64,000 bases of DNA from Terricaulis silvestris (lineage in GTDB: Bacteria > Pseudomonadota > Alphaproteobacteria > Caulobacterales > Aquidulcibacteraceae): NCBI RefSeq assembly GCF_009792355.1, contig NZ_CP047045.1, forward strand, positions 310,001 to 374,000, read 5' to 3'. The notes beneath the pieces are model-generated. The model was not told the origin of the DNA. It saw only the letters and a list, made by a program, of their open reading frames with translations, and ran no database searches. How positions within the stretch are numbered: position 1 is the stretch's first letter; every line of letters starts with the position of its first letter. Made by a program: the position numbers and the translations under genes. Below, piece by piece: positions 1 to 64,000 of this stretch.

Positions 1-187
1 CAAACCCATCAGCGAAGGCGGCCGCGGTTACTCCTGCATTGCCGAACAGCGCATGATCGAGACCATCCAGTCCGGCAAGCCAAGCACGAGTTTTCTCAAG
101 CACGGCGATCGCGTCGAGATCGAGATGTTCGACGCCAAGCGCCACTCTATCTTTGGCCGGATCGAACAGGCAGTGGTCAAGGCGTAG
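1..187 (+). CDS. Fumarylacetoacetate hydrolase family protein, C-terminal end (partial)
   Basis: The frame starting at base 2 is open to a TAG at 185-187 and gives about 61 residues. It includes the stretch SEGGRGYSCIAEQRMIET followed by GDRVEIEM and SIFGRI, which matches the C-terminal end of the FAH fold used by fumarylacetoacetate hydrolases and related acylpyruvate or 2-keto-acid hydrolases. The catalytic metal-binding residues lie upstream of the window, so the substrate cannot be assigned. The last 11 bases overlap the 3' end of the convergent gene at 177-1661. Confidence 0.75.
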   Translation, partial: KPISEGGRGYSCIAEQRMIETIQSGKPSTSFLKHGDRVEIEMFDAKRHSIFGRIEQAVVKA

Positions 188-1661
188 GGGGCAACGTCGC
201 GTCGGGAAAGTCCCGGCGTATACGCTGCATCACCTCCCGCTTCGATACCAACACGCGGTTCCGCGCCACCGCGCTTGGCATCGGCAAAGAATAGGCGACA
301 TCGTAAAACACAAACGCCGTCGCATAATCATACGCGCCGCCGTAACGGTCCCCGACATCTGTCCAATAAGCGGGATTGTAGGGAAGCGCACGAAGCGCCG
401 CCGCTTGAAGCGCATCGACGTCAGTCGGCAAACTCGCTGCTCGAGCTTCCGTCAGAGCTACTTCATCGAAGCGCAGCAGCGCCAGCGCAAACGAGGCGTT
501 GAGCGCGGGATGATCGCGATTCGGAGATGCCTGCGCACGCCGCATCGCCGCGATGACGGCCGCATTGTTTCGCTGCTGCTCGGCCATGCCGATTTCCAGC
601 ACTGACATGGGAGCGGGATCGGCGCTGGCGATCGCGCGCAGATTGTTGTTCAGCGGGCAGAGGGGATGCACCTGCGCGGCGCCCTGACACGTGCCCTCCA
701 ACTCCGGAAACATGTTGTAAGTCGGAAGCAGCAGCATGGCGGCGGCGGCCTGACCATCGCGCCGCGCGACGTCGTTGAGATGATCGCCCCAACTCTGCAG
801 CGTCGGCGCGCCGCCTTGCGCGCGTCCCGCGACCGCATCGATGCCAACTTGTCCGATCCCGGCCGCGAACTCGCGATCCAACACTTCGCTTGTCGTGTTG
901 CGCAGCGCTGCGCTGAGCGGATAGCGCGTAGCAACGGTCTCAACCGCAACAAGCCGCCAGCTCCGCCGCCGCTCTGCATCCGGCGCATATCGGAAAGACG
1001 TCTCCAGCTGCGCCGGCGCGCGGCCCGTTTCTCGAATGCGCCGATGCAAGGCCGGATGAGTCGTCATCACCGTGAACATCGTCGGCCAAAACGCCGCCGG
1101 AGGCGCAGCGCCATCGCTCGCCCTAAAGCGCCCAACGGCTCGCCCGCCGCAACGCATTTCGACGGCGCTCCCGCTTTGGCCAAACTCGGTTGCGCTCGCG
1201 CCGGATGCGCTTGGCATCGTCACGCCAAGCTCGGTGTCCGCATCGCAATCGTCGGCAAGCTGTACGCCGGCAGCCGACGCAATGCGCTGTAGATAAGTCC
1301 GGTTCTGACGCTCCATAACGCGGAAGACGATGTCGGCGAGGCTGTTGGTCGAGACGAAGGAGTCGCCTCGCAGGATGAAAGTCCGGTTGAGCTGGAAATC
1401 GCGCAGGAAAACCTGATCGCCTTCCCGTGTCAGCGACCAATCCGCCGCCACATCGATCGTGACTTCCGAGACGGCGGGGGCTTGGTTTGGTTCAATGCGC
1501 GTGACTTCGTAGCGAACACGATACGTGGCGTCGGCGGGCGCCTCGCGGCGCATCTGGCGATAGGCGGCCGCGTCAGCGAAGGGATCGGCAAACAGTTGCG
1601 CTGAGGCCGCGCACGGGGCCAGCCAAACAACAATGGCGACAAAGCCGGTGAGCAGTTTCAT
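177..1661 (-). CDS. Secreted hypothetical protein, about 494 residues
   Basis: The protein begins with a clear Sec signal peptide (MKLLTGFVAIVVWLAPCAASAQ, cleavage near residue 21), so it should be periplasmic. Nothing catalytic is recognisable. The C-terminal third is helical and looks like tetratricopeptide-type repeats (alanine-rich stretches around residues 350-470, with AYDYATAFVFYDVAY near the end), suggesting a binding role. Residues 30-120 are beta-rich. It stands alone, convergent with the FAH gene. The signal peptide supports the start. The function is unknown to me. Confidence 0.7.
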   Translation of the reverse strand: MKLLTGFVAIVVWLAPCAASAQLFADPFADAAAYRQMRREAPADATYRVRYEVTRIEPNQAPAVSEVTIDVAADWSLTREGDQVFLRDFQLNRTFILRGDSFVSTNSLADIVFRVMERQNRTYLQRIASAAGVQLADDCDADTELGVTMPSASGASATEFGQSGSAVEMRCGGRAVGRFRASDGAAPPAAFWPTMFTVMTTHPALHRRIRETGRAPAQLETSFRYAPDAERRRSWRLVAVETVATRYPLSAALRNTTSEVLDREFAAGIGQVGIDAVAGRAQGGAPTLQSWGDHLNDVARRDGQAAAAMLLLPTYNMFPELEGTCQGAAQVHPLCPLNNNLRAIASADPAPMSVLEIGMAEQQRNNAAVIAAMRRAQASPNRDHPALNASFALALLRFDEVALTEARAASLPTDVDALQAAALRALPYNPAYWTDVGDRYGGAYDYATAFVFYDVAYSLPMPSAVARNRVLVSKREVMQRIRRDFPDATLPPTP

Positions 1662-1717
1662 GCATCTCTCCGCCGGAGGGTCTAGCGCGGTTTTTGCCCC
1701 GCGTCACAGCCGAGCAG

Positions 1718-1927
1718 CTAAATCTCGTGCCGCGCAGCCGTCGCCGCATCACCCGTATTCGGCGTGCCGGTCGGTTCGATCAGCAGCACGTGCGCTTCTG
1801 CTTCCGCAAACGGCGCATGCTCCACGCCTTTGGGTACAACGAAAATCTCTCCGGGTTTCAACGTCACATCGCCGTCACGCAGCCGGATGATTACGTCGCC
1901 TTTCAGCACGAGGATTGATCTTGCCAC
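1718..1927 (-). pseudogene. Remnant of a small cupin-domain gene, 5' half missing
   Basis: From a GTG at 1927 the frame reads VLKGDVIIRLRDGDVTL, then GEIFVVPKGVEHAP and HVLLIEPTGTPNTG. This is the second half of a widespread small cupin family of about 115 residues. Only 69 residues are present. The first cupin motif, which supplies the HxH and Glu metal ligands before the FLVLKG strand, is absent because the upstream sequence is already the end of the RNase D gene (stop at 1928-1930). The single remaining His comes from motif 2. I read this as a deletion remnant and not a working metal-binding cupin; a structural minimal protein is possible but unlikely. Confidence 0.6.
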
Positions 1928-2581
1928 TCATGAGTGCGCGAAAATATCGACGTCTTCCCAGCCGGCCAGATCGAGTGCTGAGCGCGTCGGCAGGAAGTCG
2001 AAGCACGATTGCGCAATCTCGGTGCGCCCCTCGCGCGCGAGCATCGCGTCGAGGCGATCCTTCAACGCATGGAGATGCAGCACGTCAGACGCCGCGTACG
2101 CCAGCTGTGCATCGGAAAGCTCCGGCGCGCCCCAATCGCTTGATTGCTGCTCTTTGGAGATATCGCGGCCGAGCACTTCCTTGGTCAGATCCTTTAGCCC
2201 GTGGCGGTCGGTGTACGTCCGCACCAGCTTCGACGCGATCTTGGTGCAATAGATCGGCGCGGTGACGATCGAGAGATCGCGCATAAACATCGCCACGTCG
2301 AAGCGTGCGAAGTGAAAGAGCTTCAGCACGCTGGGATCGCTTAGCACCCGCTTCAGGTTCGGTGCGTCATAGCTTGAGCGATCGAGCTGCACCAAGTGCG
2401 CCTCGCCGCCGCCGTCGGAGATCTGCACCAGGCACAACGGATCACGCACCAACGACAGCCCCATCGTCTCGCTATCGACCGCGACGGGTCCGTTGAACGT
2501 TACGCCGTCAGGCAGATCGCCCTTGTGCAGGTGGACGACAATGTTGCGTCCGTCGCTCGTGAGAGAAAGCTTCCGTGTCAT
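1928..2581 (-). CDS. rnd: Ribonuclease D-type 3'-5' exoribonuclease (short form)
   Basis: This 217-residue protein is the DEDDy exonuclease domain alone. The DxE motif is in AVDSETMGL (Exo I), the second Asp in LFHFARFDVAMF (Exo II), and the Tyr/Asp pair in YAASDVLHLHAL (Exo III). The HRDC domains of E. coli RNase D are missing, which is usual for the short alphaproteobacterial form. It trims the 3' ends of structured RNAs, including tRNA precursors. I chose the ATG at 2579-2581 (MTRKLSL) because the longer reading, to 2728, would overlap the TBDR coding sequence. It lies 40 bases downstream of that TBDR. Confidence 0.88.
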   Translation of the reverse strand: MTRKLSLTSDGRNIVVHLHKGDLPDGVTFNGPVAVDSETMGLSLVRDPLCLVQISDGGGEAHLVQLDRSSYDAPNLKRVLSDPSVLKLFHFARFDVAMFMRDLSIVTAPIYCTKIASKLVRTYTDRHGLKDLTKEVLGRDISKEQQSSDWGAPELSDAQLAYAASDVLHLHALKDRLDAMLAREGRTEIAQSCFDFLPTRSALDLAGWEDVDIFAHS

Positions 2582-2621
2582 CGGGCAGGGCCTTAGTCCA
2601 ATTCGCGCGCCCGCGCCAGTC

Positions 2622-4610
2622 TCAGCGCGGCGTGCCGAGCCGCAAGCCCACCCGCAACGCCCGCGGTGGCGCAAAGCTCTCGGTTCCGTCCGCTGTCTCT
2701 GCGGTCTCGACATCCGCATCCAGCGCATTGTCGAGCGCCAGGTACACCGACGCGAGCGGCGAAAGCCGCTGCTCCACGCGCAAATCGAGCACGGTCGCCG
2801 CCGAAAGCACGCGCGTGTTCAGATCGTCCTCGAACCGTTCGCTCTCGTAGATCACGTCAGCGCTCAGCGTGGTCGCATCGAACGCGCGCCATCGCACGCC
2901 CGCACTCGCGGTCCACTCCGGCGCTTGCGCTGGCCGCAAGCCCGTCAGCCCCGGCGCCGCATCGCCGCCGTCGACCTCCGCGTCCGTGTAAGCAAACGCC
3001 GCGCGCCAGCTTAGCGCATCGCTGACCGCGACCCTCGCGTCAGCTTCAACGCCAACCGCATCGATCCGCCCCGCATTCTGTCGCTGCCGGTAGGCGCCGT
3101 CCGCCGGCACGAACACGCCCGGCGGAAACGTCCCCGGCCCCGCGCCAAGCGTGACGTTGACGATCGCATCGTCCAACCGGTTCACGAACACACCGGCATT
3201 CCACGACCACGCACCGTGGTCTGCGCCCACGCCGAAATCCGCGCCGTACAAGCGCTCCGGCTCCAACGCCGCGTTCGCCTCCGTCACATCATTGCCAACG
3301 CGGAAGGGGCGATGCAGCTCGTTCAACGTTGGCGGCCGGAAACCGGAGTAGGCCGCACCACGTACGAACATGGCGCCGAGCCCACGCCGAAACCCAAACC
3401 GCGCCGTCGGCGCAATCGTCTCGGAATCCTCCGGCGCAAACTGCAACGTTGGCGCGCCCGTCGCCAACAATCGCTCCACGCGGTCGGCCATCCTCGCGCG
3501 CGTCACATCCACCCGCGCGCCGCCCGAAAGCAACCACGGCCCCAGCACACGCCACGTCTCCGCATACACACCCGCCGTCAGCGTCTTCCCGCCCGCAACC
3601 CGCGACCGCGTGAACGCGCCGCCGACAAACGAGAACCGCTCCCGCGTCTCACCATCCGCCGTGCGCAAATCCGCGCCCAGCTCGAGCCCGCGATCGTCTT
3701 CCGTCCAGCGCACCGCCGCGTTGCCGCCCCACCCGACTGCTGGCGTGTGCAGCTGATTGTTCGCCGGCGTCGTCGCGCTCCGATCCGGCGCCACGCTCAC
3801 CGATGAGTTCGCCAAGTCCGACGTCAGCGCCCAACCCTGAACGCGCCAAGCAAACGGACCGCGCGGCGCAGCCAGTGTCAAACTCAAGCTCGCGCCTTCG
3901 GATGTAGATTCCGCGCCTACCAATCCCGCGCTGCGTTGCTCCGAATATCCGCCCAGCCGCGCCGCAAACACCAGATCATCGCCGCGCCACTGCACCCGCG
4001 CGACGCCCGCCGCACTGTCGGACCACAACGCCGTATCCGCCGCGCCGCGTCTCTCGTGCACTGGGACCCAGCCATCACTCTGCGCCATCGACGCCGCGAG
4101 CATGAACGACAACGCATCCTCGCCGCCCTCGGCAAACACCGAAGCGCGCGCGTAGCCATCCTCGCCGCCCTCAACCGAAAGCGCCGCACCTTGTCCGCGC
4201 CGTTCCTCCAACTGCACCACGCCCGTCAGCGCGCCCGCGCCATACGGTCCCGCGCCCGCACCGCGCAGCACCGTCGCGCCAGCAATCGTCTCCGGCGGCA
4301 GCTGTCCCCAAATCACCCAGCCGCCAAACGGATCGTTCAGCGGCAAGCCATCGAGCGTCACCAGCGCACGCCCCGCGCCGCTCGGCGCAATCGCGCGCAC
4401 CGACAAACCTTGGATCGTCGGATTCGCCGCAGCGCTATCATTGCGCCGGAAAAGGGCCACGCCCGGCGCCGTGCGCAACGCTTCATCTAGCCGCGTCGCG
4501 TTCGCCAGCGCCGCCGGATCGATCTCAAACGTCGCGTAAGTGTCCTCGCTTGGCGCCTCCGGCAAACGCGGCGCGACAATCACGATCTCGGCGGGGACGT
4601 CCGCATCCAT
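2622..4610 (-). CDS. TonB-dependent receptor of BtuB-like size, without a visible signal peptide
   Basis: The 662-residue protein has a TonB-box-like stretch EIVIVAPR at residues 8-15, a plug domain (LRTAPGVALFRR, IQGLSVR, VTLDGLPLNDPFGGW, VLRGAGAGPYGAGALTG) and a 22-strand-type barrel ending in ALRVGLRLGTPR. The plug resembles small cobalamin- or siderophore-type receptors; the ligand is unknown. The ATG at 4610 is preceded by an in-frame TAA only 24 bases upstream, and no secretory signal precedes the plug. It follows an M49-like lipoprotein peptidase gene by 35 bases and probably forms an operon with it and rnd. Confidence 0.85.
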   Translation of the reverse strand: MDADVPAEIVIVAPRLPEAPSEDTYATFEIDPAALANATRLDEALRTAPGVALFRRNDSAAANPTIQGLSVRAIAPSGAGRALVTLDGLPLNDPFGGWVIWGQLPPETIAGATVLRGAGAGPYGAGALTGVVQLEERRGQGAALSVEGGEDGYARASVFAEGGEDALSFMLAASMAQSDGWVPVHERRGAADTALWSDSAAGVARVQWRGDDLVFAARLGGYSEQRSAGLVGAESTSEGASLSLTLAAPRGPFAWRVQGWALTSDLANSSVSVAPDRSATTPANNQLHTPAVGWGGNAAVRWTEDDRGLELGADLRTADGETRERFSFVGGAFTRSRVAGGKTLTAGVYAETWRVLGPWLLSGGARVDVTRARMADRVERLLATGAPTLQFAPEDSETIAPTARFGFRRGLGAMFVRGAAYSGFRPPTLNELHRPFRVGNDVTEANAALEPERLYGADFGVGADHGAWSWNAGVFVNRLDDAIVNVTLGAGPGTFPPGVFVPADGAYRQRQNAGRIDAVGVEADARVAVSDALSWRAAFAYTDAEVDGGDAAPGLTGLRPAQAPEWTASAGVRWRAFDATTLSADVIYESERFEDDLNTRVLSAATVLDLRVEQRLSPLASVYLALDNALDADVETAETADGTESFAPPRALRVGLRLGTPR

Positions 4611-4645
4611 GATGAAAAGCCTAACCGCGCGACCTTAACGAGCGC

Positions 4646-6433
4646 TCACTGGGCCGCGTCAAGCGCCTCATACCTCACCAAGCTGAAGCGCGTGCGTTCG
4701 CTTTCGCGCATCCGCGTGGCGATGACTTCATGCAGCTCCGGCCGCCACGTCGTCCATTGATCCACGAACGCATTGGCCCGCGCCCGGTCACCGGCGCGCT
4801 GGATCGCCAGCACCTCGCGCAACAGGCTCGTCACCGCTTCCGGATAACGCCGGTAATCGATCCGCAACCGCCCGTTCTCGTACCGCAACGCCCCATGCTC
4901 CATGAACCAGTTCCACTGGATCAGCTGCATGGTCTGATAGGGTTGCTCGCGCCGCGGCCGGTTCTTCTGCAGCACGCGGCGAATGCCCGACGCATAAATC
5001 CCGCGCAGCTGCGCATCGCTCAGCAAGCCGCGCTGGTTCAAAATCCGCGCCGATGTCAACGACACCAGATCGGCCTTCATCTCCTCCAAGAGATCAGCCG
5101 TATCCTCCAACGCCGCATCAAGCTCGCGCCCATCCGCGGTCTGATCGACGCCGAGATAGTGCCCAATCTCGTGCCACAGCGTGCGATAGAACCCGCCCTC
5201 GGACGTCAGGTCGTCGCCTTGGCTGTCGATCACCACTGCTTCGAACGCGCGATGCGTTTCGTCGAAAATCTCATCGTTCAGCAAAATATTGCCGCGCATC
5301 AAAATCGTGCGCCCGTATTGCCGCGCCAAGTACGCCTCGTTCGGCAGGATCGTCGCGGTGTTCGTCCCGCGCGCCTGGCCAAAATCGGCGACAATGTTGT
5401 AAACACCAACCGGAATGTTGCTGCGCACTTCGCGATCGCTGTCATAGGGCAGGGCGTCTTCGACGCGCTGAATATCCGCCAGCGCCGATTGCAGCTCCTC
5501 GCTCCGCGCCCGGTCGCGCACCAGCAGCGAAAGCGCAAAGAACGTCTTCACGCCGTAAAGCGCGTCATCATACGTCTCGTACGAGCCGATCTGCGCATTG
5601 AGATTGCCGGTGAAATCCCCCGTCACCCAAGCCGCATCGCCGCCTTCATAATCATCCGCCAGCAAATCCCGCGCCCGCAAACGCAGATAGCGCGCGAACG
5701 CCGCGTCGCCGCTCTCGACATCATCCGCCGCCGCATTCAGCCGATCCGCGATGTAGAGAATATCGCGCGCGTACGCGACCGAGTAGGGCACAGCGAGATA
5801 CGTCTGCTCCGTCTGCAACCGCTGCCGCAGCCCCGGATGCAAGGCGTCCAGCACCGGATGATGATCCAGCACCATCAGCGCATGCGCGCGGTTCTCGTCC
5901 GTCGCCGCCATCACCACGCCGCGATCGTCCATCAGTGTCTCGCGCCGCGACGGGTTCGCCGCGATGAACGCATCCATCGTCTCGCGCGTCGCGCCCGCCG
6001 GATACACATTCCGCGCCGGCTCTTCCGGCGACACCGAGAGAAACGCCTCGCGCGTATTGTCCAACGTCGTCGCGATCGGCCCCGAGTTCATCTGGAACAG
6101 ATCGCGCGCCGCCGTCAGCTCAGGATGCTCCGCAAGATACGCCGCCGCCGCGCGCGCCTGCGGGTGGCGCTGCTCCATGTAAAGCTGATGCATCCGCTCC
6201 CCTGCGAGCAGCAACTCGCGCACCGCTTCGCGCTCGCCCGGCGTGAGCGCCGACATATCCGGCGCCAGATGCAATCGCTGCGTCCGCTCCAGGATGGCGT
6301 TCGCCCGCGCCTCATCCCAAGTCGGCGCGATACCGACGGTGGAGATTTCATGGTGATTGTGCTCCGCCGTCGGCGCGGCGGCCGTTGCGCAGGCGGCGAG
6401 GGCGACAGAGAGAGCAAGGACAAGCTGTTTCAT
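4646..6433 (-). CDS. M49-like (dipeptidyl-peptidase III type) zinc peptidase lipoprotein
   Basis: The protein has a lipoprotein signal with lipobox LAAC (Cys15), so it should be membrane-anchored and periplasmic. The zinc motif is HEIGH at residues 421-425, followed about 25 residues later by LLEEMKADLVSL, which supplies the downstream glutamate ligand. This layout resembles bacterial members of peptidase family M49, whose animal founder, DPP III, uses HELLGH. Here the motif is the five-residue HExxH form. Length is 595 residues. It lies directly upstream of a TBDR, which suggests peptide or peptide-conjugate handling, but the substrate is unknown. Confidence 0.7.
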   Translation of the reverse strand: MKQLVLALSVALAACATAAAPTAEHNHHEISTVGIAPTWDEARANAILERTQRLHLAPDMSALTPGEREAVRELLLAGERMHQLYMEQRHPQARAAAAYLAEHPELTAARDLFQMNSGPIATTLDNTREAFLSVSPEEPARNVYPAGATRETMDAFIAANPSRRETLMDDRGVVMAATDENRAHALMVLDHHPVLDALHPGLRQRLQTEQTYLAVPYSVAYARDILYIADRLNAAADDVESGDAAFARYLRLRARDLLADDYEGGDAAWVTGDFTGNLNAQIGSYETYDDALYGVKTFFALSLLVRDRARSEELQSALADIQRVEDALPYDSDREVRSNIPVGVYNIVADFGQARGTNTATILPNEAYLARQYGRTILMRGNILLNDEIFDETHRAFEAVVIDSQGDDLTSEGGFYRTLWHEIGHYLGVDQTADGRELDAALEDTADLLEEMKADLVSLTSARILNQRGLLSDAQLRGIYASGIRRVLQKNRPRREQPYQTMQLIQWNWFMEHGALRYENGRLRIDYRRYPEAVTSLLREVLAIQRAGDRARANAFVDQWTTWRPELHEVIATRMRESERTRFSLVRYEALDAAQ

Positions 6434-6543
6434 GGCATCGGCCTAGCACGCAGGGACACCGCGCTCTAGCGAGCGACGACGAGTTCCAAATTTATGCGAT
6501 TGGGGATGGCCTGCAATCCGAAGCTCGCGCGGCGAGCGTAGGA

Positions 6544-6630
6544 TGGTGCCCGGAAGAGGACTCGAACCTCCACGCCCTTGCGAGCGCCAGCACCTGAAGC
6601 TGGTGCGTCTACCAATTCCGCCATCCGGGC
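6544..6630 (-). tRNA. tRNA-Leu (anticodon CAG)
   Basis: Read on the minus strand from 6630, the acceptor GCCCGGA pairs with TCCGGGC, followed by discriminator A and an encoded CCA at 6546-6544. The anticodon arm CCAGC-TTCAGGT-GCTGG gives anticodon CAG. A long variable arm and the T-arm GGTTCGAGTCC are present. The length, 87 with CCA, fits a class II leucine tRNA. Confidence 0.96.
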
Positions 6631-6722
6631 ACATGAAGTCGCGGTAGAAGCGGGCGTAGTTAGGGGAGTGCGGAACCCCCGTCAATGTGGCTACGCTTAT
6701 TCCTCCAGAGAGGAGCCGCAGC

Positions 6723-6995
6723 ATGGATGACGACCTGAAAACCATGGATCGCGAGGGCCTAATCGCCGAAGTAAAGCGCCTTCGCGCCGGCATCCGCGAC
6801 CACCGCGACAGTTCCGGCCACAAGCTCTGTTGGCATCACCCGCAGCTCTGGGGCCTGCTGCCCGAGCCGATCCCGGCCAACATCACCGTACCGCCTTGGC
6901 CCAAATTCTTCCGCGGTTGCGTCGCCTATCGGGAATCACTCGAACGCGAACTCCCTGGCGCACCGGCGCACGATTCCGAATATGATGGCCGCTAA
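6723..6995 (+). CDS. Conserved hypothetical protein, 90 residues
   Basis: The ATG at 6723 (MDDDLKTMDREGLIAEVKRL) sits seven bases after a good ribosome site (AGAGAGGAG), which favours it over an upstream in-frame start at 6687. The protein has an N-terminal amphipathic helix followed by HKLCWHHPQLWGLLPE and WPKFFRGCVAYRESLE. I recall similar small proteins in alphaproteobacteria without a known role. No signal peptide or membrane segment is visible. It is the first gene of a short run with the HIRAN protein, 12 bases downstream. Confidence 0.65.
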   Translation: MDDDLKTMDREGLIAEVKRLRAGIRDHRDSSGHKLCWHHPQLWGLLPEPIPANITVPPWPKFFRGCVAYRESLERELPGAPAHDSEYDGR

Positions 6996-7007
6996 GAGCG
7001 GTGGCGC

Positions 7008-7361
7008 ATGGATATAGAAATAGACGGACCGGGTGCGTTCGCCGTCGATGTGGTCGGCGTCTCCCAGTATCAACGCGTGCTTGAAGCCGCCGCGGAGGAC
7101 GGCGCCTTGCACGAAGCGACACTCGTCCTCGAAGACTCCAACCCCTACGACGACCAAGCCGTCGCCGTGTACTTGAACGGCCAACGCGCCGGCTATCTCT
7201 CCCGCGCCAATGCGCGGCTCTACCGCGCCGATCTCACCGCTGCCGGCGCCGAACGCGCGACGGTGCGGTGCCAAGCCAAGATCGTCGGCGGTTTCGAAAC
7301 TGCAAGCGGCGAGCGCGCCCACTTCGGCCTCAAGCTCGATCTGCCGAAACTCAACGCATGA
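7008..7361 (+). CDS. HIRAN-domain protein
   Basis: The 117 residues form a single HIRAN-like domain: FAVDVVGVSQYQRVLE at the start, then LVLEDSNPYDDQAVAVYLNG and GYLSRANARLY. HIRAN domains bind single-stranded 3' DNA ends in HLTF/Rad5-type remodellers. Free-standing bacterial versions are common, and their partners are mostly unknown. The gene overlaps the next one by four bases (ATGA at 7358-7361), so the two are probably translationally coupled. Confidence 0.75.
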   Translation: MDIEIDGPGAFAVDVVGVSQYQRVLEAAAEDGALHEATLVLEDSNPYDDQAVAVYLNGQRAGYLSRANARLYRADLTAAGAERATVRCQAKIVGGFETASGERAHFGLKLDLPKLNA

Positions 7362-7906
7362 AGCCGCTTAACATCGCCGCGTTCGTCTGGGGCGTCGCCG
7401 AGGCGACTTTGTTCTTCATCGTGCCCGACGTCATCCTCTCCTACATCGGTCTGAAGCGCGGCCCCCGCGCCGCGGCGATCTCATCGCTCTACGCCGCCAT
7501 CGGCGCGGCCGTTGGCGGCAGCATCATGTTTCTCTGGAGCGCTAGCGACCCCGACGCCGCGCGAGCCGCCGTGCTAGCGGCGCCGGCAATCAGCGAAGCG
7601 ATGGTGACAAGCGCTCGCGATAGCATGGGCACCCACAACTGGTTCAACGCCACCCTTGTGGGCCCGCTCTCATCAACGCCCTTCAAGGTTTACGCGATCT
7701 GGGCGCCTTGGGCTGGCGCGTCGCTCCCCGCCTTCGCGCTCGCCTCCATCGCCGCCCGTCTGCCGCGCTTCCTGATCGTCTCCGTCGGCACGGCCCTGAT
7801 CGGCCGCGCCTTGAGCCGCTGGCTCAGCGAACGCCAGCTCACTTGGGTCCTCATCGGCGCATGGCTCTTATTCTACGCGGCATTTTTCGCCCTAATGCCG
7901 AACTGA
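7358..7906 (+). CDS. Polytopic membrane protein, 182 residues
   Basis: The start ATG overlaps the stop of the HIRAN gene. The protein has about four to five hydrophobic segments, around residues 5-28, 40-65, 110-130, 133-155 and 162-180. The opening FVWGVAEATLFFIVPDVILSY is reminiscent of YqaA/DedA-type small membrane proteins, but I see no definitive motif and do not assign a transport function. Confidence 0.65.
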   Translation: MKPLNIAAFVWGVAEATLFFIVPDVILSYIGLKRGPRAAAISSLYAAIGAAVGGSIMFLWSASDPDAARAAVLAAPAISEAMVTSARDSMGTHNWFNATLVGPLSSTPFKVYAIWAPWAGASLPAFALASIAARLPRFLIVSVGTALIGRALSRWLSERQLTWVLIGAWLLFYAAFFALMPN

Positions 7907-7960
7907 CGCAGCCGTGAGCCTTGGCGCCCCGCGCGGGCGCCTATACCACCGCGCCTGCAA

Positions 7961-9766
<1,806 letters not shown>

Positions 9767-9774
9767 GAGCGACC

Positions 9775-10602
9775 GTGTCGGATCGATTTGAGATACCGAG
9801 CAGAATGACTTGCGGTGTCAAAATCGAGTTTCCCGAGTCGTTTTTCCGCTGGACTATTCTGCCCTACGCGCACTGCTTCGCGATCGCTGCTTTTGCCTTC
9901 CATGTCGAGCATGGCTATCGGCGCAATGAGCTGCTTCGCCCGAAACTGGACGACCCTTCGGACCCCGGAATCAGAAATTGGTTCGGTCTCGAAGCTCATC
10001 GGCTGAACATAAGTTCGTTCTACGGCGCGTTGCGGATCGAAGATCCCTCTGAACCCTTTCAGGAGCTTTCGATTAACGACGAGGGCGATCTGCACAGTGT
10101 CCCGTCGTTCTTGCCGGGTGTGATGTTCCCCGAGGAAGAACGCACTCGCGTTTTTGATGAGAGCTTCCCGATAGCGCGGACGAAAGTGAAACACATGCTA
10201 GAGCATTCGATAATTATCGGAGCTCTTGATGTGAAAGGACGACGCGAAAGCGCCCTGGCAAAAAAGGAGCAAATTGAGTGGGGATGCTTCACCGCTGGAC
10301 TCGAATGGGATCGCCATCGGTGCCTCTTCAACCTTGATGGAGCGAAGCTGTACGACGTTGAGTTAAGGGTTTCTCCGCGCGTGAAACCGGAAGACGTGGA
10401 CGTTCAACAAATTACGGAAGAACCTAAGGCCAGGAGCGCAAAGCGAGCGGGCATAAAGGACGCCGTGAATCAGGTCTGGCCAGAGGGCATTCCGAAGGGG
10501 CTGACCATCAAAGAGCGAGACGGAGCAATCATGGCCTTCCTCGAACGAAATGGTGTGACGGCCCCCAGCGCGAAAACTATTCAGCGTGCCCTAAAGGACT
10601 AG
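9775..10602 (+). CDS. Hypothetical protein with C-terminal DNA-binding-like region
   Basis: Translation starts at GTG 9775 (MSDRFEIPSRM), five bases after the AGGAG at 9765-9769 that overlaps the lepA stop. The 275-residue protein has no signal peptide. Its last 45 residues (IKERDGAIMAFLERNGV, then PSAKTIQRALKD) resemble winged-helix or HTH tails common in phage and plasmid proteins. Codon use looks less GC-biased than in lepA, suggesting recent acquisition. The role is unknown to me. Confidence 0.6.
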   Translation: MSDRFEIPSRMTCGVKIEFPESFFRWTILPYAHCFAIAAFAFHVEHGYRRNELLRPKLDDPSDPGIRNWFGLEAHRLNISSFYGALRIEDPSEPFQELSINDEGDLHSVPSFLPGVMFPEEERTRVFDESFPIARTKVKHMLEHSIIIGALDVKGRRESALAKKEQIEWGCFTAGLEWDRHRCLFNLDGAKLYDVELRVSPRVKPEDVDVQQITEEPKARSAKRAGIKDAVNQVWPEGIPKGLTIKERDGAIMAFLERNGVTAPSAKTIQRALKD

Positions 10603-10709
10603 AGGGGACAGACGCGGCATGTCCTCATCTGTCTCTTTCTCAATCGTTCAAACAGCGATCTTGTGCAGCCGTTGGAGGTGCGCAAGTGTTTGGTTCGATC
10701 GCAATAAAT

Positions 10710-10733
10710 GTGATAGTGTATAACCACTATGAC
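10710..10733. promoter_or_regulatory. Inverted repeat over the start codon of the DUF433 gene
   Basis: GTGATAGTG and CACTATGAC are inverted with one mismatch around a six-base centre TATAAC (10719-10724). The right arm contains the ATG at 10729. The centre looks like a -10 element, placing the transcript start at or next to the ATG, and no Shine-Dalgarno sequence precedes it. I infer a leaderless mRNA with an autoregulatory operator, as expected for a toxin-antitoxin cassette. Confidence 0.45.
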
Positions 10734-11001
10734 CAACCCGCTCCTTGCCCGCATCACCTCGGACCCCGCCATTTTCGGCGGGAAACCGATCATTCGCGGC
10801 CAGCGGTTCGCGGTGGAGCACCTGCTTGGCTATCTCAGCGCGGGGATGTCCGAGGCGGAGCTGTTGGAGCAATTCCCGTTCTTGGAGCCCGACGACGTCA
10901 AGGCGGCGCTGCTCTACGCCGGCAAACTTTCGGGCATGACTCGCATGTCTGGCGCGGCGGTGGGGGCGGCCAGTGAAGAAGCGGAAGCTCCTGCTCGATA
11001 A
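10729..11001 (+). CDS. DUF433 family antitoxin-like protein
   Basis: The 90-residue protein opens with RITSDPAIFGGKPIIRGQR and continues with HLLGYLSAGMSEAELLEQFP, the DUF433 signature, which is a small helix-turn-helix domain. DUF433 proteins are commonly encoded just upstream of DUF5615 PIN-like toxins, as here. It should act as the antitoxin and DNA-binding autoregulator. The 3' end overlaps the toxin gene by 29 bases. Confidence 0.8.
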   Translation: MTNPLLARITSDPAIFGGKPIIRGQRFAVEHLLGYLSAGMSEAELLEQFPFLEPDDVKAALLYAGKLSGMTRMSGAAVGAASEEAEAPAR

Positions 11002-11329
11002 TTGCGTGGCTAAAGACGTGGTTGCTCGGCTGCGCGCCGACGGCCACGATGTTGTGACCGTCGCCGAACGCGGCGATGATCCTGGTGATCCAGCCATCCT
11101 CGCTGCCGCCGCGTCGGAAGGCCGGGCTATCATCACGATTGATCATGACTTCGGCACGCTCGTATTTCGCGATGGCTCGAAGCATCTGGGCGTGCTGCGG
11201 CTCCGTCAGTCGAGCGCCGCGGCGCTAGCTGAGCGCGCAAGCCAACTCGTCAACCTACACGGCGACGATCTTGAGGCGAGCGCATTTGTGACCGACGATG
11301 GGGATCGCGTGCGAGTGACCAAACGATGA
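10973..11329 (+). CDS. DUF5615 PIN-like toxin (putative RNase)
   Basis: The 118-residue protein has the compact PIN-like fold of DUF5615/Mut7-C: LLLDNCVAKDVVARLRADGHDV at the start, IITIDHDFGTLVF with the acidic pair in the middle, and a hydrophobic GVLRLRQ strand. These proteins are predicted metal-dependent ribonucleases paired with DUF433 antitoxins. GTG at 10973 is the first start. It overlaps the antitoxin gene, and its stop overlaps the next gene (ATGA at 11326-11329), giving a three-gene cassette. Confidence 0.78.
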   Translation: MKKRKLLLDNCVAKDVVARLRADGHDVVTVAERGDDPGDPAILAAAASEGRAIITIDHDFGTLVFRDGSKHLGVLRLRQSSAAALAERASQLVNLHGDDLEASAFVTDDGDRVRVTKR

Positions 11330-11433
11330 GCGTTCGCCTTCATTACGATGCCAGGACCAATACCGCGTATCTGCGCTTCTCCGCCGAAGCCGTTGTCGAA
11401 AGCGAGGAGGTTTCCTCCGGCGTTGTGCTCGAT
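11326..11433 (+). pseudogene. DUF2283-type gene, truncated after residue 36
   Basis: The first 36 residues (LHYDARTNTAYLRFS, then ESEEVSSGVVLD) match DUF2283 proteins, which normally run to about 65-75 residues with a following GRIVGIEVL-type strand. After Asp36 the homology stops and the frame runs into unrelated proline- and arginine-rich sequence to 11646. The break coincides with the start of a repeat-like noncoding block. DUF2283 proteins often sit beside DUF4258 or PIN-type modules, so it was probably the third gene of this cassette. Confidence 0.6.
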
Positions 11434-11972
11434 AACGCTCTATCCCCCACCCAACACCGCTCCCGCCCTTATTTTCCAACGCTTCCGAAAAAATCTATCC
11501 CACACCTTCCCACCGCCTGTATCATCCCTCCATCGCTCCGCAGGAGGGCAGTCGGCCGCTGTTCAACCGATGCGATGAGCGAGGTGATTGAGCGTGACGC
11601 TCTGATGTCTTCCGCAAACCATCGCGGAAAGGCGCGCCGGTCCTGAGGGCGAAAACGAGCCTCATAAACTGCGCGTATCGCATCAGGTGCGACAAGCCCG
11701 CGGGGATAATAAACCGCGAGGAGCACACCGGGGCCTTGCGCGAACAGCGCAAACCCGCGCGCCGGCGGCGATCATCCAGAGGAGTGAAAGACCTCCTTGC
11801 GCTGAGCCGTTGGAAGCCAGTCACGGGACGCGGATGGTCCGCGTCGACAGCGTCGCTCACCCGGCGCACTTTTGCAGGCGCGAGCCACCCGCGTCCCGCT
11901 CTCCACTTTTTCGCGCGCGATGCGCAACAAGGATGAAGCATGTCTCAATCGTCCCAAGCTGAAGCTCAAGAA

Positions 11973-12000
11973 CCCTCTACCTCCTTTGGGAGGGAGAGGG
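11973..12000. repeat. REP-like hairpin
   Basis: CCCTCTACCTCC and GGAGGGAGAGGG form an 11-of-12 base-pair stem around the loop TTTG. It is purine/pyrimidine strand-biased, as in alphaproteobacterial intergenic REP-type repeats. Confidence 0.5.
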
Positions 12001-12064
12001 CAGGGTGAGGGTGGAGCACCGGCATCAAGAGGTGCGCTCAATCCTGAACCTCTCCCCCTCACCC

Positions 12065-12082
12065 AATTCGCTGGAGCGAATT
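12065..12082. repeat. Perfect 18-base palindrome AATTCGCT-GG-AGCGAATT
   Basis: Eight-base arms pair exactly around GG. The palindrome is flanked by two copies of the string CCTCTCCCCCTC (12051-12060 region and 12086-12095), the second leading into a GGTAGAGGTG stretch. The composite looks like a mobile intergenic repeat, not an operator. Confidence 0.5.
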
Positions 12083-12114
12083 GACCTCTCCCCCTCGCGG
12101 GGTAGAGGTGGGCC

Positions 12115-12552
12115 GTGGTTCACAACTCCATCACCCGCTTGCGTCTGCACTCCATCTTCACGCTGCCCGCGTTCGTGCGTGCGACGCGCGCGATCAGCGC
12201 GCAGTGCGGTGCGTCGCCGGGCTTCATCTCCGGCGCCGTGCTTGCCGAAGGCCGTCTCGTGTTCTGGACGCGCTCGGCGTGGGAGAGCATCGACGCGATG
12301 AAAGCGTTTCGCGATTCCGCCACGCATCGCGACGCGATGCCGAACCTGATGAGCTGGTGCGATGAGGCCAGCGTCGCGCACTGGGAAGGCGAGGCGGCGA
12401 CCGATTGGGACCCAATCTACGCGCACATGGTCGAGCACGGCCGGCTGTCGCGGGTGAAGCACCCGACACCAGCGCATACCGAAAAATGCTTCGCGCCGAT
12501 GCGGCGCTGGTCGCCGGAACAACCGATTTCCGTGGCGAAATCGCGAAAGTGA
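12115..12552 (+). CDS. DUF3291 / monooxygenase-like small protein
   Basis: The 145 residues contain a ferredoxin-like dimeric alpha-beta barrel pattern: ISAQCGASPGFISGAVLAEG, LVFWTRSAWESIDAMKAFRDS and AMPNLMSWCDEASVAHWE. This resembles the spheroidene-monooxygenase/DUF3291 group of antibiotic-biosynthesis-monooxygenase-fold proteins. The start is GTG at 12115, with GAGGTG about ten bases upstream that belongs to the neighbouring repeat block. No redox partner lies nearby and the substrate is unknown. Confidence 0.6.
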   Translation: MVHNSITRLRLHSIFTLPAFVRATRAISAQCGASPGFISGAVLAEGRLVFWTRSAWESIDAMKAFRDSATHRDAMPNLMSWCDEASVAHWEGEAATDWDPIYAHMVEHGRLSRVKHPTPAHTEKCFAPMRRWSPEQPISVAKSRK

Positions 12553-12655
12553 CCGCGGGCACAGCGCGTTTTTCCGGGCTTCTGGATAAGCCACGCATGG
12601 ACAGACGCCGCGGCCCTGCGTTAGGGCTGCGCGGCCTGGAACGGGAGAAAACCGA

Positions 12656-13216
12656 ATGATGCGTATGATGCTGGCCGCCGCGGCGGTCTTGACTTTGGCC
12701 GCGTGTAATCAGGGCAACGGCGCGGCTTTGCCGCCGGTGCAACCGGGCGCGCAAGCGCCGTCGACGCAGACACCACAGCCGACCACACAACAAGCGCAGA
12801 TCACCGACGAAGTGCGTCAGCAATTGATCACCGGCATGGATACGCTGTTGGACAATTACCAATCGCAATTCGCCGCCAGCATGGGCCCGGTGCAAGGCAT
12901 GGACGATCAAGTCGTCGCGCTGCAGCCGGGCACGGACAATCGCTGGTCGGTCAATCTTACCGGCGGCACGCCGTACACGTTCCTCGGCGCCTGCGACGGT
13001 GACTGCAACAATGTCGACATCGAGTTGATCGATATGCGCACGGGCGGCGTCGTGGCGAGCGACATGCTGGCGGACGACTATCCGGTCGTGGCGTTCACGC
13101 CCCCAGCTGATGGCCAATACATCGCGCGTCTGCTCTTGCAGAACTGCACGGTGGCGCCGTGCTACACCGGCACGCGTGTCGTCTCGCAAACCGCGGGCGG
13201 CGCTGCGCCGAAGTAA
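12656..13216 (+). CDS. Putative lipoprotein, 186 residues
   Basis: The N-terminus has a lipoprotein signal with lipobox LAAC (Cys17), so it should be anchored to the outer or inner membrane. A Pro/Gln/Thr-rich linker (residues 25-45) leads to a small globular domain with two likely disulfides (CDGDCNNV and NCTVAPCYTG). The C-terminal half, with QPGTDNRWSVNLTGG and ADGQYIARLLL, resembles beta-sandwich pre-peptidase C-terminal domains. The stop abuts the convergent gene at 13217. Confidence 0.65.
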   Translation: MMRMMLAAAAVLTLAACNQGNGAALPPVQPGAQAPSTQTPQPTTQQAQITDEVRQQLITGMDTLLDNYQSQFAASMGPVQGMDDQVVALQPGTDNRWSVNLTGGTPYTFLGACDGDCNNVDIELIDMRTGGVVASDMLADDYPVVAFTPPADGQYIARLLLQNCTVAPCYTGTRVVSQTAGGAAPK

Positions 13217-13669
13217 CTACGCGTACGGAAAACACGTCTCGCGCGGCAGCTCCAATTTGAAGTGCCGCGCGAGCGCCAGGATCGCCGGCTCGTGCGCAAG
13301 GTACGGGTCGGCGTTTTCGGGGCCGACGATGACGGTCTTGAAGTTGACCTGGTTGCGCCCCTCGGGTGGCAGCATCGCGGTGGCGAGACCAGCGCCGTCC
13401 TCGGCGCGCAGGGTGAGAAACATCGGCATGGTCCGCGCGACGTGGGCCTTCAGGCCAATGGATTGCTCAAAGGTCGGCGCGCCAGCCGGGGCCCTATAGC
13501 TCTCCCGCGCAGCAGCTTCGAAGCGGCGGAAATACTTTTCGACCGCGTGCCGCATCAGCGCCGCTTCGGCTTCAGCTTCCGCTTCGGTCTCAAATCTGAA
13601 CCAGGTCGCGCCGTCCGGCGCATCGCACACGTACCGCATGAGGGCAATGTAGTGCGAATTTCGGAACAA
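13217..13669 (-). CDS. Hypothetical protein, up to 150 residues
   Basis: The cytoplasmic-looking protein contains ATWFRFETEAEAEAEAALMRHAVEKYF, here read as one amphipathic helix, and ends with HFKLELPRETCFPYA. The start is uncertain: TTG at 13669 gives 150 residues, and the ATG at 13639 (MRYVCDAPDG) gives 140 and is more natural. Neither has a clear ribosome site. It is tail to tail with the lipoprotein gene, with no gap. I do not recognise the family. Confidence 0.55.
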   Translation of the reverse strand: MFRNSHYIALMRYVCDAPDGATWFRFETEAEAEAEAALMRHAVEKYFRRFEAAARESYRAPAGAPTFEQSIGLKAHVARTMPMFLTLRAEDGAGLATAMLPPEGRNQVNFKTVIVGPENADPYLAHEPAILALARHFKLELPRETCFPYA

Positions 13670-13727
13670 ATTATGGAGACGGCGCCCATCCAGGTGCGCG
13701 CCGCCTCACATTGTGATCGTCAGAACA

Positions 13728-14180
13728 CTAGCAGGGCACGTCCACGGTGACATAGCGATTGGCGTAGCGATCCCACTGCCGCTCGCGCCGCACGCATTGC
13801 GGACGCTGGTCTTCGTAATGGCGGTCCCCTTCGAGCCCGTAATCGCGCTCATAAGCGCCGCCTCGACCCTCATAATAGCCGCTGTCGCGCTGGTAGTATT
13901 CGTCGCGTTGCCCGCCGCAGCGATCGTAGCAGCCGCGCGGTTGGCTGGGCTGGCTGGCCAGCGAGCCAATCGCCAAGCCCAAGACTAGGCCGACAACGCC
14001 GGCGGCGAGTTCGTCGTCGTTGTTGTCGTGATGGCGGTAATGACGGCGCCCGCGATCGTCGTCGCGGTCGTAATGCCGAGAATAGCCGTCGCGGCGACCA
14101 TCGCGGGCCTCGGCGACCGGCGCGAACGTGGTCGCGGCGAACAAAGCCGCGATCAGCATCGCTGAAATTTTGTGCATCAT
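13728..14180 (-). CDS. Secreted basic, Arg/Asp/Tyr-rich protein with glycine-zipper segment
   Basis: The start at 14180 (MMHKISAMLIAALFAATTFAP) has an upstream GGGAG and gives 150 residues with a Sec signal peptide. The mature part begins with an Arg/Asp/His-rich stretch, has a glycine-zipper-like hydrophobic helix AAGVVGLVLGLAIGSLAS (residues 58-75), and ends in repeated RDxxYE/YYQRDSGYYEGR segments and CVRRERQWDRYANRY. This layout matches small envelope proteins of the 17 kDa antigen or glycine-zipper type. The role is unknown. Confidence 0.65.
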   Translation of the reverse strand: MMHKISAMLIAALFAATTFAPVAEARDGRRDGYSRHYDRDDDRGRRHYRHHDNNDDELAAGVVGLVLGLAIGSLASQPSQPRGCYDRCGGQRDEYYQRDSGYYEGRGGAYERDYGLEGDRHYEDQRPQCVRRERQWDRYANRYVTVDVPC

Positions 14181-14321
14181 GTCAGTGCTCCCGAGCCGAC
14201 GGTGCGCGCGGCTGGCTGAATCCAAGCTGAATCTAACCTGAACGAAATCGCCGCTAGCGCTTGTCGGAACGCGCGCGCGCGCCACGTCTTCAGGTAGTCC
14301 CAGCAGCAAAGGAGATTCACA

Positions 14322-14678
14322 ATGCCCTACGTCGATGGTTTCGTTCTGGCGGTTCCGAAGAAGAATCTGGACGCCTACAAGGACATGGCCCGCAAAGCCG
14401 GCGAGGTCTGGAAGGAACACGGCGCGCTGGATTACGTCGAATGCATCGGCGACGACGTGCCGTACGGCGAACAAACCTCGTTCCCGCGCGCCGTGCAGGC
14501 CAAGGACGACGAGATCGTCGTGTTTTCCTGGGCGACCTACAAAGACCGCGCCACCCGCGACGCTGTTATGAAGAAAGTCATGGACGACCCGCGCATGAAG
14601 AACAGCATGGACAATGCGCCGTTCGACGGCAAACGCATGATTTTCGGCGGCTTCCAGCCATTCCTAGAACTGCACTAA
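14322..14678 (+). CDS. DUF1428 family protein (YbaA-like)
   Basis: The 118-residue protein opens with MPYVDGFVLAVPKKNLDAY and includes ALDYVECIGDD, FPRAVQAKDDEIVVFSW and a PRMKNSM...FDGKRMIFGGF end, a full-length DUF1428 domain with a dimeric alpha-beta-barrel-like fold. An AAAGGAG ribosome site precedes the ATG. The function of the family is not established. A strong hairpin follows three bases after the stop. Confidence 0.85.
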   Translation: MPYVDGFVLAVPKKNLDAYKDMARKAGEVWKEHGALDYVECIGDDVPYGEQTSFPRAVQAKDDEIVVFSWATYKDRATRDAVMKKVMDDPRMKNSMDNAPFDGKRMIFGGFQPFLELH

Positions 14679-14680
14679 GT

Positions 14681-14720
14681 GAAATGGCGCTGCGCAGGGG
14701 ATGGCGCAGCGCCATTTCTT
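14681..14720 (+). terminator. Hairpin terminator after the DUF1428 gene
   Basis: A perfect 15-base-pair stem (14681-14695 with 14704-14718) around an eight-base loop begins two bases after the stop codon. The T-run after it is short (TT), so it may act partly through mRNA 3'-end protection. Confidence 0.7.
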
Positions 14721-14947
14721 AGGGATTCTTGCGGGCGGCCCCCGCCCTTCCGCCTTCGTCTTGACGTACCGCGGTGAGGAATTCTTTCGCCCCGTGCAAT
14801 GACATGGCGTTGCAGGACATACCCGATTCACGAAAAATCGTACCCGAAGCTTGACTCGATGATTGCCCGGAGGCTTGCTGACCTTCTGGGCGGCAGTGCG
14901 CTTGCGGGAGGCGGGCGCAGAGGCGCTGTCCCAAGGGGAGGCGTGCA

Positions 14948-17641
14948 ATGCGCAACACATCGATTTGGATGCTGCTCTCGGGAGCGTCGCTCGCGGCCTT
15001 CGGCGCCGTCACACCCGCCGCCGCGCAAGCAGTGTCGGATGAAATCGTGGTCACAGCGCAAAAGCGCGAACAGGCCATCCAGGACGTGCCCATCGCGGTG
15101 TCGGCATTCTCCGATGAGCAGCTACTGAATCAAGGCATCGACGGTGGGTACGACCTCGTCCAAAGCGTCCCGAACGTCACCTTCTCCAAGACGAATTTCA
15201 CCGCGTACAATTTCCAGATCCGCGGCGTGGGCGCGGAAGCCGTGGCAACCGGAGCGGACGCGGGGGTCGGCGTCCACCTCAACAACGCGCCGCTGACGAC
15301 GAACCGCCTGTTCGAGGCGGACTTCTACGATGTCGAGCGCGTCGAGGTGCTGCGAGGGCCGCAAGGCACACTGTTCGGCCGCAACGCCACTGGCGGCGTC
15401 GTCAACGTTATTACGCAACAGCCGAGCGGAGCATTCGAAGGCAGCCTGCGCCTCGAGGCCGGCGATTTTGACAGCTACCGCATAACCGGCGTCGTCGATG
15501 TGCCGCTCATGGCCGACGGCGTGTTGGGCCTGCGCGTGGCGGCGACAAGCCTCCAGCGCGAAGGCTTTGTCACGAATTCCGTCAATGGCGAAGCCGTCGA
15601 TGGGCGCGAGATCTGGGCGGGGCGCGCGACCTTGGCGTTTAACCCCACCAACAATTTCGGCGCCTGGCTGATGTACGAGCATTTCGAGGAGGACGACGAC
15701 CGCTCACGCGTCGCTAAGCAATTGTGCGCGACCGACAATGGGCCGACCTCCGTCAACGGAGAAGCCATAACCAACCCCGTGACCCGCGGTTTCCTGAGCC
15801 AGGGTTGCCTGCCCGCGCGCTTGAGTGATCCGTCATCGCTAGGCGCGGTCAATTCGCTGGCCACTCTGGGCGGTTCATGGGCCGCGATCGTCGGCGCGAT
15901 CTCGGACAATCCCAATGCCGGCATCCTTCAGGATTCCGACCTGCGCCGTATTCAGTCCTCGTTCGAGCCGATCTATCAGGCCGAGGAGGACGTGGCTCTG
16001 CTCAATATGCGCTGGGATATGACGGATTCCTTGGCGCTCACGGCGCTAACATCGTGGAGCCAAGACAGCTACTTTACCTTCCAAGATTACAACCGCATCG
16101 TTCCACTCACGCCGTTCAACTTCATTCCCGGCTTGACCGCCGCTGACGGCACATTCTGTGATCCGCAGCTCGGCTGCTTCGATCGCATCGCATCTGCGGA
16201 TATTTCCTCGGCCGAGACCAGCCAGTGGTCGCAGGAGCTGCGGCTGGAATCGAACTTCGACGGTCCGCTCAACTTCAGCCTTGGCGCGATCTACATGGAT
16301 TACGAGGCTGAACCGAACGATTATTGGGTGTTCTCGAACTCGCTAACGCTGACCACTTACGCGCTCGGCGGCGGGGTCTTTGTCGATACCAACAATCCGC
16401 CCGATGGCAGCGGACACAATTATTATCTCAACCGCACGCAGCTCTATCAGCTGAGCTCCTTCGCCGCGATGGGCGAAGTCTATTATCAGCCATTCGAAGA
16501 CTTCACGGTCACGGCCGGCTTGCGCTTCACGCAAGACGAGAAGGACGTCTATCCCGTCAGCCCGCTCCTGTTCGGTTTCCTGAGCGGCGTCGTCGTGCCG
16601 CCGCCCGTGCCGCATCAGCATGCTGAGTTTGAAGAGACAACGGGACGACTGGGTTTCGATTGGCATATCGATACCGGCTTCACCGATCGCACGCTGCTCT
16701 ATGCATTCTATTCGCGCGGCTACAAAGGCGGCGGCTTTAACCCGCCTGGCTCTGTCGGCATCGCCGGCGTCAACGCGACGTTCGATCCGGAATTCGTCAA
16801 CGCCTACGAAGTCGGCGTGAAGAACACGCTGCTCGGCGGCGACATGATCTTCAACGCGACGGCCTTCCACTACGACTATGAGGGCTATCAGATTTCGCGG
16901 ATCGTGCAGCGCACCTCCGTCAACGAGAACATCGACGCCATCGTCCGCGGCGCCGAATTTGAGTTGGTGTGGGAGCCCGTCGATGGGTTGCGCTTCAACG
17001 GCACGTTAGGGAACCTCAACACGGAAATCACCGGCGGCAGCTCGCTTGACGTGTTCGACCGCGCACAGGGCGATCCGGATTGGACGCTGATCCACGACCC
17101 GTTTAACGGCCAGGCTTGCTTGGCACCGACGTCGTTCTTTAACGCTGGGATGGTGGCGGCGATCAATGGTGCGCCGGGAGCACTCGGCGGCGCCTGCGAT
17201 CCGGCGGGCGGCAATCCGCTTGGTCTCAGCGCACTGACAATCGAAGGGGCGGGACCTGCTCCGGGCGGCGGCGTTTTCCTTGAGGGCAATGAACTGCCGA
17301 ACGCGCCCAACTGGACCTTCAGCTTCGGCGTTGAATACACTTGGCCGCTCGGCGGCGGCTGGGAAGCAACCGCGCGCGGTGATTATTTCCGCCAGGGCGA
17401 GTCGTTCATGCGCATCTTCAACACCGAAGCTGACGAGCTGGACTCATACGATAACTTGAACCTGCTGTTCCGCGTTGCTCAGCCGGATCGCGGCTTGGCC
17501 GTCGAAGCGTTTGTGCAGAATGCAACCGATGAAGTCGCCATCACCGATGCTTACCTCACGGACGATTCATCGGGCCTGTTCCGCAATATCTTTTTGACCG
17601 ATCCGCGTGTGATCGGCTTAAGGGTGTCGGCAGAGTATTAG
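14948..17641 (+). CDS. TonB-dependent receptor, sphingomonad/Caulobacter type
   Basis: The 897-residue protein has a Sec signal peptide (to about residue 27, AAAQA), TonB box DEIVVTAQKR, and a plug with DVPIAVSAF, VEVLRGPQGTLFGRNATGGVVNVIT. The long barrel ends in VIGLRVSAEY with a terminal aromatic residue. The family (FecA/CirA-like with ATGADAGVGVHLNNAPL) is greatly expanded in Caulobacterales and often imports plant- or carbohydrate-derived compounds as well as iron. No ligand is evident. The TetR-type regulator downstream may control it. Confidence 0.93.
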   Translation: MRNTSIWMLLSGASLAAFGAVTPAAAQAVSDEIVVTAQKREQAIQDVPIAVSAFSDEQLLNQGIDGGYDLVQSVPNVTFSKTNFTAYNFQIRGVGAEAVATGADAGVGVHLNNAPLTTNRLFEADFYDVERVEVLRGPQGTLFGRNATGGVVNVITQQPSGAFEGSLRLEAGDFDSYRITGVVDVPLMADGVLGLRVAATSLQREGFVTNSVNGEAVDGREIWAGRATLAFNPTNNFGAWLMYEHFEEDDDRSRVAKQLCATDNGPTSVNGEAITNPVTRGFLSQGCLPARLSDPSSLGAVNSLATLGGSWAAIVGAISDNPNAGILQDSDLRRIQSSFEPIYQAEEDVALLNMRWDMTDSLALTALTSWSQDSYFTFQDYNRIVPLTPFNFIPGLTAADGTFCDPQLGCFDRIASADISSAETSQWSQELRLESNFDGPLNFSLGAIYMDYEAEPNDYWVFSNSLTLTTYALGGGVFVDTNNPPDGSGHNYYLNRTQLYQLSSFAAMGEVYYQPFEDFTVTAGLRFTQDEKDVYPVSPLLFGFLSGVVVPPPVPHQHAEFEETTGRLGFDWHIDTGFTDRTLLYAFYSRGYKGGGFNPPGSVGIAGVNATFDPEFVNAYEVGVKNTLLGGDMIFNATAFHYDYEGYQISRIVQRTSVNENIDAIVRGAEFELVWEPVDGLRFNGTLGNLNTEITGGSSLDVFDRAQGDPDWTLIHDPFNGQACLAPTSFFNAGMVAAINGAPGALGGACDPAGGNPLGLSALTIEGAGPAPGGGVFLEGNELPNAPNWTFSFGVEYTWPLGGGWEATARGDYFRQGESFMRIFNTEADELDSYDNLNLLFRVAQPDRGLAVEAFVQNATDEVAITDAYLTDDSSGLFRNIFLTDPRVIGLRVSAEY

Positions 17642-17776
17642 GTTCCGCCGCTTGCTCTCCTAGGAGCGGCGACCTTGCGGGTTGTCGCGTCGATCACTCG
17701 ATTGGTTGACGCGGCGGCTCGCTTTGTCTGATGCCCATTGCGGTTGAAGCCGCACGTGAGGAGAAGCTGCGGCGAG

Positions 17777-18994
17777 ATGGCGAACGAGGCATCCGGCACG
17801 AACCGATTTGGCAAGAAGCGGGACGCGATCCTGGCCGCCGCGCGGGACATCATGTACCGGCGCGGCCTTACGGCTACGACGTTTGCGGAGGTCGCGGCGC
17901 AGGTCGATCTCAATCCGACCAGCATCGCCTATTACTTCAAAAAAAAGGAAGACCTCGCCGTCGCTTGCCTGCTCGCTGGCGTCGAGCGTCTCGAAGCGAT
18001 GCTGCGCGAGGCTGAGCAGGGCAAAGACGAGGCGGGCAAACTGCGGCGGCTGTTCGAAGCCTTCTTCGCGCACCATCGTGCCGTGAGGTTCGGCGAAGAG
18101 AGTCCGATACCCTCGTTTGGCGAGATCAGAGCGCTCGATGAACCGCATCGCGGCATCGTTCGGGACGCGTTCGTGGGTCTCTCAAAACGCGTGCGCGGCT
18201 TGTTCGACGGGCCGAGATTTGCCCACTATGACCACAAGGCGAAAACCGCGCTTGCCCATGTGTTGCTTGAGCAGATCTTCTGGGCGATCGGGTGGCTGCA
18301 TCGTTACGACGTCGATGACTATCCACGCGTGCTCGATCGCGTGTGCGACATCTATGTTGGCGGGCTTGCCGCGCCCGGAGCGCGCTGGCGCGGCGGCGTG
18401 CTTGAGCTTCCGCCGCCGGGCGGCAGCGACCGCTCGCGAGAGGATTTCCTCGTGGCGGCTACGCGCCTGATCAATCGGGTCGGTTATCGCAGCGCGTCTG
18501 TCGAGCGCATCTCGGCCGAACTCAACGTCACCAAGGGCTCGTTCTATCATCATAATGAGGCCAAGGAGGATTTCGCGGAGGCGTGCTTCCGGCGCAGCAT
18601 CGACGTCGAGCGGCGTGCGCAGCAGCGCGCGCTGGAGGCCGAAGGCATGCATCGGGAGAAGCTCGAGCTTGCGGTGTCGACGCTGATCGACTTCCAGCTG
18701 TCGGACAGCGGCCCTCTCGCGCGAGAAGGGCTGCTCGCGGCGCTGCCTCAAGCCATGCAAGCGCGCTTGAACGAACGCCGCGAGCGCGTCGTCAATCGCT
18801 TCGCCAGCATGACCGCGGACGGCTACGCGGATGGGTCGATGCGCGCCGTCGACCCGCTCATCGCAGCGCAGATGCTCAAGGTCACCATCAACGCTGCCGC
18901 GGAGGGCCCGTCTTGGGTGCGCACGTTGACGCGCGCCGACGCGCCGGCCCTTTACGCAAGGCCGTTGCTGATGGGCGTCTTCGCGGCCGCTTAG
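17777..18994 (+). CDS. Transcriptional regulator with two fused TetR units
   Basis: One 405-residue polypeptide contains two complete TetR-like units. The first HTH is RDAILAAARDIMYRRGLTATT..VDLNPTSIAYYFKKKEDL (residues about 12-55). The second is DFLVAATRLINRVGYRSAS..LNVTKGSFYHHNEAKEDF (about 220-265). Each is followed by a helical ligand domain. Such tandem TetR proteins behave as covalent dimers in the few cases known. I chose the ATG at 17777 over a TTG at 17738. It follows the large TBDR by 135 bases on the same strand. Confidence 0.85.
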   Translation: MANEASGTNRFGKKRDAILAAARDIMYRRGLTATTFAEVAAQVDLNPTSIAYYFKKKEDLAVACLLAGVERLEAMLREAEQGKDEAGKLRRLFEAFFAHHRAVRFGEESPIPSFGEIRALDEPHRGIVRDAFVGLSKRVRGLFDGPRFAHYDHKAKTALAHVLLEQIFWAIGWLHRYDVDDYPRVLDRVCDIYVGGLAAPGARWRGGVLELPPPGGSDRSREDFLVAATRLINRVGYRSASVERISAELNVTKGSFYHHNEAKEDFAEACFRRSIDVERRAQQRALEAEGMHREKLELAVSTLIDFQLSDSGPLAREGLLAALPQAMQARLNERRERVVNRFASMTADGYADGSMRAVDPLIAAQMLKVTINAAAEGPSWVRTLTRADAPALYARPLLMGVFAAA

Positions 18995-19006
18995 GCGTCC
19001 GGCGAG

Positions 19007-21220
19007 CTACTCTTCTCCGCCCCCGCTGCTCCCGCCGTCGGTCGGGAAGCCGCGGACGCGGAGGAGGGCGTTGACGTCCGGATCGCGGCCGCGGAAGCGG
19101 CGGTAGGCTTCGAGGCGGTCGCTGTTGTTGGCTTCGCCCAGGATGATGTTGCGCATGCCGGCGGCGGCAGTTGGATCGAACACATTGCCGCTGGCTTCGA
19201 ACATTTCCCAGGTGTCGGCGTCCATCACTTCGGACCAAAGGTACGAGTAATAGCCAGCGGAGTAGCTGTCGCTTGAGAACAGGTGTCCGAACTGCGGCAG
19301 GCGGTGACGCATCGCGATTTCGCGCGGCATGCCAATGGCGGCGAGCGTCTCGCGTTCGAACGCATCGACATCGGTGATCGGCTCGGCGCGGTTGTGCAGC
19401 GCCATGTCGACGAGTGCGGAGGAGAGATACTCGACCGTGGCATAGCCTTGGTTGAAGGTCGACGCGCTGTGGACGCGATCGACCAGCGCCTGCGGCATCG
19501 GCTGCCCGGTTTGATAGTGCAGCGCGAACTGATCGAGAATCGGACGCGTCAGCACCCAGTGCTCGTGCACTTGGCTTGGGAATTCGACGTAGTCGCGCGG
19601 CGTGCCGCCGAGGCCTGGATAGACCTGGTGTGCGAGCAGGCCATGAATGGCGTGGCCGAACTCATGGAACGCAGTTTGGGCGTCGTCGAGCGAAATCAGG
19701 ATTGGTTCGCCTTCGGCGCCACGAACGAAATTGTTATTGTTCGAGGTGATCGGCGTCACCGCCGCGCCGGTGAAGTTTTCCCAGCCCTGATAGCCTTGCG
19801 CCCAGGCGCCTGAGCGCTTGCCGGCGCGGGCGAAGTAATCGCCGTAGAAGAGACCGACATACGAGCCGTCGCGATCGGTGACTTCCCACACGCGCACGTT
19901 GGGTTCGAACACCGGCACCGTGCCGGTGATTTCGTTGAACGACAGCCCGTAGAGCTGGTTGGCCATGTAGAACGCGCCGTTGATCATGTTGTTAAGCTCG
20001 AAGTACGGGCGCAGTTCATTCTGATCGAGATTGTACCGGTCGCGGCGGACTTGCTCGGCGTAATAATTGTAATCCCACGGCTCGATTGTGATGTTGGCGC
20101 GCTGGCGGTTGGCGATCGCCTGCATGTCGGCGACTTCTTCGTGGACGCGCGCGACGGCAGCGGGCCACACGCGCATCATCAGGTCCTGCGCGTTCTGCGG
20201 ATCGCGGGCCATGGTGTCGGCCATACGGAGGTGCGCGTGGGTTGGGAAGCCGAGGATCTGCGCGCGCTCGGCGCGGAGGCGCAGGACGTCGGCGATCACG
20301 GCGTTGGTGTCGTTGGCGTCGCCGTTGTCGCCGCGGTTCTTGAATGTGGTCCAGACTTGTTGGCGCAGGCGCCGGTTCGACGAGAAGGTGAGGAACGGAT
20401 CGACGCTGGAGCGCGTGTTGACGACGGCCCACTGACCAGCGTGACCACGTTCGGCGGCGGCGGCGGCGAGGGCTTCGCGGATGTTCGGCGGCAGGCCGGC
20501 GAGATCGGATTCGCGGTTGATGAAGATCGCCGTGTTTTCATCGGCGAGGAGACGGCGGCCGAAGTCGGCGAAACTGGTGGAGAGCTCTTCGTTGATGGCG
20601 CCGAGGCGCGCTTGCTGTTCGGGCGTCGCTGCGGCGCCGGCGCGTACGAACTGATCGCGGGTGCGTTCGAGCAGGCGCAGTTGTTCGGCGTTCAGACCAA
20701 GAGTGGCGCGCTGGGTGTAGAGCGTGTCGATGCGGGCGAAGAGCGCGCGGTTGAAGGTGATCGCGTTGTAGGCGGCCGTGAGGCGCGGCGACCATTCGGC
20801 TTCGACCTCCTGCACGACGGGCGTCGAGACGTTGTCGGTCATGATCGAGAAGATCGTGGTCGCGCGGTCGAGATGACGGCCCGCGTTCTGCATCGGGATC
20901 ATGGTGTTGTCGAAGGTCTGCGCGGCCGGATTGGCGGCGATGGCCTGAATCTCGGCCTCTTGCAGAGCGATGCCGAGCTCAAACGCAGGCGCGATCAAAG
21001 CAGGATCGGCGTGGTCCCACGGCGGCACGCCGCCGTGCGGGCCAGTCCAGGGCTTCAGCAACACGTTCTCGTTGGCTTGAGCGGTGAGCCGCGCGACATC
21101 GGCTTGCGCGGTGGCGTAAGCGGCGTTGGTCGCGCTGGCGCCGATATCCGTGGTGGCGCAGGCCGAGAGCGCGAGCGGCGACGCGGCGGCCAAAAGCGCG
21201 GCGATAACGTGCGGTTTCAT
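19007..21220 (-). CDS. M3-family peptidyl-dipeptidase (Dcp-like) lipoprotein
   Basis: Start ATG at 21220 (MKPHVIAALL) with GGGGG about ten bases upstream. The signal has lipobox LSAC, so the 737-residue enzyme is probably a periplasmic lipoprotein. The zinc motif is HEFGHAIH at residues 519-526, and the third ligand Glu is in the following PSQVHEHW region (family pattern). The helical cage domain of the M3 family fills the N-terminal two-thirds, and the C-terminal PQFGHLFSSDSYSAGYYSYLW is typical of Dcp. It degrades short peptides from the C-terminus. The tail is Gly/Ser/Glu-rich. Confidence 0.9.
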   Translation of the reverse strand: MKPHVIAALLAAASPLALSACATTDIGASATNAAYATAQADVARLTAQANENVLLKPWTGPHGGVPPWDHADPALIAPAFELGIALQEAEIQAIAANPAAQTFDNTMIPMQNAGRHLDRATTIFSIMTDNVSTPVVQEVEAEWSPRLTAAYNAITFNRALFARIDTLYTQRATLGLNAEQLRLLERTRDQFVRAGAAATPEQQARLGAINEELSTSFADFGRRLLADENTAIFINRESDLAGLPPNIREALAAAAAERGHAGQWAVVNTRSSVDPFLTFSSNRRLRQQVWTTFKNRGDNGDANDTNAVIADVLRLRAERAQILGFPTHAHLRMADTMARDPQNAQDLMMRVWPAAVARVHEEVADMQAIANRQRANITIEPWDYNYYAEQVRRDRYNLDQNELRPYFELNNMINGAFYMANQLYGLSFNEITGTVPVFEPNVRVWEVTDRDGSYVGLFYGDYFARAGKRSGAWAQGYQGWENFTGAAVTPITSNNNNFVRGAEGEPILISLDDAQTAFHEFGHAIHGLLAHQVYPGLGGTPRDYVEFPSQVHEHWVLTRPILDQFALHYQTGQPMPQALVDRVHSASTFNQGYATVEYLSSALVDMALHNRAEPITDVDAFERETLAAIGMPREIAMRHRLPQFGHLFSSDSYSAGYYSYLWSEVMDADTWEMFEASGNVFDPTAAAGMRNIILGEANNSDRLEAYRRFRGRDPDVNALLRVRGFPTDGGSSGGGEE

Positions 21221-21442
21221 GTGAAGGACCCCCAAGTGACGCGCGCGCCAAGCGGAGGGCCGACGCGCGGATAGTCGATTGGGGTCGATTGTGGCCGCTG
21301 GCGGCGGGGCGGGGCAAGGGCGCGCGGCGCCCTGCGGCGAGCGGACGCCGCCGATTTGCGACGAACGGGCGCCGGTCGATGGGGTATCGGGCGGGCCGCA
21401 CGGCTGCTAGATGGGCGTCAGGGACGATTCCGGGAGGACATC

Positions 21443-22126
21443 ATGCGCATTTCAGCACTCGCGCTCATTTCAGCGTGCGTTTTGGCGGCCTGTAATCCGA
21501 GCGCGCCTTCTGGCGGCGGGCTGTTCCCGAATTTGACCGACGCGTCCTACCGCGCCGAGGCCACCATTCACGGCGATGACGGGCAGAACCTGCCGGTCGT
21601 CATGATCCGTTCTGGCAACAAGGTGCGGATGGAGATGAACGCCGGTCAGGGCGCCATAGTCGTCGTCAACAACGCCGATACGCAAGAGAACTTCGTTCTG
21701 ATGACGCGCGATGGCCAGACCTACGCCATGCAAGCCGACCCGGCGCAGTACGACAATCCGATAGACAGCTGGAACGCCGAATACGCGTCCACCGCGACGC
21801 GCACAGGCGATTGCTCGGTGGCGGGCGAAAACGGCGCGGCGTGGACGCGCGATGTCGATGGCGAGCCGCACACGGCGTGCGTCACCCAGGACGGCATTAT
21901 CCTGCGCTCCACCGAAGGCGAGCGTGTCGTTTGGGAGACAACGAGCGTGCAGCGCGGGCCGCAGGACGCGGCGTTGTTCACGATCCCGGAAGGCGTTCAG
22001 ACCATGGATCTCGGCGCGATGATGGGCCAGGCTGGCGCGGCGGGGGCCAACTTCAATGCGCAGATGTGCGAGGCGCTGCGCAACGCCAACGCGCCACCGG
22101 AAAGAATCGCCCAGGCCGGGTGCTGA
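21443..22126 (+). CDS. Putative lipoprotein, 227 residues
   Basis: GGGAGGA lies four bases before the ATG at 21443. The signal ends in lipobox LAAC (Cys17). The mature protein looks like a beta-rich domain related to DUF4412-type proteins: an early IHGDDGQNLPVVMIRSGNKVRMEMN, then FVLMTRDGQTYAM, and a C-terminal segment with Cys residues. It may bind ligands in the periplasm. It is followed by an 11-base-pair hairpin at 22191. Confidence 0.6.
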   Translation: MRISALALISACVLAACNPSAPSGGGLFPNLTDASYRAEATIHGDDGQNLPVVMIRSGNKVRMEMNAGQGAIVVVNNADTQENFVLMTRDGQTYAMQADPAQYDNPIDSWNAEYASTATRTGDCSVAGENGAAWTRDVDGEPHTACVTQDGIILRSTEGERVVWETTSVQRGPQDAALFTIPEGVQTMDLGAMMGQAGAAGANFNAQMCEALRNANAPPERIAQAGC

Positions 22127-22190
22127 TCGGGGCGCCAGTACGGCGGCCAGGCGGCGCTTAACGGGACTATTTCGCATGCCCGGGGAAGCG

Positions 22191-22216
22191 GGCGCCGCGT
22201 ACTGTTACGCGGCGCC
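22191..22216. terminator. Perfect 11-bp hairpin downstream of the lipoprotein gene
   Basis: GGCGCCGCGTA and TACGCGGCGCC pair exactly around loop CTGT. There is no T-run, so it is either a rho-independent-like stabilising hairpin or an mRNA 3' barrier. Confidence 0.45.
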
Positions 22217-22285
22217 GTAGCCCGTTGTGCGCTGCCGAACGGCGGGCTAGAGGACAAGGCTAGGCGTAGGGACGACGGACGCTAA

Positions 22286-23404
22286 ATGGTTAATTTTGCT
22301 GAGGCTGCGGCAACGTTTGCGCCCGAAATGGCGTCGAACGTCATGCGTCTGCTTCCGCGCGAATTCCAGGAAGCGTTCGTGCAATCGCCCAACGTCTTCA
22401 TGTTCTTCATGTCGATGGGCTTGGCAGCGGTTCTGGTCAGCGTCTTTTGGATGCTGACGGGGATGGGCAAGGCCAGCCGCATGGCGCGCATCGCACTCCG
22501 CGCGCAAGCGCTGAAGCGCAGCAAGGATCACCGCGCGTTGGTGCTGATCGGCGAGATCGAAGGCGGCGACCATTTGCTTCGTCAGGAGATGAAGGAAGCG
22601 GTCGAAGACAATTTTGGTTTGTTCTCGTTCGAGCAAAACGTTCAGGTCGATCTCTTCCCGATCAAACTCAAAGTGGTGCCGCCGCGCGCGCATCCGGAAA
22701 CCCGCCGCCGCATCGCGGTTGAAGCCGCTGAAGCGCTCGAGCGTTCGGCCGCTGACGTCATCGTCTGGGGCAAGCGCAATTTCCTCGGCAAGCTTGAGCT
22801 GCGTCTCACCACGCTGCCGAGCTATGGCCGCGTGCACGAAGTGCAGGATTTCGAACTGGGCTGGCGCGTCGGTCGCCCGGACGAAATCGTGCAGCGCTCG
22901 CTAGCGTTCGCGCTGGCGCGTAAGGCGCGGCCGGTGCTGCACCGCCCGCAGGATTATAAGCCCGAGCGTCTGCAACCGATCGTGGAATCGCTTGACCGCA
23001 TGGTCGATGCGCACCCGGCTGAAGTCGGCGACAATCTCCAGCTCGATATTCTGTCGGATTTCGCCTCGGGCGCATTGAGTCTCGGTGAGCGTGGCGGCCA
23101 CATCAAATGGCTGACCAAGGCTCTCGACGCGCGCCAACTCTACCTGGACAAGGTCGATCGCACGACGGATCCGGGCGCCTGGGGCGCGGCGCAGCAAGAG
23201 ATCGGCCGCGCGCTAACGGCGCTCGGCGAACGCGAAGGCGCGCGTGACAAGCTGGAAGAGGGCGCGGCGCGCCTGCGTCTGGCGATGGATGCGCTGCGCT
23301 CAACGGATTCGCTGCAGCAGGCGGAAGTCGCGCTGCGCGCGCTGCAACGCGCCGAGCAGACGCTGCAGCAACGCCGCCGTGTCGGCCTGCGCTGGCCAGG
23401 CTAG
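22286..23404 (+). CDS. Membrane-anchored protein with TPR-like C-terminus
   Basis: The 372-residue protein has one transmembrane helix at about residues 36-58 (VFMFFMSMGLAAVLVSVFW), followed by a cytoplasmic or periplasmic alpha/beta domain (KDHRALVLIGEIEGGDHLL and ADVIVWGKRNFL, the latter like a nucleotide-sensing CHAT/TIR-adjacent fold) and a helical TPR-like end (ALTALGEREGARDKLEEGAARLRLAMDAL). Such proteins occur in Caulobacterales. I do not know the function. It lies just upstream of tRNA-Ser. Confidence 0.6.
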   Translation: MVNFAEAAATFAPEMASNVMRLLPREFQEAFVQSPNVFMFFMSMGLAAVLVSVFWMLTGMGKASRMARIALRAQALKRSKDHRALVLIGEIEGGDHLLRQEMKEAVEDNFGLFSFEQNVQVDLFPIKLKVVPPRAHPETRRRIAVEAAEALERSAADVIVWGKRNFLGKLELRLTTLPSYGRVHEVQDFELGWRVGRPDEIVQRSLAFALARKARPVLHRPQDYKPERLQPIVESLDRMVDAHPAEVGDNLQLDILSDFASGALSLGERGGHIKWLTKALDARQLYLDKVDRTTDPGAWGAAQQEIGRALTALGEREGARDKLEEGAARLRLAMDALRSTDSLQQAEVALRALQRAEQTLQQRRRVGLRWPG

Positions 23405-23497
23405 CTGCGCGCCCGAGACGGTGGCGGGCGGCTCACGGAGCCGCCCAGGCATACTCGGGTTGCGCCCGGGAGCGGCCCCCGTCATAAACCCCGCGCT

Positions 23498-23587
23498 GGA
23501 CAGGTGGCCGAGTGGCTGAAGGCGCACGCTTGGAAAGCGTGTTTAGGTGAAAGCCTAACCAGGGTTCGAATCCCTGTCTGTCCGCCA
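23498..23587 (+). tRNA. tRNA-Ser (anticodon GGA)
   Basis: The 90-base class II tRNA has acceptor GGACAGG paired with CTGTCC, anticodon arm CACGC-TTGGAAA-GCGTG (anticodon GGA), long variable arm TTTAGGTGAAAGCCTAA, T-arm GGGTTCGAATCCC and encoded CCA. An accessory block begins downstream. I found no second copy of its 3' end in the window. Confidence 0.97.
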
Positions 23588-23815
23588 GCCAGTCTCGCAG
23601 CGGCCCGGTACGTGGGTCTCCGTGGCCGCAAGCCGCTAATTCCTGGGGCCTTTTCTCCGTGCGCTCGGTCTCTGCACGGCGCTCTGCGCGTTGATAGCCG
23701 CCGAATCCGCGCCTTCGTCTCTGATGGCCAGTTGAGAGGTTGGGTTTCGCCGGTCTCTGTCTGAATTTTGCGCTCAACTGGTTGGCAGGAGCGCAGTCAC
23801 GCCGCGCGACAGTCG

Positions 23816-25420
23816 TTAGTTTGCGCGCGCGGAGAAGAGTCGCTTCTGCGCGTCCCACGAAAGCGGCAGCTCGGCGTCGCAGAGTTGGTCGAGGGCAAGG
23901 CCCGGACGCTGGCGGCCATCGAGGATCTCGCGGAGCAGATCCGGCGCGAGATAGGCAAGGCGCAAATAGCGATGCAGGCCTGTCTGCGTGAGCCGTTCGG
24001 CTTGAGCGAGCGCCGTGCTGGTCGGATACTCGCCATTGAGCAACTGCATGCGCCACCGCCAGGCCTTGCCGATAGCGTTGATCAAAGTTGCATTGGGCTC
24101 GGCGCGATCGACGATGCGCCGGCCCGTTGGATCGAGGATGCGGACGGCGCCGCCACGTCGGCCCATACGAATGGCAACGTTGATGGATCGCGATGTCGCG
24201 TCGAATTGATCCGAGGCAGGGATGAGTTCTGACAGGTTGGACACGTCCGCTTCGTCGCGGAACTCGATGATGATGCACTCGCTTCCGACGACAACCCGCT
24301 GGATCAAGCCCCGCCCGATCTCCCAGCTGAACGCGCTCGACTTAATCAGCAGAGAGAGCCGATCACTGACCAAGTCCTCCAACGCCTTCGCCGGCACGCG
24401 CCCAAGTGAACCAGCCGCTGCCTGCTTCCCAGTCAAAATTGCCTTCGACACATAATAGCGATGCGCCTTGCCGGATTGGCCTCGTGCATGCGTTGGGCTC
24501 ATCGGATTGGCTGCCTCATCGAAGACAAGCCCCGCAAGATGTGATCCGCCCGGTCTGATGACGCGGGTGCGTCGCTGGTGAATATTGGCGGCAAGGCGCG
24601 CTTGAACAGCATCAAACAATTCTGCATCGACGATCGCATCATGCTGGCCAGGGTGAGCCACGCCCTTGTGAACGATCTCGCCGAGATAATGCCGGTTGCG
24701 CAGCAGATGATAGAGCGCGCCGCGCGCGAGCACCCCGCCGCCAGCGCGCGTGTTCTTTCTCGTGGTCCAGGCCTTCGCGCGAACGCCCGTGTCAGCGAGA
24801 TCTTTTCTGAGTTCATGCACTGATCCCAATTCGAGATAACGCCTGAAGATCAGACGGACGGTCTCGGCCTCTTCGGGATTGACCTCAAGCGTGCGCCCAA
24901 CCGGATCGTAGCCAAGCAGGGGGTTGCCGCCCATCCACATGCCCTTGGCCTTGGACGCTGCGATCTTGTCTCGAATCCGTTCGCCGGTGACTTCCCGCTC
25001 GAACTGCGCAAACGACAGCAAGACGTTGAGCGTCAGCCTGCCCATGCTGGTTGTCGTGTTGAAGGCTTGTGTGACCGAGACGAAGCTCGCGCCCTGACCT
25101 TCGAAGCGCTCAACGATGCGAGCGAAGTCAGCCAGCGATCTCGTCAAGCGATCAACCTTGTAGACCACGACGATATCGATCCGGCCGCGATCAATATCGT
25201 CAAGCAAAGCTTTCAGGGCAGGGCGTTCCATCGATCCGCCCGAGAAGCCGCCATCGTCATAATGCGTCTTGACGAGCTGCCACCCTTCACCGGCCTGGCT
25301 CAGGATGTAGGCTTCGCAAGCTTGCCGTTGTGCATCGAGTGAGTTGAACGCTTGATCGAGGCCTTCTTCCGTGGATTTACGCGTGTAGATCGCGCAGCGG
25401 CGGCGCGGCTCCGGTTTCAT
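23816..25420 (-). CDS. Large serine recombinase
   Basis: The 534-residue protein has an N-terminal resolvase catalytic domain: CAIYTRKSTEEGL with the catalytic Ser, YDDGGFSGGSMERPAL, and DIVVVYKVDRLTRSL. A recombinase domain (RIRDKIAASKAKGMWMGG..PLGY-type) and a zinc-ribbon-like or coiled C-terminus follow. It catalyses site-specific DNA exchange. It is the last gene of a module with DUF2924, a small coiled protein and DUF3489, the usual alphaproteobacterial arrangement. The start overlaps the DUF2924 stop by four bases. Confidence 0.93.
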   Translation of the reverse strand: MKPEPRRRCAIYTRKSTEEGLDQAFNSLDAQRQACEAYILSQAGEGWQLVKTHYDDGGFSGGSMERPALKALLDDIDRGRIDIVVVYKVDRLTRSLADFARIVERFEGQGASFVSVTQAFNTTTSMGRLTLNVLLSFAQFEREVTGERIRDKIAASKAKGMWMGGNPLLGYDPVGRTLEVNPEEAETVRLIFRRYLELGSVHELRKDLADTGVRAKAWTTRKNTRAGGGVLARGALYHLLRNRHYLGEIVHKGVAHPGQHDAIVDAELFDAVQARLAANIHQRRTRVIRPGGSHLAGLVFDEAANPMSPTHARGQSGKAHRYYVSKAILTGKQAAAGSLGRVPAKALEDLVSDRLSLLIKSSAFSWEIGRGLIQRVVVGSECIIIEFRDEADVSNLSELIPASDQFDATSRSINVAIRMGRRGGAVRILDPTGRRIVDRAEPNATLINAIGKAWRWRMQLLNGEYPTSTALAQAERLTQTGLHRYLRLAYLAPDLLREILDGRQRPGLALDQLCDAELPLSWDAQKRLFSARAN

Positions 25421-25821
25421 TGCGCTCTACCCGCAGAGAGGCCAAAAAATCTCGGTCCCGACCAGCGCACACCGGTTATGTGGCGCGCGATGGCGCTGAG
25501 CGATTTGTAAGTCTCGCCTTCGAATAAATAGCCGTCCGCCAGCACGACCACGGAATACGCGACGCCATCCCATTCGCGCACCAGAGTCGATCCTGTGGCG
25601 GGCGATGAGCTGAGTGGTCGTTGTGCGCCTGCCGTGGCGTGGCGCTTGGCAAGGCGGTCCAGGCGCTGGCGAAGCTTGGCGTCAAGATCGCCGTCCCTCA
25701 GAGCGTTGAGGCGCCAGGCAAGTTCTCTCCGCAAGAACTCCGCCGAGCGAAGGGGCGGCAGCGGCTCACGCAACCGCCGCCCCCATTCCTGGCGAAGCGC
25801 ATCAAGGCCCATCGTCTTCAA
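25417..25821 (-). CDS. DUF2924 protein
   Basis: The 134-residue protein opens with LRQEWGRRLREPLPPLRS and LRRELAWRLNALRDGDLD and ends with a KSLSAIARHITGVRWSGPRFFGL segment resembling the DUF2924 signature (a small SAM/DRR-like fold). DUF2924 proteins are almost always encoded beside a serine recombinase and DUF3489, and are presumed accessory to recombination. The ATGA overlap with the recombinase gene indicates coupling. Confidence 0.85.
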   Translation of the reverse strand: MKTMGLDALRQEWGRRLREPLPPLRSAEFLRRELAWRLNALRDGDLDAKLRQRLDRLAKRHATAGAQRPLSSSPATGSTLVREWDGVAYSVVVLADGYLFEGETYKSLSAIARHITGVRWSGPRFFGLSAGRAQ

Positions 25822-25848
25822 TGTTTCGATGTCGGAGTTGCAACTCGC

Positions 25849-26097
25849 TCAGCCGGCATCGGCCGCCTCTTCACCTGCAAGTCCGACAACGCATTCGTGC
25901 TGATCCAGTCTCGCCAGCACCTCGGCAGCTCGGGACAACGCCGCGAGATCAGACGCAATTTCGCCGATATGGCGAGCGGCCGTGGTGTCGGCTTCGCGCT
26001 GCTCATTGACGGCGATGTCGTTGGCCTCTTCCGCCAGCACGACCATCGTCTCCCACACACGCTCAAGGGCGATGCGTGGCCCGCTCGCCGCGGTCAT
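25849..26097 (-). CDS. Small helical protein of the recombinase module
   Basis: The 82-residue protein is nearly all helix (RVWETMVVLAEEANDIAVNEQ, then IGEIASDLAALSRAAEVLARL), probably a coiled coil. It overlaps the DUF3489 stop by four bases (26094-26097), which supports it against other frames here. It has no recognisable domain. I infer it is a module-specific accessory factor. Confidence 0.55.
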   Translation of the reverse strand: MTAASGPRIALERVWETMVVLAEEANDIAVNEQREADTTAARHIGEIASDLAALSRAAEVLARLDQHECVVGLAGEEAADAG

Positions 26098-26387
26098 TGT
26101 GCGCCTCCGATTCGGTAGACGCGCTCGTCGCCTGATTTTGTCGATGCTATCGCCAATCCGTGTTGCTTCTTCAGCGCACCTGAGATCGCACCGCGCACCG
26201 AATGGGCTTGCCAGCCGGTCAGCTCCATGAGGTCGGAGATTGTTGCGCCCTTCGGTGCGCGCAACGCTGCAATAACGCGCTCAAGCTTCGACACGGGGGC
26301 CTTGTTCGAAGTTTTAGAACGCGGGGCGCGGACCGCTTTCTTTGTGAGCTTCGCCGCTGTGCGGGCGCGCTTGCTTTTAGCTGCCAT
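26094..26387 (-). CDS. DUF3489 protein
   Basis: From ATG 26387, with AGGAG eight bases upstream, the 97-residue protein has a Lys/Arg-rich N-terminal tail (residues 1-30), then a winged-helix domain: LERVIAALRAPKGATISDLME and LTGWQAHSVRGAISGALKK. This is DUF3489, typically the first gene of DUF2924-recombinase modules and probably its DNA-binding component. Confidence 0.85.
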   Translation of the reverse strand: MAAKSKRARTAAKLTKKAVRAPRSKTSNKAPVSKLERVIAALRAPKGATISDLMELTGWQAHSVRGAISGALKKQHGLAIASTKSGDERVYRIGGAQ

Positions 26388-26656
26388 AAAATGAACTCCT
26401 TCGTTAGCCGGTCTGTGCCGGCACGAGCGCAAGCCCCGGAAAATGTCGGGGCGTCAGGCATCGAAGGAGGAGAGGGCGTTGGCTTTCCGAGCGTGGAGTC
26501 CTCTTGTTGCAGCGCGACATGGGCCGTAGTTCGAGCACCATGCACGCTCCAATACGAACTGAAGTCCAGTCGAATGTCGCGGGCGAAGAAGCCTAGGTCC
26601 GTTCCGGGGCAGAAAGAGACCTTCAGGCTCACATAGAAACCGACCAAAGCGGACCC

Positions 26657-29017
26657 TTGCGGCGACCGAAGGGGGCAACCGTCAGATTCAGGCGGCGCTC
26701 GCCAACATGGAAGCGCGGTCAGGTAAACGCGGTGCTTCAGCGCTGGCCAGACTCGATCATCGTTCACAGCGCGGTTGTCACCGGCCTCACCGACGACGAT
26801 CCGCGGCGCGCCGCCTCGTCGGCGGCGATCGACCGCCTGGTCGCCGACGCCGCGCATCCTGGAGACCGTTTCCACGCGGCGGAGGCGCTTTACGCAGTAC
26901 GCGAGTTCAGCCGTGCGGCTGATCTGTACGGAACGCTTCACACCACCGATCAGGACAGCTTGCCCTTAAGGCGCAGGCTAAAGTCGCTCTACTTCGCCGA
27001 CCGACGCCGCGATGCACGCGCGCTGTTCGACAGCCTGGCCGACGGCGTAAAGACACAGCGCGACATCAGCGCGATTGGAGTCGCCATTTACGAGCGATCA
27101 GGCCTGCTTATGGAAGCCCGCCAGCTGCTTGAGCGCGAATTCAGCGTCGAAGAGACGCTGGAGCGACGTTTGAACTGGATCGGCGTATGTGAGCGGCTTG
27201 GCGATGTGGACGCGGTACGTGCATGGCTCGAGGGTGTCGTTGATCCACAGGGCGCACCGGGAGATTTGATGAGCCTCGCAATGGCGATGGATCGTCACCT
27301 GGCAGATCCCCGCGCGCTGCAGATTGGGTATCGCGCTTTGCGACTCGGATACGGAGATCCGCAGGTCCATCTTGGCTATACGATCGGACTATTCCTGATG
27401 GGGAAGGCCGCGCGCCATGGATTGCCGGCGCCGCAGGCAGTGGCGCCGGACACGGCCGTGCATCTCAAGGAGAAGGACGGTGAGCGCATTCTCGTGCGCG
27501 TGATCGAAACGGAAGCGGCCCCGAGCATTGAGCGTGGCGAAATTTCTCCAGACCACGAAATCGCGGCAAGACTGACTGGCCTCAGGATTGGTGACGAAGT
27601 TGAAATCGAGAATCTGGGCCTGGGCGTCACGACGTTTGTCGTGACCGACATTCAGAGCAACTTACTGCACGCGCATTTTAGGTCACTGCATGACTTCAAG
27701 ACACTTTTCCCCGAGAACAAGGCGCTCGGGGAATTCCAGATTGACGAGAGCAAAGGCGACGAGAAGTTCAAACCGATTTTCGACTCCGCGAAGCGCAGGG
27801 CGGAGAATGCGCGTGGAATCGAGGATGCCTATAAGACCGGAAACGTCCCCATTGGATTTGCCGCCACCGTAGCCGGCGTCGAGCCAGTGGACCTCTGGGA
27901 GGTCTTCACCGGCAGTCCTCGCATTCAGTTGCAGGTCGCCGCGGGTGCCCAGCCCGAGTTTGAGGCTGCGCATGAGCATCTGAGAACACGTCGCGTCGCG
28001 GTGCTCGATCCCGTAACGCTCTACGGCATCGTTCAACTCGGCCTCACTGACCTGGTTCGCGCATCATTTGATGAGCTCATGGCGGTTCAGGGCACGATTG
28101 ATCTGCTTCGCCACAGTGTCCTCGAACGCCGCGCGAAAATCGGAACGCGACAATCGTCCCTAGGGTGGGACGGCGAGCACTATCACATGATCGAACTCAC
28201 CGACGACGCGATCGCCGCTCAGGTGGCGCGCGCTGAGGCTGCGCTCGTATTTGCCGAAGGACTGGTTCTCGCTCCGGCTGAAGCGGATACGCCGGCAAAC
28301 GCGGACACGCACGACCTGTTCGATGGCATGCATCGTGCGTTTCTCGACACCGCTCTCGCCGCGCAGGTAGAGGGGCGGGTGCTTCTCAGTGACGATCGGG
28401 CGCTACGCGCCATGGCGGCAGCCACGCTCGGCACGCCATGCGCATGGACGCAGGTCGCACTCCAGCACGGGGTGCAGGCCGGAAGCATCCCGCCGGCTGC
28501 GTACCACGAGGCTGCCGTGAAGCTCGCGGATGCCAACTACACCTTCACGATGTTTGGTGACGCCGAAGTCATTCACGTGCTCGGTCGGTCGAACTGGCAG
28601 CAGAGCGCGGGGCTGGACAAGCTGATCGAACTGCTGGGTCGGAAAACCAACGATGCGGAATCAATCCGTTCGTTCCTGGCGGCCCTTATCATTTCCGCCT
28701 GGAGAGAGGCGCCGGACCGGCAGGCATTCCGCAGATTGTTTGAGGCGATCGCAATCGGCATGCGGGATGCGCAGCCGGAGAGCGATGTGCAAGAGCTATT
28801 TCAAGCTGCGTTCGACCGCGCCGTCAGCAGCCTGGACTCAAGAGCGATCGCGCCCGGATTCAGGCGGGCGCTTATGTCGTCGTCATCGATGAGCTCCGTG
28901 GAAGGCATTCTCAACCGACTGACAATTCCGGCTGAACGAATCTCGTCCAGGATCGCCGACGAGTTGTCCGCAGCGCTCGACGCTTCCGCGGCCAAGGCAG
29001 AAGAGAAGGACGGCTGA
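26657..29017 (+). CDS. PIN-TPR-GreABC-type conflict protein, probably 5' truncated
   Basis: The 786-residue reading has helical TPR-like repeats (residues about 20-270), a GreA/GreB C-terminal-like domain (about 277-345; ERGEISPDHEIAARLTGLRIGDEV) and a PIN-like domain from VLDPVTLYG (Asp451) through FLDTAL (Asp564) to LLSDDRALR (Asp579/580). The order matches the PIN-TPR-GreABC class predicted to be a toxin component of bacterial conflict systems. The start is weak: TTG at 26657, no ATG in frame for about 150 codons, and a neighbouring frame reads a protein-like EGGNRQIQAALANMEAR. I infer loss or frameshift of the N-terminus beside the recombinase module. Confidence 0.6.
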   Translation: MRRPKGATVRFRRRSPTWKRGQVNAVLQRWPDSIIVHSAVVTGLTDDDPRRAASSAAIDRLVADAAHPGDRFHAAEALYAVREFSRAADLYGTLHTTDQDSLPLRRRLKSLYFADRRRDARALFDSLADGVKTQRDISAIGVAIYERSGLLMEARQLLEREFSVEETLERRLNWIGVCERLGDVDAVRAWLEGVVDPQGAPGDLMSLAMAMDRHLADPRALQIGYRALRLGYGDPQVHLGYTIGLFLMGKAARHGLPAPQAVAPDTAVHLKEKDGERILVRVIETEAAPSIERGEISPDHEIAARLTGLRIGDEVEIENLGLGVTTFVVTDIQSNLLHAHFRSLHDFKTLFPENKALGEFQIDESKGDEKFKPIFDSAKRRAENARGIEDAYKTGNVPIGFAATVAGVEPVDLWEVFTGSPRIQLQVAAGAQPEFEAAHEHLRTRRVAVLDPVTLYGIVQLGLTDLVRASFDELMAVQGTIDLLRHSVLERRAKIGTRQSSLGWDGEHYHMIELTDDAIAAQVARAEAALVFAEGLVLAPAEADTPANADTHDLFDGMHRAFLDTALAAQVEGRVLLSDDRALRAMAAATLGTPCAWTQVALQHGVQAGSIPPAAYHEAAVKLADANYTFTMFGDAEVIHVLGRSNWQQSAGLDKLIELLGRKTNDAESIRSFLAALIISAWREAPDRQAFRRLFEAIAIGMRDAQPESDVQELFQAAFDRAVSSLDSRAIAPGFRRALMSSSSMSSVEGILNRLTIPAERISSRIADELSAALDASAAKAEEKDG

Positions 29018-29082
29018 CGCACACATCCGCCGCCCGATCAAAGTGTTGCGCGCCATTGCGGACGCAATGCAGCGCCCTTCAG

Positions 29083-31020
29083 TCAAGTGCCTGATGCGGT
29101 CTCGCTCTCCCGCCGTGCGCGATGAACGAAGCGCCGGAGGTCGTAGGGAAGGATCGCCTTTCCCTCTATCAACTCGATAGCTTCCTGGATCGTGACGATC
29201 CTGGGTTCGCCGATGTCGTCGAAGAATTCGTCGCCGAGGTCCCATGCAAATTCGTGGTGGGGGCAAACGACCCGCCAGTCGAACTTCTTGGCCCAACCAA
29301 AGTCGAAATTGGCGCCCTTGGGGCGGGCGCGCAGCGCTTCGGCAAGAGAGGCGGCCTGGCACAGCTTAGGCGCGATCCGGTCCTTTCGGTCGGCGAAGAC
29401 CTGAGGTTTGGATATTTCGAGGTCGACCGGTTCTTCGACGGCGACACACTCGAAAACGACCAGGCGATCGCCATCACGCATGATCGCGTCGGCTTCCCGC
29501 CAGGCGCCGTCGAGCCACTCAAGCCTGCCATGCCTGACAAGATCGAGCCCCGCTTCACGAAACGCTTCGCGCGACGCTTCCTCGAACGAGGACCCCTTTG
29601 CGTTGCCATCCGCTTTGACGCCAAAGAAAAGGCTTGTCAGCAGCGGAATGACTGCGACGAGATCCAGCATGTAGCCCCGATCAGGCATCGGCACGAGGAG
29701 CGGGCGCTTGCCGCCCGACCAGAGGCCAATGTTCTTTGCCGAGATCTTTGAGAGCGCCAGAAACTCGACGATTGCGCGCAGCGTGGGGCGAACGGGAACG
29801 GTCTTAAACCCGAAGAACGGCGCTGCATCTTCAATCAGCTCGCATAACCCGTCGAGATCGAGCGCCACCAGCCAATAGCCGCGGAAGCGTAGATTGGTCT
29901 GGTGAGTGAGGATGTGCGCGATGCGCTTCTGTCTGGTGGGCTGGAGAATGGCCTCGCCCGTATAGCCCGCGAGCAGCGTCAACATGCTCAATGTGAAGCA
30001 AAGCTCTTCCAGCGCGAAGCCATGGCGTTTTTCAAATGCCCCGCTCATGAAGGCGTGCGATTGCTGGAACGCCTCTAGCGAGCCGTCGAACAAGACGAAA
30101 TTGGTTGGCGTGACGGACTCGGCCATGCGCTTGCGGACGACATCCCAGGTTGGGAACGGATCGGGCGCTGAATCGACTTTGTATTGGGCGGCCACGTAGC
30201 GCCCTGCGAGGCCTTCGACACGCTTATCGTTGGTCCAGGTGCCAAGGCGGGTCGGCAATCCCGCGCCGCCACGCTTGATGCGCTCGTCATAGATCGCAAA
30301 CAGAACCGGGTGAACGACCTCGTCGTGACAGTCGATCCAGTCGTTCCGTGTCTCCCAGGAAACCGGCGAACCCTTGCCGGCTGAACGCATGGCCGCCGCC
30401 GTCCGCCAATATTCGTAAGCCCAGCCTTCAATCTCAAATATCGACAGGAAGTCGTCGAGACTGAATTCAGTCATGACGATCTCCTGAGGAACGAGCTGGG
30501 CGTAGAGCGCTTCAACCGCCCTTTCCGATCTCAGCAGATCGAGGTTCGCGGTCTTGAAGAACCCGCCCAACAATGTGTCCAGGCTAAGGTTTCCGAGCGG
30601 ACCTAAGTCCTTGCCGTTGAGGTCGCCGTGCTTCGAAAAGGCAAGTTCAGCGTGACGGCGCACAAGGCGAACGGTGGTGGCGTCGCGCTTGCTGTCATGG
30701 ACCTCTGAGAGCGTCGGCCGGATCCTGCGATAGAGATGAAACCAATAGGCGGGCGATCGGCGTCTGATGAGTGCGGCGAGCTTGTTCTCAACCGCGTTGA
30801 GATAGTCCCAAAGTATCTCCCACGCTTCAGGCCCGGGCAGCACGCCAGCGCCGGCGAAGCGGGGCGCAAGCAGGTCCGCGCGCAGCTTGACCGCCGGTTC
30901 GGTCAAACGCCGGCCGATCTCGTCGCGATGCCTCGCGATCAACCAATGGAAGACGCCCGTGTAGTAAAAGACCACACGAGGGCCCTCTGGCAGCTCTGTG
31001 TCGGACAACGGACGTTTCAT
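29083..31020 (-). CDS. Unknown 645-residue protein with degenerate PD-(D/E)xK-like C-terminus
   Basis: The protein has no signal peptide. The first 450 residues are helical and unfamiliar to me. Residues 476-530 read GSSFEEASREAFREAG, then WREADAIMRDGDRLVVFECVA. This is the spacing of a PD-(D/E)xK nuclease core (Glu480, Asp511, Glu524), but the expected Lys is Val526. It is convergent with the PIN-TPR-GreABC gene (65 bases between stops). Shared accessory context suggests a related defence role, but that is inference. An upstream frame overlaps its start as ATGA (31017-31020). Confidence 0.6.
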   Translation of the reverse strand: MKRPLSDTELPEGPRVVFYYTGVFHWLIARHRDEIGRRLTEPAVKLRADLLAPRFAGAGVLPGPEAWEILWDYLNAVENKLAALIRRRSPAYWFHLYRRIRPTLSEVHDSKRDATTVRLVRRHAELAFSKHGDLNGKDLGPLGNLSLDTLLGGFFKTANLDLLRSERAVEALYAQLVPQEIVMTEFSLDDFLSIFEIEGWAYEYWRTAAAMRSAGKGSPVSWETRNDWIDCHDEVVHPVLFAIYDERIKRGGAGLPTRLGTWTNDKRVEGLAGRYVAAQYKVDSAPDPFPTWDVVRKRMAESVTPTNFVLFDGSLEAFQQSHAFMSGAFEKRHGFALEELCFTLSMLTLLAGYTGEAILQPTRQKRIAHILTHQTNLRFRGYWLVALDLDGLCELIEDAAPFFGFKTVPVRPTLRAIVEFLALSKISAKNIGLWSGGKRPLLVPMPDRGYMLDLVAVIPLLTSLFFGVKADGNAKGSSFEEASREAFREAGLDLVRHGRLEWLDGAWREADAIMRDGDRLVVFECVAVEEPVDLEISKPQVFADRKDRIAPKLCQAASLAEALRARPKGANFDFGWAKKFDWRVVCPHHEFAWDLGDEFFDDIGEPRIVTIQEAIELIEGKAILPYDLRRFVHRARRESETASGT

Positions 31021-31672
31021 CGCTCTTCGTCTACCTTCGCGAGTTCGCGTTTCTCTCCGCGCCTGCTTTTTCGGCCCTGGTCGTCGGGTTGGATCATGTC
31101 AACGTCCGTTATCCGGTTCAATCGCGCCGATGACCGTTGTTGGGATACTTCGGACACTTCGGGTGTAGTGCGAGCGCATCGTGATCTGCACATCAGCTTT
31201 GATCTTATGTCAGATGAGACAGGATGAGTGAGGCGCTTCGGCATCGTCGCGCGCGATGAGACCGGAGTGGCTGTGGTGTTGGTGGCGGCGTGGTCCACTT
31301 GCTCGGCATAGAAGTGACGTATTTTGAGCTTGAGTTGCAGCGTGACCAGAAATTTTTCTTTGCCAGCGAAGCGCCGTCCACCATGGGGTGAAGGGGATCA
31401 GTCCGCTTAACGTCAGCGAGTGTCGCCCAGGCGGGCGCAGAACATGCATTCGCTTGACATCCGGCTGCCCTCAAGCGGAGGCTCACTCGGCTCATTTCAA
31501 GCGCAGGGGACATGAAAAACGCCGGACTTTTGGGTAAGCGCGACTTGGCAGGATACGCCATCGCGCCCGCTCAGTGGTTCGACGCGTTCAATCTTTGTCC
31601 CCACTATAAACGTTTGATGCCTACGGAAACGAACCTCCCGCGAAAAACATTTCTGCGTGTTGGGGCCGAGTG
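31021..31672. other. Gene-poor spacer before the sigma-factor operon
   Basis: No convincing gene is visible. A minus-strand frame (31017-31298, 93 codons) overlaps the downstream start as ATGA, but it has low-complexity Thr/Arg-rich translation and no recognisable domain. The right part, 31500-31672, is AT-richer and should hold the promoter of the sigma-factor gene, since the GAAAAACATTTCTGCG area lies just upstream of the GTG/ATG pair. Confidence 0.4.
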
Positions 31673-32254
31673 ATGGGCCAGCCTGTATCCATGCCGCCTG
31701 ATCTCGAGCCCGTGCTTCTTTCGGAGCCCAAACCGCCCGCCGGTTGGCTGGACGGCTTCTATCGCAAACACCTCCATCCGCTGCGCTGCTACCTTCGCAA
31801 GAAATACGGAGTCGGTCCGCCCGATCCTGAAGACGTAGCGCAAGAGGCGTTCTCACGCTTGGCGATACTTCCGGGCGTCGATCGCTTCGATCACCCGGAG
31901 GCTTTCCTCTACCGCACAGCGGAAAACCTCCTCATCGACGCCAAACGACGCATGCGAACGGTTGAGCGTCACATCGAACAGAGCACGTTTCTTCAGTCCA
32001 CACGTTCGGATTGCACCCCCGAACACGTTCTAACTGCGAAGGATCAATTGGCGCTGATCAAGCACGCCATTGACGCTATGCCTGAGGCTAGGCGGCGGTG
32101 CTTCATCATGCATCGCTTCGACGAGTTGAGCTTTGTTGAGATCGCCAGGCGATCGGGGATGTCCGCCAATGGTGTCAAAGGGCATGTCGAGCGCGCCGTG
32201 CGTGACATCGCTCAAGTGCTGAAGCGTTCGGATGAAGAGGAGGGAAGCCGGTGA
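31673..32254 (+). CDS. ECF sigma factor, FecI type
   Basis: The 193-residue protein has sigma region 2 (FYRKHLHPLRCYLRKKYG, PEDVAQEAFSRL, HPEAFLYRTAENLLIDAKRR) and region 4 (LIKHAIDAMPEARRRCFIMHRF, EIARRSGMSANGVKGHVERAV). It belongs to the FecI-like group that works with a FecR anti-sigma/co-sigma protein and an STN-bearing TBDR, both of which follow. The start may be the GTG at 31670 or this ATG. It overlaps FecR by four bases (GTGA), indicating coupling. Confidence 0.93.
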   Translation: MGQPVSMPPDLEPVLLSEPKPPAGWLDGFYRKHLHPLRCYLRKKYGVGPPDPEDVAQEAFSRLAILPGVDRFDHPEAFLYRTAENLLIDAKRRMRTVERHIEQSTFLQSTRSDCTPEHVLTAKDQLALIKHAIDAMPEARRRCFIMHRFDELSFVEIARRSGMSANGVKGHVERAVRDIAQVLKRSDEEEGSR

Positions 32255-33237
32255 TTGCAGCCGACACGTCCGACCTCAAGCGCATCGAACAGGAAGCGCA
32301 AAGCTGGGTCACCCGTCTCGCTGACGCCGATGTTGATTGCGCCGATCACGACGCTTTCGACGCCTGGCTTGCGCATTCACCGCGTCACGCCGAGGCATAC
32401 CAACAACAACTCGACCACTATTACGCTGTTGCCAGCCTTAGACAGGATTACGCCAATCACACCCGCTACACGCGCCGCGATGCAATCGTGCGCCGTACAG
32501 CTGTTGGCGTAGCGTTCGCGGCCGCTGCCGCATTGGCCATCGCCTTTGTCATCCCGCGGGAACCGACAGGGCCGTGGTCCGCCCCAGTCACCACGCAAAT
32601 CGCTGAAGTGCGTGATGTTGAGCTACCGGACGGCTCAATCGTCACCCTGGGCGCTGATACCCAAATGGAATTGGCCTTTACCGATGCCGAGCGCCGCGTG
32701 CGTCTCTCCGACGGCGAAGCGTTCTTCCGTGTCGCCCACAACGCTGAGCGTCCGTTCTTCGTCGAAACGGAGGACGCTGTCGTTCGCGTAGTCGGCACTG
32801 AGTTCGAAGTGAAGTCGAACCCGGATCGCGTGCGCGTCACCGTTGCCCAGGGCATCGTCGAGGTCAGCGAACCTGGGCGCATCACGACTCTGCTTTCGGG
32901 CGCCCGCACTTACCGGCTAATAGCGGGCCAAGTAGTCTCGGTATCCCGCGCTGTCGCTCAAGAGATTGTTTTACCCGCGCCAACCACCCAACCCGCGGCC
33001 TGGCGCGAGGGCTTCCTCGTCTATCAAGATGCGAGCCTTGCTGAAGTCATCGCAGACGCCAATCGCTATTCTCGCACCCCAATCACAATTGCCGATCCGG
33101 AACTCTCTAGGCTGCGCATCACAGCGTCGTATCCAACCGAACAGATCAATCAGATGCTGTCGAGCCTGGAGGCGACGATGCCGCTTCACGTCGAACGCAG
33201 CGACGACGGGCAAACTCGTCTCGTCGCCACGCGTTGA
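32251..33237 (+). CDS. FecR-family transmembrane sigma regulator
   Basis: The 328-residue protein has a cytoplasmic N-terminal domain (EAQSWVTRLADADVDCADH, FDAWLAHSPRHAEAYQQ), one transmembrane segment at about residues 85-103, and a periplasmic FecR domain (VELPDGSIVTLGADTQMELAF, LSDGEAFFRVAHN, VVGTEFEV) ending with an STN-like tail (LAEVIADANRYSRTPITI). It should relay a signal from the TBDR to the sigma factor. The start is GTG overlapping the sigma-factor stop. Confidence 0.93.
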   Translation: MIAADTSDLKRIEQEAQSWVTRLADADVDCADHDAFDAWLAHSPRHAEAYQQQLDHYYAVASLRQDYANHTRYTRRDAIVRRTAVGVAFAAAAALAIAFVIPREPTGPWSAPVTTQIAEVRDVELPDGSIVTLGADTQMELAFTDAERRVRLSDGEAFFRVAHNAERPFFVETEDAVVRVVGTEFEVKSNPDRVRVTVAQGIVEVSEPGRITTLLSGARTYRLIAGQVVSVSRAVAQEIVLPAPTTQPAAWREGFLVYQDASLAEVIADANRYSRTPITIADPELSRLRITASYPTEQINQMLSSLEATMPLHVERSDDGQTRLVATR

Positions 33238-33363
33238 GAAATGTGTCGCCGGCCAGTTCGTTTTCGCGGCGTCCGCACGTTCAAACCCTAGAGGCGCTCT
33301 CGCGGGGAGATTGCCTGCCAGTTCAGCCGCGGCTCAGCGGGCGTTCGACGCTTGGGGGAGAGC

Positions 33364-35976
33364 ATGAAATCCAACAAAGGCACGTTTCGGGTGCTGTCGC
33401 TTGCCGCGGCGTCGGCGGCAGCTCTTCTGAGCGGCGCCTCGCAAGGGCACGCGCAGCAGATTGATCAATCGGCAAGCGAAGCGGCGCAGGTTCATTTCAA
33501 CATTGCCGCCCAACCGCTTACTTCGGCGCTGATGGAGTTTTCGCGTCAGGCGCGCGTCACCGTGGTGGCGCCCAGTGACCTCGTTCGCGGTCGCCAGAGC
33601 GCTGGTGTTGTTGGCGAGATGTCGCCGGATGCGGCGCTTGCGCGCCTCATCTCTGGATCGGGCCTGAGAGTGCAACGGACCTCGGATGGAGGGCTCGGGC
33701 TCATTGCCGAGAACGACGCTTCCCCTACGCGGCTCGGCGCCGGTGACGAGCTGGCGCCGAGTGACAATGAGGAGATCGTGGTGACGGGGACGCTCATTCG
33801 CGGCCTCTCAAATGAAACAGCGCCGGTCACAACGTATGATCGCGACGCGATCGATCAGTCCGGCTACGCGACGACTGACGACTTCATCCGGAGCATGACG
33901 CAGAATTTCAAAGGTGGCGCGGAGGGCGCAAGCCAAGATGGCGTAATCAACAGCACGAACGGCCTGGTCAATCTCGAGAGTGCGAGCGGTGTAAATCTAC
34001 GCGGCCTCGGCACTTCGTCCACACTGGTTTTACTGAACGGGCACCGGATGGCGCCATCGGCGCTTGGCGCCGTCATCGACGTGTCGACCATCCCACTTGG
34101 TGCGATCGAGCGCATCGAGGTTTTGACTGATGGCGCTTCCTCAATCTACGGCGCGGACGCAGTCGGCGGCGTTGTGAACTTTGTTCTCCGTCGAAACTAT
34201 GAGGGGGCGGAGACGGCTGCGCGCTATGCGATTGCTGAGGACCGCTCGCAGATTCTCTTGGACCAGTCTTTCGGACGCGCATGGGGCGGCGGCAGCGGAT
34301 TGATCGCGTTGCATTCGGAACACGCCGACGACTTGGCCTCGGCCGATCGGGCCTATACCAGTTCGATTGCCCAACCTACTGATCTTTACCCCGAGGTCGA
34401 TCGCTTAAGCGCCTTCATCTCCCTTCAGCAGGCTCTCACATCTGACGTCACCGTCTCGTCTGATATCCTTTACTCGCACACCGACACCGAGCGCGACTTT
34501 ACCGATCCATTTCGCAGTCTCACGTCGGACACCAGCAGCGAAACTTTGACAGCCAATTTGAACGTCGCTTGGGACATCAGTTCGACTTGGCAAATCCGCG
34601 CATCGGGCCTTTACAGCAATCTTGATACCGCGCGCCGAAACAACTACTACACCGCGCCGCCCGTTGGTTATGTCAACGGCGAGCTTGCCGCGCGGCAGAC
34701 CTTCGAACTGGCCGAGGGCTCGCTTATCGCCGACGGCGTCTTGTTGCAATTGCCGGCCGGCGACGCGCGGCTTGCCGTTGGCGGCTCTCATCGCGAAGAG
34801 CATTTCGAGACCATCGTGCCTTACGCCGCCAGTTTCAGAAGCCGAGATCGAACCGTCGGCGCGGTGTTCGGTGAATTGTTTGTGCCGGTTGTAGGACGCG
34901 AGCAGAACATCCCATTGATGGATGAGTTGGTGCTTTCGGCCTCTGTTAGATATGATGACTACAGCGATGCCGGCGATACGACCAACCCACGCATAGGATT
35001 GATGTGGGCGCCAATTGCGGACCTGCATATCCGCGCGTCACTCGGTAGTGCGTTTCGCTCGCCGAACGTGTCCGAGCAGCTTGTGAACGCCGCGAACCTC
35101 GCGGTCTTCACCTTTCCGTTTGCGGCGCCGGGTGGCGGTTTTGCCGACACACTGGTCGTCTCCGGCGCCCAGCAATTGCTGCCTGAAGAGTCGGAGAATG
35201 TGAGCATCGGCGTCGAGTATCGCCCTTCGCAACTGCCCGACCTAACATTGTCGGTGAACCTCTTTCAGATCACCTATAAGAACCGGTTGATCTCACCTCC
35301 GTTCGATACAGATGCGCTTGTTCGGCCGGAGATTTACGGGTCGCTCGTATCTACGCTTTCAAGCGACGCTGAAACGCAAGCCTACGTCGCCGACTTAGTG
35401 GCCAGTGGGTTCGCATTCTATGACCTCACCGGCTCTAACCTCATCGGCGTTCAATATCTCTACACTGGAGGCGGTATGATCAACGCCGCGCGCGTGGACA
35501 CCAGTGGGTATGATTTGGCTCTCTCCTACGTGTTTGGCTTCGGAGAGGACGAATTAGCCGCGTCTTTGTCGGCCACCGTCATCGACGAAATCGAAACGGC
35601 GTTTTGCGACGGCTGTTTGGCGACCGATCTTGTGAACACATACGGCGAACCATTGCGCCTGCGTGCGAGAGGTGCGCTCGCTTGGACAGGCGATGAGTGG
35701 CAAGTGGCCGGCGCCGTAAACTACGCCAACGGCTACACCGACACGATGGCAAGCCCCGATGGCCGCATCGACGCCTGGACAACGATAGACCTAAACGTCC
35801 GCTATGCGCCGAACTTCTTAGATGATGTGGAATTGACGCTCGGGGCCTCTAATCTCTTCGACCAGGCGCCGCCCAGAACAAGCGCGGGCGTGTTGTTTTC
35901 GGGTTTTCAGTACGACGCCGCCAATGCCGATCCGTTGGGGCGCGTCGTGTCGTTGAGTATCCGCAAGTCTTGGTAA
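33364..35976 (+). CDS. TonB-dependent transducer with STN domain
   Basis: ATG at 33364 follows GGGGGAG by five bases. The 870-residue protein has a signal peptide (to about residue 34, HAQQ), then an STN signalling domain (VHFNIAAQPLTSALMEFSRQ, LVRGRQSAGVVGEMSP, residues about 45-110). The TonB box is NEEIVVTGTLIR, and the plug and barrel end in VSLSIRKSW. The STN domain contacts FecR, so ligand uptake can switch on this operon. The following isopeptidase-like gene, 18 bases away, suggests the ligand is a lasso peptide or similar knotted peptide. Confidence 0.93.
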   Translation: MKSNKGTFRVLSLAAASAAALLSGASQGHAQQIDQSASEAAQVHFNIAAQPLTSALMEFSRQARVTVVAPSDLVRGRQSAGVVGEMSPDAALARLISGSGLRVQRTSDGGLGLIAENDASPTRLGAGDELAPSDNEEIVVTGTLIRGLSNETAPVTTYDRDAIDQSGYATTDDFIRSMTQNFKGGAEGASQDGVINSTNGLVNLESASGVNLRGLGTSSTLVLLNGHRMAPSALGAVIDVSTIPLGAIERIEVLTDGASSIYGADAVGGVVNFVLRRNYEGAETAARYAIAEDRSQILLDQSFGRAWGGGSGLIALHSEHADDLASADRAYTSSIAQPTDLYPEVDRLSAFISLQQALTSDVTVSSDILYSHTDTERDFTDPFRSLTSDTSSETLTANLNVAWDISSTWQIRASGLYSNLDTARRNNYYTAPPVGYVNGELAARQTFELAEGSLIADGVLLQLPAGDARLAVGGSHREEHFETIVPYAASFRSRDRTVGAVFGELFVPVVGREQNIPLMDELVLSASVRYDDYSDAGDTTNPRIGLMWAPIADLHIRASLGSAFRSPNVSEQLVNAANLAVFTFPFAAPGGGFADTLVVSGAQQLLPEESENVSIGVEYRPSQLPDLTLSVNLFQITYKNRLISPPFDTDALVRPEIYGSLVSTLSSDAETQAYVADLVASGFAFYDLTGSNLIGVQYLYTGGGMINAARVDTSGYDLALSYVFGFGEDELAASLSATVIDEIETAFCDGCLATDLVNTYGEPLRLRARGALAWTGDEWQVAGAVNYANGYTDTMASPDGRIDAWTTIDLNVRYAPNFLDDVELTLGASNLFDQAPPRTSAGVLFSGFQYDAANADPLGRVVSLSIRKSW

Positions 35977-35994
35977 GCTGAGAAAATCGCCCCG

Positions 35995-38385
35995 ATGTGT
36001 CGGTTCGCTCGCTTTTTGAGCTTGGTGTCGATTGTCTTCTTCGTCGCCTCTATCGGCGTTGCCGAGGCCCAACGTGGCCAAGCCCCGCTTACAACCGCCG
36101 CAGCGATAGAGACCGTTAGATTTTTTGAAGGCGCCGCCGTCATCTACCCGGATGGTCGTGAGCTTCGTGATCAAGGGACGCGCCCGATCTTCTCTCCCGA
36201 CGGAGATCGATATGTCGTCATGGTGGTGCGCGGCGACATAGAACGAGACGGCGTTTGGCTGGATATCCTTGCAGGGGCGACCGAGGCTGCAGCTACGCCA
36301 CCTCATTCGATAGGACGCCTTTTTATGCCGGCCAGAGGCCGGGCGGACGGGTACGGCGCCGGCGTTTTAGGCGTACCCGGCTTCAACACCATCAATTGGA
36401 TCGACAACGATTCCTTTGTGCTCTTGTGGGGAGACCATGGTGATGTCGCCCAAGTCTACGCGATTGATTTGGCGCGGCGATCGATCGAACAACGCACGCA
36501 AAGCCAAACCGATGTCGTCACGTTTCGGGCGGGTCCGAACAATACGCTCTACTATTTTGCGCGGAGGGTCGCGGACCGCACATCTTCCGAGCGCGCGCTC
36601 CGAGACGGCTTCGCCGTCGATACCCATGCCAGTCTCATATCCCTGCTGAACGGCTGGACGGAAGGCGTGACACCGCTCGACTTGAACGGCGTCGAGTTGT
36701 TTCGAATCGTGGCGGGGAGAAGTGAACGCTGGACGCCACATGGCCCCGGAATTACATGCGGCCAACCTTGGTTTGCCTTCGCCCTGTCGCCCGACGGCGC
36801 CCAAATCCTGCTTGATCGTGCACCCGACGAGGTGCCGGCGATTTGGCGCGCCTACCCGGATTACTTGTTGCGGCTGCTGATTGGCAATCGTCAAGACGGG
36901 CGTGCTTGCCAGTCCGTGTTGGCGTCGCTCTATGTCGTCGACGGCCAAAGCGGTGAGGCGCGCGCGCTCATCGATGCGCCATTGGATCCGCGCGCCAAGG
37001 TGGCATGGTCGCCGGACGGCTTGTCCATCCTCGTTGGACCTACATTCGCCCCCATCGGATCGACGAGCCTGGCTGACGAAGCCGTCCGCAAATTCCTTGC
37101 AATCGAAACCCGCACGGGGCGATGGCGCACGCTGCCGATGCCCGAAGTGTCGGAGATTAGCAGTTTACGCTGGCTCTCGTCACAGCGCGCAGAAATCTGC
37201 CGGACAGAAGTCTCGTGCGACAGGTTTGGTCTTCACGGCGACGATTGGGCGCTTGAGCGCCGCGCCACGCCGCCACTTGCTTCACCGGGCGCAACCTTGG
37301 CCATCGAGCAAGGTCTCAATGTTCCGCCACGCTTGGTCTCGATCGATGCTCATGGACGGCGGCATCTTCTCTTCGATCCCAACCCAGACTTAAGTCGTCG
37401 CTTCCGGTTGGGTCACGTTGAGCGCATTTCGTGGCCGACTGAATCCGGAAGTCAGTGGGGCGGCGTCCTTTATTATCCGACGAACTTTCGGCCAGGACGG
37501 CGCTATCCTTTGGTGTTGCAATTGGAGCCAGCCGCGGCGGGTGAGCGCTTCTCGCTCTATGGTCCTTCCCAGGCAGGCTTAGGGCCGGGCTTTTCGATCT
37601 ACGCCGCCCAAGCGTTGGCGAACCGTGGCATGTTCGTCTTGGAGATTGATGAAGCTCGGATTGAGGGCTCAACATTGACGGAGCACGAGCCGGCCGCATT
37701 CATGCGCATATATGAGAGTGCTGTGCGCGCCTTGGTGTCACGTGCTCTCGTCCGAGAGGACGCTGTGGGGATATCGGGACAGAGCCATCATGGGTGGCGG
37801 GTGGAATACGCGTTGACGCACTCGTCTTTTGTCTTCGCCGCAGCGTTAGCATCCGACCACGCGAACGGCGGCTACATGCAGGCCTCGTTTCACCAATGGC
37901 CCCATGAGCAGATGCAAATGGCAGGGGCCGAACCGTTCGGCGCAGGGCTGGCAAAGTGGCTTGAGAACTCCCCAGGCTTCAACGTGGAGCGCGTGCGCAC
38001 CCCGCTAAGGCTACAACGCGAAAGCGGCGGCGTACGTGTGGTCATCGGCCCTTGGGAAACTTTTTCGAGATTGAATCACTTACGCGCGCCGGTGGAGCTC
38101 TATTTCATCCCGGATATCGAACGCGGCAGTCATGTGCTGCAGCATCCGTCGCAAGTCTTAGCCTCACAAGAAGGTGCGGTGGATTGGTTTGATTTTTGGT
38201 TGAATGGGCGCGAGGATGTCTCGCCGGGCAAGGCCGATCAGTACGAGCGATGGCGCGTGTTGCGCGAAAGAAGAGATGCGCTCGCTCGCGTGCCACGTCC
38301 GCCATTGTTGCAGTGGACAGCAACCCAGGTCGCGCCAGCGAACCAGGTCGAGGCCGAAAGGGCGTCGCGTGATCCAAGTGAATGA
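35995..38385 (+). CDS. AtxE2-like lasso peptide isopeptidase (S9/prolyl-oligopeptidase fold)
   Basis: The 796-residue protein has a Sec signal (cleavage near residue 25, AEAQ), a beta-propeller N-terminal region and a C-terminal alpha/beta-hydrolase domain. The nucleophile is Ser597 in GISGQSHHGW; His713 in ERGSHVL is the likely catalytic His. The catalytic acid is not clear to me. The PFGAGLAKWLENSPGFNVERVRTP segment and the C-terminal DWFDFWLNG..ADQYERWR resemble AtxE2-family isopeptidases, which linearise lasso peptides, and these typically sit beside FecI-FecR-TBDR genes as here. A general S9 peptidase is the alternative. Confidence 0.65.
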   Translation: MCRFARFLSLVSIVFFVASIGVAEAQRGQAPLTTAAAIETVRFFEGAAVIYPDGRELRDQGTRPIFSPDGDRYVVMVVRGDIERDGVWLDILAGATEAAATPPHSIGRLFMPARGRADGYGAGVLGVPGFNTINWIDNDSFVLLWGDHGDVAQVYAIDLARRSIEQRTQSQTDVVTFRAGPNNTLYYFARRVADRTSSERALRDGFAVDTHASLISLLNGWTEGVTPLDLNGVELFRIVAGRSERWTPHGPGITCGQPWFAFALSPDGAQILLDRAPDEVPAIWRAYPDYLLRLLIGNRQDGRACQSVLASLYVVDGQSGEARALIDAPLDPRAKVAWSPDGLSILVGPTFAPIGSTSLADEAVRKFLAIETRTGRWRTLPMPEVSEISSLRWLSSQRAEICRTEVSCDRFGLHGDDWALERRATPPLASPGATLAIEQGLNVPPRLVSIDAHGRRHLLFDPNPDLSRRFRLGHVERISWPTESGSQWGGVLYYPTNFRPGRRYPLVLQLEPAAAGERFSLYGPSQAGLGPGFSIYAAQALANRGMFVLEIDEARIEGSTLTEHEPAAFMRIYESAVRALVSRALVREDAVGISGQSHHGWRVEYALTHSSFVFAAALASDHANGGYMQASFHQWPHEQMQMAGAEPFGAGLAKWLENSPGFNVERVRTPLRLQRESGGVRVVIGPWETFSRLNHLRAPVELYFIPDIERGSHVLQHPSQVLASQEGAVDWFDFWLNGREDVSPGKADQYERWRVLRERRDALARVPRPPLLQWTATQVAPANQVEAERASRDPSE

Positions 38386-38797
38386 AGCAGGGGCGCTATG
38401 AGTATGTTCGCTTAGTGCGCGGCGTGACATAGCGAAAATCACACGGCCCTTAGCGGCAGATTTTCGAGTTCGATCTCAGGCGATGTCAGAAATTGAACAC
38501 CTGCATAACGGTGTCAGTGTAAGCACGCAGAGCGTCCGCATTTCGCGTGAATGTCTGCTCTGTGCTGTCGCGCCTCCAATGGCCGCTTCTGGGATTGAAC
38601 GCCGCGAATGGGCTCGGTCGTCTCGTGCGCTACTCTGAGCCTGTGAGATGTGGATTAGCCTATCCAAAGCTTTGGACGGAGGGCATTCCAAGATGACCAC
38701 TCCAGGGCCAGCGCCCCAGAGGAAAGCATTGTGAGGCTTCGGGTCTTCAGCTAGCCCGTCGCAATACGGAAACCATCCCCCGTGCCGGAGCGCAGCC
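38386..38797. other. Noncoding stretch after the isopeptidase gene
   Basis: 412 bases with no ribosome-site-supported frame on either strand. I looked for a 40-60-codon lasso precursor (leader with Thr at the penultimate position, core starting Gly with Asp/Glu at 7-9) and saw none that I would defend. The last part contains the ribosome site of the next gene (CCGGAG, 38785-38790). Confidence 0.45.
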
Positions 38798-39931
38798 ATG
38801 ACTGACCTGCCTGCAGACAACCTGATCATGTTGACGCTCGTGAAGGAGGGCGGCGAGCTGGAGATCTCACTCGCCCGCCGGCCGATGCCGCAGCCGCGCG
38901 ACCATGAAGTGCTCGTAAAGGTGCTGGCAACGCCGATTAATCCCTCCGATCTCGGCCTGCTGGTCGGCGCCGCTGACGTGCGTACGGCGCGGGCTTCTCA
39001 GCGCGAAGGCCTTCCAGTGATCACCGCGGACATTCCGCCCGCTGGCATGCGTGCAATGGCGGGCCGTGTCGGTGAGGCGATGCCGATCGGTAACGAAGGC
39101 TGCGGCACGGTCGTGAAGGCGGGCGCTGCGCCTGAGGCGCAGGCGTTGCTCGGCAAGACTGTAGCGCTGCTCGGCGGCGCCATGTACGCGCAGTACCGCT
39201 GCCTGCCAACGGCGATGTGCATGGAGCTTCCCGTCGGCGTCGATCCTGCGGACGGCGCCTCGTGTTTCGTCAATCCACTGACCTCGCTCGCGTTCACCGA
39301 AGTGATGCGCCGGGAAGGGCATACGGCGCTGGTGCACACCGCGGCCGCCTCGAACCTCGGCCAGATGCTGGTGAAGATCTGCGCGAACGACGGTATTCCG
39401 TTGGTCAACATCGTGCGCAGCGCCGAACAGGTCGCGCTGTTGAATGGGATCGGCGCCAAGTACGTTCTCAACTCAGCGTCGGAGTCGTTCCTCGACGATC
39501 TGACTGCGGCGCTGGTGGAAACGGGCGCCACGCTCGGCTTCGACGCCATTGGCGGGGGAAAACTTGCGGGCCAGATTCTCGGCGCCATGGAGGCGGCCGC
39601 GGTCAAGCGGATGACCAGCTACAGCCGCTACGGCTCTGATACGTTCAAGCAGGTATACATTTACGGCGGCCTTGATGTTGGCCCGACGACGCTGACCCGC
39701 AGCTTCGGTCTCTCATGGTCGCTTTCCGGCTTCCTGCTGACCCCGTTCATGGCCAAGGCCGGATCGGAGGTCGTTGCACGCATGCGCAAGCGCGTGGTGG
39801 ACGAGCTGACAACAACGTTCAAGAGCCACTATAGCCACCAAGTCTCGCTCGCCGAGGCGCTCGAGCCCGCCGTGCTTGCGGCCTTCAATGCCAAGCGGAC
39901 GGGCGAGAAATACTTGATCCGGCCACAGTAG
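38798..39931 (+). CDS. MDR-family NAD(P)H-dependent oxidoreductase (quinone-reductase-like)
   Basis: The 377-residue protein has the GroES-like N-terminal domain (DHEVLVKVLATPINPSDLGLL, GNEGCGTVVKAG) and a Rossmann domain (ALVHTAAASNLGQMLVKI, then TLGFDAIGGGKLAGQI). The structural zinc cysteines of alcohol dehydrogenases are missing, so it belongs with quinone-reductase or crotonyl-type MDR enzymes. Substrate unknown. It stands alone between two noncoding stretches, with GGAG before the start. Confidence 0.85.
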   Translation: MTDLPADNLIMLTLVKEGGELEISLARRPMPQPRDHEVLVKVLATPINPSDLGLLVGAADVRTARASQREGLPVITADIPPAGMRAMAGRVGEAMPIGNEGCGTVVKAGAAPEAQALLGKTVALLGGAMYAQYRCLPTAMCMELPVGVDPADGASCFVNPLTSLAFTEVMRREGHTALVHTAAASNLGQMLVKICANDGIPLVNIVRSAEQVALLNGIGAKYVLNSASESFLDDLTAALVETGATLGFDAIGGGKLAGQILGAMEAAAVKRMTSYSRYGSDTFKQVYIYGGLDVGPTTLTRSFGLSWSLSGFLLTPFMAKAGSEVVARMRKRVVDELTTTFKSHYSHQVSLAEALEPAVLAAFNAKRTGEKYLIRPQ

Positions 39932-40230
39932 CTCTCGGCGAGTTTGCGCGGGCCTGCGTCGTTGCCAGCTCATGTCTGTTACCAGGAGGCGTTCCGCCAC
40001 CCGCGCTGAGCTTCCGCTATTGGGAATTTTTGCGACATGCCCAGTGACTGCAGTGATCCAGCATTCGCGCCGTTCGTAAGCTCTTCCGCGGACGACGGAG
40101 ATTGGCCCTTGATTGTCGTTCGGCGAGCGTCGCAAAGCGTCCGCTTTGGAGCCGGAAGAGGACGCTGCAACCAGAGTGGCCTCTTCCGCCAGGATGATCG
40201 CGGGCCTAGCGTGCGCTTTGGAGTTCACTC
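39932..40230. other. Noncoding stretch, about 300 bases
   Basis: I see no gene. Several short fragments such as CCGCTATTGGGA and CAAAGCGTCCGCTTTGG look like decayed intergenic repeat sequence. The latter is a near-palindrome (40134-40148). Confidence 0.35.
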
Positions 40231-40629
40231 ATGCGTTCACGGTGGTATGTCGGCATACTTATCATTGCGTGGAGCATGCAATTCAGTCCAGCCGGCATCG
40301 CGGCGGCGGACGATCCCAATTGGCGCCGACCCGCGTCCGCGCAGTCCCAAGAACTCGCCGCCTATATTGAAGGGCCGTGGTACGTGACCGGATCTTATGA
40401 TGATCCCGAGAAGCCCGAACCGGTCGGTTTTCGCGTGTATCTGCTCTCAGACGGCACCTTCGTCGATCCCGACAATTATCGCGGCCGATGGCTGGTCTCC
40501 GGTGAAAGCTTCACCATGTTTTATGCCGATGAAAGCCAGCTCGCCTACGTCGGCGTGGCCGAGGAAGGTGCGATCGTAGGGCGTTTCCGGGGGCGCGACA
40601 CGTCCGGCGAGTTCCGAATGGGTCGGTGA
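40231..40629 (+). CDS. Secreted hypothetical protein, 132 residues
   Basis: The protein has a Sec signal (MRSRWYVGILIIAWSMQF, cleavage near residue 26, IAAAD). The mature part contains EGPWYVTGSYDDPEKPEPVGFRVYLL and RFRGRDTSGEFRMGR, a small lipocalin-like beta domain by pattern. The family is unknown to me. It lies just upstream of the first receptor of the phytate locus, 41 bases away on the same strand. Confidence 0.55.
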   Translation: MRSRWYVGILIIAWSMQFSPAGIAAADDPNWRRPASAQSQELAAYIEGPWYVTGSYDDPEKPEPVGFRVYLLSDGTFVDPDNYRGRWLVSGESFTMFYADESQLAYVGVAEEGAIVGRFRGRDTSGEFRMGR

Positions 40630-40670
40630 GAGCGAACTCGCTGGAACGAAAATGCCGATAGCGCGTTCGT

Positions 40671-42728
40671 ATGGAATTTCGCTATCATGCGCTTATGGCG
40701 GCATGTCCGAATAGAGCTTTCCAGATCGGTTGCGCGTTGATGATCACGGCGTCCAGCGCGGCGACCGCGCAGACCGCGGTCCGGACACAAGCGGTGATCT
40801 ATGAGGCAGATCACTTCGCGCAGTTTGAACCCAGAACGGCGCTCGACATGGTCGAACGGGTGCCGGGCTTCGTCATTGATGAAGGCGAGGACCGGCGGGG
40901 TTTTGCCGGCGCGCAGAGCAATGTGCAGATCGATGGCGAACCGCCCGTCTCAAAAGCGCAGGAGATTGACGACATTCTGGAACGCATTCCGGCGCGGGAC
41001 GTGGTTCGGATCGAACTGATACGCGGCGCGGGATCGAATGCGGGGAGCGCACAGGGCGTCCGCGTCAATGTTGTGCGCAGTCCGACGAGTGGCGGTGGCG
41101 TCTGGGATCTAGGCGCGGCGTTGGCCGAGGACGGCCGGGTCTCGCCCGACGGCGGGATAGCGTGGTCGGGCCGCGTTCGAACGTTCGAGTACGGGCTGTC
41201 GGCTGACGTCGATATCGCCCACTTTCCGATCCGCGGCGAGCGTGCCGACTTCAATGCACTGGGATTCGTGGACGAAACGCGCATAGAGCGCGTGCCGACG
41301 GACGAACGCGAAGGGCGGATTGCTGGCGAGGCGTCGTTTCCATGGCTCAGCGGCTCAGCCTCTCTCAATGCGCAGGTGAGCCGCATCGAGCTCGACGAGC
41401 GTACGCAAACCGCCTTGCGCGACGGCTCAGGCGCGCCGGATGGCGCCATCGACGGCGTGTTGGAGGAGGGCGAAACCATCAGTGAAATCGGCGCATCTTG
41501 GCAGCGTGGCGTCGGGGTTTGGCGCGCGGATATCGACGCGATCCTCACGCGGCGCAGGTTCGAGGCCGGTGAAACGACGCGGGAGGAAGATGCATTAGGG
41601 GACCTTGAAGAAGCGGCCGAGCAGACGCAGCGGATCGATAGCGGTGAAACCATTTTGCGCGCTGCTGCGCAGCGGCCGGTCGCGGACGGATGGCGACTCG
41701 AACTCGGTGTTGAAGCAGCACTCAACACTTTGGAACAGCGGCTCAGCCTTACCGAAGACGACGGTGGCGGACCCGTGCCAGTGATGCTTCCCTCGGCGAA
41801 CGTGCGGGTTGAAGAAACGCGCGCGGAGGCGAGCGCCATGATGTCTGGCGCGCCGTGGCCGCGCTGGACGTTGGAGGCGGGCGGCTCCGTGGAAGTGTCG
41901 CGTCTGACACAGAGCGGCGACGCCACCCGCGAAACCAATCTCACTTATTGGAAACCGTCGATCCAACTGGTCCGCGCACTCGGCGAACGCGATCAACTGC
42001 GCTTTCGCTTCTATCGCGATGTCGGGCAACTTGATTTCGAAGATTTCGTTTCCGCATCGGACATCACGTCGTCGATCGTTGATGCGGGCAATCCCAATCT
42101 TCGGCCCGAGCGCTCGTGGCGGCTGGAAGCTGCGGGCGACTGGCGCTTTGGCGACGACGGCGCATTTGGGCTGACGCTCTATCGCTGGTTCATTGAAGAC
42201 GCGTTCGATCTCATCCCGCTCGGCCCGCCCGGCGATCAGTTGGACGCGCCAGGCAATATCGGTAATGCGGACGCCTATGGCGCGCGCGTTTCATTGGCGC
42301 TGCCGCTGCCGCTCGACGTTGAACTTCGGATTGACGCCATGGCGCGGCGCTCAAAAGCAGCCGATCCGCTCACGGGAGGAGCGCGCGCCATCTCCGGCTT
42401 CGATGAAAGCGCGGTGACGATTGGTTTGCGCCAGGATGTCGCCGCCTTTGCGTGGGGGCTCGACTACGAGCGCGAAACCGAAGCGCCGTCCTACAGACTT
42501 GACCGCATTGAAGGCGAGCAAGACGCTGAAGACCTCACGCTCTGGATCGAGACGACCGCTTACGGCGGCGTCAAGCTGCGCGCGTGGGGCGCCAATCTCA
42601 CCGACAGCGCCGACACGCGCGCGCGCCGCCTGTTTGATCCCGATCGGCTCGGCGCATTCGATGGATCCGATCGGCGCTCCCGCGGCGAAGGGCTGACATT
42701 TGGCCTCTCTGCCAGCGGGCGTTTCTAA
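40671..42728 (+). CDS. TonB-dependent receptor beside the phytase gene
   Basis: The 685-residue protein has a signal peptide ending at AATAQ; either Met1 or Met9 (40695) could start it, and neither has a clear ribosome site. The plug has TALDMVERVPGFVIDEG, VQIDGEPPVSKAQEIDDILERIPARDVVRIELIRG, of the FhuA/FecA-like group that lacks the classic LRGP loop. The barrel ends GLTFGLSASGRF. It is tail to tail with the phytase (3 bases), so it likely belongs to the same functional locus. Inferred ligand: phytate, an inositol phosphate, or a metal complex of these. Confidence 0.88.
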   Translation: MEFRYHALMAACPNRAFQIGCALMITASSAATAQTAVRTQAVIYEADHFAQFEPRTALDMVERVPGFVIDEGEDRRGFAGAQSNVQIDGEPPVSKAQEIDDILERIPARDVVRIELIRGAGSNAGSAQGVRVNVVRSPTSGGGVWDLGAALAEDGRVSPDGGIAWSGRVRTFEYGLSADVDIAHFPIRGERADFNALGFVDETRIERVPTDEREGRIAGEASFPWLSGSASLNAQVSRIELDERTQTALRDGSGAPDGAIDGVLEEGETISEIGASWQRGVGVWRADIDAILTRRRFEAGETTREEDALGDLEEAAEQTQRIDSGETILRAAAQRPVADGWRLELGVEAALNTLEQRLSLTEDDGGGPVPVMLPSANVRVEETRAEASAMMSGAPWPRWTLEAGGSVEVSRLTQSGDATRETNLTYWKPSIQLVRALGERDQLRFRFYRDVGQLDFEDFVSASDITSSIVDAGNPNLRPERSWRLEAAGDWRFGDDGAFGLTLYRWFIEDAFDLIPLGPPGDQLDAPGNIGNADAYGARVSLALPLPLDVELRIDAMARRSKAADPLTGGARAISGFDESAVTIGLRQDVAAFAWGLDYERETEAPSYRLDRIEGEQDAEDLTLWIETTAYGGVKLRAWGANLTDSADTRARRLFDPDRLGAFDGSDRRSRGEGLTFGLSASGRF

Positions 42729-42731
42729 GCC

Positions 42732-44807
42732 TCAGCGCGATTCCAGGTTTAGCGCGCCGGCGATCGCCGACCACGGGACAAGCTTGAAGTTCTGGAATTC
42801 TTGCGGCGCGATGTTGCGTCCGTCCTGCGCAATGAAGATGCCGTTGCCGTAGGCGCCGCCGAGATTGGCGCTCAAAACTTCGAGGCCGTCGGTTTCGGAA
42901 ATGCCGTCAATGCCGCGCGCGGCGTCGGCCAGAACGGCAAACGAACCAACGTAGTCGTTGTTACCTTCGCGACGGAACACTGCGTAGGTGTTGTTGCCCT
43001 GGCTCGACAACACGAGATAGCCGCGGCCACCGCCCAGATCATAAAGCCCGATGCCTTCGAGGTCGTCCTTGAGCGCTTCATTGGCTTCGACGGTGATGAC
43101 TGAAACGGGCGTAGCTGGCGCATCAGGTTCGGCGCCGACGCGCCACAGCCCAATGTCTTCTTCAGCAACGTAGAGCACGCCCGTCGCGTCATCGGCGACG
43201 CAGCCCTCGGTCTGTGTGGCGAAGGGAATGTCGCGCACGCGTTCGGCGCGGATGCGGCCATTGCCGGCGTCGATCAACTCCCACTGACGCAGTGGGCCGT
43301 TGCTGTCGGTGACAAACACGTAGGTCTTTCCCGATTGCGCGCTCTGATACATGCAGAGGCCATAGGGATCGACAAAGCCGGTCGGTTGCACGCCATCGGA
43401 GACATCGCTCAACCGCCGTGTCGCAGCATCGATGCGGTAGATCGAGATCGAATCGTCGGTCCGATTGCTGGCTGTGGCGATTGAGACGGTCTGGCCGCCG
43501 AGCGAGAAATTGTCGCGTACATCGACATTGTTCATGCGCCCGTCAGGCAAGAACTGCAGCACGCGGCCTTGCAGATCGTAGACGTAAAGCCCCGATTGCT
43601 TCTGCGTCGCGATGATAATGCTGCGCGAAGGATTGTTGCGGTCGACCCAAATTGCTGGATCGTCGGCGGCGTCGCCGTCGGTTTCCACCGGCCGCGTCTC
43701 TACGCTGGGATGCACGATAGCGATCGTCGAGTCCGGCGCCACACGCGGGTCGCGCGGAGTACCCGTGGCGAGGTTCAGCGCGCCGGCGATGTCTGCCCAG
43801 GAGACGAGCTTGTAGTTTGTGCCGCCGTCATTCTCGTCGTCCATGGCGAGCAGGGCGCCTTGCGGGAAGCGTGCGCCGTAGCCGAAGCTTGTCGCGTTCA
43901 AGCCGCCGGCGGCTTGAACGCCATCGGTCGCACCAGCGGGCGTTAACGCGAACGAGCCAACCAAGCGATAATCCGCGTTGCGGTCGTAAACATGGAAGCG
44001 ATTGGCTGAAGCGTCAGACGCAACAACATACGTCGTCGCGCCCGCATTGTAGACAGCGATGCCGCCGGCCTCCTCGGTGATATTGCCGACATGAGCGGCG
44101 TCGATCAGGCGCGGCACGACTTCGGCTTCCGGATCCGCCTCAAAGCGCCAAAAGCCGACGCCTTGCTCGGCAACGTAAAGGTCGCCATTTGCGTCATCAG
44201 CCGCGCAATAGCTGGCTTCCGACGCAACACGCAATTGACGCACCAATGTCGCGTCGAAACCGTCGCCGCGAGCCGAGATCATGTACTGCGCGATCTCGCC
44301 GCCGGCGCCGAGCGCGAATGCGTAAAGCGTGGAGTCGCGCGCATCGCGGTAAAGGCAGAGGCTTTCGCCGGCAAAGCCAATTGGAATGTCGCGCACGGTG
44401 CGCTCGCGGCCGGCGCCGGTTTGTGGATCGACTTCGAACAAGCGCAGCCGATTGGTGGCGCCGTCGAGCGCGGCGACGGTCCAAGCATTTGCGCTCGGCG
44501 CGCCGAAACGCGCGTCAATGCCGACGGCCGCGCCCGCGGCGATCGAGGAGATGCGTGCGCCGTCGAGACCATAGAGTTCGATGCCGCCGCTTTCGCTCGA
44601 GCCGACAATGACGCCATCGCCGTCGCCGCGCGGGAGGAGAACAGCGGTGTTGGCGTCGGACTGGACCGTCGGCGCAGTCTCGGCCAACGGCGCAACGCTA
44701 GGCAAGGCTGGCGGAGACGGAGCAGCCGGTTCGGGCACGCCACTTGTCGCACAACCCGCCAATGCTGCGGTTGCGAACAAACCAATGGCCCAGCGCTTCT
44801 GCTTCAT
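42732..44807 (-). CDS. Dual-domain beta-propeller phytase, lipoprotein
   Basis: ATG at 44807 (MKQKRWAIGLFATAALAGC) follows GAGGGGAC and gives a lipoprotein (lipobox LAGC). Two phytase-like propellers are in tandem. The second carries the canonical motifs: DADDPAIWVD-type TDGDAADDPAIWVD, DGRMNNVDVR, YGLCMYQSAQSGKTY, EGCVADDATGVLYVAEE, SSQGNNTYAV and QNFKLVPWSAIAGALN. The first ends in a matching NYKLVSWADIAGALN but lacks the DDPAIW motif, so it is probably catalytically weak or inactive. Beta-propeller phytases use Ca2+ to cleave phosphates from phytate, typically leaving inositol trisphosphates. Proteobacterial copies are often next to TBDR genes, as here. Confidence 0.92.
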   Translation of the reverse strand: MKQKRWAIGLFATAALAGCATSGVPEPAAPSPPALPSVAPLAETAPTVQSDANTAVLLPRGDGDGVIVGSSESGGIELYGLDGARISSIAAGAAVGIDARFGAPSANAWTVAALDGATNRLRLFEVDPQTGAGRERTVRDIPIGFAGESLCLYRDARDSTLYAFALGAGGEIAQYMISARGDGFDATLVRQLRVASEASYCAADDANGDLYVAEQGVGFWRFEADPEAEVVPRLIDAAHVGNITEEAGGIAVYNAGATTYVVASDASANRFHVYDRNADYRLVGSFALTPAGATDGVQAAGGLNATSFGYGARFPQGALLAMDDENDGGTNYKLVSWADIAGALNLATGTPRDPRVAPDSTIAIVHPSVETRPVETDGDAADDPAIWVDRNNPSRSIIIATQKQSGLYVYDLQGRVLQFLPDGRMNNVDVRDNFSLGGQTVSIATASNRTDDSISIYRIDAATRRLSDVSDGVQPTGFVDPYGLCMYQSAQSGKTYVFVTDSNGPLRQWELIDAGNGRIRAERVRDIPFATQTEGCVADDATGVLYVAEEDIGLWRVGAEPDAPATPVSVITVEANEALKDDLEGIGLYDLGGGRGYLVLSSQGNNTYAVFRREGNNDYVGSFAVLADAARGIDGISETDGLEVLSANLGGAYGNGIFIAQDGRNIAPQEFQNFKLVPWSAIAGALNLESR

Positions 44808-44916
44808 ATCGTCCCCTCGTCTAGTCTCGTTCGCGCGCTTTACGCGGCTTTTGCAAGGATTTCGCGTGGCATTGCTGCCACCCACGAAGCCGTTCTGCAA
44901 GAGAAATTCCAAAACG

Positions 44917-44940
44917 GTTGCAGAATGGAATATTCGTTCG
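44917..44940. promoter_or_regulatory. Candidate IolR-type operator in the divergent phytase/TBDR promoter
   Basis: GGAA-TATTCG-TTCG at 44927-44940 is close to the GGAA-N6-TTCC consensus described for IolR of Sinorhizobium. The 14-mer GTTGCAGAATGGAA (44917-44930) also occurs at 50560-50573, upstream of iolC. A second inverted pair, ATTCCA at 44906-44911 and TGGAAT at 44926-44931, is spaced two helical turns apart. Confidence 0.45.
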
Positions 44941-45022
44941 TATCATCGAACTGTCATGACAACCTCGTACTTGCCCGGCGCTTGCCCGGCGTGCAGCGGG
45001 GGCCTCGAGGGGAGAGCGGAAT

Positions 45023-47407
45023 ATGAAAACGATGCGGAAAGTAGCGCTGCGGACGCTGCTGATGTCGTGCCTGTCTTTGCCAGGCGTCGCCTATGCGCAA
45101 GACGCGCAGCCGGCCCAGGAAGAAGAGAGCCTGGAAGACATCGTCATCACGGGTGAGATTCAATATCGCAATCGCACCGACACGGTCGCGCCAGAGCTGG
45201 TGTACGACCAACAATTCTTCGAGCAGTTCGAACCGCTCTCGGTCGGCGATCAGCTGTCGCGCGTGCCGGGCGTTGCCTTCACCAGCGACATCGGTGAGCG
45301 CGACGCGCCGCAGATGCGCGGCCTTGGCGAGGGTTTCACGCAAGTGCTGGTCAATGGCCGGCCGATTCCCGGCGCCGGCAATGACCGCACCGTTTTCGTT
45401 GACCGCATTCCGGCGGAAATCATCGATCGCATCGAGATCGTGCGCTCGCCAAGCGCTGACATCGACAGCCAAGGCATCGGCGGCACCATCAACATCATTC
45501 TGAAGGACGGCATGAGCCTGCCGCCGGGCATTATTGCCCGCGTCGGCGCGGTTTATGACACCGACAATGAAGAGCTGAATGGCCTGGGCGCGTTGTCGTT
45601 CTCCGGCCGCACCGAAGATCGCACAATGGCCTGGTCGGGCACGTTCGACTACCAGAACCGCTACAACGTGAAGGTTCTCGATCAACAATTGTTCGACGAC
45701 ACCTCGCCGGGCTTCGATCCGACGCGTGATGGCCGCAACCTGTTTGATCCGGATGGTTTCGACCCCACAGTGCCATCGACCAACGCCGTCGAGCACGAAG
45801 ACCAGATCGATACGCGCGACAGCACTGATCTGTCGTTCAACGGCGACCTTACGTTCGCCTTGGCGCCCGAGCATCAACTGCGGTTCGACGCATTCGTGCT
45901 CAACACCGAGCGAGATGAAACGGAAGAGGGCACGCTCTATGTTCGCAGCGACGATATCGGCGACGGCGGCGACGACGACGGCGATGTCTCGGATGAAGTG
46001 TGGAATCTCGACGAGATTGCGTCACAGGCTCAGCACATCGAGCAACAGAGCTTCGGCGTGTCGGCGCTTTATGAGGGTCAATTTGGTCCGAACTGGTCGT
46101 TCGAAAGCCAGGCGCGCTACGCGAACTTCACTGAGGACAATGTTGAGACCAGCTTCGAAGACGATCCGCCGGAGCCGGTTGAACAGGTCGTCATCGATAG
46201 CGACGACACTGAAATGTCTGTCGACGGCGAGCTGACTTTCGACTCCGAGGCCTTCGCGCAAAGCCTAGGCATGGCCGGCTTCTCACTCGAGTTCGGCGTC
46301 GCGCTCAAGCAGAAGAGCCGTGACTACAACCAGCAGGAATTCGAAGACGATAACGGCGACGGCGATTTCGACGATCCAGACGATAACATTACGCCCGACA
46401 GCGGCCTGTTTGAGTACCAAGAAGATCGCTTCGACGCCTGGGTCATGGCCGAGATGGAGCTGACGCCCGCGCTGACGGTTCAACTCGGCGTCCGTTCGGA
46501 AAACACCGAGACTGAAGCCAACGTCATCGGCGGTGCGTCGGGCACGAGCTCGGAAGATCAGCTCAACCCCTCGATGCACGTGCAGTGGGAGCCATGGGAG
46601 GACGGCCAGTTCCGCGTCAGCTACGCGCGCACGGTTCGCCGTCCGAGCTTGGATCAGGTCGTGCCATTCGCGAACTCAGATTCGCCGGAGGATGACGACG
46701 AGACCTTCGGCAATCCGAATCTCGAGCAGGAAACCGCCTGGGGTTACGACATCGGCTACGAACATCGCATCGGGACCCGCGGCGTGATCGGCTTCAACTA
46801 CTTCCACCGCGACGTTGAGAACTTGATCTCGCTCATCAACACTGGCGTTTCGACCGGCGTGCCGGGCGCGTTCGAGTACACCTTCGAAAACACCGGCGAC
46901 GGTGAGGTGTCCGGTTGGGAAGTCGACGTTTCGACGCCGCTTTCCTTTATCGGCCTCGATGAAACCGGCTTCTTTGCCAACTACACCAGCCTCGACTCCG
47001 AACGCACGGAGCCGCTGACGGGCCTGCAAGCGCGCTTCAACGCGCAGCCGGAATACGTCTACAATTGGGGCGTCACGCACAATATCCCGACCTGGGATAT
47101 GAGCGCGGGTTTCAGCTACCGGAAGCAAGGCCTGTCCACTTCTGTGTTCCTCGGCGAGGTAGAGCGGCAATGGTATGACGCCAACCTCGAAGTGTTCGTG
47201 GAACGCCGGCTCTCGGACAACCTCGTGCTGCGCCTTGTCGGCAACAACTTGCTCGACGCCGACAGCATCCAGGCTGAGCAAAACTTTGACGGCGACTTCG
47301 CTTCGGAAATTATCGATGCTCAGATCGCGGGCGATGTCGACGAGTTCGAAGTTGAACGCGAAAACTCCTCGCCGACGGTGCTGGTATCGCTGCGCGCCGT
47401 GTTCTGA
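45023..47407 (+). CDS. TonB-dependent receptor divergent from phytase, with Asp-rich loops
   Basis: A GAGGGGAG site precedes the ATG at 45023. The 794-residue protein has a Sec signal to about residue 25 (AYAQD), TonB box EDIVITGEIQ, and a plug with VGDQLSRVPGVAF, QMRGLGEGFTQVLVNGRPI and RIEIVRSPSADIDSQGIGGTINI. The barrel ends in VLVSLRAVF. Two Asp/Gly loops (residues 310-325 and 442-455, the latter with an EF-hand-like DxNGDGDFDDPDD) could bind Ca2+. It is transcribed divergently from the phytase and ends in a strong terminator. Ligand inferred: phytate or its breakdown products. Confidence 0.93.
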   Translation: MKTMRKVALRTLLMSCLSLPGVAYAQDAQPAQEEESLEDIVITGEIQYRNRTDTVAPELVYDQQFFEQFEPLSVGDQLSRVPGVAFTSDIGERDAPQMRGLGEGFTQVLVNGRPIPGAGNDRTVFVDRIPAEIIDRIEIVRSPSADIDSQGIGGTINIILKDGMSLPPGIIARVGAVYDTDNEELNGLGALSFSGRTEDRTMAWSGTFDYQNRYNVKVLDQQLFDDTSPGFDPTRDGRNLFDPDGFDPTVPSTNAVEHEDQIDTRDSTDLSFNGDLTFALAPEHQLRFDAFVLNTERDETEEGTLYVRSDDIGDGGDDDGDVSDEVWNLDEIASQAQHIEQQSFGVSALYEGQFGPNWSFESQARYANFTEDNVETSFEDDPPEPVEQVVIDSDDTEMSVDGELTFDSEAFAQSLGMAGFSLEFGVALKQKSRDYNQQEFEDDNGDGDFDDPDDNITPDSGLFEYQEDRFDAWVMAEMELTPALTVQLGVRSENTETEANVIGGASGTSSEDQLNPSMHVQWEPWEDGQFRVSYARTVRRPSLDQVVPFANSDSPEDDDETFGNPNLEQETAWGYDIGYEHRIGTRGVIGFNYFHRDVENLISLINTGVSTGVPGAFEYTFENTGDGEVSGWEVDVSTPLSFIGLDETGFFANYTSLDSERTEPLTGLQARFNAQPEYVYNWGVTHNIPTWDMSAGFSYRKQGLSTSVFLGEVERQWYDANLEVFVERRLSDNLVLRLVGNNLLDADSIQAEQNFDGDFASEIIDAQIAGDVDEFEVERENSSPTVLVSLRAVF

Positions 47408-47434
47408 TCGCAAAGTCCTTATCCCAAACCCTTC

Positions 47435-47463
47435 AGCGGCCCCGAAAGGGGCCGCTTTCTTTT
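47435..47463 (+). terminator. Intrinsic terminator of the TBDR gene
   Basis: AGCGGCCCC and GGGGCCGCT form a perfect nine-base-pair stem with a GAAA tetraloop, followed by TTCTTTT. It also separates the TBDR from the convergent inositol dehydrogenase genes. Confidence 0.95.
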
Positions 47464-47479
47464 GGATCAGTGAAGAAGG

Positions 47480-48460
47480 CTAGAGCGAGACCGGCGCGCC
47501 GCTCTTCAGCGACTGTTGTGCTGCGGTGGCGAGCTTAAGCGCCCCAACGCCATCGCTGTAACCGATCTGCGCCATTGCGCCGCGAGCCATGATGTCGGCG
47601 AAGTGCGCCATCTCGAGGTGGTAGGCGGTGGCGTAGCGGTCGAGGAAGAAGTTCTGGAATTGATCGGCTTGCGCACCGCTCTCGGTCCAAGCTTCCACCG
47701 TGCTTTCGACCACGTTGCCCGCTCGCAGCGCTCCTTCCGAGCCGAACGCCTCGATGCGTTGATCGTAACCGTAGCCGCTGCGGCGGCTGTTGGAGATGAC
47801 GCAGAGCTTGCCGGACGGTGTGCGCAGAATAGTCTTCGCCGTGTCGATATCGCCGAGGCGACCAATCTCGGGGTCGATCAGGCATGCACCCGCTGCGAAC
47901 ACCTCGCTGGGCTCTTCGCCGAGGATCCAGCGCGCCATGTCGAAATCGTGGATCGCCATGTCCTTGAACAGCCCGCCACTGATTGGAATGTAGCCGGCAG
48001 GCGGTGGGGACGGGTCGTGGCTGGTGATGTGAAGCGTCTCCAGCTTGCCTACCGCGCCGGCGTCCAACTTCTTCTTCAGGGCGCGGAAGTTCGGATCGAA
48101 GCGGCGGTTGAACGCCAAGAAGAGCCGGGCGCCTTCGAACTTCGACGCCGCATCTTCCGCGCGCGCCAGATCGAGATCGATCGGCTTCTCGCAAAAGATC
48201 GCCTTGCCGGCTTGGGCTGCGCGCAAACTAAAATCGAGATGCGTATCCGTCGAACTGGCGACGATGACGCCGTCGACCGAGGCGTCGCCGAGCGCGCCGT
48301 CCAAATCCGCGGTCTTCGCGCCGAATGATGCGGCCGCCGATTTCGCTGCGTCTGCGATCGGATCGACCACATAGGCAAGCTGTAGGTCCGGGTGCGCCGC
48401 GACATTGGCAGCATGGATGCGGCCGATCCGGCCTGCACCGATGAGAGCAATCTTGTGCAT
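47480..48460 (-). CDS. iolG: Inositol 2-dehydrogenase family enzyme (second copy)
   Basis: ATG at 48460 (MHKIALIGAGRIGRIHAANVAAH) with GAGG upstream gives 326 residues. It has an N-terminal Rossmann fold, the CEKPIDLDLA motif with the catalytic Lys, and GGLFKDMAIHDFDMARW with the Asp/His pair of Gfo/Idh/MocA inositol dehydrogenases. It oxidises myo-inositol or a stereoisomer (scyllo, chiro) to an inosose with NAD+. It is closely paralogous to the gene eight bases upstream, and the pair forms an operon. Confidence 0.85.
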   Translation of the reverse strand: MHKIALIGAGRIGRIHAANVAAHPDLQLAYVVDPIADAAKSAAASFGAKTADLDGALGDASVDGVIVASSTDTHLDFSLRAAQAGKAIFCEKPIDLDLARAEDAASKFEGARLFLAFNRRFDPNFRALKKKLDAGAVGKLETLHITSHDPSPPPAGYIPISGGLFKDMAIHDFDMARWILGEEPSEVFAAGACLIDPEIGRLGDIDTAKTILRTPSGKLCVISNSRRSGYGYDQRIEAFGSEGALRAGNVVESTVEAWTESGAQADQFQNFFLDRYATAYHLEMAHFADIMARGAMAQIGYSDGVGALKLATAAQQSLKSGAPVSL

Positions 48461-48468
48461 GTTCGTCC

Positions 48469-49458
48469 TCAGAGCCTCACAACGGCGTTGGTGCGCGCCG
48501 ATTCCGCGCAGGCCTCGGCCCAAGCCAAAGCCGCCAAGCCTTCGGCGTAGCCCACCTGCGGTTTCACGCCCCGCACCATGACATCGGCAAAATGGTCCAT
48601 TTCCGCCGCGTACGAAGGCATATAGCGGTTCAAGAAGTTGGGCCGGATCGGCGACGCATGCGCGCCAGCTTCGCTCCAGACTTCCACCGTATCGATGCGC
48701 TCGTTGGCCGTCGCCGCCATGCCTTTCGAGCCGTACGCCTCGACGCGCTGATCGTAACCGTACCCGCTGCGCCGCGTGTTGGAGATCACGCAGAGCTTGT
48801 TGGACTTGGTGCGCAAGATGATCCGCGCCGTGTCCACATCACCAAGTTCGGCAATCATTGGATCGACCAGGCACGAGGCGGTCGCAAAGATCTCGCTCGG
48901 GGCCTCGCCGAGGATCGCGTAGGCGAGGTCGAGATCATGGATGGTGAAATCCTTGAAGAGGCCACCCGAGCGGGGAATGAACGCGGGCGGCGGCGCCGCC
49001 GGGTCATGGTTGATCAGCGTCAGTGTCTCCAGATCGCCGATCACGCCGGCGGCGATCTTCTGGCGCAGCGCGCTGACATGGGGGTCAAAGCGGCGGTTGA
49101 AGCCCAACACGAAGCGCGCGCCTTCGAATTTCGGCGCTGCCGCCCGAGCCTTGGCCAAGTCTAGGTCAATCGGCTTCTCGCACAGCACGACCTTGCCAGC
49201 GCCGACGCAGGCGAGACTGTGCTCCAAATGCATGTCCGTTGAACTAGCGATGACGACGCCTTTGATCGCCGGATCGCCGAGCGCATCTTCGAGCGTGGCA
49301 ATTGTCGCGCCCAGCTGTGCGGCAAGTTTCTGGACAAGGACCGGATCAGTCTCGACCACGTAGCGTACGCTGAGGTCGGGATGGCGCGCCGCGTTTGGCC
49401 CGTGAATCTGGCCCATGCGGCCCGCGCCGATGACGGCGACTTCGGTTTTCTGAGACAT
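48469..49458 (-). CDS. iolG: Inositol 2-dehydrogenase family enzyme (first copy)
   Basis: ATG at 49458 (MSQKTEVAVIGAGRMGQIHGPN) gives 329 residues. It shares with its neighbour the Rossmann GAGRMG, CEKPIDLDLAKA, FVLGFNRRFDPH, GGLFKDFTIHDLDLAYA and RRSGYGYDQRVEAYGS blocks. This is step one of inositol catabolism. The family splits myo-, scyllo- and D-chiro-inositol specificity, so two copies may cover different isomers. It is divergent from the RpiR regulator gene over a 186-base region with three candidate operators. Confidence 0.88.
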   Translation of the reverse strand: MSQKTEVAVIGAGRMGQIHGPNAARHPDLSVRYVVETDPVLVQKLAAQLGATIATLEDALGDPAIKGVVIASSTDMHLEHSLACVGAGKVVLCEKPIDLDLAKARAAAPKFEGARFVLGFNRRFDPHVSALRQKIAAGVIGDLETLTLINHDPAAPPPAFIPRSGGLFKDFTIHDLDLAYAILGEAPSEIFATASCLVDPMIAELGDVDTARIILRTKSNKLCVISNTRRSGYGYDQRVEAYGSKGMAATANERIDTVEVWSEAGAHASPIRPNFLNRYMPSYAAEMDHFADVMVRGVKPQVGYAEGLAALAWAEACAESARTNAVVRL

Positions 49459-49644
49459 ACGCCCTCGCAACCAGCAGCCGTTCCGCGCGGCGTCAATCGC
49501 GCCGGCCGTTTTCGGAACGCCTGTTACAACAATGCTCGCTTATGGAACGTATTTTCTGAAACTGGCAAGCCCCGGAAGGCGGTGATCGTTGCGTTCCATC
49601 GGCGGAAAATATATTCTGCAGCGGATCGTTGCTCCGGAGCCTCA
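49459..49644. promoter_or_regulatory. Divergent idh/rpiR promoter with three GGAA-N6-TTxx sites
   Basis: Sites: GGAA-CGCCTG-TTAC at 49514-49527, GGAA-CGTATT-TTCT at 49544-49557, and GGAA-AATATA-TTCT at 49604-49617. Each resembles GGAA-N6-TTCC with one changed base in the right half. Three in one 186-base divergent promoter, beside an RpiR gene, is the strongest operator evidence in the window. Confidence 0.5.
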
Positions 49645-50541
49645 ATGTCCAGTGCGAACCGCGCGCCGCAAACGAGCGAGGAGCTCCGCGCCGCCATTCT
49701 CGATCGCTACGAGGCCCTGAGCAAGCGGCTCCAGCAAATCGCGCGCTATGTGCTTGATGAGCCCAATGCGGTTGCGCTGGAAACGCTTGCGGTCATCGGC
49801 GAACGCTCAGGGGTACAACCGTCCGCGATCGTTCGCTTCGCCAAGGCGATTGGCTTCGATAGCGCCAGCCAGATGCAGAAAGTGATCCGCGACGGGCTGA
49901 TCGCCGGCAGCGCCGTCTTGGGATACAGCGAACGTGTCCGGCAATTCTCAGAAAACACCCAGGCCCGCCACGGCGACCGCCCCGCCGACGTCCTCTCGGA
50001 GTTCGTCGAGGGCAACGTGCTGGCGTTGAACAATCTGCGCGAATTGATCAACGCCAATGACCTGCGCGCCGCCGTGGATCTCATCGCGGAAGCCGAAACC
50101 GTTTATGTTGTGGGTTTTCGGCGGTCACTGCCGGTGTCGTCCTATCTCGCCTATTCGCTGCAGCAGTTGAACAAGCGCACGGTGTTTGTCGATGGCGTCG
50201 GCGGCCTGACCCGCCAGCAGATTCAATCAATCGGCCGCAACGATCTTCTGATCGATGTGAGCTTCCATCCGTACGCCGACGAAACCATCCAAGCTGTTCA
50301 GACGGCGATTGCACACGAAGCCAAGGTGCTTTCCGTCAGCGACTCGCTTGTAAGCCCAACGGCAAAGCCTGCGACATTGGCGCTGCAGGTGAAGGAGGCG
50401 GAAATCCGAAAGTTCCGTTCCTTGGCCGCCACGATGTGCTTGGTGCAGGCCATCGTCATTTCCTACGCCTTTGAAACCGCTCAGCAACAAGCGCGTCCCC
50501 GCAAAACAGCAGCTTCCGCCAAGCGACGCCAGGTTAGCTGA
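49645..50541 (+). CDS. iolR: RpiR-family transcriptional regulator, probably IolR
   Basis: ATG at 49645, with GGAG nearby, gives 298 residues. The N-terminal RpiR HTH domain (LSKRLQQIARYVLDEPNAVALETLAVI, GVQPSAIVRFAKAIGFDSASQMQ) is followed by a SIS sugar-phosphate-binding domain (VYVVGFRRSLPVSSYLAYSL, DLLIDVSF). RpiR proteins next to iol genes (IolR) repress inositol catabolism and respond to a pathway intermediate. Its position between the idh pair and the iolCDEB operon supports this role. The start could be further upstream, but the HTH begins here. Confidence 0.87.
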   Translation: MSSANRAPQTSEELRAAILDRYEALSKRLQQIARYVLDEPNAVALETLAVIGERSGVQPSAIVRFAKAIGFDSASQMQKVIRDGLIAGSAVLGYSERVRQFSENTQARHGDRPADVLSEFVEGNVLALNNLRELINANDLRAAVDLIAEAETVYVVGFRRSLPVSSYLAYSLQQLNKRTVFVDGVGGLTRQQIQSIGRNDLLIDVSFHPYADETIQAVQTAIAHEAKVLSVSDSLVSPTAKPATLALQVKEAEIRKFRSLAATMCLVQAIVISYAFETAQQQARPRKTAASAKRRQVS

Positions 50542-50559
50542 TCTAGCGATGAAACGAAT

Positions 50560-50593
50560 GTTGCAGAATGGAACGGCTTGGAATAAGTGTTAC
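50560..50593. promoter_or_regulatory. Candidate operator upstream of iolC
   Basis: The 14-mer GTTGCAGAATGGAA (50560-50573) is shared with the phytase/TBDR promoter. GGAA-TAAGTG-TTAC (50580-50593) is the same half-palindrome form seen at 49514. Both sit 50-90 bases before iolC. Confidence 0.45.
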
Positions 50594-50645
50594 ATAACCT
50601 GCCGCGACGGCTTTCCGCGCGGCGCCCGAGGCGCGGAAGTTCGCA

Positions 50646-52568
50646 ATGGCCCCGAAAGAGCGCGCGCTTGATCTGATTGCGATCGGCAGGTCTTCGGTTG
50701 ATCTGTACGGCCAGCAGATCGGTGGCCGTCTCGAGGATATGGGCGGTTTCGCGAAATATGTCGGTGGCAGCCCGACGAACACTATCATCGGCGCATCGCG
50801 CCTTGGTCTCAAAACTGGCCTCGTCACCCGCGTTGGCGCCGACCACATGGGCCGCTTCATCCGCGAAGAATTGGAGCGCGACGGCGTCGATGTGCGCGGA
50901 GTCAAAAGCGATCCCGAACGCCTGACCGCGTTGGTCATCCTCGGCATCCGGGACCACGAGACCTTTCCGCTCATCTTCTATCGCGAGAACTGCGCCGACA
51001 TGGCGCTTGATGAAAGCGACATCGACGAGGATTTCATCCGTTCCGCCGGCTGCGTGCTGCTGAGCGGCACGCACCTGTCGCGCAAAAACGTGTTCGCCGC
51101 CAGCCTGCGCGCCGCGAAAGCGGCCAAGGCTGCGGGCCGGCGCGTCGTCTTCGACATCGACTACCGCCCCGTGCTGTGGGGCCTCGAAGCGCGCGACAAG
51201 GGCGAGAACCGCTTCGTCGCCGACGCCAAGGTGACAGAGCAGCTCCAGCGCATTCTGCCGCTGTGCGATCTCATCGTCGGCACAGAGGAAGAGATCCACA
51301 TCCTCGGCGGTTCAACTGACACCGTCGCCGCCATGCGCGCGATCCGAAAGGAAAGCGACGCGCTCATCATTTGCAAGCTGGGCGCGATGGGCTGCGCTGC
51401 ATATCCAGACGCCATACCCGACACGATCGAGGAGGGCATAGTCGTACCCGGCTTCCCAGTCGAGGTATTTAACGTCCTCGGCGCCGGCGACGCATTTATG
51501 GCGGGCTTCCTGCGCGGCTGGTTGCGCGGCGAGCCGGTGGAGCGCTGCTGCACGTTTGGCAATGCGTCCGGCGCCATCGTTGTGTCGCGCCACGGCTGCG
51601 CGCCAGCGATGCCGGCTTGGGCAGAGATGGAGTACTTCCTCGCGATGAAGCAGCGCCCGCACCGGCTGCGCGAGGACAAGCAGCTCGAACACGTGCACTG
51701 GGCGGGCGTTCGGCGCGGCGTCTACGATGAACTCACGGTGTTTGCCTTCGATCACCGATCTCAGTTCGAAGATATCGCGCGCCTCTGCAATGCGGACGAG
51801 GCGGGCATCGGCGCATTCAAGACGCTGGCGTTACGTGCGCTTGACACAGTCGCCAAGCGCGACGCGCGCTTCGGCGTTCTGCTCGACGGCCGCCACGGCA
51901 TGCGCGCGCTCGAAGCTGCTGCCGATCTACCGTACTGGATCGGCCGTCCCATCGAGCGGCCGCAATCATGTCCGCTTGAGTTCGACACGGGCCACGCCGA
52001 TGTCGCCACCGAGATTGCGGAATGGCCGCTCAATCACGTGGTCAAGTGTCTCGTGCACTATCACCCCGATGACCCTGCCGATCTGCGTGAGCGTCAGGAA
52101 CGCCAAGTCGTTCGTCTGTTCGATGCCTGCCGGTCGACACGCCACGAATTGCTGCTCGAGATCATTTGCTCAAAGAGCGGCGCGGTGAACGGCATCACTG
52201 CGACGCGCGCCATTCAACGCTTCTATGATCTCGGCGTCCGCCCGGATTGGTGGAAACTCGAACCAGGCGCGAACGCCGACAGTTGGGCGCACATTGAGCG
52301 CGCCGTCGTCACCAACGATCCCCTGTGCCGGGGCGTTGTATTGTTGGGTCTTTCGGCGCCTAAGGAAGAGTTGATCCAATCATTCGCATCCGCCGCTCGG
52401 GCGGGCATCGTCAAGGGCTTCGCGGTGGGGCGTACGATCTTCAACGAACCGGCGACGCGCTGGTTCAAAGGTGAGATCGGCGACGCCGCCGCTGTTGCTG
52501 CGATGGCGGCGAGCTTCAGCGAATTAGTCGACGCCTGGCGCGGCGCCAAGAAGGCGCATACGCGATGA
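50646..52568 (+). CDS. iolC: 5-dehydro-2-deoxygluconokinase fused to DUF2090 aldolase-like domain
   Basis: The 640-residue protein has an N-terminal PfkB-type kinase (about residues 1-330; SSVDLYGQQIGGRLEDMGGF, GGSPTNTIIGASRLGL, and NVLGAGDAFMAGFLRG with the catalytic Asp near 280). Its C-terminal DUF2090 domain (about 345-640) contains TVFAFDHRSQFEDIARL, VLLDGRHGMRALEAAA and WKLEPGANADSW. In alphaproteobacteria this fusion is annotated as a bifunctional kinase and 5-dehydro-2-deoxyphosphogluconate aldolase. It phosphorylates DKG and splits DKGP into DHAP and malonate semialdehyde. It overlaps iolD by four bases. Confidence 0.92.
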   Translation: MAPKERALDLIAIGRSSVDLYGQQIGGRLEDMGGFAKYVGGSPTNTIIGASRLGLKTGLVTRVGADHMGRFIREELERDGVDVRGVKSDPERLTALVILGIRDHETFPLIFYRENCADMALDESDIDEDFIRSAGCVLLSGTHLSRKNVFAASLRAAKAAKAAGRRVVFDIDYRPVLWGLEARDKGENRFVADAKVTEQLQRILPLCDLIVGTEEEIHILGGSTDTVAAMRAIRKESDALIICKLGAMGCAAYPDAIPDTIEEGIVVPGFPVEVFNVLGAGDAFMAGFLRGWLRGEPVERCCTFGNASGAIVVSRHGCAPAMPAWAEMEYFLAMKQRPHRLREDKQLEHVHWAGVRRGVYDELTVFAFDHRSQFEDIARLCNADEAGIGAFKTLALRALDTVAKRDARFGVLLDGRHGMRALEAAADLPYWIGRPIERPQSCPLEFDTGHADVATEIAEWPLNHVVKCLVHYHPDDPADLRERQERQVVRLFDACRSTRHELLLEIICSKSGAVNGITATRAIQRFYDLGVRPDWWKLEPGANADSWAHIERAVVTNDPLCRGVVLLGLSAPKEELIQSFASAARAGIVKGFAVGRTIFNEPATRWFKGEIGDAAAVAAMAASFSELVDAWRGAKKAHTR

Positions 52569-54409
52569 AGACGGTGCGCCTCACCGCGGCGCAGGCCGCG
52601 ATCCGCTATCTCGCAAACCAATACATCGAGACCGATGGCGGCGAGGTACGATACTTCGCCGGCGCCTGGGCGATCTTCGGACATGGCAATGTCGCGGGCT
52701 TAGGGGAGGCGCTCTACGCAGCGCGCGATGCGCTGCCGACCTATCGCGCTCATAACGAACAAGCCATGGCGCACGCGGCGATCGCTTACGCCAAGCAGAT
52801 GCGCCGCCGCCGCGCGATGATCTGCACGACATCAATCGGTCCGGGCGCCACCAACATGGTCACGGCCGCTGCACTCGCGCATGTGAACCGACTTCCGGTG
52901 CTGCTGATGCCCGGCGACGTTTATGCCTCGCGGCGTCCTGATCCTGTGCTGCAACAGATCGAGGATTTCGGTGACGCGACGGTTTCCGCCAATGAAAGCT
53001 TCCGGCCGGTTTCGCGTTTCTTCGATCGCCTCACGCGCCCCGAGCAAATCTTGGATTCACTGCCGCGCGCGATGGCAACGCTGCTTGATCCGGTCAATTG
53101 CGGGCCCGCGACCCTCGGCTTCTGCCAGGACGTGCAGGCCGAAGCGTTCGATTATCCAGCCGCGTTCTTGGAAAAACGCGTCTGGCGTATCCGCAAACCG
53201 CAGCCTGAAGCGCGGGATGTCGATGCGCTCGCAGCGTTGCTGAAGGCATCGAAGGCGCCATTGATCATCGCAGGCGGGGGCGTGCTGTACGCCGGTGCCG
53301 AGGACGCGCTGTCGCGCTTCGCCCAAGCCACTGGCGTACCTGTCGCCGAGACCCAAGCCGGCAAAGGCGCGCTCGCGTGGAACCATTCGAGCGTACTCGG
53401 CTCGATTGGCGTCACTGGCGCCAGTGCAGCCAACGAAGCGGCGGCCGCCGCTGATGTCATCATCGCCATTGGCACGCGCCTTCAAGATTTCACCAGCGGC
53501 TCGCGCACATTGTTCGAGCGCGACGGCGCTACGCTCATCCAAGTCAATGTCGCGCCACACGACGCGCACAAGCACGGTGCTCGCGCGGTGGTGGGTGACG
53601 CGGGGGCGGTGATCGGAGCCCTCGAAGGGAAACTTGGCGGCTGGAAGACGCCCGCACCGTGGCGCGATGCCAACGTAAACCGTGTGGCGACCTGGAATGA
53701 CGCCGTCGCTGCCGCGACTGCAGCGCCGAAAGGCCAAGGCAAGCCCAGTGATGCGCAAGTCATTGGCGCCGTGCAACGTGCGGCCAACGAAAGCGCCGTC
53801 GTGGTCTGCGCCGCGGGCGGCCTGCCGGGAGAACTGCACAAGCTCTGGCGAACGGGAAAGCCCGGCGGCTACCACGTTGAATACGGTTTCTCGTGCATGG
53901 GCTACGAAATCGCTGGCGGCCTCGGTGTGAAGATCGCCGCGCCAGAGCGCGACGTGTACGTCATGGTCGGCGACGGCTCGTACCTGATGATGAACTCCGA
54001 GATCGCGACGTCAGTGATGCTCGGCAAGAAGCTCACCATCGTTGCACTCGACAATCGCGGCTATGGCTGCATCAACCGCCTGCAGCGGTCCACCGGCTCG
54101 GAATCGTTCAACAACCTCCTGGCCGACGCGACGCATGAAACACTGCCGGACATCGATTTCGCTGCGCATGCTGCCAGTCTCGGTGCGATCGCCGAGAAGG
54201 TCGATAACGTTGCGGGCCTCGAGCACGCGCTCGCGCGGGCCAAGTCTGCCGACCGCACCAGCGTCATCGTTATCGACACCGACCCCATGATCACCACGGA
54301 AGCCGGCGGCTGGTGGTGGGATGTCGCGGTGCCGGAAGTGTCCGAGCGTTCACAAGTGCGCGAAGCGCGCAAGATCTACGAAAACAAGATCAAGAAGGGC
54401 GACGCATGA
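52565..54409 (+). CDS. iolD: 3D-(3,5/4)-trihydroxycyclohexane-1,2-dione hydrolase
   Basis: The 614-residue ThDP enzyme has the N-terminal PYR domain (RYLANQYIETDGGEVRYFAG, NEQAMAHAAIAYAKQ with the conserved Glu), a central domain and a C-terminal PP domain with the ThDP-Mg motif VGDGSYLMMNSEI (around residue 468) and ALDNRGYGCINRLQ. It hydrolytically opens the trihydroxycyclohexanedione ring to 5-deoxyglucuronate. It is coupled to iolC and iolE by four-base overlaps. Confidence 0.95.
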   Translation: MKTVRLTAAQAAIRYLANQYIETDGGEVRYFAGAWAIFGHGNVAGLGEALYAARDALPTYRAHNEQAMAHAAIAYAKQMRRRRAMICTTSIGPGATNMVTAAALAHVNRLPVLLMPGDVYASRRPDPVLQQIEDFGDATVSANESFRPVSRFFDRLTRPEQILDSLPRAMATLLDPVNCGPATLGFCQDVQAEAFDYPAAFLEKRVWRIRKPQPEARDVDALAALLKASKAPLIIAGGGVLYAGAEDALSRFAQATGVPVAETQAGKGALAWNHSSVLGSIGVTGASAANEAAAAADVIIAIGTRLQDFTSGSRTLFERDGATLIQVNVAPHDAHKHGARAVVGDAGAVIGALEGKLGGWKTPAPWRDANVNRVATWNDAVAAATAAPKGQGKPSDAQVIGAVQRAANESAVVVCAAGGLPGELHKLWRTGKPGGYHVEYGFSCMGYEIAGGLGVKIAAPERDVYVMVGDGSYLMMNSEIATSVMLGKKLTIVALDNRGYGCINRLQRSTGSESFNNLLADATHETLPDIDFAAHAASLGAIAEKVDNVAGLEHALARAKSADRTSVIVIDTDPMITTEAGGWWWDVAVPEVSERSQVREARKIYENKIKKGDA

Positions 54410-55296
54410 GCATCAGATTCGGCGTCAGCCCCATCGCCTGGGCCAATGACGACATGCCAGAACTCGGTGCCGACACGCCGCTCGAAACCATCCTCGCGGA
54501 GTCGCGCGAGATTGGCTTTGAAGGCATCGAACTTGGCGGCAAGTTTCCGCGCGAACCGAACGCGCTGAAGGCAGCACTCGCACCCTATGGCCTCGACTGC
54601 GTCGGCGGCTGGTATAGCGGCAATCTGCTGAAGCAGGACGCCGATGCCGAAATCACCGCGCTGCAGGATCATCTCAAGCTGTTGAAGGCGATGGGCTCCA
54701 AAGTCTTTGTTTTCGCTGAAACCAGCAACGCCGTGCACAGCAACAAGGCCGTGCCACTTGAAGGCACACCGCGCTTGAAGGCCAGCGACTGGGTCGAGTT
54801 CGGCGCGCGCATGACCAAGGTTGCCGACTACATCGCGGGCCAAGGCATCAAATTCGCGTACCACCATCACCTCGGCACGGTCGTAGAAAACCAAGCCGAC
54901 ATGGAAGCCTTCATTGCAGCCACAAGCCCGAGCGTCGGCTTCACGCTCGACACCGGCCACGCAGCGTTGGGCGACGTCAAAACCATCGACATCATCGAGC
55001 GCTTCCCCGAACGCGTCGCGCATGTTCACTGCAAGGACGTGCGCGGACCTGTCCACGCCGAAGCGCGCCGCATCGGCAAGAGCTTCCTCGATGGCGTACT
55101 CGCCGGCATGTTCACCGTGCCGGGCGACGGTAGCATCGACTTTGGCGCCGTAATGCGCGCATTGAAGGGCATCAGCTATAGCGGCTGGATCATCGTCGAA
55201 GCCGAACAGGATCCCGTCATAGCCAATCCCAAAGTATACGGCGCGATGGGTTTCTCGACGCTGAAGCGGGAAGCCGCCAAGGCCGGACTGATTTAA
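54406..55296 (+). CDS. iolE: Myo-inosose-2 dehydratase
   Basis: ATG at 54406 overlaps the iolD stop as ATGA. The 296-residue TIM-barrel protein has RFGVSPIAWANDDMPELG, GFEGIELGGKFPRE, VFVFAETSNAVHSN, KFAYHHHLGTVVE, LDTGHAALGD and VHCKDVRG, matching xylose-isomerase-fold IolE with its metal-binding Glu/Asp/His. It dehydrates 2-keto-myo-inositol to the substrate of IolD. Confidence 0.95.
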   Translation: MSIRFGVSPIAWANDDMPELGADTPLETILAESREIGFEGIELGGKFPREPNALKAALAPYGLDCVGGWYSGNLLKQDADAEITALQDHLKLLKAMGSKVFVFAETSNAVHSNKAVPLEGTPRLKASDWVEFGARMTKVADYIAGQGIKFAYHHHLGTVVENQADMEAFIAATSPSVGFTLDTGHAALGDVKTIDIIERFPERVAHVHCKDVRGPVHAEARRIGKSFLDGVLAGMFTVPGDGSIDFGAVMRALKGISYSGWIIVEAEQDPVIANPKVYGAMGFSTLKREAAKAGLI

Positions 55297-55310
55297 CGGA
55301 GCAGGAGCCA

Positions 55311-56117
55311 ATGCCCGACTTACGCGTGCGCTCGAAGCAACGGGACGATAGCGGCGCCGTGCTCACCGTGACGCCCGAAAGCGCAGGCTGGACTTATGTC
55401 GGCTTCAAAGTCGTGAAGCTCGAACCCGGCGAGAGCGCCGGAGGCGGCGAGGTGGGACGCGAAGCTTGTCTCATCGTCTTAAGCGGCCGTTGCGACATCG
55501 AAGTGGGCAAACAGCGTTTCGACAATATCGGCGAGCGCATGAGCGTGTTCGACGACATCTCGCCCGCCGCGGTCTACGCGCCAGCCGGCGTGCTCTACGC
55601 CATCACTGCACGTACGCCGCTCGAAGTCGCGATCGGCTCCGCGCCCGGCGCAGGCGGCGGCGAAGCGCGGCTCATTCCGTCGGAGCGCATCACCAAGGAA
55701 ACGCGCGGTGAGGGCACGAACACACGCTACGTGCGCAACATTCTGCCCGAAACCGAAGTGGCCGATAGCCTGCTGATCGCTGAGGTGATCACGCCCGGCG
55801 GCAATTGGTCATCGTATCCGCCGCACAAACACGATCGCTTGGCGGAGCCGCACGAGTCCCATCTCGAAGAGGTGTACTACCACCGCCTCAACCCGCCGCA
55901 GGGCTTTGCCTTCCAGCGCGTCTACACTGACGACCGCTCGCTCGATGAAACGGTCAGCGTTGAAGACGGTGATGTCGTGCTGGTGCCACGCGGCTATCAC
56001 CCGGTCGGCGCTCCGCACGGCTACGATCTCTACTATCTGAACATTATGGCTGGGCCGAAGCGGACTTGGATCTTCAACAACGACCCAGCGCATGCCTGGA
56101 TCGCCAAGAAGAAATAA
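55311..56117 (+). CDS. iolB: 5-deoxy-glucuronate isomerase
   Basis: GGAGCAGGAG precedes the ATG at 55311. The 268-residue bicupin protein has GWTYVGFKVVKLEPGE, ECLIVLSGR-type EACLIVLSGRCDIEVG and the C-terminal cupin motif WSSYPPHKHDRL..ESHLEEVYYHRLNPPQGFAFQ with its His/Glu metal ligands, then VPRGYHPVGAPHGYDLYYLNIMAGP. It converts 5-deoxyglucuronate to 5-dehydro-2-deoxygluconate, the IolC substrate. Confidence 0.96.
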   Translation: MPDLRVRSKQRDDSGAVLTVTPESAGWTYVGFKVVKLEPGESAGGGEVGREACLIVLSGRCDIEVGKQRFDNIGERMSVFDDISPAAVYAPAGVLYAITARTPLEVAIGSAPGAGGGEARLIPSERITKETRGEGTNTRYVRNILPETEVADSLLIAEVITPGGNWSSYPPHKHDRLAEPHESHLEEVYYHRLNPPQGFAFQRVYTDDRSLDETVSVEDGDVVLVPRGYHPVGAPHGYDLYYLNIMAGPKRTWIFNNDPAHAWIAKKK

Positions 56118-56135
56118 AGAAAAGGGGGGAAGCGC

Positions 56136-57482
56136 GTGGCGGGTGGATTACTAAAGGCGTTCGCGACAGCGGCCGACGCGCCGCTGATCGGCGATCAAAA
56201 AGAGATCGACCGCATTTTCAAGTCGACGCGCTGGCGCGTGATGTTCGCCATCACCGTCGGCTACGGGTTGATCTACACCTGCCGCCTCGCCATCGGCATG
56301 GTGAAGCCGTCAATGATAGACGCCGGCATCTTCACGCCGGCGGAGTTCGGTCTGATCGGCTCGGCGCTGTTCTACACCTACGCACTCGGCAAGCTCACCA
56401 ACGGATTCTTTGCCGACCACTCCAACATGCGCGTGTTCTTGACGTTCGGTTTTCTCATGACCGCGGTCTGCAATGTCGCCATGGGCTTTGCCGACACGGT
56501 CCTCGTCGCCGCGATTGTTTGGGGGCTCAACGGGTACTTCCAAGGCTTCGGCGCGCCGGGGGGCGTCGTGGCAATGACGTCGTGGTTCTCCAACAAGGAG
56601 CGCGGCCGCGCCTACGGCCTGTGGAGCACAGCGCACTCGATCGGCGAAGGACTGACCTTCTTCGTCATCGGCTCCGTCGTTGCGTATTTTGGCTGGCGCT
56701 GGGGCTATTTCGTACCGGCGATGATCGGCTTTGGCGCCGCCGCCATGATGTGGCTCATGGTCCGCGATCGCCCGCGCACCATGGGCCTGCCCACGGTTGC
56801 GGATTGGAAGAACGATCACCTGCCCGAAAGTGAATCCTCCAAGGCTAAGAGTACGCTGGCGCTGCAATTCTCGATCTTGCGCATCCCGACGATCTGGATT
56901 CTCGCGCTGGCCAGCCTCGCCAACTACATCACGCGCTACGCCATCAACTCATGGGGGCCGCTCTACCTGCAAGAGGCGCGCGGATTTGACGAAATCGCAT
57001 CCGGCACGATGCTGATGATCTCGACGCTCGCTGGCATCGCCGGGTCGCTGCTCTACGGTGTGATCAGCGACAAGTTCTTCAACGCACGGCGTCCGCCGGC
57101 CAACCTGTTGTTCTCGATCGTCGAGATTATCGGCCTTGTCCTCATTTTCTTCGGCCCCACCGACCTTGTGACGTTGACCATCGGCATGGTTCTGTTCGGC
57201 CTTGGCCTGACGGGTCTCGTCGCCTCGCTCGGTGGTTTATTTGCTGTCGATATTTGCCCCAAGCGCGTCGCTGGCGCGGCCATGGGCGTGATCGGCGTCT
57301 TCTCTTATATCGGCGCCGCCATCCAGGAGAACATCAGCGGCGTCATGATCGACCAGAGTTCGCACATGGTCGGCGCCGATCGCGTTTATGATTTCGGTCC
57401 CGTGATCTGGTTTTGGCTGGGGTCGTCGATCGTCTCCATGGTGCTCGCCGCCACACTGTGGCGCGCGAAGCTGCGCGACTGA
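56136..57482 (+). CDS. MFS transporter of the organophosphate:phosphate antiporter type
   Basis: GTG at 56136 follows a GGGGGG ribosome site. The 448-residue protein has about twelve transmembrane helices. Sequences such as YGLIYTCRLAIGMVKPSMIDAG, YTYALGKLTNGFFADHSNMRVF, GYFQGFGAPGGVVAMTSWF, RGRAYGLWSTAHSIGEG and YAINSWGPLYLQEARGF are typical of the GlpT/UhpT/UhpC (OPA) family and not of sugar-type inositol transporters. Placement between iolB and an inositol phosphatase suggests an inositol-phosphate or sugar-phosphate substrate (inference). The stop overlaps the next start by one base. Confidence 0.85.
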   Translation: MAGGLLKAFATAADAPLIGDQKEIDRIFKSTRWRVMFAITVGYGLIYTCRLAIGMVKPSMIDAGIFTPAEFGLIGSALFYTYALGKLTNGFFADHSNMRVFLTFGFLMTAVCNVAMGFADTVLVAAIVWGLNGYFQGFGAPGGVVAMTSWFSNKERGRAYGLWSTAHSIGEGLTFFVIGSVVAYFGWRWGYFVPAMIGFGAAAMMWLMVRDRPRTMGLPTVADWKNDHLPESESSKAKSTLALQFSILRIPTIWILALASLANYITRYAINSWGPLYLQEARGFDEIASGTMLMISTLAGIAGSLLYGVISDKFFNARRPPANLLFSIVEIIGLVLIFFGPTDLVTLTIGMVLFGLGLTGLVASLGGLFAVDICPKRVAGAAMGVIGVFSYIGAAIQENISGVMIDQSSHMVGADRVYDFGPVIWFWLGSSIVSMVLAATLWRAKLRD

Positions 57483-58300
57483 TGAGCCCGCTCCTCACCG
57501 CCATGTCCGAAGCCGCACGCGCAGCGGGCGAGGGGCTTGTGGCCGACTCCGCCCGTGTCCGCACTGAGCTGGTGGTTCAAAACAAGATCGGCCCTGATTT
57601 CGTGAGCCAGGCCGATCTACGCGCCGAAGCCACGATCAAGGCGATCCTCGCCGAGCATGCGCCGGACTACGCCTTCCACGGCGAAGAAGGCGGCCGCGTC
57701 GGCGGCGAACATTCCGATCTCACCTGGCTGGTCGATCCGCTCGACGGCACCACCAACTTCCTCTGGGGCGCGCCGCTGTTCGGCACCTGCATTGCGCTTG
57801 CGCGTGGCGATGAGGTGCTCGCAGGCGTCATCAACATGCCGGTGCTCGGCGAGTTGTTGTGGGCCGAGCAGGGCAAGGGCGCGTTTTTGAACGGCAAGCC
57901 GATCCGCGTCAGCGACAAGACGCGCATCGAAGACGCCGTCATCGCCTTCGGCATTCCGCACGCAGGGAAACCAGGCCACGACCTTTTCCGTGAAGAGATG
58001 GGCCGGCTCTCGCGCAAAGCCACCGGCGTGCGCCGCACCGGCTCTGCCGCCGTCGATCTCGCTTACGTCGCGTGCGGCCGTTGGGACGCTTACGTCGAGC
58101 GCATCGTCGCCGCATGGGACATGGCCGCAGGCGTCGGCATCATCATTGAAGCCGGCGGCGCGGCGACCGATGCCGACGGCAATCCACTGAAGCTTCACGG
58201 CGGCAGCGTCTGCGCCGGCGCGCCCGCGCTGATCGCGCCGCTCACCGCCGAAATGCGAGCCGCAGGCGCAAGTCTCGACTCAGAAAGAGCGAAAGCATGA
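57482..58300 (+). CDS. Inositol monophosphatase family protein
   Basis: The 272-residue protein has the Mg/Li-sensitive phosphatase signature: FHGEEGGRVGGEH, WLVDPLDGTTNFLWG and the C-terminal AAWDMAAGVGIIIEAGG. It would release myo-inositol from inositol monophosphate, feeding the dehydrogenases in this locus. Related enzymes also act on other phosphate esters (SuhB/CysQ/histidinol-phosphatase group), but the operon favours inositol phosphate. It starts one base inside the transporter stop and overlaps the phoD start by four bases. Confidence 0.9.
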   Translation: MSPLLTAMSEAARAAGEGLVADSARVRTELVVQNKIGPDFVSQADLRAEATIKAILAEHAPDYAFHGEEGGRVGGEHSDLTWLVDPLDGTTNFLWGAPLFGTCIALARGDEVLAGVINMPVLGELLWAEQGKGAFLNGKPIRVSDKTRIEDAVIAFGIPHAGKPGHDLFREEMGRLSRKATGVRRTGSAAVDLAYVACGRWDAYVERIVAAWDMAAGVGIIIEAGGAATDADGNPLKLHGGSVCAGAPALIAPLTAEMRAAGASLDSERAKA

Positions 58301-59712
58301 CGACACACCGCCGCTCCCTGCTGAAGCACGCTGGATTGATCGCAGCATCGTTTCCGTTCGTACCAGCAGCTTGGGCGCAAACTTTGGGCTACCCGCGCAC
58401 GCTGCAGGGCCCGATGGTTGGTGCGCCGACGCCGACGTCACTTCGCGTCTGGGTGCGCACCAGCGGGACGTTCGATGTCATCCTCGAGGCGGCCACGCGC
58501 CGCGACTTCGCGGACGTCCGCGCCTCGGCGCCCATGGAGTCGAACGCCGGCAACGATTTCTGCGTCGCACCACAGATCGAGGAGCTCACGCCGGCAACGG
58601 CGTACTTCTACCGCTTCAAGTTCGACGGCGTCACCGATCGCTACCAACCGCTGCCGTACCGCACCAAGACAGCGCCACGCGGTCGCGCGCGCTTCCGTGT
58701 AGCGTTCGGCTCGTGCGCCCGGCTGCAGATTGACACCGACCAGCGCATCTTCACCGTCGCCCAGGCGCTTGAGCCAGACCTCATGTTCTTCCTTGGTGAC
58801 AACATCTACGCCGATAGCGCCGAACCAGCCGCGCTCGCCGACCTCTACCGTCGCCAGCGCGAGATCGAACGTCTGAAGCCTTTCATCCGCTCAACGCCGT
58901 CTCTGGCGATTTGGGACGACCACGACTTCGCGCTCAACGACAGCGACCGCAATAATCCGATCCGCACGCAAGCGCTCGATCTCTTCAAGACGTACTGGGC
59001 CAACCCATCCTACGGCCTGCCGCAAACGCCGGGCATCTTCTTCAAGTACGAGTATGGCGGCGTCGACTTCTTCTTCCTCGATGGGCGCTACAATCGCCAT
59101 CCGACCGACTACGAAGGCGCCGACAAGACCATGCTCGGCGCCGAGCAAAAGGCGTGGCTCAAGGATCAGCTCCGCGCCAGCCGTGCGCCGTTCAAGGTGC
59201 TGGTCTCGGGCGGCGGCTTCTCGAAAGCCGAACGTGGCGGCGATTCATGGGCGGTCTACACGTCTGAGCGCGACGAGCTTCTCGGCTTCATTCGCGACAA
59301 CCACATCGAAGGCGTGTTCGGCATTTCTGGCGACAGCCACATGGGCGAACTGAACTGCGTGCCGCGCTCGGAACAGGGCGGCTACGATCTCTATGACTTC
59401 TGCTCGTCGCCGCTCGCCAACTTCCCTGACAGCGACTTCGTCGATCAAATGCCAGAGGTCCGCATCCGGCCGACTTACACGCGAAGCGTCAATGTGGGCC
59501 TGATGGAGTTCGATTTCGACGACGGTCCGCGCATGACTTACACACTTCACAACATGATCGGCGCACCAGCATGGGCGCCCTTGGTGTTGACGCCGGCCGA
59601 CCTGCGGAACGGCGTGTCCACGTGGCGCGCCAAGATCGACCCTCGTGAACTGCAGCGGCTGGAACGCTACCGCGCCGGTGGCAGCTATTTTGATCCGGAG
59701 GGCGACGGCTAG
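58297..59712 (+). CDS. phoD: PhoD-like metallophosphatase, Tat-exported
   Basis: The 471-residue protein begins TTHRRSLLKHAGLIAASF, a twin-arginine signal of the RRxLLK type, cleaved near AWAQ. The PhoD core has FRVAFGSCARL, FFLGDNIYAD, AIWDDHDFALNDSDR, FLDGRYNR and GISGDSHMGEL, with Ca/Fe ligands by family pattern. PhoD enzymes are phosphodiesterase/phosphomonoesterases. Last gene of the iolCDEB run, overlapping the phosphatase by four bases. It could further dephosphorylate inositol phosphates in the periplasm or help scavenge phosphate. Confidence 0.92.
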   Translation: MTTHRRSLLKHAGLIAASFPFVPAAWAQTLGYPRTLQGPMVGAPTPTSLRVWVRTSGTFDVILEAATRRDFADVRASAPMESNAGNDFCVAPQIEELTPATAYFYRFKFDGVTDRYQPLPYRTKTAPRGRARFRVAFGSCARLQIDTDQRIFTVAQALEPDLMFFLGDNIYADSAEPAALADLYRRQREIERLKPFIRSTPSLAIWDDHDFALNDSDRNNPIRTQALDLFKTYWANPSYGLPQTPGIFFKYEYGGVDFFFLDGRYNRHPTDYEGADKTMLGAEQKAWLKDQLRASRAPFKVLVSGGGFSKAERGGDSWAVYTSERDELLGFIRDNHIEGVFGISGDSHMGELNCVPRSEQGGYDLYDFCSSPLANFPDSDFVDQMPEVRIRPTYTRSVNVGLMEFDFDDGPRMTYTLHNMIGAPAWAPLVLTPADLRNGVSTWRAKIDPRELQRLERYRAGGSYFDPEGDG

Positions 59713-60138
59713 CCACGAAGCGACGTTTGAACGGGTCTGCTCAGGGCTATTTGATTGCAACTCGGCGCGATTGGATCTGAAGTCGCCAGCGGCCGTTATG
59801 AAGGCGAGCGCAACATCCGCTATTGGGATGTTTGAGCGATGGCGACGCGCTTCCGTTGCGTCCGGTCAGGACCTGAAAACCGACGCTCGCCAATGAGGGC
59901 TCAACAGCCGCAGTCGGCGACATCGCGCCGCTCCAGCGGCCAGGGGTCACTGACCGGATCCGAGCGCGGCGGGTCATTCATGAAAATGTCGGATGGCGCA
60001 CAGCTCACCCATCTCGGCCCCTTGTTAGCGTGCGCATCGTCCCGCTTTACCGGCTCGCCGCGTTATCGTGACCTTAGTCGCAGCCGGTCACGTCTCGCCT
60101 CTCCATAAAGAAGTCAAGACGCGTCAAGGAGACACGCC
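59713..60138. other. Noncoding stretch after phoD
   Basis: 426 bases without a supported gene; short open frames have no ribosome site and no recognisable translation. The last 15 bases include AAGGAG (60126-60131), the ribosome site of the next gene. No T-rich hairpin terminator is evident after phoD. Confidence 0.4.
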
Positions 60139-60813
60139 ATGACAAAGCTCAAATACGCCGCACTCGGCATCCTGTCGGTGGTGGCCTTCGCGGCGGGAGC
60201 CGCCCAAGCACAGACGACCTTCGGCCAATGGCAAGCCGCGCCACGAGCGCAAGTCATCGCGCCGGAAGCGCAATTGGAATCGACGCCGCGCTACATCGTC
60301 ACAGCGGAGCGCCTCTACGCGAATGACGAAACTGGTCGCGACTGGCCTGGGTCAGACGAAGTCTACATGGTGTTCGGGAACCGTGCGTTGAACAAGTTTG
60401 GCCACTCCACGATCTTCGGGGACTTCGACACGGGCGAAACCAGGAATATCCCCGAAGGGCGTTGGTGTCTGGCCCCACTATTCGAGCCGGTTCATCATCG
60501 GAACGGATCGCTCTACGGATGGCAGTGCGAGACGCAAGGCATCGGCGGTCCCTTCAACTTCGATGTGCAACTTTATGAATCCGATAGCGCGTGGACGCCT
60601 TCGGCTTGTTTACCCGACGATCTGCCCTCCGGCGTGGAATGCCAGGACGATTTGATCGGCGGGCGCACGATAAGCTACTCGAGCGAAGAACTGCTCGCCG
60701 CCATGCCGAACGTCGGCGATCACGTTTCTGAATCAGTGCGCCTCGGCGGCTATACCTTCACTTGGCGCGTGCAACGTATAGCGGATGCGGGGACGCCTCC
60801 TGTGATCTACTGA
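60139..60813 (+). CDS. Secreted hypothetical protein, 224 residues
   Basis: AAGGAG lies eight bases before the ATG. The signal peptide (MTKLKYAALGILSVVAFAAG, cleavage near residue 25, AQAQ) is clear. The mature protein contains FGNRALNKFGHSTIFGDFDTGE, CLAPLFEPVHHR and several Cys residues that probably form disulfides. I recognise no family. A terminator-like hairpin follows 15 bases after the stop. Confidence 0.6.
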   Translation: MTKLKYAALGILSVVAFAAGAAQAQTTFGQWQAAPRAQVIAPEAQLESTPRYIVTAERLYANDETGRDWPGSDEVYMVFGNRALNKFGHSTIFGDFDTGETRNIPEGRWCLAPLFEPVHHRNGSLYGWQCETQGIGGPFNFDVQLYESDSAWTPSACLPDDLPSGVECQDDLIGGRTISYSSEELLAAMPNVGDHVSESVRLGGYTFTWRVQRIADAGTPPVIY

Positions 60814-60828
60814 GAATCGGACTGACAA

Positions 60829-60864
60829 AAAAGGGCCGCCGGCTGTGCGACCCTTTTCTATTTT
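60829..60864 (+). terminator. Intrinsic terminator downstream of the secreted protein
   Basis: AAAAGGG pairs with CCCTTTT around a 15-base GC-rich loop, followed by CTATTTT. Short but plausible. Confidence 0.6.
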
Positions 60865-61152
60865 GCCGCACCCACATCCGCGCCCCTCTCGGGGCAGCGC
60901 GCCATCGGCCGGATAGGAGCGCGCCGGCCACTCGAGAAAATTGATGCGGTGACCTACGCTGGCCCATTCCTGTCGCTCGGCGAAAACACGGCAATGGCTG
61001 TTTGGCATCCGAACTCGGACGTAGCTCGTCGATCTCACTATTTCGGTATTGGGCAAATCCGGACCAGCCCTGGGCTTGGAAAAAGTCCGAAGCGGACATT
61101 CCCGTGCACGTTTAAGGCGCCGAGTGTTTTCAGAGGAATTGGCTAACAAGCA
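60865..61152. other. Noncoding stretch between convergent genes
   Basis: 288 bases between the terminator and the acyl-CoA dehydrogenase stop; I see no gene or strong structure. Confidence 0.4.
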
Positions 61153-62370
61153 CTAGAACAGCACTCTAGCCATGATGTTGCGTTGGATCTCGTTGGAGCC
61201 GCCATAGATCGAGGCGGCGCGGTCGTTGAGATATTTGAGCGGTGCGATGGCTTGCCACACCTCACCGGCGATGAAGTCGTCGTTGGGCGGGTGGTGACCA
61301 GGGACGGGGCCGCCGGGGCACGCGGCGTGGGGTTGGAAAGGTAGGGCGTAGGGACCCGCGGCTTCAAGCGCGAGTTCGGTGATGCGCTGGCTAAGTTCTG
61401 TGAAGAGCACCTTGACCATCGAGGGATCCGCCGGGCCGCGCGCCGCGCTGAGTGACAATTTGCGCTCCATCATTTCGAACGCGGCAACCTCGATCTGAGC
61501 CCGCGCAAGCTTCGCCCCGAATGCGCGATCGTCCGCCACGGCGCCGCCTGCGCCGTTCGGTGCGCTGCGCGCCGCGGCGATCGCGTCGGAGAGCAACTTG
61601 CTCAGCATCGGCGCGCCGACTTCGCCCCCGCGTTCGAACTCGAGCAAGTGCTTGGCGACCGCCCAGCCGCCGCCGATGGCGCCGACGACATTGGCTTTCG
61701 GCACGCGCACATCAGTGAAATAGATCGCGTTTTGAATGTGCTCGCCAGTCAGGGAAATGATCGGGTGCACCTCGACACCGGGCGTCGCCATGTCGATCAG
61801 AAGGAAAGTGATACCCTGTTGTGGGCGCTCGCCCGCTGTGGTGCGGACCAGGCAGAAGATCCAGTTCGCGGCGTGCGCGTAGGTAGACCACGTCTTGATG
61901 CCATTGCAGATGAAATCGTCGCCGGCGTCGTCGGCACGCATGCGCAATGACGCAAGGTCCGAGCCCGCGTCCGGTTCTGAATAACCTTGGCACCAAAAGA
62001 TCTCGGCGCTCAGCGTCCTTGGCAGGAAGAACGCCTTTTGCGCGTCGGTCCCATAGTGCGTGAGAACCGGACCTATCATGCCGACGCCCATTGGAGACAA
62101 AGGCGGCGCAGCGGCGCGGGCGCGCTCCTCGGCGAAAATCATGTATTGGACTCGCGTCCAGTCGCAGCCGCCGTAAGCCTTTGGCCATGCCGGCGCGGCC
62201 CAGCCTTGTCGGTGCAGCACGCCCTGCCACTCGCGCGCGATCTCGGGATCGGCGTAGACGCTAGTCAGAAGATCGCCGGCGCGGCGGAAGCGCGGCGTGA
62301 GATGAGTTTCGAAGAAGGCGCGCACGATGTCGCGAAAGGCGTGCTCTTCGGCGCTGAATGAGAGATCCAT
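61153..62370 (-). CDS. Acyl-CoA dehydrogenase
   Basis: The 405-residue flavoenzyme has a helical N-terminal domain, then WCQGYSEPDAGSDLASLRMRA (FAD/acyl pocket), a beta domain with KTWSTYAHAANW, and a C-terminal helical domain ending YLNDRAASIYGGSNEIQRNI, the family signature. It dehydrogenates an acyl-CoA at C2-C3; chain specificity is not visible. Operon with the downstream-in-genome beta-lactamase-fold gene and a TetR gene upstream (order TetR, hydrolase, dehydrogenase). Confidence 0.93.
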   Translation of the reverse strand: MDLSFSAEEHAFRDIVRAFFETHLTPRFRRAGDLLTSVYADPEIAREWQGVLHRQGWAAPAWPKAYGGCDWTRVQYMIFAEERARAAAPPLSPMGVGMIGPVLTHYGTDAQKAFFLPRTLSAEIFWCQGYSEPDAGSDLASLRMRADDAGDDFICNGIKTWSTYAHAANWIFCLVRTTAGERPQQGITFLLIDMATPGVEVHPIISLTGEHIQNAIYFTDVRVPKANVVGAIGGGWAVAKHLLEFERGGEVGAPMLSKLLSDAIAAARSAPNGAGGAVADDRAFGAKLARAQIEVAAFEMMERKLSLSAARGPADPSMVKVLFTELSQRITELALEAAGPYALPFQPHAACPGGPVPGHHPPNDDFIAGEVWQAIAPLKYLNDRAASIYGGSNEIQRNIMARVLF

Positions 62371-62382
62371 CTCGGGCTCCGC

Positions 62383-63537
62383 TTAAGCGCAGGTTGAGAT
62401 CGCTTGCGCCAGCGCGACGGCGCGCGCGTCACCGACCAGCTCCGGGCCCATGCGGTTCATGACGTAGGCGGCGCCAACACCCGTCGCCAAATCGGCATAG
62501 CCAAACGAACCGCCCCAACCGGTGTGACCAAACGCGCGTGGGTTGGCGCCGAAAATGCCGGTGGCATTCAGTGCAACGCCCCGACCCCACGGCACCGCGA
62601 AGCCAAGCAACAGGTCGGTACGTTCGCATTGCACCTCGCTCATCGCGGCGATTGCGGCGGGGCGGAGTAGCCGCACGCCGTGCAGTTCGCCGCCGTTTGA
62701 GACTGCACCAAACACGCGCGCGATGCCGTCGGCGGTGGCGTGGAGGTTCATGGCGGGGAGTTCAGCGTCGCGCCAGGCGCTGGTGTTGGCCTGCGCTGGA
62801 TCGAGCGAGGGGTTGCTCATCGCCATCAGCGCAATCTTGGAGAGGCCAAGCGCCGCTAGATCGACTTCGATCGATGGCCCAATCATTGGCGCGATACGCG
62901 CTTCATACTTCGCGGCGTTGCCAAGATGAATGTCGGCTTCGAGCGGACGGGCGATCTGACGCGCGATGAAAGCGCCGACTCTTTCGCCCACGGCGCGGCG
63001 GAAAATTTCGCCGGCGAGGAATCCAAACGTGCCGGCATGATAGCATGTGTTTTCGCCGATCGGAAACGCCGGGGCCTGTGCGGCCAACTTCGCACAGCAG
63101 CCGTCCCAGTCGTAGATGTCTTCGGAGGCCGTTGGCGCAACGAAGCCTGGGAGGCCCACCTGGTGCGAGAGCACGTGCGAAACCGTCGCACGCTCTTTGC
63201 CGTTGGCGGCGAAGTCGGGCCAGTAGTGATAGACCGGCGCTTCGTAGTCGATCAGGCCACGGTCATGAGCAATGGCGAATGCAATCGCGACGACGCCTTT
63301 GGTGGTCGAGTAGACGTTGGCCAGCGTGTCGCGGGTCCAAACTTGTGTCCGCGCTGCGTCGCGCCAGCCGCCCCAGAGATCGACGACGCGCTGGCCGCGA
63401 CGGTAGACGCAGAGCGAAGCGCCGAGGTCGCGCTGCCACTCGTCGCGTTGGAAATTTGCAGCGAAAGCATCTCGAACGGGTTCAAAGCCGGGCGCGACTT
63501 CGCCATCAATGCGGATTGCGTGAGCTGCGGTAGTCAT
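62383..63537 (-). CDS. Beta-lactamase-fold serine hydrolase (esterase EstB type)
   Basis: The 384-residue protein has the SxxK motif in VYSTTKGVVAI (catalytic Ser/Lys), a YxN-like Tyr in NTCYHAGTFGFLAGEI, and GHTGWGGSFGYAD replacing KTG. These are hallmarks of family VIII esterases and related DD-peptidase-like hydrolases. No signal peptide is seen, so it is likely cytoplasmic. Stop 12 bases before the acyl-CoA dehydrogenase start; its start overlaps the TetR stop (ATGA). Confidence 0.88.
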   Translation of the reverse strand: MTTAAHAIRIDGEVAPGFEPVRDAFAANFQRDEWQRDLGASLCVYRRGQRVVDLWGGWRDAARTQVWTRDTLANVYSTTKGVVAIAFAIAHDRGLIDYEAPVYHYWPDFAANGKERATVSHVLSHQVGLPGFVAPTASEDIYDWDGCCAKLAAQAPAFPIGENTCYHAGTFGFLAGEIFRRAVGERVGAFIARQIARPLEADIHLGNAAKYEARIAPMIGPSIEVDLAALGLSKIALMAMSNPSLDPAQANTSAWRDAELPAMNLHATADGIARVFGAVSNGGELHGVRLLRPAAIAAMSEVQCERTDLLLGFAVPWGRGVALNATGIFGANPRAFGHTGWGGSFGYADLATGVGAAYVMNRMGPELVGDARAVALAQAISTCA

Positions 63538-64000
63538 GCGGCGAGTCCGCGGACATAAAGGCGCACCACTTCATCGCCGAGCGCGCGCGCACTTAGCGCG
63601 TCGTTCTCGCGCCGCCATTTCGGAATCCACGCGAAGAGGCCGGCGCCCGAGCGCGCGGCCGCCTGGATGTCGTCAATGTTGAGCGTGCCATCTTTGACGC
63701 CGCGCCGGCCCATGGCTTCGTAACGCTTCGAGATCCGTGTCGCACGCGCATTGAGGGAGTCACGGAGGTCGTCGGGTAGTCCGCGCAGACCCGCAAGCGG
63801 CGCAAGCGGCGAAAGCGAGCCAGCTTGAGCCTGGGTGTTGAGGTGAACACCGATCACGGTTTGCTCGAGACCAGTTTGGCCGAGTTTTTCCGCGCGCGCG
63901 GTGATGGCGTCGTAGAGATCGAATGCGCGCTCGTAGCAGCCGCGCACGAGATCGGTTTTATCCTCGAAATAGTGGTAGAGCGCGCCCTTGGTGGCGCCGA
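63534..64000 (-). CDS. TetR-family regulator (partial, N-terminus beyond window)
   Basis: Reading inward from 64000 the frame gives GATKGALYHYFEDKTDLVRG, the end of a TetR HTH, then a helical ligand domain (YERAFDLYDAITARAEKLG) to the stop at 63534. It probably controls the hydrolase and acyl-CoA dehydrogenase genes that follow, to which it is coupled by a four-base overlap. The DNA-binding start is cut by the window edge. Confidence 0.85.
   Translation of the reverse strand, partial: GATKGALYHYFEDKTDLVRGCYERAFDLYDAITARAEKLGQTGLEQTVIGVHLNTQAQAGSLSPLAPLAGLRGLPDDLRDSLNARATRISKRYEAMGRRGVKDGTLNIDDIQAAARSGAGLFAWIPKWRRENDALSARALGDEVVRLYVRGLAA

What the first reader, a model, noticed from the sequence alone, without database searches (positions are those of the whole stretch)
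40671..59712. A compact phytate-to-central-metabolism locus
Phytase, two receptors, two inositol dehydrogenases, IolR-like regulator, iolCDEB, an OPA-type transporter, an inositol monophosphatase and PhoD occur together in about 19 kb. Seen directly: the genes, their overlaps and the shared promoter motif. Known: beta-propeller phytases cleave phytate, and Iol enzymes burn inositol. Inferred: the locus lets the cell take phosphate and carbon from one plant-derived molecule, with receptors for uptake, periplasmic and cytoplasmic phosphatases and a ring-opening pathway. I know phytase-TBDR neighbours and iol operons as separate modules, but I do not recall the two fused like this.
Basis: partly seen in the sequence, partly recalled or inferred. 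Interest (0 to 1): 0.85.

Follow-up and report, generated by a model that had tools for sequence, protein, structure and literature searches.

The report
Phytate-to-inositol catabolic locus with phosphate-ester importer
A block of neighbouring bacterial genes appears to strip phosphates from phytate, the main phosphorus store of plant seeds, import what is left as a phosphorylated sugar alcohol and burn it for carbon, and the same gene set recurs in distantly related bacteria with a shared DNA switch.

Summary
In detail: 40671-59712 encodes a two-domain beta-propeller phytase, two TonB receptors, two IolG-type dehydrogenases, an RpiR/SIS regulator, iolCDEB, an OPA-family transporter, an inositol monophosphatase and a PhoD-like phosphatase. 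The linkage is not chance: in 398 genomes of the order, 12 of 21 with iolD carry a two-domain phytase against 20 of 377 without, and 11 of the 12 have both within 10 kb. An operator model trained on iol promoters without linked phytase finds a strong site before 11 of 12 linked phytases and 0 of 23 unlinked ones. The new element is the transporter: a GlpT-like subfamily that travels with phytase, inositol monophosphatase and iol genes across Alpha- and Gammaproteobacteria (phytase within 20 kb in 37 of 49 named genomes); in five of seven such loci of the order no free-inositol-type importer was found beside it. Best reading: phytate is trimmed outside the cytoplasm, inositol (mono)phosphate enters in exchange for phosphate, is dephosphorylated inside and oxidised, under the inositol repressor. 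Transport substrate, expression and growth on phytate are untested.

The parts
40671..42728 (+). TonB-dependent receptor 1 (TBDR1), convergent with the phytase
   Evidence: PF14905, PF00593 over cut-off; plug domain just below its cut-off; no strong IolR operator upstream
42732..44807 (-). Two-domain beta-propeller phytase, lipoprotein-like signal (LAGC read by eye); C-terminal domain with intact motifs, N-terminal repeat degenerate
   Evidence: PF02333 465 bits, 2 stretches; Bacillus-type phytase structures (1poo, 1cvm, 1qlg, 3amr) E 1e-81 to 4e-80; motifs only in C-domain, repeats 29% identical
44896..44941 (.). Two IolR-type operator sequences (44896-44911, 44926-44941) between phytase and TBDR2
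   Evidence: PWM scores 12.5 and 15.6; 44926 ranks fourth in the 64-kb window, 44896 eighth
44940..44957 (+). Pho-box-like repeat GTATCAT-CGAA-CTGTCAT beside the operator
   Evidence: best Pho-box-like site of the window, 12 of 14; consensus recalled, not from a call
45023..47407 (+). TonB-dependent receptor 2 (TBDR2), divergent from the phytase
   Evidence: PF00593 128 bits, PF07715 62 bits; a related receptor adjoins the phytase in 10 of the 11 other linked loci (7 at 43-68% identity, 3 at 23-29%; not in G152)
47480..48460 (-). IolG1, inositol 2-dehydrogenase
   Evidence: TIGR04380 415.7 bits, cut-off 355; Lys of EKP and His of IHD present
48469..49458 (-). IolG2, second inositol-dehydrogenase-like protein
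   Evidence: TIGR04380 346.8 bits, just under cut-off 355; a second IolG at 54-80% identity in the six other OPA-type loci; none of 10 iol loci without linked phytase has a close one, three have a 25% relative
49543..49618 (.). Two IolR-type operator sequences in the iolG2/rpiR divergent promoter
49645..50541 (+). RpiR/SIS regulator, Caulobacter IolR type
   Evidence: PF01380 57.9, PF01418 28.4 bits
50550..50594 (.). Two IolR-type operator sequences upstream of iolC
   Evidence: the two best sites of the window
50646..52568 (+). IolC kinase fused to DUF2090 aldolase
   Evidence: NF047869 760 bits, cut-off 600
52565..54409 (+). IolD
   Evidence: TIGR04377 926 bits, cut-off 715
54406..55296 (+). 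IolE
   Evidence: TIGR04379 371 bits, cut-off 290; ATGA overlap with iolD
55311..56117 (+). IolB
   Evidence: TIGR04378 342 bits, cut-off 205
56136..57482 (+). OPA-family transporter, predicted inositol-phosphate:phosphate antiporter
   Evidence: GlpT 1pw4 E 1.6e-53; R50, K86, H167, R267 align with the GlpT Arg, Lys, His and Arg recalled as R45, K80, H165, R269 and are kept in 86-87 of 87 relatives, with K57 and E171 in 87; no NCBIfam cut-off reached
57482..58300 (+). Inositol monophosphatase, no signal peptide seen by eye
   Evidence: PF00459 205 bits; SuhB/IMPase structures; EE, DPLDGT, WD motif residues in 48 of 48
58297..59712 (+). PhoD-like phosphatase with a twin-arginine-like signal (by eye)
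   Evidence: PF09423 89 bits, PF16655 43 bits; 2yeq PhoD E 1e-9

Best explanation
This is a dedicated phytate-as-carbon locus. (1) TBDR2, and probably TBDR1, bind or import phytate or its products across the outer membrane (inferred). (2) The lipoprotein-like beta-propeller phytase and then PhoD trim it to lower inositol phosphates, finally a monophosphate (activity inferred from family). (3) The OPA transporter imports inositol (mono)phosphate in exchange for inorganic phosphate (inferred; the new step). (4) The cytoplasmic IMPase releases inositol (inferred from family). (5) IolG1/IolG2, IolE, IolD, IolB and IolC-DUF2090 convert it to central metabolites, with IolA elsewhere on the chromosome. 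(6) The RpiR-type IolR represses phytase, TBDR2, iolG and iolC from shared operators until inositol intermediates appear (operator sequences found; binding, repression and inducer inferred from Caulobacter IolR). Phytate carries one phosphate per carbon, so when it serves as carbon source phosphate is in surplus and exporting it by antiport is cheap.
For: Linkage: 12 of 21 iolD genomes versus 20 of 377 others have a two-domain phytase; 11 of 12 within 10 kb. Regulation: operator in 11 of 12 linked phytase promoters (11 genomes, G245 twice), 0 of 23 unlinked, with a model trained on promoters without linked phytase; 36 of 44 phytase promoters from named relatives also carry it. Transporter: OPA, IMPase, PhoD and a close IolG2 in 7 of 12 linked loci, and OPA, IMPase and PhoD in 0 of 10 iol loci without linked phytase and 0 of 23 unlinked phytase loci (several of these stretches end at contig ends); 9 of those 10 iol loci have an ABC, SSF or MFS_2 importer, assigned to inositol by family and place only, while five of the seven OPA loci, the window's included, showed none of these. 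Other variants: Pleomorphomonas has IMPase-OPA-histidine acid phosphatase of AppA type and no beta-propeller phytase match in the genome. Phosphate-site residues conserved. In the 49 closest OPA loci an IMPase lies within 10 kb in 42 and a core iol gene in 39.
Against: No transport, expression or growth data exist here. The closest OPA relatives outside the genus (L108, L109, L179, 74-75% identical, Hyphomonadaceae-type MAGs) sit with no phytase, IMPase or iol genes found, and their genomes have no PF02333 match, so the transporter can serve elsewhere. Eight of the 31 other OPA loci show none of the partners. Two of seven OPA loci of the order also carry an inositol-type ABC importer. G000 has one BPD_transp_2 permease elsewhere, 38% identical over 179 aa to the locus-type one, and all three genomes checked have Sugar_tr (PF00083) proteins, so a free-inositol route is not excluded. 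Beta-propeller phytases are recalled to stop at inositol trisphosphate; that PhoD finishes the job is a guess. G152 has phytase beside iol without operator, receptor or OPA. Eight of 44 named phytase promoters lack a strong operator.
Confidence: 0.68

Rival explanations
1. The phytase half releases phosphate and free inositol outside the cytoplasm (phytase plus PhoD), inositol enters by an unrecognised permease, and the OPA protein with IMPase serves another phosphate ester such as a sugar phosphate.
For: The f5-family loci (G222, G245, G277) look built that way: PhoA, porin O/P and a sodium:solute symporter, without OPA or IMPase in the stretch; Hyphomonadaceae-type OPA relatives without iol genes; G097 and G220 have an ABC importer as well.
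Against: OPA and IMPase sit inside the iol unit with overlapping frames and occur in 0 of 10 iol loci without linked phytase; G031 and G108 have no PF02653 and no PF00474 match at E 1e-5.
Confidence: 0.2
2. Chiefly a phosphorus-scavenging locus: the cell uses phytate for phosphate and the iol genes only dispose of the inositol.
For: A Pho-box-like site lies beside the operator in this window; the Flavobacterium phytase-TBDT pair is induced at low phosphate (PMC8115612, passages).
Against: Pho-box-like sites score 10.7 or more in 10 of 23 unlinked phytase promoters but in 1 of 12 linked ones, the window's own (Fisher p 0.036; threshold set after seeing the scores); the linked ones carry the inositol operator.
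Confidence: 0.1
3. Chance neighbourhood of two common modules.
For: Phytases are common (227 of 398 genomes); G152 shows that a phytase can lie beside iol genes without the operator.
Against: Same gene set across two families of the order and Gammaproteobacteria, with shared operators.
Confidence: 0.02

Closest known systems
Caulobacter crescentus iol module with IolR (PMC2597717, passages read)
   Same: GGAA-N6-TTCC operator; regulator gene beside idhA and iolC by the coordinates given; the window's 50579 site matches the published iolC motif 2 in 14 of 16 bases
   Different: Published module has its ABC inositol transporter at another locus; phytase appears only in the reference list of the text
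Phytase-TonB receptor pairs (Citromicrobium, PMC3400609; Flavobacterium Fjoh_1367/1368, PMC8115612; passages read)
   Same: Phytase next to a TonB-dependent receptor
   Different: No inositol catabolism attached in the passages read; the Flavobacterium pair is phosphate-starvation induced
GlpT / SLC37A4 organophosphate:phosphate antiporters
   Same: Family by sequence; phosphate-binding Arg, Arg, His, Lys positions of GlpT
   Different: Subfamily-specific K57 and E171 where GlpT and SLC37A4 have Met and Gly; genomic partners are phytase, IMPase and iol genes
Mitsuokella jalaludinii phytate pathway (PMC7618129, passages read)
   Same: One organism degrades phytate through inositol 2-monophosphate and inositol
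   Different: Authors name an inositol transporter; no OPA-IMPase route in the passages read

Membership tests
Beta-propeller phytase (PF02333) | Propeller domain profile with DAADDPAIW-type motif | tested here: met
   whole protein 465 bits; C-terminal domain 337, N-terminal 136 bits; motif at residue 414, absent from the N-terminal repeat
Beta-propeller phytase (PF02333) | Calcium-dependent phytate hydrolysis | not testable with these tools
   needs assay
Bacterial iol pathway | IolG, IolE, IolD, IolB, IolC curated models | tested here: met
   TIGR04380, 04379, 04377, 04378, 04382/NF047869 over cut-off
Bacterial iol pathway | IolA malonate-semialdehyde dehydrogenase | tested here: met
   not in the locus but at G000:731778, TIGR01722 681 bits
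Caulobacter-type IolR regulon | RpiR/SIS regulator with GGAA-N6-TTCC-like operators | tested here: met
   PMC2597717 passages; RpiR class of Caulobacter IolR is recalled
Caulobacter-type IolR regulon | Derepression on regulator deletion | not testable with these tools
   needs mutant
OPA antiporter (GlpT/UhpT) | Conserved phosphate-binding Arg pair and His (roles recalled) | tested here: met
   R50, R267 in 87 of 87 and H167 in 86 of 87
OPA antiporter (GlpT/UhpT) | Membership in a characterised member (GlpT, UhpT, UhpC, PgtP) | tested here: not met
   all below cut-off, best UhpC 273 of 564 bits
OPA antiporter (GlpT/UhpT) | Exchange of an organic phosphate for phosphate | not testable with these tools
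   needs transport assay
Inositol monophosphatase | Family profile and metal-site motifs | tested here: met
   PF00459 205 bits; motif residues in 48 of 48; NCBIfam inositol-1-monophosphatase cut-off not reached (159 of 332)

The most novel reading that the evidence does not exclude
The OPA protein founds a subfamily of inositol-phosphate:phosphate antiporters, spread over Pseudomonadota, Acidobacteriota, Neomarinimicrobiota and KSB1, and phytate is eaten as a carbon source through import of a phosphorylated inositol, with the phytase moved from phosphate control to the inositol repressor. In distant lineages the transporter sits with IolG-type dehydrogenases and a PfkB kinase, so some bacteria may use a different intracellular inositol-phosphate route.
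Probability: 0.55. Interest if true: 0.82.

Novelty: new variant of a known kind. Interest (0 to 1): 0.72.

Why it matters
Phytate is a major pool of organic phosphorus in soil and feed, and its breakdown is usually treated as a phosphate question with inositol as a by-product. A conserved, apparently transferable locus that links phytase to inositol catabolism with the inositol operator says that some bacteria treat phytate as carbon food. It names a transporter subfamily whose substrate can be tested directly, gives a genomic marker for complete phytate degradation, and points to isolates (Brevundimonas, Luteimonas, Pseudoxanthomonas, Caulobacter) in which to test it.

Tried and rejected
Chance linkage: rejected by the contingency table and operator test. 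The ORF family beside iolB was first taken for a permease; it is IolA. My first gene calls in the fetched loci picked antisense frames (some of them gave no family) and were redone with codon scores. A script called 43 of 49 phytase-OPA pairs linked by position alone; six of these (L115, L116, L118, L120, L136, L140) were taken out because contig lengths show another contig, which leaves 37; with L132, which the script had already called far, seven have the phytase on another contig of a fragmented assembly. RNA families: nothing in the locus at gathering thresholds. Structure prediction was not run: the question is substrate, not fold.

Literature: no paper with this fused locus was found in nine searches of an open-access library; subscription papers are not covered. 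PMC9430895 and PMC12838507 (passages): the first surveys iol clusters and shows no such linkage in the 12 of 26 places displayed; the second reports no conserved gene neighbourhood around phytase genes across genera in pig isolates. PMC12482443 and PMC9414882 (passages) gave nothing on the point.
Full report
What is there. The 19-kb stretch holds thirteen genes. On the right, iolC, iolD, iolE, iolB, an OPA transporter, an inositol monophosphatase and a PhoD-like phosphatase run in one direction with gaps of at most 18 bases and four overlaps. A divergent promoter separates the RpiR/SIS regulator from two IolG-type genes. To their left a second divergent promoter serves TBDR2 and a two-domain beta-propeller phytase; TBDR1 converges on the phytase. 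Family assignments are; structures related by sequence are solved phytases, GlpT and SLC37A4, SuhB and IMPase and PhoD. The phytase start shows a lipobox-like LAGC and PhoD a twin-arginine-like start, both read by eye. The N-terminal phytase repeat is 29% identical to the C-terminal one and lacks its motifs.

Where it comes from. The window is G000:C1:310001-374000 of a single-contig genome. Two relatives in its order match Brevundimonas lenta and Brevundimonas sp. Root1279 in contig length and gene position, so the order is taken as Caulobacterales. The own family is probably near Hyphomonadaceae, from the OPA tree only.

Is the linkage real? In the own family iolD occurs in 2 of 60 genomes, this one and G031, both beside a two-domain phytase. 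In the order sample iolD occurs in 21 of 398 and a phytase with a domain over 300 bits in 32 of 398, counted from the list (all 32 have two or more PF02333 matches). Both occur in 12; expectation under independence is 1.7; Fisher p = 1.5e-9, without correction for relatedness. In 11 of the 12 they lie within 10 kb; in G216 they are on different contigs.

Three designs. Type I, seven genomes (G000, G031, G097, G108, G220, G271, G303): OPA, IMPase, PhoD and a second IolG. Type II, three genomes (G222, G245, G277): PhoA-type phosphatase, porin O/P and two receptors by the phytase, and a sodium:solute symporter near the iol genes (in G245 seen in one of two copies, the other being cut by its contig), without OPA or IMPase in the stretch. 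In G152 the phytase is a mere neighbour. G271 and G303 add a histidine acid phosphatase. Of ten iol loci without linked phytase (G085, G101, G168, G176, G216, G219, G254, G310, G345, G391), none has OPA, IMPase, PhoD or a close IolG2 within the 20 kb fetched (three have a 25% IolG2 relative), and nine have an ABC, SSF or MFS_2 importer; G254 has none of these. That these importers carry inositol is inferred from family and place. Of seven type I loci, five showed none of the three importer kinds in the stretch searched and two (G097, G220) have the ABC importer as well. The unlinked phytase loci are 23: 20 two-domain ones in genomes without iolD, the G216 phytase, a single-domain phytase of G176 and a second, split copy in G052; none shows OPA, IMPase or PhoD, but several of these stretches end at a contig end near the phytase. 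Whole-genome searches found no PF02653 and no PF00474 match in G031 and G108, and in G000 one PF02653 permease, 38% identical over 179 residues. PF00083 matches exist in all three genomes, at no more than 131 bits; a sugar-porter route is not excluded.

Regulation. A 16-base model was seeded with the Caulobacter consensus (PMC2597717, passages) and trained on 19 iolC and rpiR promoters of the ten iol loci without linked phytase. In the whole window the five best sites are in this locus, one of them between phytase and TBDR2. With a uniform 500-base upstream stretch, linked phytases score 11.5-17.1 in 11 of 12 (12 phytases in 11 genomes; G152 3.0), unlinked ones at most 8.3 in 23 of 23 (Fisher p = 2.9e-8). 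In 46 further phytase stretches from the named genomes, which include copies on other contigs, 44 were long enough and 36 scored 10.9 or more; the eight that did not are L119, L149, L152, L197, L203, L206, L220 and L223. L217 is the same genome as G271, L193 and L223 are one genome, and L210 and L212 give the same sites. Counts are not independent, since many rows are relatives. A Pho-box-like repeat (consensus recalled; threshold set after seeing the scores) reaches 10.7 or more in 10 of 23 unlinked promoters, 1 of 12 linked ones (the window) and 5 of 44 named ones, with shuffles averaging about 9.3; Fisher p is 0.036 for unlinked against linked and 0.002 against linked and named together. 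This suggests, weakly, that phosphate control was replaced by, or in this genome combined with, inositol control.

The transporter. A scan of GTDB genomes with the OPA alignment kept 80 loci of 116 relatives. I split them by list order: 49 (L108-L155 and L179, 59-75% identical) and 31 others (48-61%; L156 at 59% and the partial L185 at 61% fall there). Among the 49, 42 have an IMPase, 39 a core iol gene, 33 an IolG and 11 a phytase within 10 kb (some loci are cut by contig ends). I searched another 49 named genomes for PF02333, a set that overlaps the first but is not the same (it leaves out L129, L135 and L150 and adds L180, L181 and L184): 44 have it. It is on another contig in 7 and absent in 5. 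The absent ones: three Hyphomonadaceae-type MAGs with isolated OPA genes, one Lysobacterales MAG (L151), and Pleomorphomonas oryzae, where IMPase-OPA is followed by an AppA-like histidine acid phosphatase, below the curated cut-off (265 of 585 bits). Among the 31 others, 22 have an IolG-like gene and 8 a phytase within 10 kb and eight show none of the partners; in L172 two adjacent genes pass the inositol 2-dehydrogenase cut-off and a PfkB kinase follows. R50, K57, E171 and R267 are invariant in 87 sequences (some genomes counted twice), K86 and H167 kept in 86; by the GlpT alignment R50, K86, H167 and R267 are the phosphate-site positions (their roles recalled), while K57 and E171 replace Met and Gly. 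The tree mixes Alpha- and Gammaproteobacteria, consistent with lateral transfer; one MAG (L140) has an OPA identical to Rhodanobacter L142 and is probably misbinned.

Mechanism and doubts. The model is in Best explanation. Shown: gene content, overlaps, operator sequences, residue conservation, co-occurrence. Inferred: all activities, direction of transport, operator binding, inducer, localisation. Recalled: that beta-propeller phytases stop at a trisphosphate; that OPA carriers exchange organic phosphate for phosphate. Against: isolated OPA relatives, two loci with both importers, G152, eight named phytase promoters without operator, and a possible sugar-porter route.

Novelty. Enzymes and regulator belong to known families and pathways; the combined locus and the OPA subfamily were not found in the nine literature searches listed. 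I rate it a new variant of a known kind, with a testable prediction of a new transport activity.

Noticed in passing
window 35995-38385: S9-type peptidase resembling lasso-peptide isopeptidase (NF033523 162 bits, below the 400 cut-off), no Pfam match at E 0.001.
   Followed up: no
L086 (G052) and L087 (G043): Two same-genus genomes hold a 75-77% identical two-domain phytase without iolD (one with TBDR1 in two pieces); weak operator-like sequence upstream (8.3 in G043) may be a remnant of a lost iol block.
   Followed up: partly
L172, L161, L168, L124: A PfkB-type kinase follows the OPA gene in distant phyla and in Povalibacter (the L168 one just under the Pfam cut-off); in L172 two genes over the inositol-2-dehydrogenase cut-off precede it. 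Possibly a different inositol route.
   Followed up: partly
L109, L179, L108: Closest OPA relatives outside the genus (74-75%) stand alone, in L179 near an ABC-F-like ATPase, a GGDEF protein and an NADH dehydrogenase-like gene, in genomes without a PF02333 match.
   Followed up: partly
L140 and L142: OPA proteins of a Phenylobacterium MAG and a Rhodanobacter MAG are identical; probably a misbinned contig.
   Followed up: no
window 6544-6630 and 23498-23587: Two tRNA genes, Leu (cag) and Ser (gga).
   Followed up: no
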